From an uncultured Planctomycetaceae bacterium (lineage in GTDB: Bacteria; Planctomycetota; Planctomycetia; Planctomycetales; Planctomycetaceae), in contig CALFSX010000078.1 of assembly GCA_937916515.1 (NCBI GenBank), forward strand, positions 1 through 54,645: DNA of 54,645 nt, given 5' to 3'. The translations under genes were made by a program, and so were the position numbers. How positions within the stretch are numbered: the first letter of the stretch is position 1; the number at the start of each line of letters is the position of its first letter. Below the pieces are notes generated by a model that worked only from the letters and a program-made list of their open reading frames with translations, did no database searches and was not told the origin of the DNA. This document shows, piece by piece, positions 1 through 54,645 of this stretch.

Positions 1-6
1 GTTAAT

Positions 7-447
7 CTACGCTAAATAAACCGACCCAACGCCAACCACCGGGAATTGCTGAGCAAACACCTGATCCACGGCTGGGCCGTACAACAAACGAGAACTGAGT
101 ATTGACGAAGCAGAACCGTCTCCATCGGAATCTTCGAACACCAGCACCAGATCATCCACCCAGCCATGTTGATTCAACTGACCATTCGGCCCGCTAATCT
201 GAATCGAACCACCCGAAGCCGCCAGTAGACCCGCTCCATCGTAAACAAACGTCTGACTGCGATCCATAAAACCATCGCCATTTTCATCAACCGACTTGCC
301 GATCCGACGACCAAGTGCATCGTACTGATACTCCACCGCCTTGGTCGTCGCTCCCAGTGCATCCTTGTAAATCACATCCGTCAGCGATCTACATGGTGGC
401 TGGCCGTCGACACTGTTAAATAGTGTGGGGGCCGGTCTGAATGACAT
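7..447 (-). pseudogene. RHS/YD-repeat protein remnant
   Basis: This 146-residue frame carries a recognisable YD repeat (YQYDALGRRIGKSVDENGDG, then FVYDGAGLLAA), the beta-cage repeat of RHS proteins. It is far too short for such a protein, which normally has over 1000 residues. The C-terminal side stops where the family usually continues into a conserved DHLGSVRD-type core, which is absent. The first about eight residues (MSFRPAPT) are encoded by one arm of the hairpin at 425-469, and the apparent ATG lies in its loop. The N-terminus is therefore repeat-derived and not native. I read it as a fragment of a larger RHS gene truncated on both sides; expression as a short protein cannot be excluded. 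Confidence 0.7.
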
Positions 448-469
448 TGCGATTCAGACCTGCCCCCAC
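425..469. repeat. Large imperfect palindrome (18-bp arms)
   Basis: Arms 425-442 and 452-469 are inverted copies with 17 of 18 positions matching, separated by a 9-base loop. Each arm has a GGGGGC tract followed by GGTCTGAAT. The hairpin lies between the RHS remnant and the 3' end of the PQQ-like gene. Its size and G-rich arms resemble REP/MITE-type elements mobilised by REP-associated transposases; that link is inferred, and no transposase is present in the window. Confidence 0.8.
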
Positions 470-491
470 GTTATTCCTTCTGGGCATCAGA

Positions 492-1838
492 CTATTTGCG
501 GATGCAGTACAATGCTTTGACTCCGCGAAGGATGATTGCGTTGTTGGCTATTGCAGGCGTGGCCCAGAAGGTGTCGTCAATTGACCCTTGTCCCAGCACT
601 TTGAATTCCGGCCCGGCAGCCACGATGCAGGCCGCTCCGTATTCGTCGATGAACAACAGCTTCTGTCCGACAATCAATGGGCTGGAAGCCACCATTTTTA
701 AACCGGGAAGTCGGTCCTGATAGACTCGCTGCCCGGTTTTTGCGTCGAAGCACTTCAATACGCTTTTGTCTGTCACATAAACAAAGTCTTCAGAAGAGAC
801 GGGTGACGCCATTCCCGGGCCCTGTTTTTCGGCAAGCCACGCGCAGGCTTCAAACGTTGCATTCTTTTTTGAAGGTGAAAGGTCTCCGGAAGCACCGGCC
901 TTAACGGCAAATAGCGGTCCCGTGGAAAATGGATCGCTGCCACCGAAGTAGATATGTGACTTATCTGCACACGGTGTACATGCTGTGGCAGCCTTTACGT
1001 TATTTAGTGTCCACAAAAGTGAGCCTGTCGCAGGATCGAAGCTGTCCATTTGCTCACCGCCGGAAACAACCAGTTCTGTCCGGACGTCATTCTTCCAGAC
1101 AACGGGCGTGCTCCACGAAGTTGTTGCTGTGGTTCTGGAATGCTTCCAGACTTCCGCACCTGACTGCGAATCAAAGCAGTACACGTCTGCCGTTTTTTCG
1201 TTGAAGTTTTGAGCGAACACTTTGCCTTCATGAATAGCCAGCGAACTGCCTGTTCCAAAACTGTTGGATGTTTCGAATACGCCGATGTCCTGTTGCCAGC
1301 GAACTCTGCCGTCGTGATTGAGTCCGGCGACAATGCCTGCAGCTCCAAAATAAACGTAGATGCCGTTTTGATCAACGACCGGAGTTTCAGTGGCGTAGGA
1401 GTTCGACGGATGCACAGAAAACTTAGCTTTTCCTGTGACCACTGGTGTCGACCAGATCGTGCTGCCATCAGTAACGCTGATGCACTGCAGCGTCCAGGCG
1501 ATATCCGCTGCTGGAGCCCTGGCGAACATGGTGACTCCCATACTTTGAGGCGAGCGTACTCCCGATGCAAAGTTTGCCGGGGATAGGTCTTTATCGCAGA
1601 CTGCCGACGCTACATAGATTCGGTCTTTCCATACGACCGGCTGCGCCCAACCAGATCCCGGTAGAGCGACTTTCCACGCGACGTTTTCATCATCACTCCA
1701 GGACAGCGGAATCTCTCGGTCAGCCACCTGGCCATTGCCGCTGCTTCCTCGCAACTGAACAAACTCTTCCGCAACGGCAGTTGAGCCGAAGGACATCAAA
1801 AATACGGCAAGCATTGCGTTCATTCGCATGAAATTCAT
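492..1838 (-). CDS. Secreted PQQ-like beta-propeller protein
   Basis: A 448-residue protein with an N-terminal signal peptide (hydrophobic core about residues 7-22, ending TAVAEE). The rest is a series of propeller blades of the PQQ-binding-like (YVTN/quinoprotein) type. Blade signatures include VWKDRIYVASAV, GIYVYFGAAG, GKVFAQNF and SQSGAEVWKHS. Such proteins are common exported proteins in planctomycetes. The fold is clear, but PQQ binding and any enzymatic activity are not: I see no dehydrogenase active-site motif. The SWSDDENVAWK segment resembles SWSDSENVLWK in the lipoprotein at 48945-50279, so the two are likely paralogues. It is transcribed on its own; the gene upstream on the same strand is the AraC-type regulator. 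Confidence 0.85.
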   Translation of the reverse strand: MNFMRMNAMLAVFLMSFGSTAVAEEFVQLRGSSGNGQVADREIPLSWSDDENVAWKVALPGSGWAQPVVWKDRIYVASAVCDKDLSPANFASGVRSPQSMGVTMFARAPAADIAWTLQCISVTDGSTIWSTPVVTGKAKFSVHPSNSYATETPVVDQNGIYVYFGAAGIVAGLNHDGRVRWQQDIGVFETSNSFGTGSSLAIHEGKVFAQNFNEKTADVYCFDSQSGAEVWKHSRTTATTSWSTPVVWKNDVRTELVVSGGEQMDSFDPATGSLLWTLNNVKAATACTPCADKSHIYFGGSDPFSTGPLFAVKAGASGDLSPSKKNATFEACAWLAEKQGPGMASPVSSEDFVYVTDKSVLKCFDAKTGQRVYQDRLPGLKMVASSPLIVGQKLLFIDEYGAACIVAAGPEFKVLGQGSIDDTFWATPAIANNAIILRGVKALYCIRK

Positions 1839-1970
1839 TTCCCAGGCAACAGCAGAAATTCACATTTTGACGTTATAGACGGCAACAAAATCCGGGCCAC
1901 GAAGAAACCCAGGTGAGTTGGCGAAATCACTAGTAAACTCGTTTGGTGTGGCGTGCTTTCTGCATCGATT

Positions 1971-2819
1971 CTAACTTCCGTATTGTTTGCGAAACTTCAA
2001 GGGCGTTTGGCCGACCTGGTTTTTGAATTGTCGAGTAAACGCACTTTGATCGCAGAAGCCGAAGTCCAGCGCGATCTCGGAGATGGAGCGATTCGTTTCC
2101 AGCAGTTCGTCGCTGGCTGCCTGAATGCGAGTTCGCGTCAGGAAGTCCAGAGCACTCATGCCGAAGACTTCCATGAATCGTCTGTGAAGCTGTCGTGTGG
2201 AAACGTTGGCTTGTCGTGCCACCTCAGCAACCGTGATTTTTCCTCGATGGTGTTCACGAATGAAGTCCACGACATCCGAAATTTGCGAATACGGCAACAT
2301 CGACTTCCGGCTGCCTTCATAGCTTCGCAGGGTGCCCATCACGCCGATGATGTTGCCTGCAGAATTGCGTAGCGGAAGCTTGTTGGTGACAAACCAGTCC
2401 AACAGCCGTTGAGCGTTGTACCAGATTTCAACGCGGTTGATTAACGGAACTCCTGTGGTCAGCACCTGCCGGTCGTCTCGCACAAAGCTGTCGGCGACGT
2501 GAACCGGGAAGTGATCGTGGTCAGTGGTGCCGATTAGCTGCGTTTCGTTGGTCAGGCCGAATCGTTGAAGAATGGACGAGCTGGCGGCCATAAGGCGGCT
2601 TTTGCTGTCCTTCACAAAGAAGTAAACGCCGGGAAGGTGCTCGAACAGACCCCGAAACTGCTGTGAGTCGCCAAGTTGCGAAAAGAAAGCCTGCTGTAAC
2701 TGCCGTGGATCCAATGTTTTTGCTCCTGACCGATTCTGCGGCAGCATAGCATTGATGTCTGATAAATACCAAAAACAGTCGGATTTCGACAAGACAGTCG
2801 ACGGGGCTGTCGGCATCAT
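1971..2819 (-). CDS. PAS-domain AraC-family transcriptional regulator
   Basis: A 282-residue regulator. About residues 55-170 form a PAS-like sensor domain (LPGVYFFVKDSKSRLMAASS to NIIGVMGTLRSYEG). About residues 180-280 form an AraC/XylS double helix-turn-helix, with the first helix-turn-helix around ITVAEVARQANVSTRQLHRR and the second in ISEIALDFGFCDQSAFTRQF, followed by TPLKFRKQY. It is divergent from the SGNH-dehydrogenase gene at 2984, with a 164-base shared upstream region, so regulation of that gene and of itself is likely. The signal sensed by the PAS domain is unknown. The start could also be the ATG at 2747, which would remove 24 N-terminal residues that do not look conserved. Confidence 0.88.
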   Translation of the reverse strand: MMPTAPSTVLSKSDCFWYLSDINAMLPQNRSGAKTLDPRQLQQAFFSQLGDSQQFRGLFEHLPGVYFFVKDSKSRLMAASSSILQRFGLTNETQLIGTTDHDHFPVHVADSFVRDDRQVLTTGVPLINRVEIWYNAQRLLDWFVTNKLPLRNSAGNIIGVMGTLRSYEGSRKSMLPYSQISDVVDFIREHHRGKITVAEVARQANVSTRQLHRRFMEVFGMSALDFLTRTRIQAASDELLETNRSISEIALDFGFCDQSAFTRQFKNQVGQTPLKFRKQYGS

Positions 2820-2983
2820 TTAGAGTCTTCGAATGTTGCCTTTGCCGCGTTTTATGCTCGACCTTGATCGAGTCTGTTTTCGGCGTTTTAAAGGCGAATG
2901 ACTGTATTGAATCAGAAACCCCGCCCGTTTTAGGGTTACCGCATCTGCGTGACTCCCGTCAATAACCCCCACAGAGGAACCCA

Positions 2984-5671
2984 ATGAAGCGACTCATTGC
3001 CGCACTATTGCTGTACACGTTTTCCGTTGCCGCCGTGCCAGCTTCCGCTCAAAAGCTTGAGCTGAAAAAAGGCGACCGCATTTGTCTCGTCGGGAATGAA
3101 CTCGGCGAACGCATGCAACATCACAATCATTGGGAAACTTTGCTGCACCAGTCGTCTCCTGAACTTGAACTGACGATTCGCAATCTGTGCTTTCCAGGCG
3201 ACGAACCGTACGAGCGAATTCGATCGCTGGACTTCGGCGACCCAGACTCGCATTTGACGCACAGCAAAGCTGACGTCGTGATGTACTTTTTCGGCTTCAA
3301 CGAATCATTCGCGGGCGACGACGGGCTATCCGAGTTTGCTCAGCAGATGGCCAAGCTGGTTGAAGAAACCAAAGGCAAGAACTTCAGCGGCACAGCGAAC
3401 GCTCGCGTTGTTTTGGTTTCGCCGATTGCCTTCGAAAACATCGGCGACCCCAACGTCACCGACGGAACCGAGCAGAATATCAACCTTGCTAAGTACACGG
3501 CGGCGTTGAAGAAAGTTGCCGAAGACACGGGCGTTGTTCTGGTTGATCTTTACACGCCAACAAAAGCTCTGTTCGAATCATCAAACGAGCAGCTTACTTT
3601 AAACGGTGCTCACCTGAACGACGCTGGCTACAAGGCACTGGCTCCACTGTTTGTGAAAGCAATGGGCCTGAAGGCCGCTTCCACGCCAGCTCCTGCCGGA
3701 TTGAAGGCTGAAGTAGACGACAAGAATTTCCACTGGTGGCACCGTTACCGTGCTGTCAACGGCTATTCCATCTACGGCAAGCGAGGACTCGCGGGTACCG
3801 ATGGTACCTATAACAATCGCCAGGTCATGGAACGTGAACGAGCGATTCTTGACGAAATGGCGGCCAACCGCGACAAGCGAATCTGGGCGATTGCTCAGGG
3901 ACAGAAGGTCGCCGAGAAATGCGATGACAGCAACACGTTGCCATTCATCGTGCCCAAGACTAACGTCGGCGGCGACGACGACAAGAACCGCAAAGCAGGC
4001 AAGCTTGGTTCATTGGATTATCTGCCGGCAGCTGAACAGCAGAAAATGTTCAAGATGGCTGATGGTTACGAAATCCAGCTGGTCGCTTCTGAAGAAGACT
4101 TTCCGGAACTGGCCAACCCGGTTTCGTTGAACTTCGACAACAAGGGTCGTCTATGGGTTTCGACAATGCAGTCGTATCCTCACTGGCAGCCCAAGACAAA
4201 AATGGAAGACAAAGTTCTGATTCTTGAAGACGTGAACGGCGACGGCAGAGCCGACAAGTGCACCGTGTTTGCAGACGGTCTTCATCAGCCAACCGGCTTC
4301 GAAATTGGTCACGGTGGAGCATACGTTGCTCAGCAGCCCGACATCCTGTTCATGAAAGACACCGATGGCGACGACGTGGCTGACGTCCGCATTCGCAAAC
4401 TGGTGGGCTTTGATTCGGCAGATTCACATCACGGAATTTGTGCGTTTGAATGGGGTCCAGGCGGCGAACTGCACTTCAACGAAGGCACGTTCAAGTATTC
4501 GCAGGTTGAGAGTGCTTACGGTTTGACTCGTATGCACGAAGCTGGAGTCTGGCGATACAACCCAAGAACAGAACGCTTTGGAACTTACGTTTCGCTGCCG
4601 TTTGCGAATCCCTGGGGACACGTTTACGATCGATGGGGCCAGGAATTCATCGCCGATGCATCACCGGGCTTCAACTATTGGGCGACACCCATCAGCGGTA
4701 AGGTGGTGTATCCTGCCAAGCATGCAGGCGGTTCATTCAACGACAGTGTGAATAACTTTAAGGATACGTCTCTTCGCGGCAAAGACGTCTATCCTCAGTT
4801 CTTTGTGAAGCGAACTCGCCCATCGGCGGCCAACGAATTGGTTTCCAGCCGACACTTCAAACCGGAAGATCAGGGCGACTATTTACTGTGCAACGTCATC
4901 GGCGATCGATCTGTGCTGCAGCATTCTTTGAAAGACGCGGGCAGCGGCTTCGAAGGCAAAGAGAAGCCTCAACTGTTGTTCTGCGAAGACGGCAACTTCC
5001 GCCCGATTGATATTCAGTTCGCGCCGGATGGCACTCTGTATATCTGCGACTGGCACAATGCATTGATCGGTCACTTGCAGCATAATCTTCGCGAACCAAA
5101 TCGAGACCACCAGCACGGACGTATCTGGCGAGTTATCTGCACGGGGCGAGACCTGGTGAAGCCGCCAGCGATTGCCGGTGAGCCAATTTCAACCGTTCTG
5201 GAAGCGTTGAAGGAATACGAAGACCGAGCTCGCTATCGTGCTCGCCGTGAACTGGCAGAACGAGCCACCGCTGACGTCGTTCCAACTGTGAAGGCATGGG
5301 TGGCAGGGCTGGACAAAACTGACGAAGGCTACATTCACAACGTGTTGGAAGCGAACTGGGTTTTGCAGTCACACAACGTTGTGGACATGGACATGCTGAC
5401 ATCGCTATTGAACGCGGACGACTATCACGCCCGAGCAGCCGCCACTCGCATTCTGTGCGACATGCGAGAATCGATACCGAATGCTTTGAAGCTTGTTCAG
5501 GAACGCGTGAACGACGATCATGCTCGAGTACGCGTGGAAGCCGTTCGAGCATGCAGCTTCTTTGACAGTGCTGAAGCGATCGAAGTTGCACTGGATGTAT
5601 TGAACCACGATGTGGATGAATACGTTCAGTACACTCTGGATGAAACCATGCGTCATCTTGAGAGTCTGTAA
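2984..5671 (+). CDS. SGNH hydrolase fused to PVC-type dehydrogenase propeller
   Basis: An 895-residue exported protein. Residues 1-22 are a signal peptide (ending PASA). About 28-230 form an SGNH/GDSL-type domain (GDRICLVGNELGERM; YFFGFNESF; late LNGAHLNDAGY carrying the expected Asp/His-type block). About 350-740 form the planctomycete/verrucomicrobial membrane-bound dehydrogenase propeller (YEIQLVASEEDFPELANP, WVSTMQSYPHWQP, FEWGPGGELHFNEG, LYICDWHNALIGHLQ), with two DxNGDGxAD-type calcium-like loops. About 745-895 are HEAT-like helices. The usual C-terminal CxxCH haem domain of this family is missing; a CxxCH domain sits instead in the next gene. A ribosome site (AGAGGA) precedes the ATG. 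An oxidative role on carbohydrate or alcohol substrates is family-level inference. Confidence 0.9.
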   Translation: MKRLIAALLLYTFSVAAVPASAQKLELKKGDRICLVGNELGERMQHHNHWETLLHQSSPELELTIRNLCFPGDEPYERIRSLDFGDPDSHLTHSKADVVMYFFGFNESFAGDDGLSEFAQQMAKLVEETKGKNFSGTANARVVLVSPIAFENIGDPNVTDGTEQNINLAKYTAALKKVAEDTGVVLVDLYTPTKALFESSNEQLTLNGAHLNDAGYKALAPLFVKAMGLKAASTPAPAGLKAEVDDKNFHWWHRYRAVNGYSIYGKRGLAGTDGTYNNRQVMERERAILDEMAANRDKRIWAIAQGQKVAEKCDDSNTLPFIVPKTNVGGDDDKNRKAGKLGSLDYLPAAEQQKMFKMADGYEIQLVASEEDFPELANPVSLNFDNKGRLWVSTMQSYPHWQPKTKMEDKVLILEDVNGDGRADKCTVFADGLHQPTGFEIGHGGAYVAQQPDILFMKDTDGDDVADVRIRKLVGFDSADSHHGICAFEWGPGGELHFNEGTFKYSQVESAYGLTRMHEAGVWRYNPRTERFGTYVSLPFANPWGHVYDRWGQEFIADASPGFNYWATPISGKVVYPAKHAGGSFNDSVNNFKDTSLRGKDVYPQFFVKRTRPSAANELVSSRHFKPEDQGDYLLCNVIGDRSVLQHSLKDAGSGFEGKEKPQLLFCEDGNFRPIDIQFAPDGTLYICDWHNALIGHLQHNLREPNRDHQHGRIWRVICTGRDLVKPPAIAGEPISTVLEALKEYEDRARYRARRELAERATADVVPTVKAWVAGLDKTDEGYIHNVLEANWVLQSHNVVDMDMLTSLLNADDYHARAAATRILCDMRESIPNALKLVQERVNDDHARVRVEAVRACSFFDSAEAIEVALDVLNHDVDEYVQYTLDETMRHLESL

Positions 5672-5709
5672 ATTGGTGGCCTGATGGCTGTCTTTTGTGT
5701 TATCTCAAG

Positions 5710-5744
5710 AAGCCCGACGTTTTCTGGAACGTCGGGCTTTTGTT
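5710..5744 (+). terminator. Rho-independent terminator
   Basis: A perfect 12-bp stem (5710-5721 pairing with 5728-5739) with a 6-base loop is followed directly by a T-rich run. It lies 38 bases after the dehydrogenase stop codon and before the cupredoxin-cytochrome gene, so at least part of the transcription of the two genes is separated. Confidence 0.85.
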
Positions 5745-5776
5745 ATCTCATACGAAGTTGATTGGATCACATCGAA

Positions 5777-7678
5777 ATGTCCCAGTACGTTCTTACAGCG
5801 ATACTTCTGTTGGTTTCGCCGGCCGCGATGGCGCAGGATCACGCTCACCACGAACACGGTGAAGTTGCGATCGAACGTCCCAAAATTCTGCTCGACAAAA
5901 GCGTCAAAATTGTTGAGTATCAATTGAAACGACTGGATAACGCCAGGCTGCTGCTTGTGGAAACGGCGACTGACGATCCGAAGTATCTTCCCGTCTTCAA
6001 CGCGATTCTGCTGCGGTCCGGTCTGTCACGACAAAACCGCGAAGAAGCGTTAAACGGAATTGTCACGATCAACAAGACAGACGCGGCCACCGAACTTCTG
6101 GCTGCGTTGGAATCGCTGGATGGTTCGGACAAAGACCAACAGCGAGTCGGCCGACAGCTTTCCCAAATTCTATTGACAGAGCCACAGAACGTACTGGCCG
6201 ACCGCATTGAAGACCTGAAAAAGGCGATGTCTGCAGAAAACGAGGTTCTGCGGGCTACGGGTTTCGCGGGGTTAATTGTTGCCGGACAGGCCGACGCAGC
6301 GTGGACTCAGGCTCAGCAGGAAGAAAGTTCAAAGCTGGCATGGTTGTCGGCCGTTACTTTGGTGCCATCTCCGGCAACTCGCAACGCATTGCGAGACAAC
6401 GTCGTATCTTTGCTAAACGATACAGAACCAAAGAACGTGCGAATTGCTGCCGTGCAAACTCTGCCTTCGATGACCGGAAATGAAGCCGACAGTTTTCAGC
6501 GGCTCGCCACGTTTGTTGATTCAAGCGACTTCCGCACGCCAGCAGTTCGCAGCTTGCTGAAACTGCCGAATGAAGCTCGCGACGCAGCGACGTCGCAGCA
6601 GCTTGTTGACGTGTTGGTAAAACACGCCGAGGCAACTCCTGCGGCACAGCGGACATCAAATGAATTTGTCGATGCGATGCAACTGGCCGATGAGCTTCTT
6701 CGCAAGCTTCCGGAAGCTGAATCGAAGAGTTATCGCGAACGCTTGCGAGCCGTCACTGTGCGAGTTGTTCGGCTGCACACAGTGGAAGAAGAAATGCGAT
6801 ACGACAAACCGTTCTTCGCCGTTGAAGCAGGTCGATCGGTGCAGGTCGTTTTGGAAAATGATGACCTGATGCCGCATAACCTGGTGATTACTCGCACAGG
6901 TAAGTTGAAAGATGTTGCTTTGGCTGGTGCCGATCTGGGCACAACGCCCGGTTTGGATGGCAAGTTGTATGTTCCGGAAAGCGAAGACGTGTTGTTTTCC
7001 ACCAGCATGGTCAATTCAGGCCAGCGAGAAGTTTTGACGTTTACGGCTCCAACAGAACCCGGCGAGTATCCGTATGTTTGCACCTTCCCACGTCACTGGA
7101 TGCGGATGTACGGCGTGATGGTTGTTGTTCCCGACCTGGACGTCTGGCAGCGAAATCCAACGACTCCTGCTGACCCATTGGGCAACAATCGTTCGTTTGT
7201 GAAAAGCTGGCAGTTGACTGACTTTGACAAAGACAAACTGGACGACGGGCTTCGCGGCCGCAGTTCAGAAATCGGAGCCAAGCTGTTTAAGGAAGCGACG
7301 TGTCTGGGCTGCCACAAAATGAAGGGTGAAGGCGGAGCCGTCGGTCCGGACTTAACCGACGTTTTGAAACGCTGGAAGGGTGACAAGCACGGAATTCTGC
7401 GAGAGATTCTGGAACCGAGTTACAAGATTGATCCGAAGTATGCGGTGAAGGTCGTCGTAGATATCGACGGTATCACCACGTCTGGAATCGTGACCGCTGA
7501 AGATTCAAAGTCGATTTCGATACTCGTGAATCCGGAAGTGCCAGAACCCAAAGTGATTCAAAAGAGCGACATCGACGAAATCATTCCGTCCAACGTATCA
7601 ATGATGCCCAAGGCATTGCTGGACAAATTCAGCCAGGACGAAATCATGGAAATCCTGAGCTACATTCTGGGTGAGTAG
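5777..7678 (+). CDS. HEAT-cupredoxin-cytochrome c secreted protein
   Basis: A 633-residue exported electron-transfer protein. The ATG at 5777 is preferred over the upstream TTG because it starts a clean signal peptide (residues 1-20, ending AAMAQ). A His-rich stretch (DHAHHEHGE) follows, then HEAT-like helices to about residue 330. A plastocyanin/azurin-like domain covers about 335-445, with type 1 copper ligand candidates His in MPHNLVI and Cys, His and Met in YVCTFPRHWMRM. The C-terminal cytochrome domain (about 495-633) has the haem motif CLGCH and a GPDLTDVLKRW segment typical of PVC-type haem domains. It may accept electrons from the dehydrogenase encoded just upstream (inference from order and complementary domains). 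Confidence 0.9.
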   Translation: MSQYVLTAILLLVSPAAMAQDHAHHEHGEVAIERPKILLDKSVKIVEYQLKRLDNARLLLVETATDDPKYLPVFNAILLRSGLSRQNREEALNGIVTINKTDAATELLAALESLDGSDKDQQRVGRQLSQILLTEPQNVLADRIEDLKKAMSAENEVLRATGFAGLIVAGQADAAWTQAQQEESSKLAWLSAVTLVPSPATRNALRDNVVSLLNDTEPKNVRIAAVQTLPSMTGNEADSFQRLATFVDSSDFRTPAVRSLLKLPNEARDAATSQQLVDVLVKHAEATPAAQRTSNEFVDAMQLADELLRKLPEAESKSYRERLRAVTVRVVRLHTVEEEMRYDKPFFAVEAGRSVQVVLENDDLMPHNLVITRTGKLKDVALAGADLGTTPGLDGKLYVPESEDVLFSTSMVNSGQREVLTFTAPTEPGEYPYVCTFPRHWMRMYGVMVVVPDLDVWQRNPTTPADPLGNNRSFVKSWQLTDFDKDKLDDGLRGRSSEIGAKLFKEATCLGCHKMKGEGGAVGPDLTDVLKRWKGDKHGILREILEPSYKIDPKYAVKVVVDIDGITTSGIVTAEDSKSISILVNPEVPEPKVIQKSDIDEIIPSNVSMMPKALLDKFSQDEIMEILSYILGE

Positions 7679-7704
7679 CCGCCGCAGGTTTCGAAAACGT
7701 GCGA

Positions 7705-7738
7705 GTGAATCAGGGACTGATTCGCCAAGCGGGTTTTT
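7705..7738. terminator. Possible terminator between convergent genes
   Basis: An inverted repeat (7705-7713 with 7717-7725, one G-T pair) overlaps the stop codon of the minus-strand gene. It is followed on the plus strand, after 8 bases, by a run of five T. It could end transcription of the cupredoxin gene, but the spacing to the T run is longer than usual. Confidence 0.35.
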
Positions 7739-9284
7739 GGGTTGTGATGGAATTTAGTTCGGGCACGTCGGCTTTGAATGAGATGCGGAATTGGCCGGCT
7801 TCGGATTGCATTCGGAAGATTCGCAGCACGGGCAGCTTTTCATTGAAATCCTGCAGGTCGAAGGTTCGCGGCAGATCCCGGGGAGGCACGCGATTTACCA
7901 TAGAACCGGCTTGAACGTTGATCAACTGTGTCCAGCTGTCGGGTTCTTCGTTGCTGCTGGCGGGAGTCACGTTGATTTGTTTCAGGGCAATTGACCATTT
8001 TCCGTTGTCACCACTTTGGCCAGCCAGCTGAATTTTCATCAAATGCATTTGACTGGCGGAAGCGGCCTTAGGCTGCACCTGAAACTTGATGGCAACGATT
8101 AGTAGGCCATCTTCGAAATAGATTTGCAGCGGTGTGACTTCGGCAAATTTTAATGAGAAAATCAGAGGCTCAGCAATCAGCTCAGCGGGGCGACTTAAGA
8201 CAGTTATGATCTTTTGAGGATCACTTCCGGCTTCCTGAATCGCCAGAAAAACCTTCTGCAATGTGGCGTCGGAAACGGTCAGTCCGCCCAATGGTTGTTT
8301 CGCCAGCAGGTGGTTAATTCCGTCTTCTGAAATGAGAATACTTGCCGCTTCCTGTTCGGTCAGTTCAGGACTCAGGGATGGTCCAATAGGGTCAGACCGC
8401 CGTAAAACAGAACGGTTAAGGGCATTTGCGGAAAAGCTGGTGGCAGTGCTGCTGGCAGTCCACACAAGCTGATCGCCGGTGAAAATTCTGTCCAGCTGGC
8501 TGCGGATATCTTTGAGTCCCTTGTTCAGGCGAAACAGTTCTTTATCAACGGCCGAGTTTACTTCCGGCAACACGTCGTCTGCGACTCGCCGGACAACAAT
8601 GGCGTCCGATTGCGGCATCCGCCGGTTTACCTGATTCCACGCGATGCGATCGCCAATTCGGCCAACGACTGGCAGACCCGAGGCGATGCTGTTGACGGCT
8701 TGTGGAAACTGTCTGGCCTGCAGTCCTCCATAAGCGGGCTTTGTCAGAAACTGATTTCCGTCAAAGTAAACTGGCTTAATGATATCGAAGGTGTGACTGC
8801 CAGCCGTGGCGATGCGAGCCTGAGATGTGTAGCCAATGGTGTTACTGGAAACGGTTCCCTGAGCCGAAATGTTCAGCTGTGCCATTGACGAGTTATCTGT
8901 GGACTGCAGCCGAATGGTCGTCATTGTCGTTTGAACGCCTCGAACATCGGCTTCCATCACCTGAGTCGCCACGTTGTCGCGCTTAACCGTTTGGTCGTCG
9001 ACAAATGGACTCAGCAATTCCGTTCGCAGCGTGATCGCCAGGTCGCTGGTTGCCGTTGAAGCGGAAGGTGGCGATATGGGGCCAAATGTCTGGTCTGGTT
9101 CAAAAGCCGGGATCGACGGATCGTCAAATGTTGGCAGCGAACCGTTGGAAGGAATCTCGAGCGACGGAAACGGCACGGTCTGAGCGGGAATTTCCAGCTG
9201 CCCATGCGCAGTGCCGCAAATTGCCAGTGGCAGCAACCACGCGGCAAGCTTCGGCGTTTTATGTTGCTTAAAATTCCGGGGCAT
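7710..9284 (-). CDS. Secreted protein of unknown function
   Basis: A 524-residue protein that I do not recognise. The ATG at 9284 gives a compact signal peptide (basic NFKQHKTPK, hydrophobic AAWLLPLAICG, cleavage near AHG-Q); a longer frame begins at 9308. After a proline-rich linker (about residues 30-70) the protein has alternating short hydrophobic strands, suggesting a beta-rich extracellular protein. A charged segment around ELFRLNKGLKDIRSQLDRI may be helical. No catalytic motif, repeat or membrane helix is evident after the signal. It converges with the cupredoxin gene and is divergent from the glycosyltransferase at 9715. Confidence 0.75.
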   Translation of the reverse strand: MPRNFKQHKTPKLAAWLLPLAICGTAHGQLEIPAQTVPFPSLEIPSNGSLPTFDDPSIPAFEPDQTFGPISPPSASTATSDLAITLRTELLSPFVDDQTVKRDNVATQVMEADVRGVQTTMTTIRLQSTDNSSMAQLNISAQGTVSSNTIGYTSQARIATAGSHTFDIIKPVYFDGNQFLTKPAYGGLQARQFPQAVNSIASGLPVVGRIGDRIAWNQVNRRMPQSDAIVVRRVADDVLPEVNSAVDKELFRLNKGLKDIRSQLDRIFTGDQLVWTASSTATSFSANALNRSVLRRSDPIGPSLSPELTEQEAASILISEDGINHLLAKQPLGGLTVSDATLQKVFLAIQEAGSDPQKIITVLSRPAELIAEPLIFSLKFAEVTPLQIYFEDGLLIVAIKFQVQPKAASASQMHLMKIQLAGQSGDNGKWSIALKQINVTPASSNEEPDSWTQLINVQAGSMVNRVPPRDLPRTFDLQDFNEKLPVLRIFRMQSEAGQFRISFKADVPELNSITTQKPAWRISP

Positions 9285-9714
9285 TTGTAATCGTAGGCCG
9301 TGTTGCAAAACCAGAGTCCGTGGAACTCAAATGCAGCTTACGCGTGTGATTCGAATCGAGCCACAATTTTCTGCACTGGCGTTGGTAGTGTGAGAAAATC
9401 CTGATGTTTTTGACAGCCTGACGACGGCTACTGGGTCAGATAGTTGGATTGCGCGGGTGCTGTGTTTTCTCGACACTGTGCACTTGCCCCATTTTCTCAT
9501 TTTTTTGCGGCTCGCAGAAAATAAAGCAAGCACAGGGCACGCCCGTTTGCCGCAGCGACAACGGAGAGGTTCGGCGCTTGCAACTTTCCGCTGCATTTCC
9601 ACACGCCACGCCACCGGGTCAAGGGCGAAGCCCTTGTTGGCATTGGCTATTTCGCCCATTTTCCGTACAAAACGACTGCTTCAATGACTGAGGCTTTCAA
9701 CGGAGGATTGACTG
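9285..9714. other. Intergenic region with R1 repeat copy 1
   Basis: This 430-base gap lies between two divergent genes. It holds one copy of the R1 repeat (9552-9640) and the ribosome-binding site of the GT2 gene. I find no supportable coding frame; the short frames here have no recognisable product. Confidence 0.6.
9552..9640 (+). repeat. R1 dispersed repeat, copy 1
   Basis: R1 begins with a GTAGCGACAACGGAG-like block followed by CTCGGCGCTT, has a variable middle, then CACGCCAC-GGGTCAAGG, and ends in a small hairpin AAGGGCGAAGCCCTT followed by GTTRG. Here the first block is GCAGCGACAACGGAG and the end is GTTGG. This copy lies between two divergent genes and, unlike copies 2, 3 and 5, does not overlap a stop codon. 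Confidence 0.85.
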
Positions 9715-10887
9715 ATGGCATGGATTGCTTTGGCCGTTTCAACGGCTGCTCTGTACTGGATTTACGACGGATACGCTCGGTTTCTGTCGCTTTGCGTGTC
9801 GGTTCACAGATTGTCTGGTGGGCAAGGCGCGGGCTTGAGTTCGGAGGCTGATATTGAGGCGGCTGCACTTCCAGATATGACCGTGCTGCTGACTGTTCAT
9901 AACGAACAGGACGTGATTTTGAAGCGAATCGCCAATCTTCTGGAGTGTGATTATCCGGCGGATCGTCTAAGCGTTCTGGTGGCGTCTGACGGATCAACCG
10001 ACCAAACCAGTGACCTTGTGCGATCAATTAAAGATAACCGAGTGCGACTGATTGAAACGCCCGGTTTGGGAAAAACGGGCACTCAAAATCTGGCACTGAA
10101 AAAGGTGAATTCAGATATCGTCGTTTTTACTGACGCCGATATCGTTTTCGATCATCAGTTCTTTAATCGCATCGCCGAACGCTTTCGCGATGAACGAGTT
10201 GGTGCGGTGGATGGTCGGTTGTTGTATTCAGCCAGCGCATCGGACTCTACGATAAACAGCCAGGGGTTCTATTGGAACTATGAGATGAAAGTGCGGCGTT
10301 TAGAGTCGCAACTGGGCTGGCTGGCAGTCGTTGCGGGGGCCAGTTTTGCCGTTCGTCGGGAATTGCTGCAGCCGATGGAATCTTCGATCGGAGAAGACTG
10401 TATCGTGCCGTTGGATGTGGTGAAGCAGGGTTATCTTGTTGTTCATGAACCGTCCGCGATCGCCTATAACGAATTCGAAGAAGGCGTCGGCCTGACGCTG
10501 CGTCGAAGGATTCGCCAGACTCTTCGCAACTGGCAGGGCACGTGGTCGCGTCCTGAGTTACTGAATCCGTTCCGCCATCCGTTTTATGCTTTGGCGCTGT
10601 GGTCTCACAAACTTCTACGATGGCTGTCCCCCGTGTTTTTGTTGGTGGCACTGGTTACTTCCTGTTGGCTGCTGGTCACAGTTCCCAACGTGTTTTCACT
10701 TGTGGCAGCGGCTCCGTTTTTGGCGTTGTTTGGAATGGCGGGGCTGGGTTGGGTGGCCACATCGTTCGGACGACGTATTCCCGGTACCGGAGTCGCGTTT
10801 AGTTTTCTGTTGGCGAATACCGCATTTCTGGTGGGTGTTGTAAGAGCAACATTTGGCAGCCGGATTCACGCTTATCGCAACGCCTGA
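9715..10887 (+). CDS. GT2 family membrane glycosyltransferase
   Basis: A 390-residue processive-type family 2 glycosyltransferase. The GT-A domain covers about residues 45-265, with TVLLTVHNEQD, the nucleotide-binding DGST, the metal-binding DAD (VVFTDADIVF), GEDC as the catalytic acidic motif and a terminal RQTLRNWQG block resembling QxxRW. An N-terminal hydrophobic segment (about 1-20) and three or four C-terminal membrane helices (about 290-385) place it in the inner membrane. The start is well supported by a GGAGG sequence about 8 bases upstream. It opens the polysaccharide locus and probably transfers a sugar from a nucleotide donor to a lipid-linked or growing glycan; the sugar is unknown. 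Confidence 0.9.
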   Translation: MAWIALAVSTAALYWIYDGYARFLSLCVSVHRLSGGQGAGLSSEADIEAAALPDMTVLLTVHNEQDVILKRIANLLECDYPADRLSVLVASDGSTDQTSDLVRSIKDNRVRLIETPGLGKTGTQNLALKKVNSDIVVFTDADIVFDHQFFNRIAERFRDERVGAVDGRLLYSASASDSTINSQGFYWNYEMKVRRLESQLGWLAVVAGASFAVRRELLQPMESSIGEDCIVPLDVVKQGYLVVHEPSAIAYNEFEEGVGLTLRRRIRQTLRNWQGTWSRPELLNPFRHPFYALALWSHKLLRWLSPVFLLVALVTSCWLLVTVPNVFSLVAAAPFLALFGMAGLGWVATSFGRRIPGTGVAFSFLLANTAFLVGVVRATFGSRIHAYRNA

Positions 10888-11099
10888 GAATTCAGCGATG
10901 CCCAAACTTGCGTGTTTCTTGAAATTTCGCGGGCAAAATTGGTGTTGGCCTGAATTGGCGAGTGGGTTATCCTACAGTTCCTGCGCCTTTGCTCTTGGGC
11001 TTCGTGTGGATCTGGAAGTCGACTTGGCGTTGGAAAAATCACCCGGCTGATCATGTATCAGTCGTTTTTATCTGCGAATCAACATGGAAGTTGACTTGT

Positions 11100-11840
11100 A
11101 TGAGTGCTCTTGAAACAACTGTAAAACGCGCTTTCAATCGACTGGGTTTTCGAATCAATCGACTGCCTAAAGACACGGGCGCGGCTCACGAAGAAGTACT
11201 TCCGCGAGCCACCTATGCTCCGTGGAATTCTGATACTGAGTTCGTCGAAGCGTACAAAGTCATCAAAGACTATACGCTGGTTGACAAGTATCGATGCTTC
11301 GAATTGTGGCAGGTGGCCGCTCAGGTTTCCAAGCTGACTCAGGGAGCGATTCTGGAAGTCGGCGTGTGGCGAGGCGGCACGGGAGCGTTGATTGCTCGAC
11401 AGGCCGCCAACTGCGGCATCAATGAAAAAGTTTACCTGTGCGACACGTTTTGTGGCGTTGTGAAGGCCACAGAAAACGACGAGACCTATCAGGGCGGAGA
11501 ACACAGCGACACGTCGATTCCGTTGGTTGAAGGTCTCATGAAGAAGATGAACCTTACGAACACAGAGATTCTGCAGGGCATCTTCCCTGATGACACCGGA
11601 CATCTTGTGCAGGATCAGGTGTTCCGCCTTTGCCATATCGACGTCGACGTTTATCAGTCTGCCAAAGAAGTGAACGAATGGGTTTGGGACCGACTTGTCC
11701 CTGGCGGCATTGTGGTTTACGACGACTACGGTTTTCAGGCCTGCGATGGCATCACAAAGTGCGTGGAAGAACAACGAACGAAGAATGATCGAGTCGTCTT
11801 TCACAACCTGAACGGCCATGCTGTGGTCGTGAAGCTCTGA
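11100..11840 (+). CDS. TylF/macrocin O-methyltransferase-like protein
   Basis: A 246-residue class I SAM-dependent methyltransferase of the TylF (macrocin O-methyltransferase) family. Motif I is GAILEVGVWRGGTGALI, and CDTFCG follows. The Asp-rich metal-binding region appears as HIDVDVYQ, and the late GGIVVYDDYGF is the family signature. The ATG at 11100 is chosen because the 46 residues that could precede it are not family-like. In polysaccharide loci such enzymes methylate hydroxyls of sugar residues, and that is the likely role here. The 212 bases between the GT2 stop and this start hold no gene. Confidence 0.88.
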   Translation: MSALETTVKRAFNRLGFRINRLPKDTGAAHEEVLPRATYAPWNSDTEFVEAYKVIKDYTLVDKYRCFELWQVAAQVSKLTQGAILEVGVWRGGTGALIARQAANCGINEKVYLCDTFCGVVKATENDETYQGGEHSDTSIPLVEGLMKKMNLTNTEILQGIFPDDTGHLVQDQVFRLCHIDVDVYQSAKEVNEWVWDRLVPGGIVVYDDYGFQACDGITKCVEEQRTKNDRVVFHNLNGHAVVVKL

Positions 11841-11876
11841 AGTTTTCAACGCTCGTCCCTTAACTGTAATTTCGCC

Positions 11877-12287
11877 ATGGATGGTGCAGTGACAAGTCAA
11901 CTTACGATTTCTCCCAAAGCTCTGGAAGACAATCTTTCCAGCGGTGACGCGGTCATCAATTTTTCGTTCGACACATTGACGTGTGATGCGCAGTTTGTGT
12001 CTTTCGCTGAAAATGGTCAGGCGTTGTTGAGCTTCGGTGCGGCGACTCCTGTTGGACAAACCGCTGATTCGGCAGCTTTGGTATCGTTGCTAAGCGACGA
12101 CGTGCGGCGGTTTGTTGTTGTTTCCGACGGCGGCACGGCAGCAGTGAAATTCGCTTCCAGTCTTGCAGCAGCCGGGATCGCTCACAAGCTGCTGCTGTTG
12201 GCGGAAGACTGCAACGCGGATGCGTTCATGGATGAAGAAGATTCAGAAGCTGTCGCCGAACGCCTGCGACAACTTGGTTATATTTAG
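11877..12287 (+). CDS. Small hypothetical protein in polysaccharide locus
   Basis: A 136-residue protein that I cannot assign. It begins 36 bases after the methyltransferase stop, in the same direction. The sequence has an N-terminal part with alternating hydrophobic strands, then a Rossmann-like strand-helix-strand pattern (RRFVVVSDGGTAAVKFASSL, then AGIAHKLLLLAED) and an acidic end (MDEEDSEAVAERL). It has no signal peptide, Cys or membrane helix. Codon use resembles its neighbours, so I take it as a genuine gene. Confidence 0.65.
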   Translation: MDGAVTSQLTISPKALEDNLSSGDAVINFSFDTLTCDAQFVSFAENGQALLSFGAATPVGQTADSAALVSLLSDDVRRFVVVSDGGTAAVKFASSLAAAGIAHKLLLLAEDCNADAFMDEEDSEAVAERLRQLGYI

Positions 12288-12330
12288 TGTTCCGAAAGTT
12301 TTGTTTGCGTTCAAACGGAACTCAGAATCT

Positions 12331-12437
12331 GGCTTCTAGAAGCCGCGAACTTGTCCACATTGGGTCAAGTTTTCTGAGCGACGTAGTCGCGTTTCCGAGC
12401 GGTAGCTCGAATGGTTTGAGGCACAGCCTCATTGGAT
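12331..12437 (+). repeat. R2 multi-hairpin repeat, copy A
   Basis: The core at 12340-12437 contains four consecutive short inverted repeats. They are AACTTG/CAAGTT with a 12-base loop, GCGAC-GTA-GTCGC, CGAGC-GGTA-GCTCG, and TGAGGC-ACA-GCCTCA. The start is preceded by a perfect palindrome GGCTTCTAGAAGCC (12331-12344). A near-identical copy follows directly as a tandem repeat with a period of 103 bases. Confidence 0.9.
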
Positions 12438-12442
12438 TTTTA

Positions 12443-12540
12443 AAGCCGCGAACTTGTCCACATTGGGTCAGGTTTTCTGAGCGACGTAGTCGCGTTTCCG
12501 AGCGGTAGCTCGAATGGTCTGAGGCACAGCCTCATTGGAT
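12443..12540 (+). repeat. R2 multi-hairpin repeat, copy B
   Basis: This is the second member of the tandem pair, nearly identical to copy A with only a few substitutions. One of them (CAAGTT to CAGGTT) still allows a G-T pair in the first stem. It ends 20 bases before the chosen start codon of the phosphodiesterase gene, so it lies in that gene's leader. Confidence 0.9.
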
Positions 12541-12560
12541 TGTGAAAGTTGAGCAACGGA

Positions 12561-13847
12561 ATGCCTAACTTGTTCCTGCTGGGAATCGACGGTTTGCCAC
12601 GATGGATGTGGCAGCAGTTTGCTGATTCGGGCGTTATGCCAAACAGTAAGCCGCTGCTTGAATCTGGTTCGTTGGTGCCGATGAAGTCTGCGATGCCGGA
12701 GGTTTCTTCTGCGGCGTGGGCGTCGATTGTGACTGGCGAAAATTCGGGTGGGCACAATGTCTATGGATTTACAGACCTGATTGACGGCAGCTACACGTTG
12801 GGCTTCACGTCGTCGCGTACGTTTCGAGCAAAACCATTCTGGCAACGAGAAGGCGCTGGCCCGTCGTTGATTATGAACGTGCCTCAGACTTATCCCGCTC
12901 AACCACTGGACGGCATGCTGGTTTCCGGATTTGTCGCGCTGGATCTGAAGAAGGCCGTTTACCCGGCTGAACAACTTCCGTGGCTGGAACAGGTCGGCTA
13001 TTCGATCGATGCAGACATGTCATTGGTTCAAAAGGGCAAGGCTGAGTTCGTCGCTGAGTTGCACAAAGTGATGGCGATCCGGTGCGAAGCGTTGCATCAT
13101 CATTGGGATCGGGAAAGCTGGCAGCAGATCATGTTTGTGCTCACCGGCACTGATCGGTTGAATCATTACCTGTGGGAAGACTTTGAAGACACATCGTCGC
13201 CGTTCCATCAGACGTTTCTGGATTTCTATCACGAGGTCGATGTTCAGATCGGTCGAATCGTCGAGCGTCTGGACGACAACACAACTCTGGCTGCCGTGTC
13301 GGATCATGGCTTTGCGGCTCAGAAGATCAGCGTCAATTTGAACTGTTTGCTGGCCGAAAACGGCTTCCTGCAACTTCGAGACTCAGATCGTCCGTCGTAC
13401 ATCGACATGACGGCAGACACGACGGCCTTTGCGATGGATCCGGGCAGAATTTACCTGCATCGAGAAGGCCGACATCCTCGCGGAACTGTTAACGACGAAA
13501 ACGCTGAAGAGCTGATGAAGAAGCTAACCACGTTCTTTCTGAATACGGAAGTCGGCGGACGAAAGATTGCCACGGAAGTTCATCGAGGCAAAGACATTTA
13601 CAGCGGCCAGTTTGCTCACCGAGCACCCGATTTGGTGCTGATGGGAGCGGAAGGCGTCGCTTTGTCCGGTCGCATGAATCTGACTGAGTTAATCGAACAA
13701 ACATCCATCAACGGCAAGCATACATACGAAGAAAGTTCGTTCTTTGTGCGAGGCAATAACATCGGGCAGATCCCGGACGACATGAAAGTAGAAAACGTAC
13801 TGGACGTCATCATGCCCAAAGCACAGGCCATGCAGCGAGCAGCGTAG
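12561..13847 (+). CDS. Alkaline phosphatase-superfamily phosphodiesterase
   Basis: A 428-residue protein of the type I phosphodiesterase/nucleotide pyrophosphatase branch of the alkaline phosphatase superfamily. The first metal-binding Asp is in LFLLGIDGLPRW. The nucleophile region is MPEVSSAAWASIVTGE. The late metal-binding motif is AAVSDHGFAAQ, and a His-containing C-terminal block (GQFAHRAPDLVL) follows. No signal peptide is visible, so it is probably cytoplasmic. The ATG at 12561 is preferred over a TTG at 12549. Its place among polysaccharide genes suggests action on a phosphodiester or a nucleotide-linked intermediate; the substrate is unknown. Confidence 0.85.
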   Translation: MPNLFLLGIDGLPRWMWQQFADSGVMPNSKPLLESGSLVPMKSAMPEVSSAAWASIVTGENSGGHNVYGFTDLIDGSYTLGFTSSRTFRAKPFWQREGAGPSLIMNVPQTYPAQPLDGMLVSGFVALDLKKAVYPAEQLPWLEQVGYSIDADMSLVQKGKAEFVAELHKVMAIRCEALHHHWDRESWQQIMFVLTGTDRLNHYLWEDFEDTSSPFHQTFLDFYHEVDVQIGRIVERLDDNTTLAAVSDHGFAAQKISVNLNCLLAENGFLQLRDSDRPSYIDMTADTTAFAMDPGRIYLHREGRHPRGTVNDENAEELMKKLTTFFLNTEVGGRKIATEVHRGKDIYSGQFAHRAPDLVLMGAEGVALSGRMNLTELIEQTSINGKHTYEESSFFVRGNNIGQIPDDMKVENVLDVIMPKAQAMQRAA

Positions 13848-13858
13848 GGCTTCGTTTC

Positions 13859-14320
13859 TAACCGCAGAGTGCGCAAAGAACGCAGAGGTGAACTTAGGTG
13901 CAGGATAGTGATCAGTTAACAAGACAGGTGATCGGTTTGGCAATGAAGGTTCACTCAGCACTTGGACCTGGGTTGTTGGAATCCGCGTACGAAGCGTGTC
14001 TTGTCCACGAACTAAGAAAACACGAACTCAAACATCAATCTCAAGTGGAGTTGCCAATCAATTACGATGGAGTCGAAATTCACGCGGGTTACCGCTTGGA
14101 TATTTTGGTCGAAAACCAACTAATTATTGAATTGAAAGCAGTCAGCTCCATAACGGATGTTCATCGAGCTCAGCTGTTGTCCTATTTGAAGCTCAGCAAT
14201 ATTAAGGTCGGACTTCTGATCAATTTTCATGTGCCTCAACTTAAACAGGGCATTGTAAGACTCGTTAATAATTTCTAACAACATTCTAATCTCTGCGTTA
14301 CTCCGCGACCTCTGCGGTTA
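13859..14320. mobile_element. GxxExxY cassette with inverted-repeat ends
   Basis: The unit is bounded by perfect 11-bp inverted repeats, TAACCGCAGAG at 13859-13869 and its complement at 14310-14320. Inside these is a second pair, AACGCAGAG and CTCTGCGTT. It encloses one gene, for a GxxExxY protein, and has no transposase. Similar CTCTGCGGTTA-type sequences flanking GxxExxY genes recur in many bacterial genomes (recalled, not checked here), so this looks like a small mobile or mobilised cassette inserted in the polysaccharide locus. Confidence 0.6.
13898..14278 (+). CDS. GxxExxY family protein (PD-(D/E)XK-like)
   Basis: A 126-residue member of the GxxExxY family. The naming motif is GLLESAYE at about residues 27-34, preceded by the typical VHSALGPG. 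The pattern YRLDILVENQLIIELKAVSS contains an acidic D-x(n)-E-x-K arrangement like a PD-(D/E)XK nuclease core. The start is a GTG at 13898; an in-frame ATG at 13943-13945 would remove part of the conserved helix. The biological role of the family is not established; a nuclease or DNA-binding role is suggested only by the fold. The gene sits alone between inverted repeats and has no functional tie to the sugar genes around it. Confidence 0.9.
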   Translation: MQDSDQLTRQVIGLAMKVHSALGPGLLESAYEACLVHELRKHELKHQSQVELPINYDGVEIHAGYRLDILVENQLIIELKAVSSITDVHRAQLLSYLKLSNIKVGLLINFHVPQLKQGIVRLVNNF

Positions 14321-14348
14321 ATCCGACTGCTCGAATCGTCAAAATCTC

Positions 14349-15845
14349 ATGACTGAAACAAATTGTCACAACGCGAATCAAACCTGCTGGAGCTGTCCGG
14401 CGGTGGAATTTAAGGGCCACGTCGACTTCCGCGCGTGTGGGCAGGCGGCGTTTCGCAAGGCGGCTCAGGGGCAGTTGGTTGTGGAATGCAAGCGGCGTCC
14501 TGAGATCGGCTATTTTGATCCGACGTCGATCACGTTTGAACAATGCACCGAATGGAAAGAAACGGACTGCGGCTATCTGCTGGATGGCATGCGAGTTCTA
14601 ATTCTTGGGATGGACGGCTATCTTGGCTGGCCCCTTGCACTGAAACTGGCCAAGCTGGGTTGCAAGGTCTACGGCATCGACAACATGCTGCGGCGCAAGT
14701 TGGTTGAAGAACGCGGCGCTCAGTCGGTTATCCCGATTCAAACGATGGAAGATCGAGTCAAAGCGGCCAACGAACATCTGGGCGTGGACATCGATTTCCG
14801 CGAAATGGATTTGATGGACCGCGATGCACTGTTTGCATACATCAAGGAAGTGCAGCCCGAATCGATTGTGCAGTTTGCTGAAATCCCCAGTGCTCCATAC
14901 AGCATGGCGGACGTTGACAAGGCCGTAAATACGATCCAGAACAACGTTGTCGGAACTCTTGGCCTGCTGTTTGGAGTTCGCGATCATGCTCCCGATGCTT
15001 CGATTATTAAGCTTGGAACAATGGGCGAATATGGCAGCCCGCTGACAGGGCGACCACTGTTTGAAGGTTTGTTCCCGGGCGATGCTGTTCTGCAATACAA
15101 AGGGCAGGAATGGAGCCTTGGCGGAGAATTGACTCCTCGCGATCCCGTCAGTTTTTATCATGTCAGCAAAGTGCAGGGCACGTTCAGTGTTTACGAAGCC
15201 TGCAAATACTGGTGGCTGCGAAGCTACGACGTGATGCAGGGCGTGATCTACGGAAATCACTCAGACGAACTTGCCGCCGACCCGTCACTCGCAACACGTT
15301 TTGATATCGACGAATGGTGGGGCACTGTTGTGAACCGCTTTGTGGCTCAGGCTGTGATTGGAATGCCGCTTACGATTTACGGGAGCGGAAATCAGCTTCG
15401 AGGTTACATCACCTTGAAAGACGCGATGCAGTGTATTACTCGATTGATTGCTGCACCGCCGGAACCCGGTCAGTACGACGTCGTCAATCAGGTGACGGAT
15501 GTATTGTCTGTGCGGCAGATTGCACAGACAGTGGCAAAAATCGGAGCCGAATTCGGGCTGGATACAGAAGTTCAGCGTATCGAAAATCCAAGAGTTGAAG
15601 CAGAAGAGCATCCGTACGAAGTCATTCATGAAAAGCTAAGTCAGCAATTTGGGTTCGCTTCTGAATCGTCGCTCGAAGAAGAGGTTCGCGGCTTGTTCAA
15701 GGTGTTGATGACGCCGGAATCCATCGAACGTATTAAGCAGCAGGAATCAAAGCTGTTCCCGAAGACTCGCTGGTCGGGTGAAGAAGATGAGTTGAAGGTT
15801 TTGGAAACCTGGAAACCAAGCGAAGTTGCCAAAGGCGCGGCGTAA
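14349..15845 (+). CDS. SQD1-like NAD-dependent epimerase/sulfonate synthase
   Basis: A 498-residue protein of the extended SDR family. From about residue 81 it matches the UDP-sulfoquinovose synthase (SQD1) pattern: MRVLILGMDGYLGWPLA for NAD binding, FAEIPSAPYSM, LGTMGEYGSP, the SFYHVSKVQG catalytic Tyr-x3-Lys, QGVIYGNHSDE, TRFDIDEWWGT and GSGNQLRGYITLKDAMQC. SQD1 makes UDP-sulfoquinovose from UDP-glucose and sulfite, so this enzyme may make a sulfonated nucleotide sugar, though a related epimerase role is possible. About 80 extra N-terminal residues contain seven Cys (CWSC, RACG, ECKR, EQCTEW, TDCG and one near the start), absent from ordinary SQD1. A thioredoxin gene follows by 19 bases. 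Confidence 0.88.
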   Translation: MTETNCHNANQTCWSCPAVEFKGHVDFRACGQAAFRKAAQGQLVVECKRRPEIGYFDPTSITFEQCTEWKETDCGYLLDGMRVLILGMDGYLGWPLALKLAKLGCKVYGIDNMLRRKLVEERGAQSVIPIQTMEDRVKAANEHLGVDIDFREMDLMDRDALFAYIKEVQPESIVQFAEIPSAPYSMADVDKAVNTIQNNVVGTLGLLFGVRDHAPDASIIKLGTMGEYGSPLTGRPLFEGLFPGDAVLQYKGQEWSLGGELTPRDPVSFYHVSKVQGTFSVYEACKYWWLRSYDVMQGVIYGNHSDELAADPSLATRFDIDEWWGTVVNRFVAQAVIGMPLTIYGSGNQLRGYITLKDAMQCITRLIAAPPEPGQYDVVNQVTDVLSVRQIAQTVAKIGAEFGLDTEVQRIENPRVEAEEHPYEVIHEKLSQQFGFASESSLEEEVRGLFKVLMTPESIERIKQQESKLFPKTRWSGEEDELKVLETWKPSEVAKGAA

Positions 15846-15864
15846 CAAAATCAACGGATAGAAA

Positions 15865-16200
15865 ATGCAGATCACAGACGCAACATTTGAAGAAACGGTT
15901 CTGAAGTCAGAGCAACCTGTGCTGGTCGACTTTTGGGCTTCCTGGTGTCCTCCCTGCAAAATGATGCAACCGCTGGTTGATCGGATGCATAAGGAGTTCA
16001 TCGATAAAGGTACTGCCAAAATCGTGTCGATCAACATTGATCAAAATCCGCAGGCAGCGTCCGAATACAAAATTTCCGGTGTGCCGACTTTTTTGTCATT
16101 CAGCCAGGGGCAGGAGATTGCTCGCAAAACAGGCGCGCTCACTGAGAATCAGCTGCGTTCGATGATTGAAACTGCGACTCAGCAGTCAAAGGCCGCTTAA
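15865..16200 (+). CDS. Thioredoxin with CPPC active site
   Basis: A 111-residue cytoplasmic thioredoxin with the active site WASWCPPCKMM and the cis-proline segment SGVPTFLSF. The usual thioredoxin motif is WCGPC; here the second position is Pro, which in thiol-disulfide proteins tends to alter redox potential. There is no signal peptide. It begins 19 bases after the SQD1-like gene and precedes a sulfotransferase-like gene, so it is probably co-transcribed with sulfur-handling enzymes. A role in supplying reducing power to sulfate/sulfite metabolism or to the Cys-rich extension of the SQD1-like protein is inference. Confidence 0.92.
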   Translation: MQITDATFEETVLKSEQPVLVDFWASWCPPCKMMQPLVDRMHKEFIDKGTAKIVSINIDQNPQAASEYKISGVPTFLSFSQGQEIARKTGALTENQLRSMIETATQQSKAA

Positions 16201-16260
16201 GAACAGTTTTTGAATGGTTGCATTGGGGTAAACGAAGACTCGATAGAAGTTGGAATACTG

Positions 16261-16857
16261 ATGTCTTTGGAACGTTATGAAAAGATTGTCATCGTCACGG
16301 GTTTGCCCAGATCCGGCACGTCCATGATGATGAAAATGCTGGAAGCCGGCGGAGTTACTCCGCTGTGTGATGGCCTGCGTTCTGCCGATTCTGACAATCC
16401 CAATGGCTACTACGAATTCGAACCCGTCAAGCAGACTCGCAGTGATGCCAGTTGGCTGGACGAGGCACCCGGCAAGGCTGTCAAGATGGTTTACAGTCTG
16501 TTGTATGACCTGCCTGTTGATCGTCAATACGAAGTGATCTTCATGCGACGCGAACTGAACGAGATTCTTGCGTCTCAAAGCCAGATGCTGCAAAACATGA
16601 ACATCGTGTCAGGCGTTGACGACTGCCGCATGGCAAAGCTGTTTGAACGCGAGATTCTCCGGTTTCAGCAGTGGCTGTCGACCGCGTCACATATCAACAG
16701 CGTCGAAGTACGCTACAACGACGTCGCATCAGGCTCTGAGCACCCCATCAATTCAATTAACGAACATTTGGGTGGCACGTTAAACGTCGCTGCCATGTTG
16801 TCCGTGGTCGATTCCTCTCTTTACCGAAATCGCTCGGCGGCATCCACTGCTGCGTGA
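16261..16857 (+). CDS. Sulfotransferase-like P-loop protein
   Basis: A 198-residue protein with the sulfotransferase 5'-phosphosulfate-binding loop near the N-terminus (IVIVTGLPRSGTSMMMKML) and a YEVIFMRRELNEILASQ segment that corresponds to the 3'-phosphate-binding region. The ATG at 16261 is preferred over a TTG at 16210 because it places the P-loop at the usual distance from the start. It is shorter than a typical sulfotransferase (about 250-300 residues) but appears complete. It likely transfers sulfate from PAPS to a sugar, although P-loop relatives with other roles exist. Confidence 0.78.
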   Translation: MSLERYEKIVIVTGLPRSGTSMMMKMLEAGGVTPLCDGLRSADSDNPNGYYEFEPVKQTRSDASWLDEAPGKAVKMVYSLLYDLPVDRQYEVIFMRRELNEILASQSQMLQNMNIVSGVDDCRMAKLFEREILRFQQWLSTASHINSVEVRYNDVASGSEHPINSINEHLGGTLNVAAMLSVVDSSLYRNRSAASTAA

Positions 16858-16926
16858 TTTCAACCCTTCTTTTATCTCTCCTTCTGAGCATCCTGCTCGT
16901 TGATCTCAACAACAAGGCGTCAAAAC

Positions 16927-18030
16927 ATGGCTTTTCTAAGTGGAAAAACAGTGCTTGTCACTGGTGGATGTGGAACAGTCGGTCGCGAACTTGTTCGTCA
17001 GATTGTGTCGCAGGGGCCGTTGGAAGTTCGAGTCATCGACAGCAATGAGTCTGAAATCTTTTTCCTTGAACAGGAAATTGACGCTCAGATTGCAGAAGAA
17101 AAACTTAGCGATATCACAGCGCAGTGCCACGTGGGTGACATTCGCGACGAAGCTCGTTTGAACAGCCTGTTTGAAGGCGTGGACGTTGTCTTTCACCTGG
17201 CCGCGTTGAAACACGTAATTCTGTGCGAACGGTCTCCGTTTGATGCGACTCAGACGAACATCATTGGTGTCAAGAATGTTATTCAGGCGGCGTTGAACAA
17301 CAACGTAGAGCGAGTGATCTTCACCAGTTCTGACAAAGCCGTTGACCCCACAAACGTGCTGGGAACTTCCAAGTTGATGGGCGAACGACTCATCACCGCT
17401 GCCAACAGCATGAAGATCAACAAGCGAACGATCTTCAGTTCGACTCGTTTCGGAAACGTGCTTGGATCTCGCGGATCAGTGGCAACTGTATTCGAACGGC
17501 AGATCAAAGCTGGTGGTCCGGTAACGCTGACAGATTCCGAAATGACACGGTTCGTTATGACTCTGAAAGATGCATGCCGACTGGTGCTGCAGGCTTCAGA
17601 GATTGCTCGCGGTGGCGAAGTCTTTGTGACGAAGATGCCCATTATGCGAATCGAAGATCTGGCCAAGGTCATGATCTATCGACTTGCTCCGCAGTATGGA
17701 CACGCTCCGAGCGACATTGAACTCACAACGATTGGTTCCAAGGCGGGTGAGAAGTTCTACGAAGAACTAATGAGCGATGAAGAAACTCGCCGCACCTGGG
17801 AATTGCCGGACATGTTTGCCGTATTGCCGGCATTCCGCAGCGTGTACCAGGAAATCGAATATGACTATCCGGTTGTCTTGCGACGCCAGGTGACTGAGCC
17901 TTATGTGAGCTCAACAGGCGACATGATGTCGTTTCCGGAAATTGAAGACTTGTTGGAACTGTGTGGAATTCTGGAACCTGTGGAAGCGGACGAAGCAATC
18001 GTGCGTCCGTTCATTAAGCGTGCGGCCTAA
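16927..18030 (+). CDS. CapD/FlaA1-type UDP-sugar 4,6-dehydratase
   Basis: A 367-residue soluble polysaccharide biosynthesis protein of the short FlaA1/PseB/CapE type. The NAD(P)-binding motif is KTVLVTGGCGTVGREL. FHLAALKHV follows, then the characteristic FTSSDKAVDPTNVLGTSKLM, where the catalytic Lys is kept and the usual Tyr is replaced as in this family, then TRFGNVLGSRGSV. It probably converts UDP-GlcNAc or a related donor to a 4-keto-6-deoxy sugar. The ATG at 16927 is preferred over a TTG at 16900. Its stop codon (TAA, 18028-18030) lies within the first bases of an R1 repeat copy, so the repeat begins inside the reading frame. Confidence 0.9.
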   Translation: MAFLSGKTVLVTGGCGTVGRELVRQIVSQGPLEVRVIDSNESEIFFLEQEIDAQIAEEKLSDITAQCHVGDIRDEARLNSLFEGVDVVFHLAALKHVILCERSPFDATQTNIIGVKNVIQAALNNNVERVIFTSSDKAVDPTNVLGTSKLMGERLITAANSMKINKRTIFSSTRFGNVLGSRGSVATVFERQIKAGGPVTLTDSEMTRFVMTLKDACRLVLQASEIARGGEVFVTKMPIMRIEDLAKVMIYRLAPQYGHAPSDIELTTIGSKAGEKFYEELMSDEETRRTWELPDMFAVLPAFRSVYQEIEYDYPVVLRRQVTEPYVSSTGDMMSFPEIEDLLELCGILEPVEADEAIVRPFIKRAA

Positions 18031-18133
18031 CAAGTGCTTCGCCCTTGACCCAGTGGCGTGGAATGCGAAAAAGTGTGGGGTGTTCGAAGCGCCGAGCCGC
18101 GACGTTGTCGCTACGAAAAAAGATGTGTGCACT
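18027..18133 (-). repeat. R1 dispersed repeat, copy 2
   Basis: The element starts at CTAACAAG, which contains the TAA stop of the dehydratase gene. It then has the GTGCTTCGCCCTTG hairpin, CCAGTGGCGTGG, GCGCCGAGCCGCGACG and TTGTCGCTACG. It continues into an outer GTGTGCAC block also seen as GTGCACGCATC in copy 4. Confidence 0.88.
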
Positions 18134-18214
18134 TTATGAGCATCATTTTAAATAAGGCTCTAACGCTTAATGCGCACAGGAAGTTCATGAATTTGAGTTT
18201 GCAGGGATGGCGAT

Positions 18215-19129
18215 ATGAGTTGGTCACCGAGTTTCATTGGCATTGGAGCAGAGAAGAGCGCCACAACGTGGGCGTGGACCATTCTGAACGAACATCCGTC
18301 CGTGCGAATGAGTCAGCCCAAGGAATTGAACTTCTTCAACCTTGATGAAAACTTCGGGCGGGGTGAATCCTGGTATCGCCAGCATTTCGCCACCGACGCA
18401 AAGTGCAGCGGAGAGATATCGCCGCTGTACATGGATGATCCACGTGTGGCGGAGCGTATTCGCAGCGTTTATCCGGATTCGAAAATCCTGGTGATGCTGC
18501 GAAATCCGTTTGATAGAGCGATGTCGCATCTGTTTCATGATGCTTCCGTACATTATGGCAAGGTAGCAACCGTTGTACCCGAACAGTTGCAGGCACTTGT
18601 TGACAAAGATGACAAGTACATTCGTCGCAGTCGATATCATGCAGCTTTGGCTCCGTTTTTTGATGTATTCCCAGCGAATCAAATTGGAGTGTTTTACTTC
18701 GACGAAGTGAAAAGTGATGGGCTGAATCTTTCCAGGCGGCTTTATGAATTTGCTGGCGTTGATTCGAACTTTGTGCCTGAACAGTTCAATAAAAAGGTCA
18801 ATGAGTCTCAGGATTTGCGGCCGGCGGCAAAGTTGGTGATGGGTGTTTCTCGTGCGATCCGAGCATTTCCGCCCACTCATGCGGGGATGCAGTGGATCTA
18901 TCGACACACTCAACTGCGAGAAAAAGTGATTCGCCTGTTGATGGTCGATCGCGGCAGAGCAGAGATTCGGTTTGACGAAGTGTTTTCCAGCGACGCAGCG
19001 GCTGAACTTGTTAACGACTTGAACCAGCTAAGCGAACTTCTGCCGTCGGATCTTCCAGCAGATTGGGCACACAGCTGTTCCCATGAGTTTTCGGCCGCAG
19101 CAAAATCCGGCGGACTGATAGCGGCGTAG
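18215..19129 (+). CDS. Sulfotransferase family protein
   Basis: A 304-residue sulfotransferase. The 5'-phosphosulfate-binding loop is FIGIGAEKSATTWAWTIL, followed by the family's KELNFFN segment. The 3'-phosphate-binding motif is LVMLRNPFDRAMSHLFH. The middle and C-terminal parts (SRYHAALAPFF, IGVFYFDEVKSDGL, FNKKVNES) agree with carbohydrate or heparan-type sulfotransferases. There is no membrane anchor, so it is cytoplasmic and presumably sulfates an intermediate before export, using PAPS. The start is an ATG at 18215 after 184 bases containing R1 copy 2. Its stop is 3 bases before the next gene, consistent with one transcript. Confidence 0.9.
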   Translation: MSWSPSFIGIGAEKSATTWAWTILNEHPSVRMSQPKELNFFNLDENFGRGESWYRQHFATDAKCSGEISPLYMDDPRVAERIRSVYPDSKILVMLRNPFDRAMSHLFHDASVHYGKVATVVPEQLQALVDKDDKYIRRSRYHAALAPFFDVFPANQIGVFYFDEVKSDGLNLSRRLYEFAGVDSNFVPEQFNKKVNESQDLRPAAKLVMGVSRAIRAFPPTHAGMQWIYRHTQLREKVIRLLMVDRGRAEIRFDEVFSSDAAAELVNDLNQLSELLPSDLPADWAHSCSHEFSAAAKSGGLIAA

Positions 19130-19132
19130 ACT

Positions 19133-20599
19133 ATGAATACCTATACAGCCACGAACTATGGATATGCCAGCCCGTTGATGCTGAATACTCAGCGGTCCGT
19201 GGCGTATGCTGAAGTTGTGAAAGGCATCGTGCTGTCGGCTGGCTATTTTATGATGGCCCGCGCTGGCATCTATACCAGCTTTGATGGACCATTGTTTGCA
19301 ATTGCCGGGTCACTGATTTTTCCTCAATGGCGGCCGTGTCTGTTGCTGATGGTGCTGTCGGTTCAGGATGCTCCGGGGCAGGTCGTTCCGTTTGACTATT
19401 TCGGTGTCGCGGGCATATCTGGCTTGATGATAATCACGGCGATGCTGCGTCGTGATGCCACCCCATTGTCCGCCGAAACACGCGCATTGCGAAGAATGTT
19501 GTTTTTCGGATTGGCGATTGTGGGTTTTGGTATCGCGAATTCAGCCGTGCAACATCGGTTTGGATTTCACGAACAATCTTCGAATCGACCGTTCGCAATC
19601 ATCGGCGTCTTGATGTGGATGATGATGATTACCGGATATCTTGCTCATCGCGAGATTTCAAAAGATCCGTTGTCTGCCGTGCGAGTACAGACGGTTGCCG
19701 TTTGCATTTTGGTACACATTTTTCTGATGACGGGTTTGCAGGTCGTCTTTGGTCCATTGGTTGGCTCCTCGCCTCAGGGAGCTGCTGAGATGAGAGAACT
19801 TGACCAGATGATGAACGCGGGTGCTCGAGGGATTGCCCGTTTAACGGGGCCGTTTCTGTCGCCGAATCTTCTGGCGTCTGTACCGGGTCTGTTCATGCTG
19901 ATAATTCTGAGATATCAGAAAGCGTCCACGATTTCCGTGCAGTTTATTGCGGCGTTCTTTACTGTTGGCCTGGCAGCTGCTTTGCTTGGTGGAGCACGAA
20001 CGATGTTTGTGTTTTACATTGCCGGTACAGCTGCAATGACGTGGACTCGTTCGCCAAAGCACACGTTAATCGCCGGGATGTTGGCGGCCCCATGTGTGTT
20101 GATGCTGGATATTCCGTGGAGCGAATTATTAGTGATGATGCGGCTTAAGGATCTTCAAAGCCTCGGCGTGCGCGGCGAACTATGGCAGTCTTCACTGCAC
20201 TATATGGACCTGAATGACTGGGTGTTTGGCTTTGGGCTGACTCACTTTCCGGTCTTCTGTAAGTCGCATCTGGGTTATTATGGATCTGACCCGCATAACT
20301 GGATTTTATCGGCCAGCCAGATGTTTGGCGTGTTGGGTTTGGTTTTCTATTTTGTGTTAATCAAGACATTGCTGAAGAAGTGTTTTTCGTTTCAAAGCAA
20401 AGAGCGAGCGATCGCTATTTGTCTGCTGCTTTTCTTTGTGGGGCGTGAGTTCGCAAATACGCAGTATGTGTTGAACAACAATCCACTTTGCTGTCTGTAT
20501 TGGATCATGATTTCGTTGGTGTTTTCGTCACCTGCTGCTGGCAATTCGTCGGCTGGCGGCAATGCTGAGTATGGCACAGTCTCTGCCGGAGGTCTGTAA
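19133..20599 (+). CDS. O-antigen polymerase/ligase-like membrane protein
   Basis: A 488-residue integral membrane protein with about ten to twelve predicted helices, a large central loop and an overall layout like Wzy polymerases or WaaL ligases. Typical features are a hydrophobic YFMMARAGIYTSFDG start, IGVLMWMMMITGYL, the loop GPFLSPNLLASVPGLF and VFGFGLTHFPVF before the last helices. Sequence conservation in this family is low, so the assignment is by topology and location between a sulfotransferase gene (3 bases upstream) and a flippase gene (6 bases downstream). It would polymerise repeat units or ligate the glycan at the outer face of the inner membrane. Confidence 0.75.
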   Translation: MNTYTATNYGYASPLMLNTQRSVAYAEVVKGIVLSAGYFMMARAGIYTSFDGPLFAIAGSLIFPQWRPCLLLMVLSVQDAPGQVVPFDYFGVAGISGLMIITAMLRRDATPLSAETRALRRMLFFGLAIVGFGIANSAVQHRFGFHEQSSNRPFAIIGVLMWMMMITGYLAHREISKDPLSAVRVQTVAVCILVHIFLMTGLQVVFGPLVGSSPQGAAEMRELDQMMNAGARGIARLTGPFLSPNLLASVPGLFMLIILRYQKASTISVQFIAAFFTVGLAAALLGGARTMFVFYIAGTAAMTWTRSPKHTLIAGMLAAPCVLMLDIPWSELLVMMRLKDLQSLGVRGELWQSSLHYMDLNDWVFGFGLTHFPVFCKSHLGYYGSDPHNWILSASQMFGVLGLVFYFVLIKTLLKKCFSFQSKERAIAICLLLFFVGREFANTQYVLNNNPLCCLYWIMISLVFSSPAAGNSSAGGNAEYGTVSAGGL

Positions 20600-20605
20600 T
20601 TACTT

Positions 20606-21937
20606 ATGCGAATGCCAGGACGATTTGGGCGAAATATCATCAGCAATGCTGGTGGGAATGCGATTCATTCAGTGATTCAGCTTGGGCTTTTGTTCGTGCT
20701 GATTCGAAAACTGGATGACACTTCGTACGCTGCCTTTTTGAATGCAACGTTTCTGGTTGGGCTGCTGGAAATGGCGTCTGACTATGGCGCACGGATTTGG
20801 GCGACTCGCGAATTTTCAGTTTCTGAATCTCCTCGTTCAGTCCTGAAGAATTCGGTGTACTGCAAAGTATTTTATACGCTGGTTTCAGCTCTCGCACTTT
20901 CGTTGATTCCGTTCAATACTCTGACAGCTTTTGACTTTCTGCTAAGCGTGTTGGTGGCCAGTACTCAGCCCAGCACAGATCCCTTGCTGTGGTATCTTCG
21001 CGGTCGCGAACGGCTGGATATTGAAGCTGTCGTTGTTCTGGCGTTTCGTGTTATTGTGGCCATTGGAATGCTTGCCGCAACGGTGCTGGGATTTGGACTG
21101 CAGGTGCTATTGTTGATTTGGCTGGTCGGTAACATTCTTCGGATGTTGGTCGAATGGCGTTTGGATGCTGTTAAGGCGGTGAGAAATTCAGGGGCATTGG
21201 TGACCAGCGAAGGTGGTTCAGTAAATGCGGCGACCGCTGCAACAACCAGTATTGCAACAACGATTCGGTACGTGTTTCCCGTGGGGACCGCGTTTGTGTT
21301 GACCAGTTTGTTTCAGAGAGCGACCGTATTTTTGCTGGATGTTTTCGCCACGCCTCAGGACGTGAAGATCTACGGCACCGCATTCAAAGTTGTGAGTACC
21401 AGCGGGTTTGTGGCGACAGGTGTTTTTGTGTCGTCGTTTGCGATGCTGGCAAAAGCGATTGCCGCCAATGATGTTGATGGAATTAAAGCGGTCATTCGCC
21501 GCAAGTTGCTGTTGGTCACACTGTTTTTTGCGCCGTTGTGCTTACTGGGGATTTTGCTGTCTGTGCCCGTTTCTGACTTGTTCCACTCACAGCAGTTTAC
21601 AGACATCGCTCGGGTGACTGTGCTGTTGATGCCGGGCTTGTATTTGTCCTGTATCAATATGGGATTGAAGTACACTCTAAATGCTTACGAATTAAACTGG
21701 CAGGATGTGGGTTCCGTGGTTCTGGGGATTTTCGTGCTGGTTTGTGCGACCGTGTTTCATGGAAGTCTGACGTGGTGCGAAGCCGCAGCGATGGGCTGGG
21801 GACTGGGCGAAGCTGCATTGATGTCTGCCAGGCTGGGTTTGTTGTGGGGGCATCGCAAGCATCGTGGAGTGCCCTTTGGAATTATCTTTGGCACCGCTGC
21901 CGCCATGATGTTGATGGTGGCGATCAGTTATCGATAG
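20606..21937 (+). CDS. Wzx-like polysaccharide flippase
   Basis: A 443-residue membrane protein with about twelve to fourteen helices, of the polysaccharide biosynthesis/MATE-like flippase family. Indicators are the N-terminal GRNIISNAGGNAIHSVIQ helix, FVLIRKLDDTSYAAFLNA, GARIWATREFSVSES and a central GTAFKVVSTSGFVATGVFV. It begins 6 bases after the Wzy-like gene. Its likely role is to move a lipid-linked oligosaccharide across the inner membrane to the polymerase. Confidence 0.88.
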   Translation: MRMPGRFGRNIISNAGGNAIHSVIQLGLLFVLIRKLDDTSYAAFLNATFLVGLLEMASDYGARIWATREFSVSESPRSVLKNSVYCKVFYTLVSALALSLIPFNTLTAFDFLLSVLVASTQPSTDPLLWYLRGRERLDIEAVVVLAFRVIVAIGMLAATVLGFGLQVLLLIWLVGNILRMLVEWRLDAVKAVRNSGALVTSEGGSVNAATAATTSIATTIRYVFPVGTAFVLTSLFQRATVFLLDVFATPQDVKIYGTAFKVVSTSGFVATGVFVSSFAMLAKAIAANDVDGIKAVIRRKLLLVTLFFAPLCLLGILLSVPVSDLFHSQQFTDIARVTVLLMPGLYLSCINMGLKYTLNAYELNWQDVGSVVLGIFVLVCATVFHGSLTWCEAAAMGWGLGEAALMSARLGLLWGHRKHRGVPFGIIFGTAAAMMLMVAISYR

Positions 21938-21989
21938 ACATCTGCATTTGAACAGCATGACGCCTTAACTGGCAGGGAAGTTTGTAAAG

Positions 21990-22922
21990 ATGAAGTCATC
22001 AAAAATCAAAACAGATTGTCCGGTGTGTGGACCAGGCCCGACGGCGCCCGTGGGTGAATGCCATCAGTTGCCCGTTGTGAAGTGCTGCTCATGTGAACTG
22101 ATGTTTGTCGGGGAATGCAACGAAGTGGCTGAGACGGAAGACTTCTTTCGATCTGACCACGTTGACAACGAAGACGATACTCAAAAGTTCTATGTCAATT
22201 TCCGAAAGGACAGCCTTCAGAGAGAAGCTGCCGTGATTAGCCGTTTGAAGCCGGACGGCGGCCGCATTCTGGACGTTGGAACGGCATCGGGCTATTTCCT
22301 GAAACAATTTGCAGAAGCCAAAAACTGGGACGCTGTTGGCGTTGAACCTTCCGCTGTTTCCACAAAATTCGCGAAGGAAAAATTTGGGCTTAACGTTCAC
22401 GAAGGCTATTTATCTGAACAGAAGTTTGTTGACGAATCGTTTGATGTGGTGACGTCGCTGGACGCGTTTAACTGTCACCGGACTCCCAACGAAGATCTGT
22501 CTGAGATCTTTCGGGTGCTTAAGCCGGGAGGCGTGTTTGCTATTGAGATTCCTGGTCAGAGTTATCGTATGCTGACAGGATCCGGTATGTTGTGCCGTCT
22601 GTTCTTTGGTTGCTCGTTGCGTTTGAATGCGGGAGTGAACTTCTATTTTTACACCACTCGTGCTTTGGTGGCGATGGCCGAACGAGCGGGATTTGAATTG
22701 AGTGATTCTTATGCGGAATCAACTCCGATAAACGGCAACATCGTTTCAAGAATTGCCAAGCAGGCCTACTTCTCTGCGACCGCAATGCTGTATCGAATGA
22801 CAGCCGGGCAAGTTCACTATGCTCCCAAAGAGTTCCTGATTTTTCGCAAACCGGAAGTGGCGACTTTGAAGATGCCGACCGCTGCAACGTTGACTGACAA
22901 GTCGATGAAGAAGGCTGCATAG
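21990..22922 (+). CDS. Zinc-ribbon class I methyltransferase
   Basis: A 310-residue protein with an N-terminal zinc-ribbon-like Cys cluster (CPVCGPG and VVKCCSCELMF, residues about 6-35), then a SAM-binding fold. Motif I is GRILDVGTASGYFLKQF, and LKPGGVFAIEIPGQ follows as the late strand. Methyltransferases of this build often act on nucleotide-sugar-derived substrates. It is the last plus-strand gene of the polysaccharide locus and converges with the aminotransferase-like gene, with only 20 bases between their stops. A related architecture is encoded at 24139-25053. Confidence 0.87.
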   Translation: MKSSKIKTDCPVCGPGPTAPVGECHQLPVVKCCSCELMFVGECNEVAETEDFFRSDHVDNEDDTQKFYVNFRKDSLQREAAVISRLKPDGGRILDVGTASGYFLKQFAEAKNWDAVGVEPSAVSTKFAKEKFGLNVHEGYLSEQKFVDESFDVVTSLDAFNCHRTPNEDLSEIFRVLKPGGVFAIEIPGQSYRMLTGSGMLCRLFFGCSLRLNAGVNFYFYTTRALVAMAERAGFELSDSYAESTPINGNIVSRIAKQAYFSATAMLYRMTAGQVHYAPKEFLIFRKPEVATLKMPTAATLTDKSMKKAA

Positions 22923-22942
22923 CAGCATCGTCAGTCGGAACT

Positions 22943-24142
22943 TCAGGCTGCACGTTTTGCTGAATTTTTCAACTCCGGAATTGCCATGCCGCATTTGATG
23001 CTGTTGCAGATTTTCGTGACGTCTTCTGTTGTCAGTTGATTCGACAGCGGCAGGTTGAGGACTTCTTTGGAGGCGCTTGAGGCGTTGGGAAAGTCTGATG
23101 GGCTACACAGGTGTTCCGGAAACGGGAACAGGGTGCCGACGTCTATACCGTTGTTCCAAAGATGCTGTCTTAGCGGAATTCGATGATGTTCATGGATACG
23201 AATCGAATAGTGGCTAAGTGCTGCGTGTGTTGATTCTGGAAGTTGAATGTGCACTGCGGCTTCACCAAGCTGGCGAGAATATTCATGGCACAACTGACGA
23301 CGGCGTTCAGAAAACTGTTCTGTGTTGTTCCAGTTTTCGACCGACTTTGTTGCTGAGTATCCTGTGGGCGGTCGATGCCATTCGTGCGATTGTCGTGTGA
23401 ATGCAGATTCTTCCGCTGAATTCTGGTCGCCGTTTTTTCGTTGCTTTAGTTCGCGAAGTTGTCTGTAGATCACTGGTTGATGAGCGGCGGTTCGCGCGAT
23501 CAGTTGGGCGTTCCATTTTGTTCGTGAAAGAACGCCAGCTGGTCTTAATGCTGCATTGCGAAGACGGCGCAGTTCTGTGGCTGTGTCGCGGCAGTGAGTC
23601 AGCGCCATTCCGCCCCAGCCGGCGTACAGTGATTTTCCGAGGCCGAAGCTTAAAACGGTGACATCGGCATCTTTCATGCGTTGCATGTCCTGCGGCGTTG
23701 GAATCGCCATGGCCATGTCGAACACTCGGCAAGCGGCTTCACTGACAAGCGGCTGGCTAAGTTCAGCAACGGAGAAACGCTGACCGAACATTTCTGACAG
23801 GATCACGGCTGAATCTGATACCGGCTTAGTTGACGTATCAAGCAGAAAGCTGCTTTGCTGGCAATCAGCAAACTGCACTGGCAACCCGCATTCTGAAGCG
23901 GCGTGAAACACGGCTCCGCAGTTAAAGGCGGGACAGACCACAGTGCCTGTTTTTGGCACGTTTAGTTGAATCGAATTCGTAATTCCGAAGCGAGCCGACG
24001 GCAGCCAGACAGCGTTGCCAACGTTTAATGACGTCTGATACAGTCGCTCGATGTCTTCCATGCCCTGCCGTTTGGCGAAGCAGCGCAGCGCTGTGTTCAG
24101 CAGCGAGATTGCATCAAACGGTGGGCGGTGTCGAGGAATCAC
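22943..24142 (-). CDS. DegT/DnrJ/EryC1/StrS-type aminotransferase
   Basis: A 399-residue PLP-dependent sugar aminotransferase-like protein. The PLP Lys is in LSFGLGKSLYAGWGGMALT, corresponding to the family's SFHPTKNLG-type motif. VVCPAFNCGAVFHAA and FDMAMAIPTPQD occupy the positions of the cofactor phosphate and Asp motifs, but both are divergent. The start is best placed at the GTG at 24142, which overlaps the TGA of the upstream gene as GTGA and implies coupled translation; a longer ATG frame begins at 24205. It would add an amino group to a keto sugar, for which the CapD-type dehydratase could provide the 4-keto precursor (inference). Confidence 0.82.
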   Translation of the reverse strand: MIPRHRPPFDAISLLNTALRCFAKRQGMEDIERLYQTSLNVGNAVWLPSARFGITNSIQLNVPKTGTVVCPAFNCGAVFHAASECGLPVQFADCQQSSFLLDTSTKPVSDSAVILSEMFGQRFSVAELSQPLVSEAACRVFDMAMAIPTPQDMQRMKDADVTVLSFGLGKSLYAGWGGMALTHCRDTATELRRLRNAALRPAGVLSRTKWNAQLIARTAAHQPVIYRQLRELKQRKNGDQNSAEESAFTRQSHEWHRPPTGYSATKSVENWNNTEQFSERRRQLCHEYSRQLGEAAVHIQLPESTHAALSHYSIRIHEHHRIPLRQHLWNNGIDVGTLFPFPEHLCSPSDFPNASSASKEVLNLPLSNQLTTEDVTKICNSIKCGMAIPELKNSAKRAA

Positions 24143-25053
24143 GCAGACTTCTTTCGGGCGAAGATCAGCGTTGTGGGCGACACCGAAACGCCGAGTCCAT
24201 GCCACAGCAGTGTGCCAACCTTGTAGGCGGCTCTGGCGCTGAGCGGCATTTCGTTGGTGTGCTGAGCACCTTTCGGCGTGGCGTTGAGGATTTCGAAGCC
24301 GGCGGTTTCAACGGTCTTCAGCAGGCTTTTTAGTGGCATTGAAAACCGATGGTCGGCAATCGCTCGCCGAATCAGCTTTTTGGATACATTGGGCGAAACA
24401 GATCCGACAAATCTTCCGGCAGTTACAAAGGCGGATTTCGTTACGGCTCGAATCACCAGCAGCCCGTCGTCTCGCAGCAGGCGGCAGGCGGCTCGCAGTT
24501 CTGCCGGCTGATCTGGCCAGTAGATGTGAGCGTCCAGAACGGAGATCACATCAACCGGATCCTGTGGAGAAAACAGCGAGCAATCGTTTAACGACGAACA
24601 CACTTCGCCCTTAAAACCAAGTGACTGCACATAGGCGACTGCTTCCGGAACGATATCGACTCCCGAACACTCGAAGCCGCGTTTTTTCGCTTCTACCAGG
24701 ATGCCGCCGAAGGAACAGCCAACGTCCAGAATTTTCGAGCCGCCGTATCCGAGCTGTTCGATTCCGTCCAGCGTTGAAATAAAGCCGTCTCGCTTTCGTT
24801 GATTAAGAGCAGCGCCTTCGTCCTCGTTGCCCCAGGCCATGTGGCGGCTGTGGTCGGTTTCGGCGGTGGAGTCGTAAGACGAAGTCATAAAATAGGTGTC
24901 GCAACTGGCACACCGAGCCCACGGGGTCAATCCTCGACCGGATTCAAACTGAAATCGTCTGGGATGTTGGTCCTGGGTGCCGCAGGCGGGACAAAGCACC
25001 GTCGCCTGCCCCAGTGTGTCGTGGGCCGAAGGTTCAGCGATTTTGTTGGCCAT
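24139..25053 (-). CDS. Zinc-ribbon SAM-dependent methyltransferase
   Basis: A 304-residue protein with an N-terminal Cys cluster (CPACGTQ and WARCASCDTYF, residues about 20-55) followed by a class I methyltransferase domain. Motif I is GSKILDVGCSFGGILVEA; PVDVISVLDAHIYWPDQP and LLRDDGLLVIRAV are later strands. The build parallels the gene at 21990. Its TGA overlaps the GTG start of the aminotransferase gene, so the two form a minus-strand pair. It likely methylates a sugar or a carrier-bound glycan; the substrate is unknown. Confidence 0.87.
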   Translation of the reverse strand: MANKIAEPSAHDTLGQATVLCPACGTQDQHPRRFQFESGRGLTPWARCASCDTYFMTSSYDSTAETDHSRHMAWGNEDEGAALNQRKRDGFISTLDGIEQLGYGGSKILDVGCSFGGILVEAKKRGFECSGVDIVPEAVAYVQSLGFKGEVCSSLNDCSLFSPQDPVDVISVLDAHIYWPDQPAELRAACRLLRDDGLLVIRAVTKSAFVTAGRFVGSVSPNVSKKLIRRAIADHRFSMPLKSLLKTVETAGFEILNATPKGAQHTNEMPLSARAAYKVGTLLWHGLGVSVSPTTLIFARKKSA

Positions 25054-25409
25054 TGCTTCATCCTTTAAGCGAAACCGAGTGGATCAACCGATCCTTGGGG
25101 GTATGTTGTCGAGTTGACGAACTGCGAAACACGGCAATCGACTGGTGTTTCTTGTGGACTTCTGTTGTCGACAGTGCAGTTCGTGCGAAAACATGGTAGC
25201 ATTTCCGGTCAATCTGCTCGATCTCAGCTAAAGCGAATCGGTAGCAGAAACACCTTTCAAGACTTCAAAATTCAGTTCATCGGCAGATATTGCAGCTTTG
25301 CGACGTGGTGCAACAGGCGGATTAAGTCCGATTGAGGCACCACGGACGGCGGCGCGTATTTGTTTAATTCAGATGAAAACGCCAATCACTTTCAAACAGG
25401 CCGAAACAA
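25054..25409. other. Intergenic region between divergent genes
   Basis: This 356-base region separates the methyltransferase gene (minus) from the SEC-C/TPR gene (plus). It should hold both promoters, but I see no convincing -35/-10 pair, hairpin or repeat. Short frames here lack any recognisable product. Confidence 0.5.
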
Positions 25410-27527
25410 ATGGCTCACGATCCCTACTCCCCTTGTGTTTGCGGCAGCGGGAAGAAAATGAAGTTCTGCTGTCAGGACATTCTGCCAGAGATGGTACGCG
25501 TTGAAAAACTGATCGAAAATCAGCCAGAAGCCGCCGAAAAGCTGCTTAAAACGCTACTGCAACAGCATAAAGACAAAGAAGTGCTGGTTACTCAACTGGC
25601 TTCTTTGATGACTAGCCGAGGCGGCCACGCGGAAGCTCGCCAGCAACTGGTGGACTTTTTGCGAGAACACCCGGACGAACCACGCGCTCTTTTGGCGTTG
25701 GCTGATCTTTGCATCGGAACAGACGGGTTTCCTGCTTCGCGACGGATTGTTCACCGAGCGTTCCAGTTGGGAGTTCGGCAGTTTCCCGGTGGCGTGGCGA
25801 TGCTGGCTTCAGCCATTGCCGGTCAGATGGCTCGCATGGGCTGTGCGATGGCTGTTCGTGAACATCTGGCTTTGGCCGTCCGATTGGCGCCACAGGAACG
25901 TCGCAATTCTTTGTTGATGCAGTTGGCAAACTTTGAATCTCAAAGAACGATTCCGTATCCGTTCCGTGGCCGATTTTCGCTGCTGGATGTGGAACTGCAG
26001 GATGAGACCTTAGCAAAGGAAGAAATGCGAGCTCGCAAAGTCAGCCAGATTGGCTGCTGGGAGCCCGCCGCAATTCTGTATACTCGTCTTGTGGAAAAGG
26101 TGCCTCAAGATGGCGCGCTGTGGCATAACCTGGGGCTGTTTCACGCGTGGGATGGTCGTTTAAAGGAAGCAGCCGCCGCATTGCACAAGGCCGCTGAACT
26201 GATTGAAGACTACGACACAGCCGTTGAAACCGAGGCCTTGGCACAGCTGTTGGATCTGGAAGTTTCCGAAGAAAGTTATGGCGTCGTGCAGCAGGCAGTG
26301 CCCGTGCATTCGATGTCTGCGTTGCTGACTGCGTTAGACAACGATCCTCGTTTTGCCCGCGTTCTAAGCAATGATCGCGAAGAGCAGGAAGACGGAAGTC
26401 GTATTGCGGCTGAGTTTGAATTGCTGACCGCACCGCTGGCGGACAAGCTTGATCCGAATAACCTGCCAGACGTTGTCGCTGATGTGACCGTGTTGGACAA
26501 CGACGGAGAACGTGGCGGCAAGCCTCGCGTGCTGATCGTTGCATTGGACAGCGAAATCGACGCGGCGACCGCTACGTTTCGCGAAGTCGCTGGTGAGTTG
26601 GCTCAGGAACCTGAAGAAAGTGATCGAAGTCAGCTTTCAAGGATGCCGCAGCCGTGTCGATTATTCGACTGGAAAATTCATCACGCCGACAAGCTTGGCA
26701 GCAGCCATTTTCGTCAGCTGGACAAAGCTCGACTTACTGATGCCTTGCAGCAATGGTTGGAAACGCCGTTGGAATCTTTGGCCGCAAAGACGCCCGTTGA
26801 TTTCGCAAAGGATGCGAACAACCTGGTGAAGGTTGGCGGCAGCGTTATTGTGCTGGACGTGATCTGTAACCGTATGGGTTACGATCCAGACCTGTCGGAC
26901 ATTCGCAGCCGTCTGGGAATTCCCGCTCCGTCGCCAATTAAAGCCGAAGCTGGGCAGTCGATTACATCGTTGCCATTGCTGCAGTTTGGGCGACTTGCAA
27001 CAGACGGCCTTAGCGACGATCAGGTGATTGAATTCGCCAATCGCATCACTTTGGTTCGCCACTTGAGACTGCTGGAAACGGCCATCGAAACCCTGGTTCA
27101 ACGCCCGGAAGCTTTGAAGAAGTTCAGCCCAATGCGGGGACACTTGCTTCGAGCAACCGTGGCTCGCGAAAAGAACGATCTGAAGCTGGCATCGAAGTGC
27201 TTTGACGATGCTCGCGAAGCCGCTGAAAACGAACCAGATGCTTTTCGGACTCGACTTGAACTTGATATCCGCGAGCTAAGTTGCCGACTTGATGATCCTC
27301 ACGATCCGGAGCTGCCTCAGTTGCTGAGCGAAATTCGCGAACGTTACTTCATTAAGATTCCAGAGATTGAAGAAGTGATTCGTGAAGAACTGGTCAACAG
27401 TGGATGCGACCATCTGCTAAGCCAGCTGGAAAAAACGCCAGGTGCTGCTGCAGGTTTGTGGACTCCCGAATCGGAAAAGGCCGGCAGCGAATCGTCCGGT
27501 AAGCTTTGGGTTCCCGGACAGGATTGA
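25410..27527 (+). CDS. SEC-C motif and TPR-repeat protein
   Basis: A 705-residue cytoplasmic protein. The first 23 residues hold a SEC-C zinc-binding motif (SPCVCGSGKKMKFCC), like that at the end of SecA, where it binds zinc. From about residue 30 to 290 it is made of TPR-like helical repeats (VLVTQLASLMTSRGGHAEAR; ALWHNLGLFHAWDGRLKEA). The middle (about 310-560) is not recognisable, and the C-terminal part again has helical repeats (HLLRATVAREKNDLKLASKC). It may be a scaffold or regulator; nothing indicates its partner. It ends 23 bases before the chosen ribD start, suggesting one transcript. Confidence 0.85.
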   Translation: MAHDPYSPCVCGSGKKMKFCCQDILPEMVRVEKLIENQPEAAEKLLKTLLQQHKDKEVLVTQLASLMTSRGGHAEARQQLVDFLREHPDEPRALLALADLCIGTDGFPASRRIVHRAFQLGVRQFPGGVAMLASAIAGQMARMGCAMAVREHLALAVRLAPQERRNSLLMQLANFESQRTIPYPFRGRFSLLDVELQDETLAKEEMRARKVSQIGCWEPAAILYTRLVEKVPQDGALWHNLGLFHAWDGRLKEAAAALHKAAELIEDYDTAVETEALAQLLDLEVSEESYGVVQQAVPVHSMSALLTALDNDPRFARVLSNDREEQEDGSRIAAEFELLTAPLADKLDPNNLPDVVADVTVLDNDGERGGKPRVLIVALDSEIDAATATFREVAGELAQEPEESDRSQLSRMPQPCRLFDWKIHHADKLGSSHFRQLDKARLTDALQQWLETPLESLAAKTPVDFAKDANNLVKVGGSVIVLDVICNRMGYDPDLSDIRSRLGIPAPSPIKAEAGQSITSLPLLQFGRLATDGLSDDQVIEFANRITLVRHLRLLETAIETLVQRPEALKKFSPMRGHLLRATVAREKNDLKLASKCFDDAREAAENEPDAFRTRLELDIRELSCRLDDPHDPELPQLLSEIRERYFIKIPEIEEVIREELVNSGCDHLLSQLEKTPGAAAGLWTPESEKAGSESSGKLWVPGQD

Positions 27528-27550
27528 GCAATCGCTTGAACGACCGTGAA

Positions 27551-28687
27551 ATGACACTTTCGGAAGGCCATGTTTTTGCTGACGATGCCAGCGTTATGCG
27601 GCGAGCTCTGTTGGTGGCCTCGCAGGGTGTCGGCTATGTTGAGCCGAACCCTGCGGTTGGTGCCGTGATTGTCGATCAGCACCGACGTTTTGTTGCTGAA
27701 GGATTTCATCAACGGTTCGGGCAAAATCACGCTGAAGTTAATGCAATTGCCGCTGCGGGAAACAGCACTCGCGGCGCGCATTTGTATGTCACGCTGGAAC
27801 CCTGTTCACATCATGGCAAAACGCCTCCTTGTGCAGACGCCGTCATCGCAGCTGGTTTCAGCAAGGTATTTATTGGTTGCCAGGACCCGGCCGAACACGT
27901 TGCCGGAAATGGAATCGCCAGACTTCGCGCCGCGGGAATTGACGTTGTTGTCGGGCTGTGCGAAAGTGAATCAGAGCAACTGATTGCTCCATTTCGAAAG
28001 CTGATGCTGCAGCGATTGCCGTGGGTGCATGCCAAGTGGGCAATGACGCTGGATGGACGCATCGCGTCGCGAACCGGACATTCCAAGTGGATTTCCAATG
28101 AGGAATCCAGAGCCTATGTGCATGAATTGCGAGGGCGAATGGATGCGATCGTGACCGGCGCTGGCACCGTTCGAGCGGATAATCCAATGTTGACAGCTCG
28201 CCCGGAAGGTACGCGGCACGCACTGCGGGTTGTGGTGGATTCAGACGGTTCGTCTGTGACCGATGGCTGCCAGCTTTTGAGAACGCTGGATCAGGCAGCA
28301 CTATTGATTTCGGTGGCGGAAGAACACGCAGGTAACCTCAACCTGATGAAGCTGTCTAAGCTGGGCGTTGAAATTCACGCAGCTCAAGGGGGCAGTCGCA
28401 GCGAGCGAGCGGCCGATTTGTTGGCGGAACTTGGTCGGCGAAAATGCACCAACGTGCTTGTTGAAGCGGGGGGCGGTCTGCTGGGCTCGTTCTTCGATGC
28501 AAACCTGGTGGACGAAGTTCACGTCTTTGTGGCACCAAAGATCGTCGGCGGCTTAAATGCGATGTCGCCAGTTGGCGGCGAAGGTCTTGAGCAGATTCCT
28601 GCACTGGCGACGCTGCAAAATGTCAGCGTCCGATCATTTTCCGGTGACACATTGATTCAGGGACGTGTTGATCGAAGCGGAGCTTAA
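27551..28687 (+). CDS. ribD: Bifunctional riboflavin biosynthesis protein RibD
   Basis: A 378-residue bifunctional enzyme of riboflavin synthesis. The N-terminal deaminase (about residues 15-145) has the zinc-binding motifs HAEVNAI and PCSHHGKTPPC, with YVEPNPAVGAVIVD. It deaminates the diaminopyrimidine intermediate. The C-terminal reductase (about 150-375) has VHAKWAMTLDGRIASRTGHS and WISNEESR, with VLVEAGGGLLGSFFDANLVD. The ATG at 27551 is preferred over an upstream frame at 27506 that would overlap the SEC-C gene. Length fits the family. It is not next to other rib genes. Confidence 0.95.
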   Translation: MTLSEGHVFADDASVMRRALLVASQGVGYVEPNPAVGAVIVDQHRRFVAEGFHQRFGQNHAEVNAIAAAGNSTRGAHLYVTLEPCSHHGKTPPCADAVIAAGFSKVFIGCQDPAEHVAGNGIARLRAAGIDVVVGLCESESEQLIAPFRKLMLQRLPWVHAKWAMTLDGRIASRTGHSKWISNEESRAYVHELRGRMDAIVTGAGTVRADNPMLTARPEGTRHALRVVVDSDGSSVTDGCQLLRTLDQAALLISVAEEHAGNLNLMKLSKLGVEIHAAQGGSRSERAADLLAELGRRKCTNVLVEAGGGLLGSFFDANLVDEVHVFVAPKIVGGLNAMSPVGGEGLEQIPALATLQNVSVRSFSGDTLIQGRVDRSGA

Positions 28688-28719
28688 TACACGTTTTCTG
28701 TCTGAATCCATACTTTGCG

Positions 28720-28836
28720 GTTAGACTTGTTATCGCCGCGAACTTGTTCATGTTGAGTCAAGTTTTCAGAGCGACGTAGTCGCGTTTCCGAGCGGCAGCT
28801 CGAATGGTCTGAGGCACCGCCTCGTTAGAGTCTAAC
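28720..28836 (+). repeat. R2 multi-hairpin repeat, copy C
   Basis: The core is at 28735-28830. The four stems seen in copies A and B are kept although loops and some stem bases changed: the loop of the first stem differs (TTCATGTTGAGT), the third stem's loop is GCA instead of GTA, and TGAGGC now faces GCCTCG with a U-G pair. It is enclosed by an 8-bp inverted pair GTTAGACT (28720-28727) and AGTCTAAC (28829-28836). It lies between convergent genes and is followed after 10 bases by R1 copy 3. Confidence 0.88.
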
Positions 28837-28845
28837 TCGAAATGA

Positions 28846-28950
28846 TGCGCACATGATTTTCATAGCGACAACGGAGCGGCTCGGCGATTAACGCGTCCTA
28901 CGTCTTGCCGCCTACCACGCCACTGGGGCAAGGGCGAAGCCCTTGTTAGG
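28846..28950 (+). repeat. R1 dispersed repeat, copy 3
   Basis: A full copy with TAGCGACAACGGAG, CGGCTCGGCG, CACGCCACTGGGGCAAGG and the AAGGGCGAAGCCCTT hairpin, ending GTTAGG. Its last bases contain the TAA stop of the minus-strand DUF1501 gene (28946-28948), in the same relation as copy 2 to the dehydratase gene. Confidence 0.9.
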
Positions 28951-30229
28951 TTCGCAGCAGCCCTGGAATTACTGAACCGCCGTCGACGATTTTCATTGGT
29001 CGCCCCAGTGGGCTCAGATTTTCGTGGTTGGCGTTAACGCCCATGGACTTACAAACTGTTTGAAACAGGTCCTGCACGGTTACTGGATTTTCGTTGATGG
29101 CGGAGCCGTCTGCGGTTGAAGAACCATAAACTTGTCCGCCTACGATTCCTCCACCGGCCATAGCCATGCTGAAGACTCGTGGATAGTGATCTCGCCCAGT
29201 GCGTGCATTAATTTTAGGAGTGCGGCCGAATTCGCCCATCCAGACAACCAACGTGTCATCCAACATGCCGCGATCTTTAAGATCTGTGATTAGCGCTGCT
29301 GTCGCCGGATCGACCTCGGCAGCATTGCTGGCAGATCGCTCAAAGTTATCCTGATGCGTGTCCCAGGTGCTGGATCGCACTTCGACAAACGTGACACCCT
29401 GTTCAACCAATCGACGCGCCAACAGACACCCGCGTCCGAAATTGCTGTCGCCATAGCTGTCGCGAACCTTTTGGGGTTCTTCAGACGTGTCGAACGTGGA
29501 AACGGAAGGGCTCAGCACAAGTCGGCTGGATTTTTGGTACAGCGATTGATGAGTGGCCACCAATTGGTCAGCACCTGCGGCCGCGTATTCGGATTCCAGC
29601 TTGCCGAGCAATCCCATGCGTCGGTCAAAGCGTTGCTGCTGAACGGGAATTGCGACATTGGACGGAATCTGACCTGGATTGTTGACCACAAAAGGTTCGT
29701 AATCCATTCCCAGAAAACCCGCGCCCTGAGTGTTGCCGATAGAAACAAACGATGGCAGTTCGCTTTCGATGTTGCCAATCTGCTGTACGATTCCTGATGC
29801 CAGTGATGGATGTTTCACGCTGCCGGATGGCACGTATCCGGTGTGCATTTGATAGGTGGCTCTGGGATGACTGCCTTCCTTGTTTGTCATGGACCGAATT
29901 AAAGCGACATCATTCATGATGCGAGCAACGTTGGGGAAGTTGTCGGCAATCTGAATTCCGCTGGCGCTGGTTTGAATGGCTTCTGTTGGTCCGCCGTTTT
30001 CGATGCCTGGTTTCGGATCGAACGTTTCGAACTGACTGGGGCCACCCTGCATCCACAGCAGGATCATCGCTTTGCCACGCTTTCGCAGGTTTTCCGCTTC
30101 CACGGCCATGAGATCGCGGAACCCCAGGCCGCATGAAGCAATCGCTCCTGCAGAAACGGTTTGCAAAAAACGTCGTCGAGTCGCGGTGCGTCTGGAAAGA
30201 TGCACTTCATCAAAAATATGGTTTGCCAT
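28946..30229 (-). CDS. DUF1501 family exported protein
   Basis: A 427-residue DUF1501 protein, a family related to the alkaline phosphatase/sulfatase fold and abundant in planctomycetes. The N-terminus has a twin-arginine-like signal (SRRTATRRRFLQTVSAGA), so it is probably exported folded. Family motifs include ILLWMQGGPSQFETFDPKPG, VFSMAMAGGGIVGGQVYG and ENPVTVQDLFQTVCKSM. The ATG at 30229 is chosen because 75 earlier residues in the longer frame are not family-like and are partly encoded by the palindrome at 30324-30460. Such genes are normally paired with a DUF1549/DUF1553 gene, here 30485-32263. Function is undefined. Confidence 0.92.
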   Translation of the reverse strand: MANHIFDEVHLSRRTATRRRFLQTVSAGAIASCGLGFRDLMAVEAENLRKRGKAMILLWMQGGPSQFETFDPKPGIENGGPTEAIQTSASGIQIADNFPNVARIMNDVALIRSMTNKEGSHPRATYQMHTGYVPSGSVKHPSLASGIVQQIGNIESELPSFVSIGNTQGAGFLGMDYEPFVVNNPGQIPSNVAIPVQQQRFDRRMGLLGKLESEYAAAGADQLVATHQSLYQKSSRLVLSPSVSTFDTSEEPQKVRDSYGDSNFGRGCLLARRLVEQGVTFVEVRSSTWDTHQDNFERSASNAAEVDPATAALITDLKDRGMLDDTLVVWMGEFGRTPKINARTGRDHYPRVFSMAMAGGGIVGGQVYGSSTADGSAINENPVTVQDLFQTVCKSMGVNANHENLSPLGRPMKIVDGGSVIPGLLRT

Positions 30230-30323
30230 GATTTCTGTCCCGAACTTTTCCGAACTGGTTTGCGACCGTGTATCGATTCTGAACCTGACCTTTGCAGGCT
30301 TGCCAGTGATGACAATCCTGATT

Positions 30324-30460
30324 GTAATAAGCGAGTCCGCAATGCGGGTGGGTTGGGGTTGAGCAGGTCGTACAACCGAAGCCTGCAAGAAAAACGGAAG
30401 TCCGATTCCGCTCAACCCCGACCCGCCCGCATTGCTGCCTGGCGTGAGTCGCATTATTAC
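30324..30460. repeat. MITE-like palindrome between paired genes
   Basis: The main arms 30339-30364 and 30410-30435 match at 24 of 26 positions as inverted copies (GCAATGCGGG then GGGTTGAGC). The outer ends GTAATAA (30324-30330) and TTATTAC (30454-30460) also pair, extending the structure over 137 bases. The central 45 bases contain a shorter pair CGGAA/TTCCG. It lies between the DUF1549/1553 gene and the DUF1501 gene, and there is no transposase. It has the form of a non-autonomous mobile palindrome, or a folded RNA/terminator. Confidence 0.8.
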
Positions 30461-30484
30461 TGGTGCTTTACGCCGCGAAGATGA

Positions 30485-32263
30485 CTAATTTCGACTTTGG
30501 AATTCGCTGGAATTCAGCAACGACCACAACACATCTTCAAATCCTTCTTTGCGATTTGATGAATTGTTGAGGTAGCTTATGCAGACAGCCAATTCTTTTG
30601 AGGTTGGTTCACGTCCGACGGTGTTCAAGTACAATTCGCGAATCACTTCTTCGTCACTGATGACCTGCCGCGAAATTCGAGCAATCAGGCTGTTCTGGGT
30701 ATCGGCCTTGATGAAGTTGTTCACCTGCGGCGAATTCATGAGAAACAGTGCTTCCGGAATTGCTCCCGTTAAATCGTTTTTCGGTGTGGACGGGTCAAAT
30801 CCGAAAGTTGTTGCAAACTGAAGTCTTCCCTGGTCACCGCCGCGTCGCATTCCCGGTGTAGGTCGCCCCATAAATTGTAAAGGCAGGCCGGAAACATTTA
30901 GTGTTTGGCAAAGCGTGTCGTACAACTGATCTGATCTTAATCGCGTCGGTTCCAGCCGAACGAACCCTTCGACATCCGTGTTGATTGTTCGCTGATAGAT
31001 TTTTGTCTGAGTGATGGTGGTCATCAGCCATTTTAGATCATAGTTGTTGTCGGTGAAGTCAGTGGCCAGTCGTTCCAACGCTGCTTCATGTTCAGCTGTT
31101 CGATCGGGGCCGATGTCGTCGATAGGTGTATAGAATGCTGTTGAGGTCAATTCGGACCAAAGCCGATTCACGATCGCTTTAGCAAACCATGGGTTGCTGC
31201 GTGCAGTGATCAGGTTTGCCGCTGCGTTGCGACGTTCAAGGTCTGACTGGCCTTTTCTTATCGCGGTGCCTGTTAGAAAGAAGGCCGGATTGACAATGTC
31301 GCCATCGGAACCGGGATCTGCCAGATTGGGCATATAGTGTTCTGTTGCACCTTGTCCGGGGCGATTATTGTCCTGAGGTTGAGCTGTCATGATTTCTTCA
31401 ATTGACAGCCGTCCGTCTTCGTTTTTGTCGATCGTTGTTTGTGCCTGGCTCTGAAAGATGCGAGCCAGCGGCGAATTCTTTGCTTCGGCTTCCGATATGA
31501 ATTTGTCTCGGTTGCGATCCAGCCGGGTCAGCAGAAACTGCGACATGCCGGGGCGTTGAGTTCGGTCACGATCGACGGATGCAATTTCATAGTCGAACAT
31601 GTTGTCTGAGCTGCGGTCTCGACGAACGCTGACTCTTGGAAAGAACGCTGCCAATTCGTGAAACTGTTCTCGCTTCCACTGATCCCACGGGTGATTGTGA
31701 CAGTTCGCGCACTGAATCTGGATTCCCAGAAACAGCCGCGACGCTTCTGCCGCAATTTCTTCAGGCTGGCCTTCGTGAGCAAAGATTAATGCCGTGGAAC
31801 CATCACCGTTAACTGGACCAATGGCTGTCAGCAGGTCGGTGGTGATTTTGTCCCATGAACGATTTTTGGCCAGGCTGGAAGCCATCCATTCTTCGAAATC
31901 GTTTCGCACGATGTCCGCTCGAACGTTGGTGGCTCGCAGAAAAATTGTGTCTCGCCAATAACGGCTCCAATTGATGCCATATTCATCACTAGCCAGCAGG
32001 CGGTTGACCAGGGCATGGCGTTTGTCGGGTGACGGATCAAGGCCGAACCTTGTGATTTCACCGGGCGTTGCCGGACGTCCAATCAGATCCAGCGATGTTC
32101 GACGCAGAAATGTTGCGTCGTCAACCAGTTGAACTTCTTGACCTTCACCGTCCAGAATCAACTGATCGATGGCGCTGGCGGTTTCCGTTGGTGTGGGGAG
32201 ATCTTGTGCAACGGCGCTGGTGGCCAGAACAGAAAAAACGCACAGTAGTCGGGTGACCTGCAT
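30485..32263 (-). CDS. DUF1549/DUF1553 protein with EF-hand insertion
   Basis: A 592-residue exported protein. The signal peptide is at residues 1-19 (LLCVFSVLATSAVAQ). DUF1549 follows, with LRRTSLDLIGRPATPGEI, and a CxxCH-like CANCHNHPWDQWKREQF. About residues 240-300 contain two EF-hand-like calcium loops (LDRNRDKFISEAEA and DKNEDGRLSIEEI). DUF1553 (about 345-590) begins around GTAIRKGQSDLERRNAAANL and ends in NTVGREPTSKELAVC. The ATG at 32263 is chosen because it starts the signal peptide. The CANCH motif could bind haem but is not shown to. It is upstream of, and normally partnered with, the DUF1501 gene. Confidence 0.9.
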   Translation of the reverse strand: MQVTRLLCVFSVLATSAVAQDLPTPTETASAIDQLILDGEGQEVQLVDDATFLRRTSLDLIGRPATPGEITRFGLDPSPDKRHALVNRLLASDEYGINWSRYWRDTIFLRATNVRADIVRNDFEEWMASSLAKNRSWDKITTDLLTAIGPVNGDGSTALIFAHEGQPEEIAAEASRLFLGIQIQCANCHNHPWDQWKREQFHELAAFFPRVSVRRDRSSDNMFDYEIASVDRDRTQRPGMSQFLLTRLDRNRDKFISEAEAKNSPLARIFQSQAQTTIDKNEDGRLSIEEIMTAQPQDNNRPGQGATEHYMPNLADPGSDGDIVNPAFFLTGTAIRKGQSDLERRNAAANLITARSNPWFAKAIVNRLWSELTSTAFYTPIDDIGPDRTAEHEAALERLATDFTDNNYDLKWLMTTITQTKIYQRTINTDVEGFVRLEPTRLRSDQLYDTLCQTLNVSGLPLQFMGRPTPGMRRGGDQGRLQFATTFGFDPSTPKNDLTGAIPEALFLMNSPQVNNFIKADTQNSLIARISRQVISDEEVIRELYLNTVGREPTSKELAVCISYLNNSSNRKEGFEDVLWSLLNSSEFQSRN

Positions 32264-32530
32264 GGAATTCTGCCCCTGAATCAGGAATCGATGGAAAACG
32301 TCAAACCAGCCGTAACGCCGGCGGTTGTTGTCTTCAACAATCTTAACTGGATGTGGATTCGCAGTTTTTGAGCTGTTTTCTGCGAACCAGCAAAAATGCC
32401 AGCCAGTTTGCAGCAATTGCGTCGGTTTTAAGATGTCCCTGTACGGCTACACGTCTTGCGCAGCAGTTGTTGAGACGCTCCAGGAATCCGGCGGGAGGCT
32501 TCGTTGCGGGATTTCCGTGAAGGCGGCGTG

Positions 32531-34135
32531 CTATCGAAAGTCGGGTTGCGGCGTTGGTCGCGGGGCTGGGCCAGGTGTGTCTGTCCCTGGCAGATCGGAG
32601 GCAACGATTTCAAAGTGCTGAACGTCCAGTTGCTGGTCACCCAAAGCCAGTTCAGCAGTGGCGAAGTGCCGTCCACGAGTCAGCGGTCGCACAGTCAGTT
32701 TCATTCGGCGGCGTTCGCCTACCTCTAAAAGGCGAACGCTGGAATCAACTCGCCGGTCCTGGTCGTCGTCTTTCAGCAGCCAGTGACTTAGTCCGAATGG
32801 CACATCAATTCGCAACAACACGCCTTCTGCGGGAGCATTGCCAATGTTTTCGACGGTGAAGTAAACATCAACAGATTCGTCCACCTTGACTTCTGGTGGA
32901 GGATTCTCAAGAGTCAGTTTAACGTTGGGCAGTCGCACTTCCGGCCGTGGTGTGGGCAGAGGCGTTTCTACGGGCGGCAATGGACGGTCTCTGGGAGTGA
33001 TTCTTGATCGCGACGAAACAGCCGAGATTGCGGATACTTCTGTGTACGACAGAAATTCCTGAGCGTTACCCGTGGCGACCTGCAGAGTCAAAACAACCGC
33101 CTGCAGAGGTTCAAGCGTATCCAGCAGCCAAATCGCGACGCCATCACGATAGGCTCCACGCGGCACCATGGTTTGGACGGCTCCTGTTCGTGGCAGAAGT
33201 TCTCGAACAATCAAGCCGCTGACTCGATCGCGCCCCTCGTTCGTCACGCGGATCTGAATTTCGAAGCTTCCTGACGAATTGGAAGTGGGTACAGATTTTT
33301 CAACCTTCAGATTGTTGGAAGAAACCAAACTGCCTGGGATGACCTTGACCTGTGAATAAAGATCTTCAACCGCGAATTCGCTGTCTTCGTTCAGCGGCGG
33401 AGCCAACGAGGAATTGCGAGTCATACTTTGAGTATCGCTGAACGTTTGCCATTGATCGCCACGCAGTGCAAGCACTGTTTGTTGAATCAGTTGATCGATT
33501 TTCGGCGATCGTATCCGATGTCCGACTCGTTCAAGAAATGGTTCAACAGACATATTTAAGCGTGCAGCAGGGTAGTTGAATTCCGGAGTTGTTCGAGGTT
33601 CGAGATCCAGTGGGCGCATGTTGATCACGGGAGGTCGAGGATTAAGCGGCAGTTCTGAGGCGATCTGTTCCTGGACAATCGGAGGTGCCGGAAAGCGGTA
33701 GAGTGCTGACGGAACCTGGTGGACCAGGTGAGATACTTTGTCTGAATCCGTTTCCAGAACGAACTTTGTCTGCAGAATGTTTCGAGGGTTCAATTCAGGA
33801 ACGTCATCCAGCACACTGCCTGTGTGCATGAGCGCGCGTTCGTCCTGGCGAACGGCCTGTGCTTCGTTGGAGAGACCGCTGACTAGAATTAGCGCGATCA
33901 ACAATAGCCCAACTGCGCCAGCAAGCGTCGCTGTCACCCACCACACATGATCGAAGACAAAGCACCAAACGCGATCGGTGGCTTCGCAGATCATGTCCCA
34001 CATATAGGTGACAAGATCGAACGGGGCCGTCATCCAACGACCATCCACGACGCCGAACAAACTCAGGCGGTCGCCAAAAATCATCGCCAGAAACATTAGG
34101 CTCAGAAAGAAAACCAATCCGAGTATTAAGTCCAT
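32531..34135 (-). CDS. Membrane protein with DUF11-type extracellular domains
   Basis: A 534-residue protein. Two N-terminal hydrophobic helices (about residues 2-20 and 66-88) anchor it in the membrane. After a proline-rich linker, two immunoglobulin-like repeats of the DUF11/CARDB type are visible: one around residues 265-365 (VEKSVPTSNSSGSFEIQIRV, GLIVRELLPRTGAV) and one at about 410-520 (VDESVDVYFTVENIGNAPAE, GVLLRIDVPFGLS). Such domains occur in surface and envelope proteins. The C-terminus ends in a proline-rich tail. Function is unknown. The 267 bases between this gene and the DUF1549/1553 start hold nothing I can identify. Confidence 0.75.
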   Translation of the reverse strand: MDLILGLVFFLSLMFLAMIFGDRLSLFGVVDGRWMTAPFDLVTYMWDMICEATDRVWCFVFDHVWWVTATLAGAVGLLLIALILVSGLSNEAQAVRQDERALMHTGSVLDDVPELNPRNILQTKFVLETDSDKVSHLVHQVPSALYRFPAPPIVQEQIASELPLNPRPPVINMRPLDLEPRTTPEFNYPAARLNMSVEPFLERVGHRIRSPKIDQLIQQTVLALRGDQWQTFSDTQSMTRNSSLAPPLNEDSEFAVEDLYSQVKVIPGSLVSSNNLKVEKSVPTSNSSGSFEIQIRVTNEGRDRVSGLIVRELLPRTGAVQTMVPRGAYRDGVAIWLLDTLEPLQAVVLTLQVATGNAQEFLSYTEVSAISAVSSRSRITPRDRPLPPVETPLPTPRPEVRLPNVKLTLENPPPEVKVDESVDVYFTVENIGNAPAEGVLLRIDVPFGLSHWLLKDDDQDRRVDSSVRLLEVGERRRMKLTVRPLTRGRHFATAELALGDQQLDVQHFEIVASDLPGTDTPGPAPRPTPQPDFR

Positions 34136-35087
34136 AGCACCACTTCCATGTTGGATATCCTTACAAGGGGTGGTTTAGCAAAAAGCGGCAAGATCGGAAA
34201 GCCGAAACCGGTTTCCGGCGGATTCTGCGGCTTGTTTCCTGCGATGCCGGACTGGCAAGGCCATGCCAGAAACCTCGATCCGTTGTGCATCCTGCTTCTG
34301 GGAGTGGGCCGTATGCGTTAAATGGGAAGTACGAGAGCTTTAGTGGTGTCTGGGGTTTTGGTGCGACGACTTGCCCAGCTTCTGGCTAACGCGACCTCGA
34401 ACACATCGATTTTATACGAGAGGCGTCCAGGTTTGGGCTACTTTTTCAGTAGTCTCACGCACTTCGATTCAAGTTTCTCGACCAACATTGAACGGAATGG
34501 TTGATCTTCGTGCTGAGGATGGCTCATAAAAAAGTGCGGGCGAGCTGAGAAACATGGGGCGGTGCTAACGGTTCATGGAGTGAAATCATTGCCCCGACGT
34601 CTTCAACTCGGCTCCGCACTAGCCGGACGACCGTGTTCTTGAACGTCTTTGGCTGCAGGTGGATTGCCGGCCAAACGGTTAATCGCAGCAGGGCTTTGTA
34701 GCCGGACATGATTTGTTTCAATATTTTTTAATAACGCATAAGTCATTTATGATTAATGGTTTACGTCTGTTTGTGGGTTTGCTTGAGGCATTTTCCTCGC
34801 TGTTTGTTGTAAACGTTTGAAATGATACAAACCGCCCAATGGTTCGGCGGATCCAGTAGATTTGCGGTGTCGTCCTGTTGGAAAGGGGTCTTGGTAACGT
34901 CTTCTGATTGCCTTTCACCTTAATGCGGGCAGACACCCTCAGAATTTCTAAACAGAAAATGCGGTATAAACCGACCGTATGAAATGGGTAGATCCTATTT
35001 AAAGCGATCCCGGTGCGCCTTCAGCGCTGTGAAATCCCAGCCTGAACACTTATCCAGTCTTTTCAGACTTATTGTTGGACTTAGAGC
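34136..35087. other. Long intergenic region before giant gene
   Basis: This 952-base stretch has no supported gene. The longest frames are 60-65 residues, one on the plus strand (34322-34504) and one on the minus strand (34524-34721, starting MKQIMSGYK). Neither matches a family I recognise. The region is AT-richer around 34710-34810. It probably holds the promoters of the divergent DUF11 and giant genes, but I see no convincing promoter pair. Confidence 0.5.
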
Positions 35088-38000
35088 ATGCTTCTCAACA
35101 CCTGGCTGACAGCGGCAAAACGACATTTGTTCAAATCTCCAAGCGGAACACGAGCTTCGGGCCGTCGTTCGGGATTTTCTCGCCGTCGCACATCAGAATC
35201 TGAGGTTCTCGAAAGCCGAACGCTTTTGACTGCTCTGGTGATCAACAACAACAACATCGACGACTTTGTTGATGCGAATGGTCATCTGATCATCACCAAC
35301 TCAACGTTGGGAACCAACGATTCGTTGGTGATTGAGAGCATTAATCTGGCGTCCAACACTGACGCCATTTCGATCAACTTGTCCAACATTCCGCTGGAAC
35401 GTTTGGCAATTGAGACCGTGAATGTGACTGCATTCAACGGAACTGCGATCGACATTAACCTTACAAACGTCACGGGCAACCGCACGATTGCGATCGAAGA
35501 CGTGTCGATTGCCGGGACAGGTTCGGGCATTGACATTTCCCTGGACAATACAGATTCGTACGGTCTGACAGTTGAAGACAGTATCAGTCCGACGGTTTAC
35601 ATAGCGGCGATCAATGGTTCCACCATTGGTCACGGGATCATTACTGAAAACGAAATTGTTGCTCCGGCAAATCTTGAAGGGGTAAGGCTGACGGTATCTG
35701 CCGGATCAAAGGCAGACGATTTTCAGATCATAAACAACCGTCAGATTCAGGCTCTGAACAAAGATGCCGTTCAGGTCAACATCAGCGATTCCCCAACAGA
35801 CGGTTTGACGATTGCGAACAACGTGATCGGAAACGAACCGGGGGCAGATGTTTATTTTCGATCCAGCGGTGATACGTTCGTACAGCCGTTTGAGCTGCGA
35901 AACAACGGTATCGATGGCGAGCTGCTGCAAGAGTTTACCCTGGACCTGCGTCCACTGGGCCTGGTCTTTGATACAAGTCTGGATGGCCAGCCATTCACTG
36001 TGGTGAATGGATCGGCTGTCACTCAGGCTGAAACGACAGCGACGCTCAGCAGTAACAACCAGGTTCTGACTGTCGATGTGACGGGCTTTACTCCCGGTGA
36101 AACACTGTTGTTTGTAATTGACGTCGACCGAGCTCCTGCGGTACTTGGCGATCCACCAATTTCGGCACCAATTTTCGGTAATGACTTAATTGGTGCTTTG
36201 GTTCAGTTCAACTTCAGTGCCGGTAACACAGGAAATGCGCCGAAGCAGGTTGCCGGTACCATGGTTGGTGATGCTGGCATCTTCAATGCGTCTGTATTTG
36301 CCAGAGGAGCTGGTGCAGCGGCAAACGTGCATGGTGTGAGTTTGAATCTTGATAATTCGACTTTAACAAACACCGAAATTTTCAATAACACAATTACCGG
36401 TGTTGCTGGTCACGGAATTGTGTTTGATGCGAGCAACCAGAGCGACATCACTGGTTTGATCACTGAAAACGTGATCACTTCCGGCGGACAGGACGGGATT
36501 CACTTTGACCTGTCTGACAGTAACTTCGAAGGTGCAATCAACGACAATACAATCGGTGGCAATAGTGGCCACGGGGTGTTGTTTCAGCCAGTGGTTTCTC
36601 GCAGCGGTGTCGTTGAGGAAGCATTTGACGGAAATCCAGTTGTCATCACATCCACAAATCATCAGCTTCAAACTGGTGATGTGATTGTCATTCAAGGGAT
36701 GACCAATGCGAATCCATCCATTAACCATCCGGGCAACGGTATTCATACCGTTACTCGGCTAAGCAACAATACGTTCTCATTGGATGGTGTCAACGGCCTG
36801 GCAACTGGCATTAATTACAACGCTGGTGGAGCCTGGTATGTTCCAGATTTTCAGGGCGGAGTTATCGCCGGGGTTCCACAGGGACCGGCTCAGGGTTTGG
36901 TGACAATCGATCTTAAAGCTACGGAACCAGAAGGGCGAATCACCACGATCGTCAACCCTCTTGGTGGTGGCGACGTTCAACTGACTTCCGTGGCGCATGG
37001 CCTGTCGTCCGGTGATCGTGTGCGAATTACGGGAGCGACCGGGACACTGCTTGACGGCGATTTCAAAGTTACCGTGATTGACAGTAACACGTTTTCTTTG
37101 GATGGAGCAAACGCGGTCGGAACTTACAACGTGAGCGAGGGGTTGGCTCAGTGGACGAAGAACATTATTACGGGGGCGACAAACCCGCTTAACGGCGAGA
37201 TCGTCATCACATCTTTGGCGCACGGTTTAAATTCCGGCGACGAGATTCGTATTGCTCGAGTTGGTGGAAACGCTGCGGCCAACGGCACGTTCCGCGTGAC
37301 TCGCCTGACCGCAGACACATTCGCACTTCAGGGGTCCAGGGGCAGCGGAATTTACAATCCTGGCACGGGTTACTGGACGGCTATTGAGGAAGCAACCTTT
37401 ACTGGTGACAAGTTGCCTCAACAGATTTCCGGCAACGCTATCACGGGCAACGGAAAAGCTGGTATCTATGTCAATCTGGATACAGGAACCACATTCCGCG
37501 GTGACATTCTAAGTAACACCATTGTCAGCAATATTGCCAAGGGGGTTCATATTGAATCTCACAGCTATGGTGTTGGCGAAACATTGCCGCTTAGCACTAC
37601 GGATCCACTCGCGATTCCTGGGCCTCAGGATGTTAGTTTCAACGTCAACATCGGTTCAGATGTGGTGAACACGTCTGCTGTAACCGGCATTCCGCTTGAT
37701 GGAAATTTGATTGATAACAACGGCGAAGCTGGAATCGTTATCGAGGTGCTGGACCTCGCCACAGGTTCGTTCGAAATTCAGGGCAACCGTATTACTCGCA
37801 ACCTGGATGACAACGACACCACAACTGGCTGGGCTGGAGACGGTATTTACGTTTCCCTAAACAGCGATCGGTTTGCCGTCGATGCGAACTCATTGCTGGT
37901 TGAATCACTGATTGAGAACAACACGATTGGTGTTGATAATGAAGGCAACGAAGGAAACGGTTTATCCTTCAATCTGACTCAACGTACAAAGATTCAGGAT

Positions 38001-41000
38001 CTTGAAGTCGTTAAGAACTTCTTTGTTAACAATGCAGAGGACGGGTTCCACTTTGTTCGAACGGAAAACGGTTCGCTGAATGCAGTTGTCTTTGAAGATA
38101 ATGCCGTCACAAATAACGGCGGCGACGGTTTCGACTTGTACGCAGAAAACTCAGTGGACGACCGGCTGGACTTCAATATTCGCCGGAACGACATCAACTA
38201 CAATGCAGAATATGGTGTGCGTATTGACGTGCAGGCTGCCGCTCGAATCGAAGTGAATTTCGACACAAACGACGTGCTGGGTAATGGTCACACGCCTCGC
38301 AACAACGGCTTCCATCCTAACGATGCGGCTGGCAACTTCACGGGTCACGAAGGTGGAGCCAACTTTGCCGGCAACGCGGGAGCGGCTGGGGGAATTGGTG
38401 TCTTTGGCTTTGAAGAAGTTGAAATTGTCTTCAATGCAACGGACTCCCGAATCTCGGGTAACATCGGTGACGGGTTCAGCGTTGATGCGTTTGACGAACG
38501 AGACACCTTGCGAATGGCGGCTTCGTTTACTGACGTGGAATTCGTGCAGAATACGCTGACCGGTCTTAGAAGCCATGGAGCCGCATTTGCTTCAATTGTG
38601 CTCACAAGCAGCCTGTTTAATGGTAACCACGAAGATGGTCTGCGAATTGTGTCCATCGACGACAAGGACTCATTCTTTCAGACTCGAGTTGGCGGTTCAG
38701 ATATTGATGTGATGGCGATTGGCAATCAGTTTGTCGGTAACTGGCACAATGGAGCGATTTTGGGGCAGGGCGTTTCAGCCGTCTTTGGTAACGGAACGAC
38801 AACGTCTGAGTTTGCCAACATCTTCGATCGCAACGGGTTCACTGATCCGGCCGTGACAGGCGTCGCCAGGGTCAACACAGGTGGAGACGGTCTGAAGATC
38901 ACGCAGAATGTTGGTACTTATCTGCACAACCTGGGACGTCGTCGAACGATCGAAGCAGATTCGAACTTCTTCCGCAACAACGGCGGAGACGGTATCGATA
39001 TTGGGCATGACGTCTTCCTTGAAGGCGGTAACGTTGAGCACGGTTATGAAGTTGCCAGTGACGTTGACGTCAGCATCACCAATGCAATTATCAGTGGTAA
39101 CCGAGGCGACGGCATCGAATATCTGGCCGACAGCATTCTTCGCATTCCATCCATTCAGGGCGGTGGTCAGTTCATAACCAACCCGACAGACATCAGCTCA
39201 CTGCATGTTGCCGAATCACGAATTGAGAGCAACGGCGGTCGTGGCATTGATATTTTAAATCGTGTCAGCGAAGACTCACGAATTACGCTCAACAACAACG
39301 AGATTCTGACCAACACGCTTTCCGGCGTCTACGTCATGAACACGATATCACACTTCCAGACACAGTTCGGGCCGAATGATGTGCTGTTTGCCTCAATCAC
39401 GGAAAGCGGTTTGCGGACTCCCAATATTGAACTGCGAGTTCAGGAAAACAACATCCTGGATAACGGCAACCAGACCAGCACGTCCACAGTGCCGATCCCG
39501 GATTCGAATGATGCTCGTGATTCGACCGGAGTTCGAAATGCGGACTGGACGCACAATTATCGTCAGGTCACCGGCACATTAGGTGGCCTGGTGATCCGAG
39601 TTGGAACCGCAGGTTCTGTCGGTACGCTTGATTTTGCCATTCCGGAATTGGAATTGGGCGAATCAGGTATTGATGCGGAAGTCTGGAAGAACACGTTCAA
39701 CGGTAACTTCGGTGCGAGCGTGTTCCTGGACTCGTTTGTGAGCGTGATTCCTCCTCAGACGCAAGGACTCTTCGATGATGATACGAGTGGGCATCCGGCG
39801 TTTATTAGATGGGACCAGGGCTATCGAGATCCTTTAGCCAGACTCGACCTTGTGTTTCGAGAAAATACAGGGAACTCGCTGGACGTGACCAACGGGTTTG
39901 CGTTCATTGATAACGATGAAGATTATTTCAAGTCTCGACACATCAATCGCACAAATAGCCCTCCCAACAACCATGCGCATGGTGCTCCGACGTTGACACC
40001 AGGTGGGTTTTTCACCAACACTACCCGAGCCAGAAATGCGACTCGAACGCTGGGCTTCTTTGACACAGTTGGTGGCGTACCCAGCATCGCTTACCAAGGG
40101 TCAGGGTTTGACTTCAGCTTTGAAGGTCACGGCACGCCGACTTGGCGAGTTGAGTCTGACTATGACTTCAATAATTTCGGACAGACCAGCACAGTGCAGG
40201 GGTTTTCAACGTTCGAAGACACAGTTGACCTACTTAACACTTCAAGTGGTGGAAATGGCGGCGTTGATCAGCGTTATTCATTCCAGTGGGACACCGGACG
40301 CAATACGTCCAACTTTACCGGTTTGACTCCTTACTCTCTGGTTCGCGGTGACATCTTCAACGTTGGTGTCAATCAGGATCCGATTCAGGCGGATGGACTT
40401 GAAGAAAACGACAGCTTCCTTGGGGCAACCGATCTTGGCGTTGTTCAGGGCGCGGGCTTCAGTGTTAACGCATTGACCACAAGTTCGTCTCAACCCGGAA
40501 TTTTGACGATCGAACGCAAGGGCGATCGTGACTATTATAAGTTCACGACATCGCAGTCGTTTGCTTCAGGTGCTGCTCAACTGCTGAATATCAACCTGGG
40601 CGTACTTGATACAGGTGGCGATTCGGTTCGATTCATGATCTATGAAGTCGTTCCTCAGTCCGATACGGAAGAAGTTCCACTTGTCGCATTGAACGGAATT
40701 CCTCAGTACACGACCGTCAGCCCTGGTGCCAGTTCGTTCATTCAGGTTGCTGCCAAGCAGGCAACGACCTATATCATCGAGGTATTGAGCACGGAAAGTT
40801 CCAACCTGACGGCCAGCACAGGTGTGACGGTTGGCGGCAAGTCGTTCGTCTATGGAACAACCAGAAGTTACTCTTTGTCGATTGATGCTCCTGCCGGAAC
40901 GAACCCGGTTCTTGCCAGCAGCGTGATAGAACCACCGCCGATTATTGTGACGGCCACAAGTCCCGGTCAGACTGCGGCCGCGTCCATTCTGGATCAGGAT

Positions 41001-44000
41001 CCGTTTGTCGAAAGCATTTCGGACGTTGTGCCCAGCACAATCAGCACGTCTCTAAACACTCTCACGGTTACGTTCAGTGAAGATGTGACTCAGGTTGATC
41101 GCACAGACTTCAAACTAACCCGCAATGGTACCGTTTTGGATCTGAGTGGGATCATCATCAGCCCAGTCGACTTCCAGACATTCGAAATCACCAATCTTGC
41201 TCCGCTGACTGGTGAAGCGGGCAACTATGTGTTTTCGATCAACTATGCCACATCCAATATTGTGGATAGTGACTTCGCTACGTTGAAGCCGGGTGGCGAT
41301 GACTCGCAGGCGTGGACTGTCAACAACACAGTCACGTCGACATTGGATACAGTTGACAATCTACCGGGCGACATGCTTGCGGCTGATGCTGCAGGTAATC
41401 GCACGTTGAGAGCTGCTGTGATGGAAGCCAACGCGAACTTTGGTCCTGATGTGATTCAGCTGCAGGCCGGTTTGTACACATTCTCCCTGGCAGGGCGGTT
41501 TGAAGACGATGCAAAAACGGGTGACCTTGACATTCGCGAGAAGCTGACAATTCGAGGTATGGGTGCGACGGCACTGGATACCGTGATTGATGCCAGCCAG
41601 TTAGACCGCGTGTTCCATGTTTATCCGGGCGTTGAGCTGATTCTGGAGAACCTGACTGTTCGAGGCGGTGAAGCCTTCGATGGAGCAGGAATTCTTATTG
41701 AAGGAACGTCAACTTCGGGTGGAGTATCTGCGTCTGCGGTTGGTTCCGTCACCCTGACTAACGTAAACATCATCAACAACGAAGCCTACAATCAGGGCGG
41801 TGGTATCTATAACGTCGGAAACGTCGTTTCCACTCGCTCTTCGATTTCGATGAATACCGCCGGATCTCGCGGAGGCGGCGTTTTCAATCATGGCAGCGTT
41901 TCGTTGGTGAATTCAACGGTTTCTTCCAACTTCGCCGTGTCTCGCGGTGGCGGTATTTACAACGAATTGTTGTCGACTGCAGTCAACACCACCATCTCTC
42001 CTGCACAGGGGGCTGGTTCGGTCTATGCATTGAATTCAACAATTGCGTTCAACTCAGCCAATGCAGAAGGTGGCGGTTTGTATCAGGAAACCAGCGGCTC
42101 GTTCCGCATCGGTAACACGATTGTCGATCGCAATACAGCGCCCGTGTTTCCTGACCTTGCTCGCGGCATCACTTCGCTGGGCTACAACTTCATTGGCAAA
42201 CTGACGGTCGCGCCTGCGACCGCGTTTCTGGCATCCACCGACGTGGCTGCCGATTTCACAGATGGCGTTACAGATGCTGGCTTAAATGCAATTGCGATTG
42301 GTACAAACGGTACGTGGGCTCACTCGCTTGCGGCAGACAGTTTTGCCATCGACGCCGGAAGCACTTCGCTATACGCGTCTGAACGTGGTATCACGACAGC
42401 GGCTGTATTGACATCGACCGACCAGGTGGGATCACCTCGACTTGTCGAAGGTAACCAGGATGGCGTGTTCAGTATTGATATCGGAGCGACAGAGTTCTTC
42501 GTGAGTCAGCCAGTGGCCATTATTCTGGCCACGCCGAATCCAGCTGGTGTCGGTGAATTCGTTAACTTTGATGCTTCCAACTCCACGCACACTCTGGAAC
42601 CCGGAACAGGTCGTATCGTTACTTACGAATGGGACTTCGACTACGACGGAATCACGTTTAATGTGGAGCAAACCGGAATCACAACCACTCACGCATATCC
42701 AACACTGGGTTCGCGTACAGTTGGATTGCGAGTGACAGACAATACGGGTGCGACAGATATTCAGACGATTGTGATTTCCGTCAACGTTCCATCGCCACCA
42801 ACAATCATTGCTCCATTTTCCGGAGGCACAAGTGATCTGACACCGACAATCAAGTGGGTTGCCGGAACCGGAACGTTCTCTTTGGAAGTCAGGAATTCCA
42901 GCGGGGTGGTTGTTGATTCAGCCAGCGGGCTGACAACCACAAGTTACACAACCGTCAGTCTGGCACCGGGGATCTATACGGTTACTGTCACCGCATCCAA
43001 CGCCAGTGGGACAGCAACCAGCGATGTCTATCAGTTCGAAGTCATTCGCATCAGCCTGACGAATCCGCTGAACTTTGATGTCGAATTCGACACGACACCA
43101 GCGTTCACGTTTTCAGCAATTCCTGACGCAGCTCGTTATGAAATCTATGTCTCCCAGCTGGATTCAACGGACCGCAGAAAAACTGTTGGCATCGTCATTA
43201 ACGACAAGTTTATTGATGCTGGTCAGGCGTTGATTCCAGGCACTGGCCTTGCTGATTACGAGTCATCAACGAAGCTGGGCGAAGGCTATTACCGTGTCTG
43301 GGTTCGGGCGTTCGATGCCAGTGGCAACGCAGGAGACTGGAGCATTGGCAATCAGTTTACAGTTGTGAAACCGGCCATCACAGGACCTGCGTTCGGTACT
43401 CGCGTAACCATCGACAGTACTCCAACGATTACCTGGACCGACGTTGGGGCTCCGACCTATGAATTGTGGTTGTCTCAAGTCAGCGGTACAGATGTCAACG
43501 GCGTCGCAATCACGGGCACGCGATTGGTGACCAACGTTTTTGTTAACTCGACTGAGTACACTTTGCCTACAGCAATCGGCAATGGGTTGTTTCGAGTGTG
43601 GGTGCGTGCTGTTGCCAACGATGGTGAAGCCGGACTTTGGAGTGCGGCGTACGACTTTACAAAAGACCTACGCAGTGGACCAACTTTGATCTCGCCAATC
43701 GGCGGAGCCAACACAACAGACCGGACTCCGATCTTCAATTGGCAGGCGTTTGATGGAGCTGATCACTATGAAATTTGGGTAAACAACAGCACTCTGCAGA
43801 TTCCACGGTTTATCTACAGCGATAACGTCGCTCATGTTGTTGGTGCGGCATCGATCTACTACACCGACCCTACGATTGTTTTGAAAAACGCAACGTATCG
43901 CTGGTGGGTGCGAGCCTTCAATGAAGATGGTCAGGCTGGGGCCTGGAGCAGCAGTGAGACCTTCTTTGTGCCAATTCCAGTGATGACATCGCCAATCGCC

Positions 44001-45005
44001 ACCGGAAATGGAGTGAACGTCACCAATACGCCAGTCTTCACCTGGACGGGCGTGCCAGAATATGTTCGCTATGAACTGTGGGTGAATAATGCAACCACTG
44101 GCGTCTCCAAAGTTATCTATGAGCCAAACCTGACAGCAACCACGTACACGCCAACTTTGCCACTGCAAAACGGCAACTTCCGAGCATGGGTGCGGGGATT
44201 TGACGCATCTGGCAACGCTTCTCAGTGGAGTCAGGTGACGGACTTCTCAGTCAATGCTACGGTTGGCAATGCTCCACTGGCAATTGATACGATTGCGGGT
44301 ACTGATAATTCACCGACCTTTATCTGGTCGCCGATTTCGTCAGCAGTAACCTACGAAATCCTGGTGAAGAATTTGCGGGTTACAGGTCAGCCAGTTGTCT
44401 TGAACGAGACCGTTTCAGGGGTGCTTGATCCATTCACGGGTAATCTGGAGTACTCAACGACAACCAATCTGCCATCGGGCGCGTTCCGTTGGTGGATTCG
44501 TGGTCTTAGTACAGATGGGACGCCTGGCCCATGGAGCCAGCCGCTGGACTTCTTTGTCGTGTCAAACGACATTGAGTCTGATTCACTAAACGTTGAAGCG
44601 ATCACCATGCTGACATCGCTGCAACCAGCAGTAGAATGGTCAGACGATCTGTACAGCATCACCGTTCATCCAGCTGCTGTTGTGGCCGCGATGAAGACGG
44701 TGGAGCAGGCTGAGGTCAAAACTGTGGTGGCTGAGGTTGAGAACGATTCAGAATCCGTAGATGTCGATTCCGTAATGGAAGAACTTGCCACTGCTGATTG
44801 GTGGTCGGCGGATGAATCTGCGGAAGCTGTTTCTGCACTGGAATTCGTTGCCAAAAACCTGGTCACAGCGGAGACCGCACTTCCCGCCTCGAATTCTGAT
44901 GAAGTCGACGCTGCTGAAGAAATTCACAGTGCCGCCATGATTGGGCTGGCGTTGGCGGCATTTACCGGTGCGAACAGCGTGGCTCGCAAAGAAGACGAAG
45001 AATAG
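35088..45005 (+). CDS. Giant planctomycete surface protein (3305 residues)
   Basis: A single unbroken frame. The N-terminus has an Arg-rich region and the planctomycete extracellular motif (EVLESRTLLTAL, residues about 39-50), a sorting sequence typical of giant planctomycete proteins. Then come beta-helix repeats (about 50-500), three repeats resembling E1 FCCH-type modules (about 508-581, 618-688 and 690-766), more beta-helix (770-1500), a PPC-like domain (about 1760-1940), a SwmB-like Ig domain (1975-2060), a LRAAVMEAN beta-helix block (2080-2470), a PKD domain (2470-2568; TYEWDFDYDG), six Fn3-like repeats of about 100 residues (2570-3160) and an acidic tail. Adhesion or matrix binding is likely; the ligand is unknown. 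Confidence 0.93.
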   Translation: MLLNTWLTAAKRHLFKSPSGTRASGRRSGFSRRRTSESEVLESRTLLTALVINNNNIDDFVDANGHLIITNSTLGTNDSLVIESINLASNTDAISINLSNIPLERLAIETVNVTAFNGTAIDINLTNVTGNRTIAIEDVSIAGTGSGIDISLDNTDSYGLTVEDSISPTVYIAAINGSTIGHGIITENEIVAPANLEGVRLTVSAGSKADDFQIINNRQIQALNKDAVQVNISDSPTDGLTIANNVIGNEPGADVYFRSSGDTFVQPFELRNNGIDGELLQEFTLDLRPLGLVFDTSLDGQPFTVVNGSAVTQAETTATLSSNNQVLTVDVTGFTPGETLLFVIDVDRAPAVLGDPPISAPIFGNDLIGALVQFNFSAGNTGNAPKQVAGTMVGDAGIFNASVFARGAGAAANVHGVSLNLDNSTLTNTEIFNNTITGVAGHGIVFDASNQSDITGLITENVITSGGQDGIHFDLSDSNFEGAINDNTIGGNSGHGVLFQPVVSRSGVVEEAFDGNPVVITSTNHQLQTGDVIVIQGMTNANPSINHPGNGIHTVTRLSNNTFSLDGVNGLATGINYNAGGAWYVPDFQGGVIAGVPQGPAQGLVTIDLKATEPEGRITTIVNPLGGGDVQLTSVAHGLSSGDRVRITGATGTLLDGDFKVTVIDSNTFSLDGANAVGTYNVSEGLAQWTKNIITGATNPLNGEIVITSLAHGLNSGDEIRIARVGGNAAANGTFRVTRLTADTFALQGSRGSGIYNPGTGYWTAIEEATFTGDKLPQQISGNAITGNGKAGIYVNLDTGTTFRGDILSNTIVSNIAKGVHIESHSYGVGETLPLSTTDPLAIPGPQDVSFNVNIGSDVVNTSAVTGIPLDGNLIDNNGEAGIVIEVLDLATGSFEIQGNRITRNLDDNDTTTGWAGDGIYVSLNSDRFAVDANSLLVESLIENNTIGVDNEGNEGNGLSFNLTQRTKIQDLEVVKNFFVNNAEDGFHFVRTENGSLNAVVFEDNAVTNNGGDGFDLYAENSVDDRLDFNIRRNDINYNAEYGVRIDVQAAARIEVNFDTNDVLGNGHTPRNNGFHPNDAAGNFTGHEGGANFAGNAGAAGGIGVFGFEEVEIVFNATDSRISGNIGDGFSVDAFDERDTLRMAASFTDVEFVQNTLTGLRSHGAAFASIVLTSSLFNGNHEDGLRIVSIDDKDSFFQTRVGGSDIDVMAIGNQFVGNWHNGAILGQGVSAVFGNGTTTSEFANIFDRNGFTDPAVTGVARVNTGGDGLKITQNVGTYLHNLGRRRTIEADSNFFRNNGGDGIDIGHDVFLEGGNVEHGYEVASDVDVSITNAIISGNRGDGIEYLADSILRIPSIQGGGQFITNPTDISSLHVAESRIESNGGRGIDILNRVSEDSRITLNNNEILTNTLSGVYVMNTISHFQTQFGPNDVLFASITESGLRTPNIELRVQENNILDNGNQTSTSTVPIPDSNDARDSTGVRNADWTHNYRQVTGTLGGLVIRVGTAGSVGTLDFAIPELELGESGIDAEVWKNTFNGNFGASVFLDSFVSVIPPQTQGLFDDDTSGHPAFIRWDQGYRDPLARLDLVFRENTGNSLDVTNGFAFIDNDEDYFKSRHINRTNSPPNNHAHGAPTLTPGGFFTNTTRARNATRTLGFFDTVGGVPSIAYQGSGFDFSFEGHGTPTWRVESDYDFNNFGQTSTVQGFSTFEDTVDLLNTSSGGNGGVDQRYSFQWDTGRNTSNFTGLTPYSLVRGDIFNVGVNQDPIQADGLEENDSFLGATDLGVVQGAGFSVNALTTSSSQPGILTIERKGDRDYYKFTTSQSFASGAAQLLNINLGVLDTGGDSVRFMIYEVVPQSDTEEVPLVALNGIPQYTTVSPGASSFIQVAAKQATTYIIEVLSTESSNLTASTGVTVGGKSFVYGTTRSYSLSIDAPAGTNPVLASSVIEPPPIIVTATSPGQTAAASILDQDPFVESISDVVPSTISTSLNTLTVTFSEDVTQVDRTDFKLTRNGTVLDLSGIIISPVDFQTFEITNLAPLTGEAGNYVFSINYATSNIVDSDFATLKPGGDDSQAWTVNNTVTSTLDTVDNLPGDMLAADAAGNRTLRAAVMEANANFGPDVIQLQAGLYTFSLAGRFEDDAKTGDLDIREKLTIRGMGATALDTVIDASQLDRVFHVYPGVELILENLTVRGGEAFDGAGILIEGTSTSGGVSASAVGSVTLTNVNIINNEAYNQGGGIYNVGNVVSTRSSISMNTAGSRGGGVFNHGSVSLVNSTVSSNFAVSRGGGIYNELLSTAVNTTISPAQGAGSVYALNSTIAFNSANAEGGGLYQETSGSFRIGNTIVDRNTAPVFPDLARGITSLGYNFIGKLTVAPATAFLASTDVAADFTDGVTDAGLNAIAIGTNGTWAHSLAADSFAIDAGSTSLYASERGITTAAVLTSTDQVGSPRLVEGNQDGVFSIDIGATEFFVSQPVAIILATPNPAGVGEFVNFDASNSTHTLEPGTGRIVTYEWDFDYDGITFNVEQTGITTTHAYPTLGSRTVGLRVTDNTGATDIQTIVISVNVPSPPTIIAPFSGGTSDLTPTIKWVAGTGTFSLEVRNSSGVVVDSASGLTTTSYTTVSLAPGIYTVTVTASNASGTATSDVYQFEVIRISLTNPLNFDVEFDTTPAFTFSAIPDAARYEIYVSQLDSTDRRKTVGIVINDKFIDAGQALIPGTGLADYESSTKLGEGYYRVWVRAFDASGNAGDWSIGNQFTVVKPAITGPAFGTRVTIDSTPTITWTDVGAPTYELWLSQVSGTDVNGVAITGTRLVTNVFVNSTEYTLPTAIGNGLFRVWVRAVANDGEAGLWSAAYDFTKDLRSGPTLISPIGGANTTDRTPIFNWQAFDGADHYEIWVNNSTLQIPRFIYSDNVAHVVGAASIYYTDPTIVLKNATYRWWVRAFNEDGQAGAWSSSETFFVPIPVMTSPIATGNGVNVTNTPVFTWTGVPEYVRYELWVNNATTGVSKVIYEPNLTATTYTPTLPLQNGNFRAWVRGFDASGNASQWSQVTDFSVNATVGNAPLAIDTIAGTDNSPTFIWSPISSAVTYEILVKNLRVTGQPVVLNETVSGVLDPFTGNLEYSTTTNLPSGAFRWWIRGLSTDGTPGPWSQPLDFFVVSNDIESDSLNVEAITMLTSLQPAVEWSDDLYSITVHPAAVVAAMKTVEQAEVKTVVAEVENDSESVDVDSVMEELATADWWSADESAEAVSALEFVAKNLVTAETALPASNSDEVDAAEEIHSAAMIGLALAAFTGANSVARKEDEE

Positions 45006-45030
45006 TCTTCAGCAATTTGGTTGCTGAAGA
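45006..45030 (+). terminator. Hairpin after giant gene
   Basis: A perfect 10-bp inverted repeat (45006-45015 with 45021-45030, loop TTTGG) begins right after the stop codon of the giant gene. It lacks a T tract of its own and may protect the mRNA end or work with the next hairpin. Confidence 0.55.
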
Positions 45031-45041
45031 TTCCAGACAAC

Positions 45042-45091
45042 ACAAACCCTGCATCCGAAGATCTTGTCGGAGCAGGGTTTGTTCGTTTTTT
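45042..45091 (+). terminator. Rho-independent terminator of giant gene
   Basis: An 11-bp stem (45042-45052 with 45072-45082) contains an inner 5-bp extension TCCGA/TCGGA. It is followed by a TTCGTTTTTT tract. It sits between the giant gene and dus and most likely ends the long transcript. Confidence 0.85.
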
Positions 45092-45191
45092 GACGTAAAT
45101 TCGCGAGTGGTCGTGGATCGACTTTCTGGAATTCACATTCTACGTCACTTCGATCACCATCAATTTGTTCGCTGTTCGGTAAGATTGCCGC

Positions 45192-46247
45192 ATGCTTCAA
45201 ATTGGCCCTTATAAACTTCACTTACCGGTCGTGCAGGCCGCCTTGAGCGGCTACAGCGACTGGCCCATGCGCGCCATTGCAAGGCGTTTGGGGGCACCGT
45301 ATACCATCTGTGAAGTGATGGTCGATTCGTTTGTCAATTCACTGAAAGAACGCGAACGCACTCGACACTTTCTGCTGGTCACAGAAGACGATCATCCGGC
45401 TGGTGCTCAGTTAATGGGAGCCGTCCCGGATGAGTTTCCCGCAGCAGCCTGCCGACTTGTTGATGCCGGATTCGACGTCATCGACATCAATTTCGGTTGC
45501 CCCGTCAAGAAGGTCCTGGGCCGTTGTCGAGGCGGCTTTCATCTGGGGCAGCCAGACGTGGCGTTGAAGATTGTTAAATGCGTGCGTGATGCAGTTCCAG
45601 CGGAAGTTCCGGTGACCTTGAAAATGCGGCGAGGCGTCGATGATACTCAGCAAAGCCGCGATCAGTTTTTTGAAATCCTGTCGGGAGCATTCGACGCTGG
45701 AGTCGCGGCGGTGACAGTTCACGGCCGAACAGTTATGCAACGCTATGATGGCCCGAGCGACTGGGGATTTCTAAAACAGATTTGCGCTGAGTTTCCTGGG
45801 CGCACAATCCTGGGAAGCGGCGATCTGTTTTGTGCGGAAGACTGTGTCCGCATGCTTCGCGAAACAGGAGTCAGTGGCGTCACGGCAGCTCGAGGGGCTA
45901 TTGGGAACCCGTGGATATTCTCTCAGGCTCAGGCATTGCTGGCAGGTGAATCACTTCCTGCTGCCCCGACGGTGTGGCAGCAAAAGGAAGTCATTCAGGC
46001 GCATTTTAACTTCGGGCTGCAAGTGTATTCCGAAAAACGTGCCGTCAAACAACTGCGGAAGTTCGGTATGAGATACGCCGACTGGCATCCTGCTTCAGAG
46101 CACGTACGGGCTGCGTTTATCAAGGTGACCAGGCTTGCTGAGTGGAACCAGGTCTTTTCTGATTGGTATGCAGACGACCTTCCCGGAGTTTATCCCAGAA
46201 ATCCTGGATTACCAAAAGCGCCAGCTGCGACAGCTTTCTTGCCCTAA
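45192..46247 (+). CDS. dus: tRNA-dihydrouridine synthase (Dus family)
   Basis: A 351-residue FMN-dependent enzyme that reduces uridine to dihydrouridine in tRNA. The start LQAALSGYSDWPMRAIARR matches the family's FMN-binding N-terminus. The catalytic Cys is in DVIDINFGCPVKKVLGRC. The tRNA/FMN-binding block is VPVTLKMRRG and VTVHGRTVMQRYDG, with a late ILGSGDLFCAEDCVRML, GVTAARGAIGNPWIF. The RCRGG-FHL segment after the active site differs from the GSALL-type sequence of E. coli DusB. The subtype (B or C) cannot be fixed. The ATG at 45192 is preferred; the family usually starts there. Confidence 0.93.
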   Translation: MLQIGPYKLHLPVVQAALSGYSDWPMRAIARRLGAPYTICEVMVDSFVNSLKERERTRHFLLVTEDDHPAGAQLMGAVPDEFPAAACRLVDAGFDVIDINFGCPVKKVLGRCRGGFHLGQPDVALKIVKCVRDAVPAEVPVTLKMRRGVDDTQQSRDQFFEILSGAFDAGVAAVTVHGRTVMQRYDGPSDWGFLKQICAEFPGRTILGSGDLFCAEDCVRMLRETGVSGVTAARGAIGNPWIFSQAQALLAGESLPAAPTVWQQKEVIQAHFNFGLQVYSEKRAVKQLRKFGMRYADWHPASEHVRAAFIKVTRLAEWNQVFSDWYADDLPGVYPRNPGLPKAPAATAFLP

Positions 46248-46422
46248 ATTGCCATAAGTGGGCGACAAATCAGGAAGAATACGACGTTCGTGCGTTCATT
46301 TTCCTGCCGAATTCGTATGAGAAATTTGTTGGCAGTAAAACATACTGGACAAAACGTACGCAGTTCTGAGAACATCCGCGTTCGCGTGCAACACCCTTGG
46401 AATTTTTCCGCGAGCTATCAAG

Positions 46423-47502
46423 ATGACGGAGCCGCAAGGCAAATCAGACCTGGTTGATGCCACGGGCAATCCTGTGAGGAAGTTGAATCTCGCGGATTCG
46501 ACTCCACTGGTTCTGCCACTGGATTCACCACCTGGCGTGCCCGCGTTTCGTCCGGCGTTTGGGTTACGCAATCCGCATGCGCAAACACTGGTTGGGTCTT
46601 TGCGGCCTAAGCGGCCACGTATTGCCGGCACGGTGCAAAGAAAGCTGCGTTTCGCTGATGGCGATTTTGCAGTATTGCACGATGATCAGCCGCTCGGCTG
46701 GACGCGTGGTGATCATGTTGCGTTACTGATGCACGGTTTATCTGGTTGCCATAACAGCGGCTATATGGTTCGCACTGCTGCCAAGTTGCTGCAGCGAAAT
46801 GTCCGCGTGTTTCGGATGGATCACCGTGGTTGCGGTGCAGGGCGGATGTTGGCAAAGAATCCCTATCACGCAGGTCGAATTCGCGATCTGGAAGCTGCCA
46901 TTCGTATGCTGGAAAGACTTTGTCCTGGTTCACCTGTTTCAGTGGCGGGTTTTTCCTTAAGCGCAAATTTATTGTTGCGGTTTCTTGGTGATGATCCGGA
47001 ATCGTTGCCACTTAGCCTGTTTCGGGCCGTTGCCGTTTGTCCTCCCATAGATCTGCAGCACTGCGTTGAATATCTGCAGCGGACAAACATCGGCCAACGT
47101 TACGACTGGTACTTTGCACGGCAGTTGGTAAGTCAGCTTGCTGGAACTCCACAATGGCGTGACGACCTGCCACTGGCACATGCGAAAAGGCTACCTCGTC
47201 GTCTAATCGATTTCGATGAGCTATATACCGCGCCTGCGTCTGGGTTTGATTCGGCTGATCATTATTACTCAGAGGCGTCGGCCAAATCTCATATCTCAAA
47301 AATTCGTGTCCACACGGCAATTCTTGTGGCGGAGGACGACCCGATGGTGTCCAGTGAGCCGTGGGAGAGCGTACAACTGCCTCCCAACATTACCATGTGC
47401 ATGACGGAAGCCGGTGGTCACCTGGGATTTATCGGACGCAAAAATACTGACCCCGACAATCGCTGGATGGATTGGCGTGTCGTCGAATGGTTGCTGAATT
47501 AA
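46423..47502 (+). CDS. YheT-like alpha/beta hydrolase
   Basis: A 359-residue alpha/beta hydrolase of the YheT/UPF0017 type. The family opening is FGLRNPHAQTLVGSLRP. Nucleophile Ser lies in SVAGFSLSANLLLRFLG, the acidic residue is likely in ILVAEDDPMVSS, and His is in EAGGHLGFIG. The lid region HALLMHGLSG-like segment is seen as VALLMHGLSGCHNSGYM, with RMDHRGCGAG near it. The role of the family is not well defined; esterase/lipase activity is assumed. It lies between dus and a GT4 gene with 45 bases to the next start. Confidence 0.88.
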   Translation: MTEPQGKSDLVDATGNPVRKLNLADSTPLVLPLDSPPGVPAFRPAFGLRNPHAQTLVGSLRPKRPRIAGTVQRKLRFADGDFAVLHDDQPLGWTRGDHVALLMHGLSGCHNSGYMVRTAAKLLQRNVRVFRMDHRGCGAGRMLAKNPYHAGRIRDLEAAIRMLERLCPGSPVSVAGFSLSANLLLRFLGDDPESLPLSLFRAVAVCPPIDLQHCVEYLQRTNIGQRYDWYFARQLVSQLAGTPQWRDDLPLAHAKRLPRRLIDFDELYTAPASGFDSADHYYSEASAKSHISKIRVHTAILVAEDDPMVSSEPWESVQLPPNITMCMTEAGGHLGFIGRKNTDPDNRWMDWRVVEWLLN

Positions 47503-47547
47503 GCTCGGTCAACAACGACAGAGCGCTGTGGAAGAACCACGCCTGCT

Positions 47548-48684
47548 ATGCCGCATATCGCCATCGTCTTTGAGTTCTCAACCTTAAACGGTGGAGAACG
47601 CAGCATGTTGGCCATAATGAACGCACTTAAGACGAACGCGGCGTATAAATTTTCCGCGATCGCGTCTGCTGAAGGCGATCTGGCCGCTGAATTGTTTCGC
47701 CTTGGCATCCCGATATTTCCCATCGCTTTTCGCGACGAGCATGGGCAGAAGTTTCCGGCGACCGTGCTGCACGAAAACCTGTTGAAACAGATTCGAGCTG
47801 CTGGCCCTGATCTGGTTCATGGTAACAGTTTGTCGATGGCCAGGCTTATTGGCCAACTATCGGCGGAAGATGTGCAGGTGCCACGCACCGGTCATTTGCG
47901 AGACATCATCAAGCTGAATCGAACCGTGATTCGAGATTTGAATGCAAACGATCGTTTGGTTGCCGTTTCTGAAGCGACGCGACAGTTTCATGTTGATCAA
48001 GGCCTGAACCCGGAACGAAGTGTCAGCATTTACAACGGCGTCGATCTGCAGGCGTTTCGGCAACGCGATTTGAACAGTCGCGCTCACAATGTTATCGCTG
48101 ACGCGCCACGTCACGAGAAGTTGTTGTTGTGTGTGGGACAGATTTGCCTACGCAAAGGGCAGTTGGTACTGGCTCAGGCTGTTTGTCAGTTGTTGAAACA
48201 GCGAGACGACATTCATTTGGTGATTGCCGGTGAGCGGCATTCTGCCAAGCCGGAAAGCATTCGTTATGAGGCAGCGATTCGGCAGGTATTCGACGAGATA
48301 GGGCGTCCGTCCCGTCTGCATATGCTCGGGTATCGCAGCGACATCAACAAACTGATGAATGCAGCCGACATGCTGGTGCACGCCAGCCATCAGGAGCCAT
48401 TCGGTCGCACCTTGCTGGAAGCAGCAGCCAGCGGTCTGCCCATCGTCGCCACAAACGTGGGTGGAACTCAGGAAATGCTGCGAGGCGGCAAGGACGCCAT
48501 TTTGGTTGAGCCGGATCAACCTGATCAGCTGGCTGATGCGATCACTCAGTTACTGGATGTTCCGGGTCTGGCGGCAGCTTTTGCGGACTCAGCACGCCAG
48601 CGAGTTGAACAGAATTTTGCGATCCAACAAGCGGCAGAAAACCTTGCTGAATTCTGGACAGGCGCCACGTCCCGATCGCAGTAA
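47548..48684 (+). CDS. GT4 family glycosyltransferase
   Basis: A 378-residue GT-B glycosyltransferase. The N-terminal Rossmann domain opens IAIVFEFSTLNGGERSML and has a DLVHGNSLSMARLIG segment. RVSIYNGV-type SVSIYNGVDL marks the domain boundary. The C-terminal nucleotide-sugar domain has LLCVGQICLRKGQLVLAQ and the GT4 E-x7-E motif in EPFGRTLLEAAASGLPIVAT. There is no membrane helix. It is some 23 kb from the polysaccharide locus, so its glycan may be different; donor and acceptor are unknown. Confidence 0.9.
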   Translation: MPHIAIVFEFSTLNGGERSMLAIMNALKTNAAYKFSAIASAEGDLAAELFRLGIPIFPIAFRDEHGQKFPATVLHENLLKQIRAAGPDLVHGNSLSMARLIGQLSAEDVQVPRTGHLRDIIKLNRTVIRDLNANDRLVAVSEATRQFHVDQGLNPERSVSIYNGVDLQAFRQRDLNSRAHNVIADAPRHEKLLLCVGQICLRKGQLVLAQAVCQLLKQRDDIHLVIAGERHSAKPESIRYEAAIRQVFDEIGRPSRLHMLGYRSDINKLMNAADMLVHASHQEPFGRTLLEAAASGLPIVATNVGGTQEMLRGGKDAILVEPDQPDQLADAITQLLDVPGLAAAFADSARQRVEQNFAIQQAAENLAEFWTGATSRSQ

Positions 48685-48739
48685 AGTCGTACTCGGGATG
48701 ATCGCCGCGTTCAAAGTCTTCCTCAAAATGAATCGGGCT

Positions 48740-48840
48740 GTGCACGCATCTTTTTCGTAGCGACAACGGAGCGGCTCGGCGCTTCAAACGTCCCACCGTT
48801 TCCCACATACCACGCCTCTGGCGTCAAGGGCTTCGCCCAA
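48740..48840 (+). repeat. R1 dispersed repeat, copy 4
   Basis: This copy contains GTGCACGCATC, CGTAGCGACAACGGAG, CGGCTCGGCGCTT and a CGTCAAGGGCTTCGCCC hairpin. The hairpin end differs from the others and lacks the GTTAG tail. It lies after the 3' end of the minus-strand PQQ-like gene, with the inverted repeat at 48871-48936 between them. Confidence 0.85.
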
Positions 48841-48870
48841 CGCCGTGCCACATCACCGGCGTCCGATCCG

Positions 48871-48936
48871 TCATTCCCGCGCAGGCGGGAATCCAGCCAC
48901 GGCAATGCCTTTGGGTTCCCGCCTGCGCGGGAATGA
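48871..48936. repeat. Perfect 21-bp inverted repeat element
   Basis: Arms 48871-48891 and 48916-48936 are perfect inverted copies separated by 24 bases. Each begins TCATTCCCGCGCAGGCGGGA, so each arm also folds on itself (CCCGC/GCGGG). This is the form of the CATTCCCGCG-type intergenic repeat found in many genomes. It starts 8 bases after the stop codon of the PQQ-like gene on the minus strand and could act as a terminator or be a mobile palindrome. Confidence 0.9.
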
Positions 48937-48944
48937 CATGGGTG

Positions 48945-50279
48945 TCAATGTGGGTGGATGGCCCGCGATTTGATGCAGTAGACGTATTCCTGGCGGTTTG
49001 GGCCATTGCCTGTTGCTACGCGTGCAAAGATCTGTTCGTTGCAGATTGCCAGTGAGGCGAATGATTCTGTACCCAATTGATTTTGAGCAACCTGTTTATA
49101 GCTGTCTGGGTTTGCTTCAAAGACCCACGTTGTACCAGCTTCGTTGGTGGCATAAATTAAATTTCCAACCAGCACCGGTGATGCACTGATTGAGCCACTA
49201 AGACGGTGTCGCCATTTCATTTTTCCTGTGGTGATGTCGCGGCACATCGCGATGCCGTCGTCGTTGACGCAATACAGATGATCGCCCGCAACCAGCATAG
49301 ACTGTTCATAGCACTTGACGGTGTCTTCCCAAATCTTTGTTCCCGTTGTTGCGTCAACACAGACCGTTTGGCGATCGGGGTATCCACCGCTGGCGAACAC
49401 AAGATTTCCGTGCCATACCACGGAGCCGCAGGTTGCTTCAGCGGTTCCTGGGCAGCTCCAGAGTTCATCGCCCGTTTGTGGGTCGTAGGCCGCAACTCGG
49501 TTATCGCCACTGATCAACAGCTGAGTTTCACCTTCAATGTCTGCCGCAATAACCGGGGAATAGGTGTCGACGTTGTTGCGGGCCTTTCGCCATGCGATAT
49601 CGCCAGTACCTCGATGCAAGGCGGCGATAAATCCACCTCCACGATTGTCTGCTGCAAAAACAACCAGATCGCCAACAATACAGGGTGATGGGGCAAACCC
49701 AAATTTCGATCCGAAGTACCCCAGGTCCTGACGCCACAGGATTTCGCCATCAAGGCTTAAGCACGTCGCGTGAATGTGTTCGCTGTTCAGGAAACCGATA
49801 AACAGGCAATGGCCGTCGCAGGCGACTGATGCATTGGCATGCGTGCTTTTGGGGTGCATTTCGCTGCGAGCTGCGAAGCCTGCGGAGTGCACTTCGGTTG
49901 ACCAAAGTTGCTTTCCGGTGGCACGATCCAGGCAGATGACAAGCTGCTTTTCGGCGGCTTCATCTGCTGTACTCAGGTAAATTCGGTCGCCAACAATTGA
50001 AGGCGTTCCGTGTCCACGTCCAGCGATTGGTGTCTTCCACAGAACGTTTTCTGAATCGCTCCACGACGTTGCCGCATGCTCGCAGATCGCCGTGTTGTTC
50101 CGATGAATTCCACGCCACCAGGGCCAGTCGTTGTCGGCAATGGCAATTGGCGAAGCTTCAGGCAGGTCGGTTCTGGCGTTGATTTCCTCAACGGGTTTAG
50201 CAGGTGGGCGACCACAGCCGGCGATAGTCGTCCAGAGACCCAGAAGGCTGATCAAACAGGAGCGAAGACGACCATCCAT
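48945..50279 (-). CDS. PQQ-like beta-propeller lipoprotein
   Basis: A 444-residue propeller protein. The N-terminus has a lipoprotein signal (LLGLWTTIAGC, Cys about residue 22), so it is likely lipid-anchored outside the cytoplasm. Blade repeats include VLWKTPIAGRGHGTPSI, RIYLSTADE, VICLDRATGKQLWSTEVH, TQLLISGDNRVAAYDPQTGD and ELWSCPG. The overall plan parallels the protein at 492-1838. No active-site motif for a dehydrogenase is seen. It is transcribed towards the inverted repeat at its 3' end and lies 18 bases downstream of the FHA gene, in the same direction. Confidence 0.87.
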   Translation of the reverse strand: MDGRLRSCLISLLGLWTTIAGCGRPPAKPVEEINARTDLPEASPIAIADNDWPWWRGIHRNNTAICEHAATSWSDSENVLWKTPIAGRGHGTPSIVGDRIYLSTADEAAEKQLVICLDRATGKQLWSTEVHSAGFAARSEMHPKSTHANASVACDGHCLFIGFLNSEHIHATCLSLDGEILWRQDLGYFGSKFGFAPSPCIVGDLVVFAADNRGGGFIAALHRGTGDIAWRKARNNVDTYSPVIAADIEGETQLLISGDNRVAAYDPQTGDELWSCPGTAEATCGSVVWHGNLVFASGGYPDRQTVCVDATTGTKIWEDTVKCYEQSMLVAGDHLYCVNDDGIAMCRDITTGKMKWRHRLSGSISASPVLVGNLIYATNEAGTTWVFEANPDSYKQVAQNQLGTESFASLAICNEQIFARVATGNGPNRQEYVYCIKSRAIHPH

Positions 50280-50297
50280 AGCGAAATTCTGTTCTGA

Positions 50298-51050
50298 TTA
50301 TTCAAGGCCGTTTAGGAAGCTGCGAAGATCGGATTCCATGTCCTCATCATCGGGCGCAACGTTTTTGTTGGGAACGATCGCATCCGGCTTTGTTGTTTCA
50401 TCTTCGTCGAAGTTGAAATTCAACAGGTCGTTGCTGAGTGCTGACACTGTGTCGGAGCCGTTGCTATCAATGACAGGCAGTGCGCCATCGGAATGGCCGG
50501 ACAGAGTTGCTTCTTCATCGACTGCTCCAAACAGATTCGACGCACTGCAATCGGGGGTAGTATAGTCGGCCGTTGGCTCATCGCCTGACGATGATGGTCC
50601 ACCATGTTCGATGGCGAAGTTCATAGACGAGCCATCAGCTGGGGAAGCTGCTGATCCCAATCCCTTAGTGTTGTCCGAGTTGCCGGCTATGAGTTCCGCT
50701 TCGATCCGGTCGTCGCTGATGTTGACCTGCAGCATTTCGCCAGCGGACACTTCTGATTCAACTCGAGCGATGAATTTTACGGGACCTACGGAAAGCACTG
50801 CTCCATTTTCCAGCTCGTATCGCTTGCTGGATGTAAGTCGTATTCCGTTAAGGAACGTGCCGTTGCTGCTTTCCAGATCTGAAACGAAGGCTCCATCAGA
50901 TCCGATTCTTAAAAAGCAGTGGCGACGGCTGACCTGAGGTGCAGAAAGTCGGAGGTTGCAGTCGGCACCTCGCCCGATCACGATGTCGTGACGGACAGTG
51001 ACTTTCTTGATGTTGGACGGTTGGTCCTGCAGTTCCAATACGACTTTCAT
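50298..51050 (-). CDS. FHA-domain protein
   Basis: A 250-residue protein. The forkhead-associated domain (about residues 10-105) has the phosphothreonine-binding signature VIGRGADCNLRLSAPQVSRR followed by VSDLESSNGTFLNGIRL. The remainder is acidic and low in complexity, ending DDEDMESDLRSFLNG. FHA domains recruit phosphothreonine-containing partners, and planctomycetes have many Ser/Thr kinases, but no kinase is in this window. The ATG at 51050 is preferred: GGAG lies 9 bases upstream and the domain follows directly. A longer frame starts at 51239. It probably shares a transcript with the PQQ-like lipoprotein gene, 18 bases downstream. Confidence 0.87.
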   Translation of the reverse strand: MKVVLELQDQPSNIKKVTVRHDIVIGRGADCNLRLSAPQVSRRHCFLRIGSDGAFVSDLESSNGTFLNGIRLTSSKRYELENGAVLSVGPVKFIARVESEVSAGEMLQVNISDDRIEAELIAGNSDNTKGLGSAASPADGSSMNFAIEHGGPSSSGDEPTADYTTPDCSASNLFGAVDEEATLSGHSDGALPVIDSNGSDTVSALSNDLLNFNFDEDETTKPDAIVPNKNVAPDDEDMESDLRSFLNGLE

Positions 51051-51445
51051 TGATGAAATCTCCGAGGTGCCTGCAGTGCTAATGGGCCTAACCAACTGAT
51101 AATTCATGGTCGTCAGCCATGGAAAGTCTTCACGAATGCAATTTTGTGCACGACTTTCTGCCTTACAAGGTGCCAAAACCTGATTTAAGCTGCAACCTGT
51201 ATGTTTCGAAATCCAGTGTTTTACAGCGATTCTGTTCAATTTCAGGCAGGACTACCCCTATTCCTGAATCTGTCCGTCTTTGGTGACCACTGCTCCGCTG
51301 CCCGTTATTCTTACTATCGTCAGGAACTTTGCTGCGACTTCTGGCGGAATCTGCTGGAACCGCTGAAACACATGGTTCCGTTGTGGGGCGAACGTTAGAA
51401 TTCGGGGCTGATCGTGTATTTGAGGCCGTTTCGCGAAGAAGTGCC
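51051..51445. other. Intergenic region between divergent FHA and lipB-like genes
   Basis: This 395-base region should hold two divergent promoters. The frame of the lipB-like gene stays open back to a TTG at 51329, so part of it could be coding. No repeat or hairpin was seen. Confidence 0.4.
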
Positions 51446-52195
51446 GTGACTGTCGATTGGGAAGCATTTACAGACAACACTGTCGAATCAGCCGAAGTTC
51501 GGCTGTTGGGGATGGTCGATACTGCGTCTGTGCTCGCTCTGCAGAAGTTGATGGTTCACGAAGTACGCCAGCAAAATCGAGTTTGTGCGGCGGTTCTGAT
51601 TTGCGAACACCCGCTGTCGATTACGATCGGCGAAAACGCCAGCCTGCTGGATCTGCCAGCTGACCAGCGAGAGCTGGAATCGCGTTGCCTGAAAACCTAT
51701 CGCGTTAGTCGCAGCGGTGGAACGTTTTTCCATCAGCCCGGCCAGTTGTCCATCTATGTTGTTGTTTCGCTGGATGAATGTGGATTCGACGAAAACGAAC
51801 TGCGGCGGCGTCTTCAGGACGCGATCATCGAAACCTGCAAGGATTCTCAGGTTGTCGCTCATCGACGGGACGACGACCCCAATGGAGTTTGGGGGCGACA
51901 CGGATTAATTTGTGAGATCGGTATCGGCGTTGATAAAGGTGTCACAAGCTTCGGGGCTTTCCTGAATGTCGGCGGCCGAATTGACGAAGCAAAACAGTTC
52001 GGACGTGGGCTTAAGGGAGATCGTCTTTCTTCACTCAACGCCGAACGGGTGCGACCGTCCATTATGCCTCAGGTACGTTCAACGTTAATTCAGGCTTTGT
52101 GCGAACAAATTGGATACCCTGAATATCATGTTCACACAGGTCACCCTTTTTTGGCCAGAAGTCGACACAAGGTTAAAATTCAAGACGACGATTAG
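51446..52195 (+). CDS. LipB-like protein lacking catalytic residues
   Basis: A 249-residue protein with the LipB (octanoyltransferase) fold pattern: LICEHPLSITIG, RVSRSGGTFFHQPGQLSIYV and a GVWGRHGLICEIGIGVDKGV block followed by AFLNV. Aligned without gaps to E. coli LipB (from memory), the catalytic Lys is Leu, the catalytic Cys is Val and the following His is Phe, while the H-x-PGQ motif is kept. Octanoyl transfer by the known mechanism is therefore doubtful. The start is uncertain: GTG 51446 fits the family length, and a TTG at 51329 would add 39 residues. The lipA gene follows 84 bases downstream. It could be a pseudoenzyme, a ligase-like variant or an unusual octanoyltransferase. Confidence 0.8.
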   Translation: MTVDWEAFTDNTVESAEVRLLGMVDTASVLALQKLMVHEVRQQNRVCAAVLICEHPLSITIGENASLLDLPADQRELESRCLKTYRVSRSGGTFFHQPGQLSIYVVVSLDECGFDENELRRRLQDAIIETCKDSQVVAHRRDDDPNGVWGRHGLICEIGIGVDKGVTSFGAFLNVGGRIDEAKQFGRGLKGDRLSSLNAERVRPSIMPQVRSTLIQALCEQIGYPEYHVHTGHPFLARSRHKVKIQDDD

Positions 52196-52279
52196 TGCCA
52201 TTTCAATGCACTGTTCTTTGAAATCTATACACAACTTTAATTCCTCTGGGACGTGATCCCAGCGTCTTCAATCGAACTC

Positions 52280-53200
52280 ATGACAAACCTACCAATCATC
52301 GAACTTTCGACCGATCCACCCAAGCGACGTCTACCCAAGTGGTTGAAACGTCCATTGCCACAAGCGGGTATGGCTTACACAGACGACGTTATTTCCGACC
52401 TCAAACTGGAAACCGTTTGCGAAAGTGCCAAATGCCCCAACCGGTCTGAATGCTGGAGCCAGCAGACAGCAACCTTCATGATCGGCGGAAACGTCTGCAC
52501 GCGTCCCTGCGGCTTCTGTTCAGTACCGAAGGGCAAGACCACTCCTCTGGAATTGGATGAGCCTCAACGCGTGGCCGAAGCCGCCGAACGTCTGGGCCTG
52601 AAGTATGTCGTGCTGACTTCCGTCACTCGCGACGACCTGCCCGATGGCGGTGCCGAACACTGGTACGAAACCGTGCTTGCTGTTCGCAATCGAACGGGTG
52701 CCGAAGTCGAAGTGCTGACGCCCGACTTCATGGGCAACAAAGCGGCTATCAGTCGAGTCATCCAATCGCGACCGGACGTGTTCAACCACAACACAGAAAC
52801 CGTTCCGCGGTTGTATCATCGAGTTCGCCGAAACGCAGAATATCAGCGAACGCTGGATCTGCTGAAGCAGGTGAAGGACGAAGCTCCGGATATGCCCACG
52901 AAAAGCGGTCTGATGTTGGGACTGGGGGAAACGCGCGATGAGTTGATGGATGTGTGTGCCGACCTGCGAGCCGTCGGTTGCGACATTATTACTCTTGGCC
53001 AATACCTGCAGCCAACTCCAGACCATCTTCCCGTCGATCGTTTTGTTCCACCGGAAGAGTTCGACGAAATTGGCGAACTGTGCCGCAAACTGGGCTTCCG
53101 CATGGTCGCCAGCGGCCCATTCGTCCGCAGCAGCTATCACGCCGGCGAAATGACACAACACATGGATTCCGGCACCCAACCCGCCATGATGAATTCCTAG
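52280..53200 (+). CDS. lipA: Lipoyl synthase
   Basis: A 306-residue radical SAM enzyme that inserts two sulfurs into protein-bound octanoyl chains. The auxiliary cluster motif is CESAKCPNRSECW and the radical SAM CxxxCxxC motif is CTRPCGFC. Further family blocks are VLTSVTRDDLPDGGAEHW, HNTETVPRLYHRVR and KSGLMLGLGET, with RSSYHAG near the C-terminus containing the conserved Ser that binds a cluster. ATG 52280 is preferred to GTG 52253. The TAG stop (53198-53200) lies in R1 copy 5, so the last codons abut the repeat. It acts in the lipoylation pathway with LipB; here the LipB-like neighbour is atypical. Confidence 0.95.
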   Translation: MTNLPIIELSTDPPKRRLPKWLKRPLPQAGMAYTDDVISDLKLETVCESAKCPNRSECWSQQTATFMIGGNVCTRPCGFCSVPKGKTTPLELDEPQRVAEAAERLGLKYVVLTSVTRDDLPDGGAEHWYETVLAVRNRTGAEVEVLTPDFMGNKAAISRVIQSRPDVFNHNTETVPRLYHRVRRNAEYQRTLDLLKQVKDEAPDMPTKSGLMLGLGETRDELMDVCADLRAVGCDIITLGQYLQPTPDHLPVDRFVPPEEFDEIGELCRKLGFRMVASGPFVRSSYHAGEMTQHMDSGTQPAMMNS

Positions 53201-53285
53201 CAAGGGCTTAGCCCTTGCCTCGGTGGCGGGGAACGCGGGAGCAGGTGGGAAGTTACATCGCCGAGTCGCTCCGTTGTCGCTACGA
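53198..53285 (-). repeat. R1 dispersed repeat, copy 5
   Basis: The element begins at CTAGCAAGG and contains the lipA stop codon. It then has the hairpin AAGGGCTTAGCCCTT, CTCGGTGGCGGGG and ends CCGTTGTCGCTACG. It is the most divergent copy, lacking the outer GTGCAC block. Confidence 0.8.
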
Positions 53286-53552
53286 TGAAGGCGGTGTTTG
53301 TGAATGTAATCACATCAACTGCCGTAGGGTGGGCATTGCCCACCAACTGCTTTCTGGTCGAACCAAACAGGCAAAGGCAAACTTCGACGCTCTGAAGGCC
53401 TGCATGTAAAAACAAAGTGATGACAAGTCACGGGACACCATACGTTCATTACTTAGGGCCGACGGAATTTGCCATATGCCGCAACTCCGCCTCAATCAGC
53501 ATCTCAACCGGGTAATCCCCGCGCACCAGAGCCATCCTTCAGGAACAACACA
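53201..53552. other. Intergenic region with R1 copy 5 and a palindrome
   Basis: This 352-base region holds R1 copy 5 (from 53198), then a GGTGGGCATTGCCCACC near-perfect palindrome at 53328-53344, of a type seen widely between bacterial genes. A frame of 64 residues starting at 53215 shows no family. The ribosome site of tsaB is at the end. Confidence 0.55.
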
Positions 53553-54233
53553 GTGAAAATACTTGCTGTCGACACATCCGGATACGAAGGCTCAATCGCC
53601 ATTTCCGAAGACCGTCAACTGATTGAAGAACGCTTTCTTCACGCAGAAGGCCGTCGGCACGCTCAAACGCTGGTGTCTGAAGTTGATGGGCTGCTGAAGT
53701 CGTTAAAGCTCGCCGCCACAGACATCGACTGCGTTGCGGTCAGCATCGGACCGGGAAGTTTCACTGGTTTGCGAGTCGGCGTGGTGTTTGCCAAAACATA
53801 CGCCTGGGCCAACAAGACTCGCCTGGTAGCCGTTGACACGTTACGGGCTGTCGCCATGCAGGTCAGCAGCGATGTTAAAACCGTGAGCGTCATCAGTGAC
53901 GCTCAACGGCGGGAAGGCTTCGTGAACGACTACGTCTGGGACGACGCAAGCCAATCACGAGTGGCCACTGGTATTGTTCGGATCGAACCAATTGAATCCA
54001 TCGTTGACGGTGACACTTCCGCAAACCGCTATTGGACGGGCCCCGGCTTAACCAGGTTCGCGTCCGAATTTCCCGACACGTCAAAGTTTGCACCGGAATC
54101 CGCCTGGAACCCAAAAGCATCCAGCATCGCCGACGTCGGCAGTCTGATGAACGCAAATAACACCATTGCCAACATGTACACCCTGGAACCACTCTACATC
54201 CGCCGCAGCTATGCGGAAGAGAAGGTGACTTAG
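53553..54233 (+). CDS. tsaB: tRNA threonylcarbamoyladenosine factor TsaB
   Basis: A 226-residue member of the ASKHA-fold TsaB family, a partner of TsaD in forming t6A at tRNA position 37. The N-terminal ILAVDTSGYEGSIAI, RRHAQTLVSEVDGLL and the family signature VSIGPGSFTGLRVGVVFAK are all present. The start is the GTG at 53553, preceded by AGGA at 8 bases; a longer frame from 53469 has no family-like content. Length is typical. The C-terminal part (after about residue 120) is the less conserved half, as usual. It stands alone here, with tsaD and tsaE not seen in the window. Confidence 0.92.
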   Translation: MKILAVDTSGYEGSIAISEDRQLIEERFLHAEGRRHAQTLVSEVDGLLKSLKLAATDIDCVAVSIGPGSFTGLRVGVVFAKTYAWANKTRLVAVDTLRAVAMQVSSDVKTVSVISDAQRREGFVNDYVWDDASQSRVATGIVRIEPIESIVDGDTSANRYWTGPGLTRFASEFPDTSKFAPESAWNPKASSIADVGSLMNANNTIANMYTLEPLYIRRSYAEEKVT

Positions 54234-54418
54234 GTCAAGAGTACCGTAAGAATCCGTCCGTACATTTGCGAGACTTGCTCTCGGAGCCCATTGGATTCCC
54301 CGGAAATGCATTTCAGGACAACTGCCACATCTCTGACTCTCCGGTTCTGCCGCAGGATTTGGGGTGGACGCAGAATCCAGTCTGTCGTAGCTTTTGTCTG
54401 GTAGGGAAGGAGAGACAA

Positions 54419-54645
54419 ATGTTTGCCGAAAAGTGTTGGATTGTTTCGTGTGTACTTGTCGTCCTTGTGGCGCCATTCAGCATAGCCCAGGAGTTCGTTC
54501 CCCAAGAACAGTTTCTAGCCGACTTTAAACCACAAGCACTGTTGCAGGTGTTACTTGAGACGGACCTTGAGGAAATTGAGGACGTCGATTTGCAGACGTT
54601 GAGTGCCGCTGTTGCATCAGCTGGCAGGCAACATCCTGCCAATCG
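54419..54645 (+). CDS. Secreted protein, truncated at window end
   Basis: An open frame starting ATG 54419 runs to the window edge (at least 75 codons). The ribosome-binding site AAGGAG lies six bases upstream. Residues 1-24 look like a signal peptide (VSCVLVVLVAPFSIAQ), and the mature part starts EFVPQEQFLADFKP, then an acidic LLETDLEEIEDVDLQTLSA. I do not recognise the family, and more sequence is needed to name it. Confidence 0.75.
   Translation, partial: MFAEKCWIVSCVLVVLVAPFSIAQEFVPQEQFLADFKPQALLQVLLETDLEEIEDVDLQTLSAAVASAGRQHPAN

Follow-up and report, generated by a model that had tools for sequence, protein, structure and literature searches.

R1, a repeat dispersed through the genome of an uncultured Planctomycetaceae bacterium, forms chains of units and lies on stop codons, in the orientation of the gene, far oftener than on neighbouring sites. 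Comparison with orthologues indicates that the stop position predates the repeat, R1 having apparently lodged at stops that already existed. We propose, in a reading on which we are evenly divided, to see R1 as a small, non-autonomous mobile repeat which integrates at YYT^RR of stops and remakes the stop in place.

R1 copies and gene ends in the window

Three of the five R1 copies in the window, the whole analysed stretch of 54,645 nucleotides, hold the stop codons of genes, as an earlier note on this DNA had claimed; open reading frames and sequence agree that they do so in one frame (GCC TAA, ACC TAA and TCC TAG for copies 2, 3 and 5) and in one orientation to the gene. Copy 2 (18027..18115, + strand; profile match, sequence and ORF list) carries at 18028-18030 the TAA that ends a CapD-type polysaccharide biosynthesis gene (16900..18030, +; Polysacc_synt_2, E 5.8e-98), a gene whose orthologues stop at the same codon in four of five cases. 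The tail of this copy, its third module (18116..18163, +; from the right-end list), has GGCTC at its end and then TAA at 18161-18163. Copy 3 (28862..28949, - strand; profile match and sequence) holds at 28948-28946 the TAA of a DUF1501 gene (28946..30454, -; PF07394, E 1.1e-113), four close orthologues of which stop one to two codons before it, and a unit D is chained to this copy through the junction CTAAC (28723..28828, -; repeat family D1, profile match). Copy 5 (53197..53284, +; profile match and sequence) holds at 53198-53200 the TAG of lipA, encoding lipoyl synthase (52253..53200, +; NF004019 and TIGR00510 above cut-off), which in three sister species ends MMNS-stop without a repeat. The three genes are indeed unrelated, falling into the families Polysacc_synt_2, DUF1501 and lipoyl synthase. 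The window contains CCTARCAAG at 18026 (+), 28950 (-) and 53196 (+), three occurrences where shuffles average 0.30 and 0 of 100 reach three.

The remaining copies are placed as the same note had described them. Copy 4 (48756..48835, -; profile match from model position 11, and sequence) follows a PQQ_2 gene at a distance of about 99 nt on its 3' side, with the palindrome GTCATTCCCGCG between; it is without its head, at whose place CACGGCGTTGGGC (48835..48847, -), compared by eye with F ends, is an apparent remnant of element F. Copy 1 (9552..9639, -; profile match and sequence) lies 5' of its neighbour gene and supplies no stop. Two tandem D units occupy 12330..12535 (-; repeat family D1, profile matches). 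G005, a sister species, has its lipA stop inside an apparent D-like unit, judged by eye.

Placement across the genome and age of the stop position

We find 109 R1 copies in 1.22 Mb of this genome, a sample made up of contigs named by earlier searches, so that R1 densities in it may be high. A co-directional upstream gene, its end called by a simple codon-usage caller, is present for 54 copies, and in 30 of these 54 its stop falls exactly at the first bases of R1 (offset 0). Another 14 of the 54 begin 1-60 nt after the stop, nine lie farther away, and one gene extends 49 nt into R1. The suggestion that the repeat inserts at gene ends, as opposed to random placement, is thus borne out. With single-codon precision R1 takes 30 of the 759 gene ends examined, about 4%; should the sample be representative, the stop codons rewritten or captured would number some hundreds genome-wide. 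Counting the 5 kb stretch C278:75001-80000 twice, which the figure of 30 of 54 does not, CTAA is occupied by R1 at 20 of 79 stops, at 6 of 74 sites within the first 60 nt of 3' flank, at 0 of 287 farther downstream and at 1 of 1048 on the sense strand within genes; in a tally of gene ends by letters 20 of 78 CTAA, 3 of 27 CTAG and 2 of 92 CTGA ends are occupied, and in reverse orientation the right-end TTAG is the exact stop in 3 of 28 converging genes.

A question arises, does the repeat bring its own in-frame stop, as one suggestion of the earlier note had it? Close orthologues without R1 (32, each 65% identical or more, belonging to seven of eight R1 genes compared) stop at the same codon in 19 cases and within one codon in 27, and for the eighth gene, which has more distant relatives only, the offset is 0 in 20 of 20. 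A 451-aa gene keeps an unchanged end in all six sister species, with the stops TGA, TAG, TAG, TAG, TAA and TAA. The R1-bearing genes tested have sister-species orthologues of 68-94% identity, many in syntenic blocks. The supposition is therefore half right. Its weak half is the position, ancestral in most R1-less orthologues, which is in part what the note had said would speak against it; its better half concerns the letters of the stop, which lean to TAA (22 of 30 R1 genes, 238 of 729 genes without R1, p 1.2e-5), as if the AA of R1 rewrites them.

Insertion target and origin of the stop letters

Junction logos from R1 copies with a head and a score of at least 60 (24 at stops, 59 others, the duplicated C278:75001-80000 included) read YYY|AAC on the left and AGACTC|YRR on the right, that is, pyrimidines to the left and two purines to the right. 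R1 may thus integrate where a run of pyrimidines meets two purines, YYY^RR, a site that a stop codon preceded by a codon with final YY would present as YYT^RR. Since R1 starts AACAAGGGC, the T plus the leading AA would restore a TAA stop, any old stop being remade and the protein spared; insertions elsewhere in genes would be lost, so stops would stand out. The host letters are consistent with such a target. YY precedes the stop at 20 of 30 R1 gene ends and in 135 of 729 other genes (p 2.5e-8), and the second base of the last codon, a base common to the orthologues, is a pyrimidine in 22 of 30 R1 genes against 281 of 729 (p 2e-4); at the third base of that codon the orthologues of R1 genes show no pyrimidine excess (13 of 29, against 324 of 733 in R1-less genes). 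Rewriting of the stop to TAA is suggested by the TAA excess. The argument is weakened because R1-less genes too exceed the sister species in TAA (238 of 729 against 132 of 517, p 0.007) and lean to CTAA (57 of 729 against 26 of 517, p 0.064).

Ten of the 30 stop copies are without YY and six do not read C-stop-C. R1 seldom uses the YYYRR sites that follow closely on stops (14 copies for ~1360 sites at 1-60 nt, against 20 of 155 YY-stop ends), so the motif alone is insufficient for the offset-0 peak, part of which would need R1 also to favour the 3' ends of translated genes when it inserts. A bolder version, which we think unlikely, has R1 homing on stop codons, its insertion tied to the termination of translation or to DNA exposed there and its first bases shaped to re-close the host protein (AA here; for a related genus a TGA in frame, 18 nt deeper), such repeats having been amplified separately in two genera. 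Target duplication is not supported by the left and right letters of 60 full R1 copies compared by eye, and no clean empty site was found among paralogous flanks, where there is one weak case.

The letters may be read differently. IS200/IS605 elements have their target in the left flank and insert 3' of it. The element proper could likewise begin at CAAGGG and insert 3' of a pre-existing CTRA; the stop would then be wholly the host's own, and stops would be conspicuous because genes do not tolerate interruption at their other CTAA sites. The ends occupied, by letters, fit this alternative, as does CTAA appearing again, in direct order, at unit right ends. Much lower use of CTAA in the 3' flank and beyond than at stops argues against it, and CTAA ends stand above the sister-species baseline, not level with it (76 of 759 here, 26 of 517 in three sister species, p 0.001); moreover, in non-stop copies of this genome AA is fixed while the left YYY is degenerate. 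We consider it less probable than remaking of the stop by R1.

A second genus (G012), where the repeat expanded separately, bears on both readings. There 14 of 34 copies lie directly after an in-frame stop, a share that may be inflated since the copies stem from 13 loci and from 20 stretches chosen among the 41 matches of a second search whose query was a gene-end copy; for up to 9 of the 34, reading continues in frame as far as a TGA within the repeat, two of the nine (L319 and L330) being doubtful as genes. Of the 14 gene-end copies in G012, 11 come after CTGA, and TGA is the common stop there (24 of 32 other genes); these stop letters look like the host's own, which makes a poor fit to rewriting and favours a CTRA target. 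Several copies outside genes that come after CTAA likewise favour such a target. On a tree, again with C278:75001-80000 duplicated, the G012 gene-end copies cluster strongly, needing 3 changes where shuffles average 8.8 and 0 of 200 go as low; the stop copies of our genome cluster mildly, with 17 changes against an average of 21.1 in shuffles, 2 of 200 of which are as low.

That R1 is a relative of attC, its genes being cassettes with the stop in the core site, we consider very improbable. The head consensus YYYAAC does resemble RYYYAAC, which is the GTTRRRY core read on the other strand, R1 units are chained, and a stop within the attC core site is described for integrons (PMC8876359). Yet the purine is absent before YYYAAC, the right-end motif is direct and not inverted, so that R1 ends lack the inverted core sites of attC (RYYYAAC/GTTRRRY), and the genes tested have the close, often syntenic sister-species orthologues given above. 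As for an enzyme, such as the Y1 (RAYT) transposase associated with GTAG REPs, Y1_Tnp has six matches in this genome; among 30 Y1 loci the R1 profile gave weak partial matches near two and the D profile none, no Y1 transposase could be tied to R1 and no mobilising enzyme was identified. The Y1 transposase on contig C216 is surrounded by a different palindrome and is not supported as the mover of R1.

Selection as a 3'-end processing or termination element, the other suggestion of the earlier note, found no support. R1 opens with a 7-pair hairpin, which might be kept after stops for termination, mRNA end protection or blocking of re-initiation; hairpins directly past stops appear as ribosome termination structures in PMC7518266, and REPs at most 15 nt from stops are described as stalling ribosomes in PMC12306157. 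Against this, and with C278:75001-80000 counted twice throughout, 777 of 819 cells pair, the level expected from shuffles (mean 776.8), and an intact hairpin is seen in 17 of 24 copies at stops and in 45 of 59 other copies, hence no more often at stops. Covariation was not found in the R1 hairpin, a pair being kept by only one double change. The consensus continues after the hairpin with ACCC and no T run, the window positions 17900-18300 around copy 2, the sole copy scanned, contain 0 terminator-like sites, and R1 has no match in Rfam. Lone D units give no stops in this genome, a gene stop lying at the D head in 0 of 47 D matches, and D was set aside as a stop supplier. Given the missing T run, the missing Rfam match and pairing at shuffle level, R1 was rejected as a terminator or selected structured RNA, and we regard a role at the RNA level as improbable.

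R1 among known repeats

R1 would be a natural case of parasitic DNA that lands in the least harmful places. Such insertions bear on stop-codon statistics and C-terminal annotation in genomes of this kind, and the choice of gene 3' ends by small bacterial repeats becomes testable through strain comparison. Stop provision by repeats is already in print for GTAG REPs: according to PMC3733652, these are dispersed, lie near ORF 3' ends, have termini that often provide a TAG stop to flanking ORFs, and are found in hosts that include Planctomycetes. They are palindromes of 20-40 bp that carry GTAG at one end, whereas R1 measures ~89-136 nt and gives the stop from its YYYAAC end; in the alignment, by eye, many R1 copies have CTAC(G), the opposite-strand form of GTAG, at the far end of module B, the second module, with no palindrome directly after. 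In its genome-distribution section that paper gives proximity (<20 bp) and no single-codon peak set against orthologues. E. coli REPs, like R1, have a subset near stops, 446 of 4,072 within 15 nt, where R1 has 30 of 54 co-directional copies at exactly zero, and a subset is linked to ribosome stalling (PMC12306157), whereas R1 is without sign of RNA-level selection. Coxiella QMITEs are likewise small mobile elements whose overlaps with functional genes are all at 3' ends, one of them giving a C-terminal extension, according to PMC5896051; their overlaps range from 1 to 50 bp, whereas R1 keeps to a single frame and a single junction. IS200/IS605 elements and their derivatives share with R1 hairpins near the ends, similar short boundary sequences and unit chains (for RAYTs, PMC2817692). 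R1 differs in that no Y1 transposase is tied to it, the best Y1 gene of this genome lying among other palindromes. Elements derived from IS200/IS605 would have a fixed host target on their left and no target duplication; in R1 the left flank reads degenerate YYY plus AA and the right flank RR.

R1 at the ends of genes

The motif CCTARCAAG, an end sequence of the short dispersed repeat R1, occurs three times in the window against 0.30 expected, and in 3/3 cases the TAA or TAG inside it closes a long ORF. These ORFs are a Polysacc_synt_2 (CapD-type) gene, a DUF1501 gene and lipA, confirming the earlier note's claim that R1 supplies the stops of three unrelated genes. A profile search finds five R1 copies in the window. 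Copy 4 has lost its head, the position of which holds CACGGCGTTGGGC, resembling the end of repeat F. As had been described, it follows a gene end with a palindrome between: it lies about 99 nt past the PQQ_2 gene, and the palindrome GTCATTCCCGCGCAGGCGGGAATCCA (48870-48937, inverted partner 16 nt away) stands in the interval. Copy 1 was said not to be at a gene end, and is indeed found 5' of its neighbour gene. The window also carries a giant ORF of 3305 codons (35088-45005).

Two 97-base queries against the 8.33 Mb genome produced 528 and 591 first-look candidates; 40 of the former and 23 of the latter were scored. The sequence read directly amounts to 1.22 Mb (the window plus 60 stretches, less one 5 kb overlap) and contains 109 R1 copies (profile, E up to 0.001), 54 of them with an upstream co-directional gene. 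We find that tabulating the copies against the nearest stop bears out the pattern of the window, as repeat positions 2-4 are exactly the gene stop in 30 of these 54. Another 14 start 1-60 nt past the stop, nine are further off, and in one case the gene extends 49 nt into R1. Thus R1 lies on 30 of the 759 gene ends sampled, and the letters at these stops are CTAAC (19), CTAGC (3), CTGAC (2) and others (6). R1 occupies 20/79 CTAA at stops, 6/74 in the next 60 nt, 0/287 further downstream and 1/1048 in-gene in the sense direction (counts made before the overlap was removed). In reverse orientation, the right-end TTAG is the exact stop of 3/28 converging genes.

The proposal that R1 is selected as a 3'-end processing or termination element is not upheld. 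The first hairpin is intact in 17/24 stop copies versus 45/59 others, hairpin pairing equals the shuffled expectation, and only one double change keeps a hairpin pair. No terminator-like site was found near copy 2, and an Rfam scan of the window and six loci gave nothing that matches R1. A simpler account than function is that insertion is biased and that harmful insertions are then lost.

Gene ends in sister species and in a second genus

Five of seven sister species have no R1 match and two have one or two. For seven genes whose stop carries R1, 32 orthologues (identity at least 65%) were compared, and R1 follows the stop in none of them. The idea that the repeat brings its own in-frame stop survives only in part: the stop lies at the same codon in 19/32 and within one codon in 27/32. 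lipA shows an MMNS-stop end in three sister species, where the repeat is absent; in three others it has an additional 3, 8 and 12 codons, and the seventh match is incomplete. In one orthologue, lipA of sister species G005 (stretch L114), the gene is apparently ended by the own CTAAC of a D-like unit; the same gene bears R1 in the window. A 451-aa oxidoreductase stops at the same codon position in 6/6 sister species, with stops TGA, TAG, TAG, TAG, TAA and TAA. The window DUF1501 gene exceeds its four close orthologues by 1-2 codons; for a 372-aa gene the difference from 4/5 orthologues is one codon. Given that orthologous stops are at the same position or near, R1 was inserted at pre-existing stops or a codon or two from them.

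R1 relatives in G012, a genome of a second genus, are separated from the copies here by a single tree change, and therefore expanded separately. There, 14/34 copies come directly after an in-frame stop, which reads CTGA in 11, and another copy begins one base past a stop. In up to nine, two of them doubtful as genes, the junction has no stop and the same frame is read to a TGA within the repeat, so that the protein gains a tail such as QGLRP. The remaining ten lie elsewhere, six with the CCCAATGG variant. Where a stop precedes the repeat, its position equals that of the relatives in 7/10 genes with relatives at hand. Among the genes with tails, the repeat begins exactly at the native end of a DUF1501 gene, and is met within a few codons of most relatives' end in an epimerase, an aminotransferase and a redoxin. 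An M16-like gene is cut off about 10 codons before the end of its relative; a DapA-like gene meets the repeat within one codon of the end of 2/5 relatives, but 7-19 codons too early by comparison with the three remaining ones. Junction stops match genome usage (TGA in 24/32 other genes), which suits insertion after the host stop rather than rewriting.

Junctions and a possible target

The left junction, taken from 59 R1 copies giving no stop, reads pyrimidine (.88), pyrimidine (.94), T/C (.59/.37), A (.93), A (.93) and conserved CAAGGGC. The right junction, taken from 53 right ends without a further unit after them, reads AGACTC, then T/C (.66/.21), purine (.86), purine (.89) and mixed letters. 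The degenerate flanks resemble a target YYY^RR split in two, and the fixed AA resembles the beginning of the element itself. Where the last codon ends in YY, a stop T-R-R is such a site. R1 is at 20/155 gene ends in which YY precedes the stop versus 10/604 others. At the second base of the last codon, the one that largely sets the amino acid, R1 genes have a pyrimidine in 22/30 versus 281/729. TAA is the stop in 22/30 versus 238/729, and CTAA ends make up 76/759 here versus 26/517 in three sister species; at ends without R1 they are 57/729, nearer the sister species' value (p 0.064). The YY preference and the TAA and CTAA excess are consistent with a step in which the host T followed by the element's AA would remake a TAA stop. 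The following counts against TAA remaking: genes without R1 here are also richer in TAA than those of sister species (p 0.007), no clean empty R1 site was found, and in orthologues of R1 genes pyrimidine is not enriched at the third base of the last codon (13/29). The 60 nt past stops hold about 1360 YYYRR sites but only 14 R1 copies, so the motif alone does not account for the peak at the stop.

Neighbouring repeats and known systems

Element F (about 350 nt, inverted ends GCCCAACGCC...GGCGTTGGGC, copies 84-95% alike) is present at L041 ~8685-9101 and in stretches L097, L089, L105, L267, L284 and L140, with an apparent remnant at window 48835-48847, and sits within the R1 hairpin at several places. 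Unit D (window 28723-28828 and 12330-12535; L004, L015, L025, L028) opens, like R1, with CTAAC and a hairpin, and forms chains with R1 joined at CTAAC. Some R1 tails are followed by a third unit, E (CTAACTGGACAGCGCCA). Eight R1 units run head to tail in L132 (contig C318, ~3924-4624, period ~86-90 nt); positions 35-80 of this stretch match the Rfam family Acido-Lenti-1 RNA (45.3 bits). A Y1 transposase gene (L294 9598-10537) lies amid many CCACCGGCTTCAGCCGGTGG palindromes, which make up a repeat family of their own.

Among the open-licence papers listed, none gives an account of an element remaking the stop it enters, and neither do those listed on Planctomycetes repeats. Related published work covers REPs close to stops in E. 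coli (PMC12306157), QMITEs of Coxiella that lie at 3' ends (PMC5896051), hairpins behind stops (PMC7518266), stop codons within attC core sites (PMC8876359) and RAYTs (PMC2817692). GTAG REPs are described as often giving a TAG stop to flanking ORFs (PMC3733652), so that small dispersed repeats providing stops are already known. R1 is therefore, on the prior work as found, a small dispersed repeat of a known kind, and it is its placement on a single codon that is unusual.
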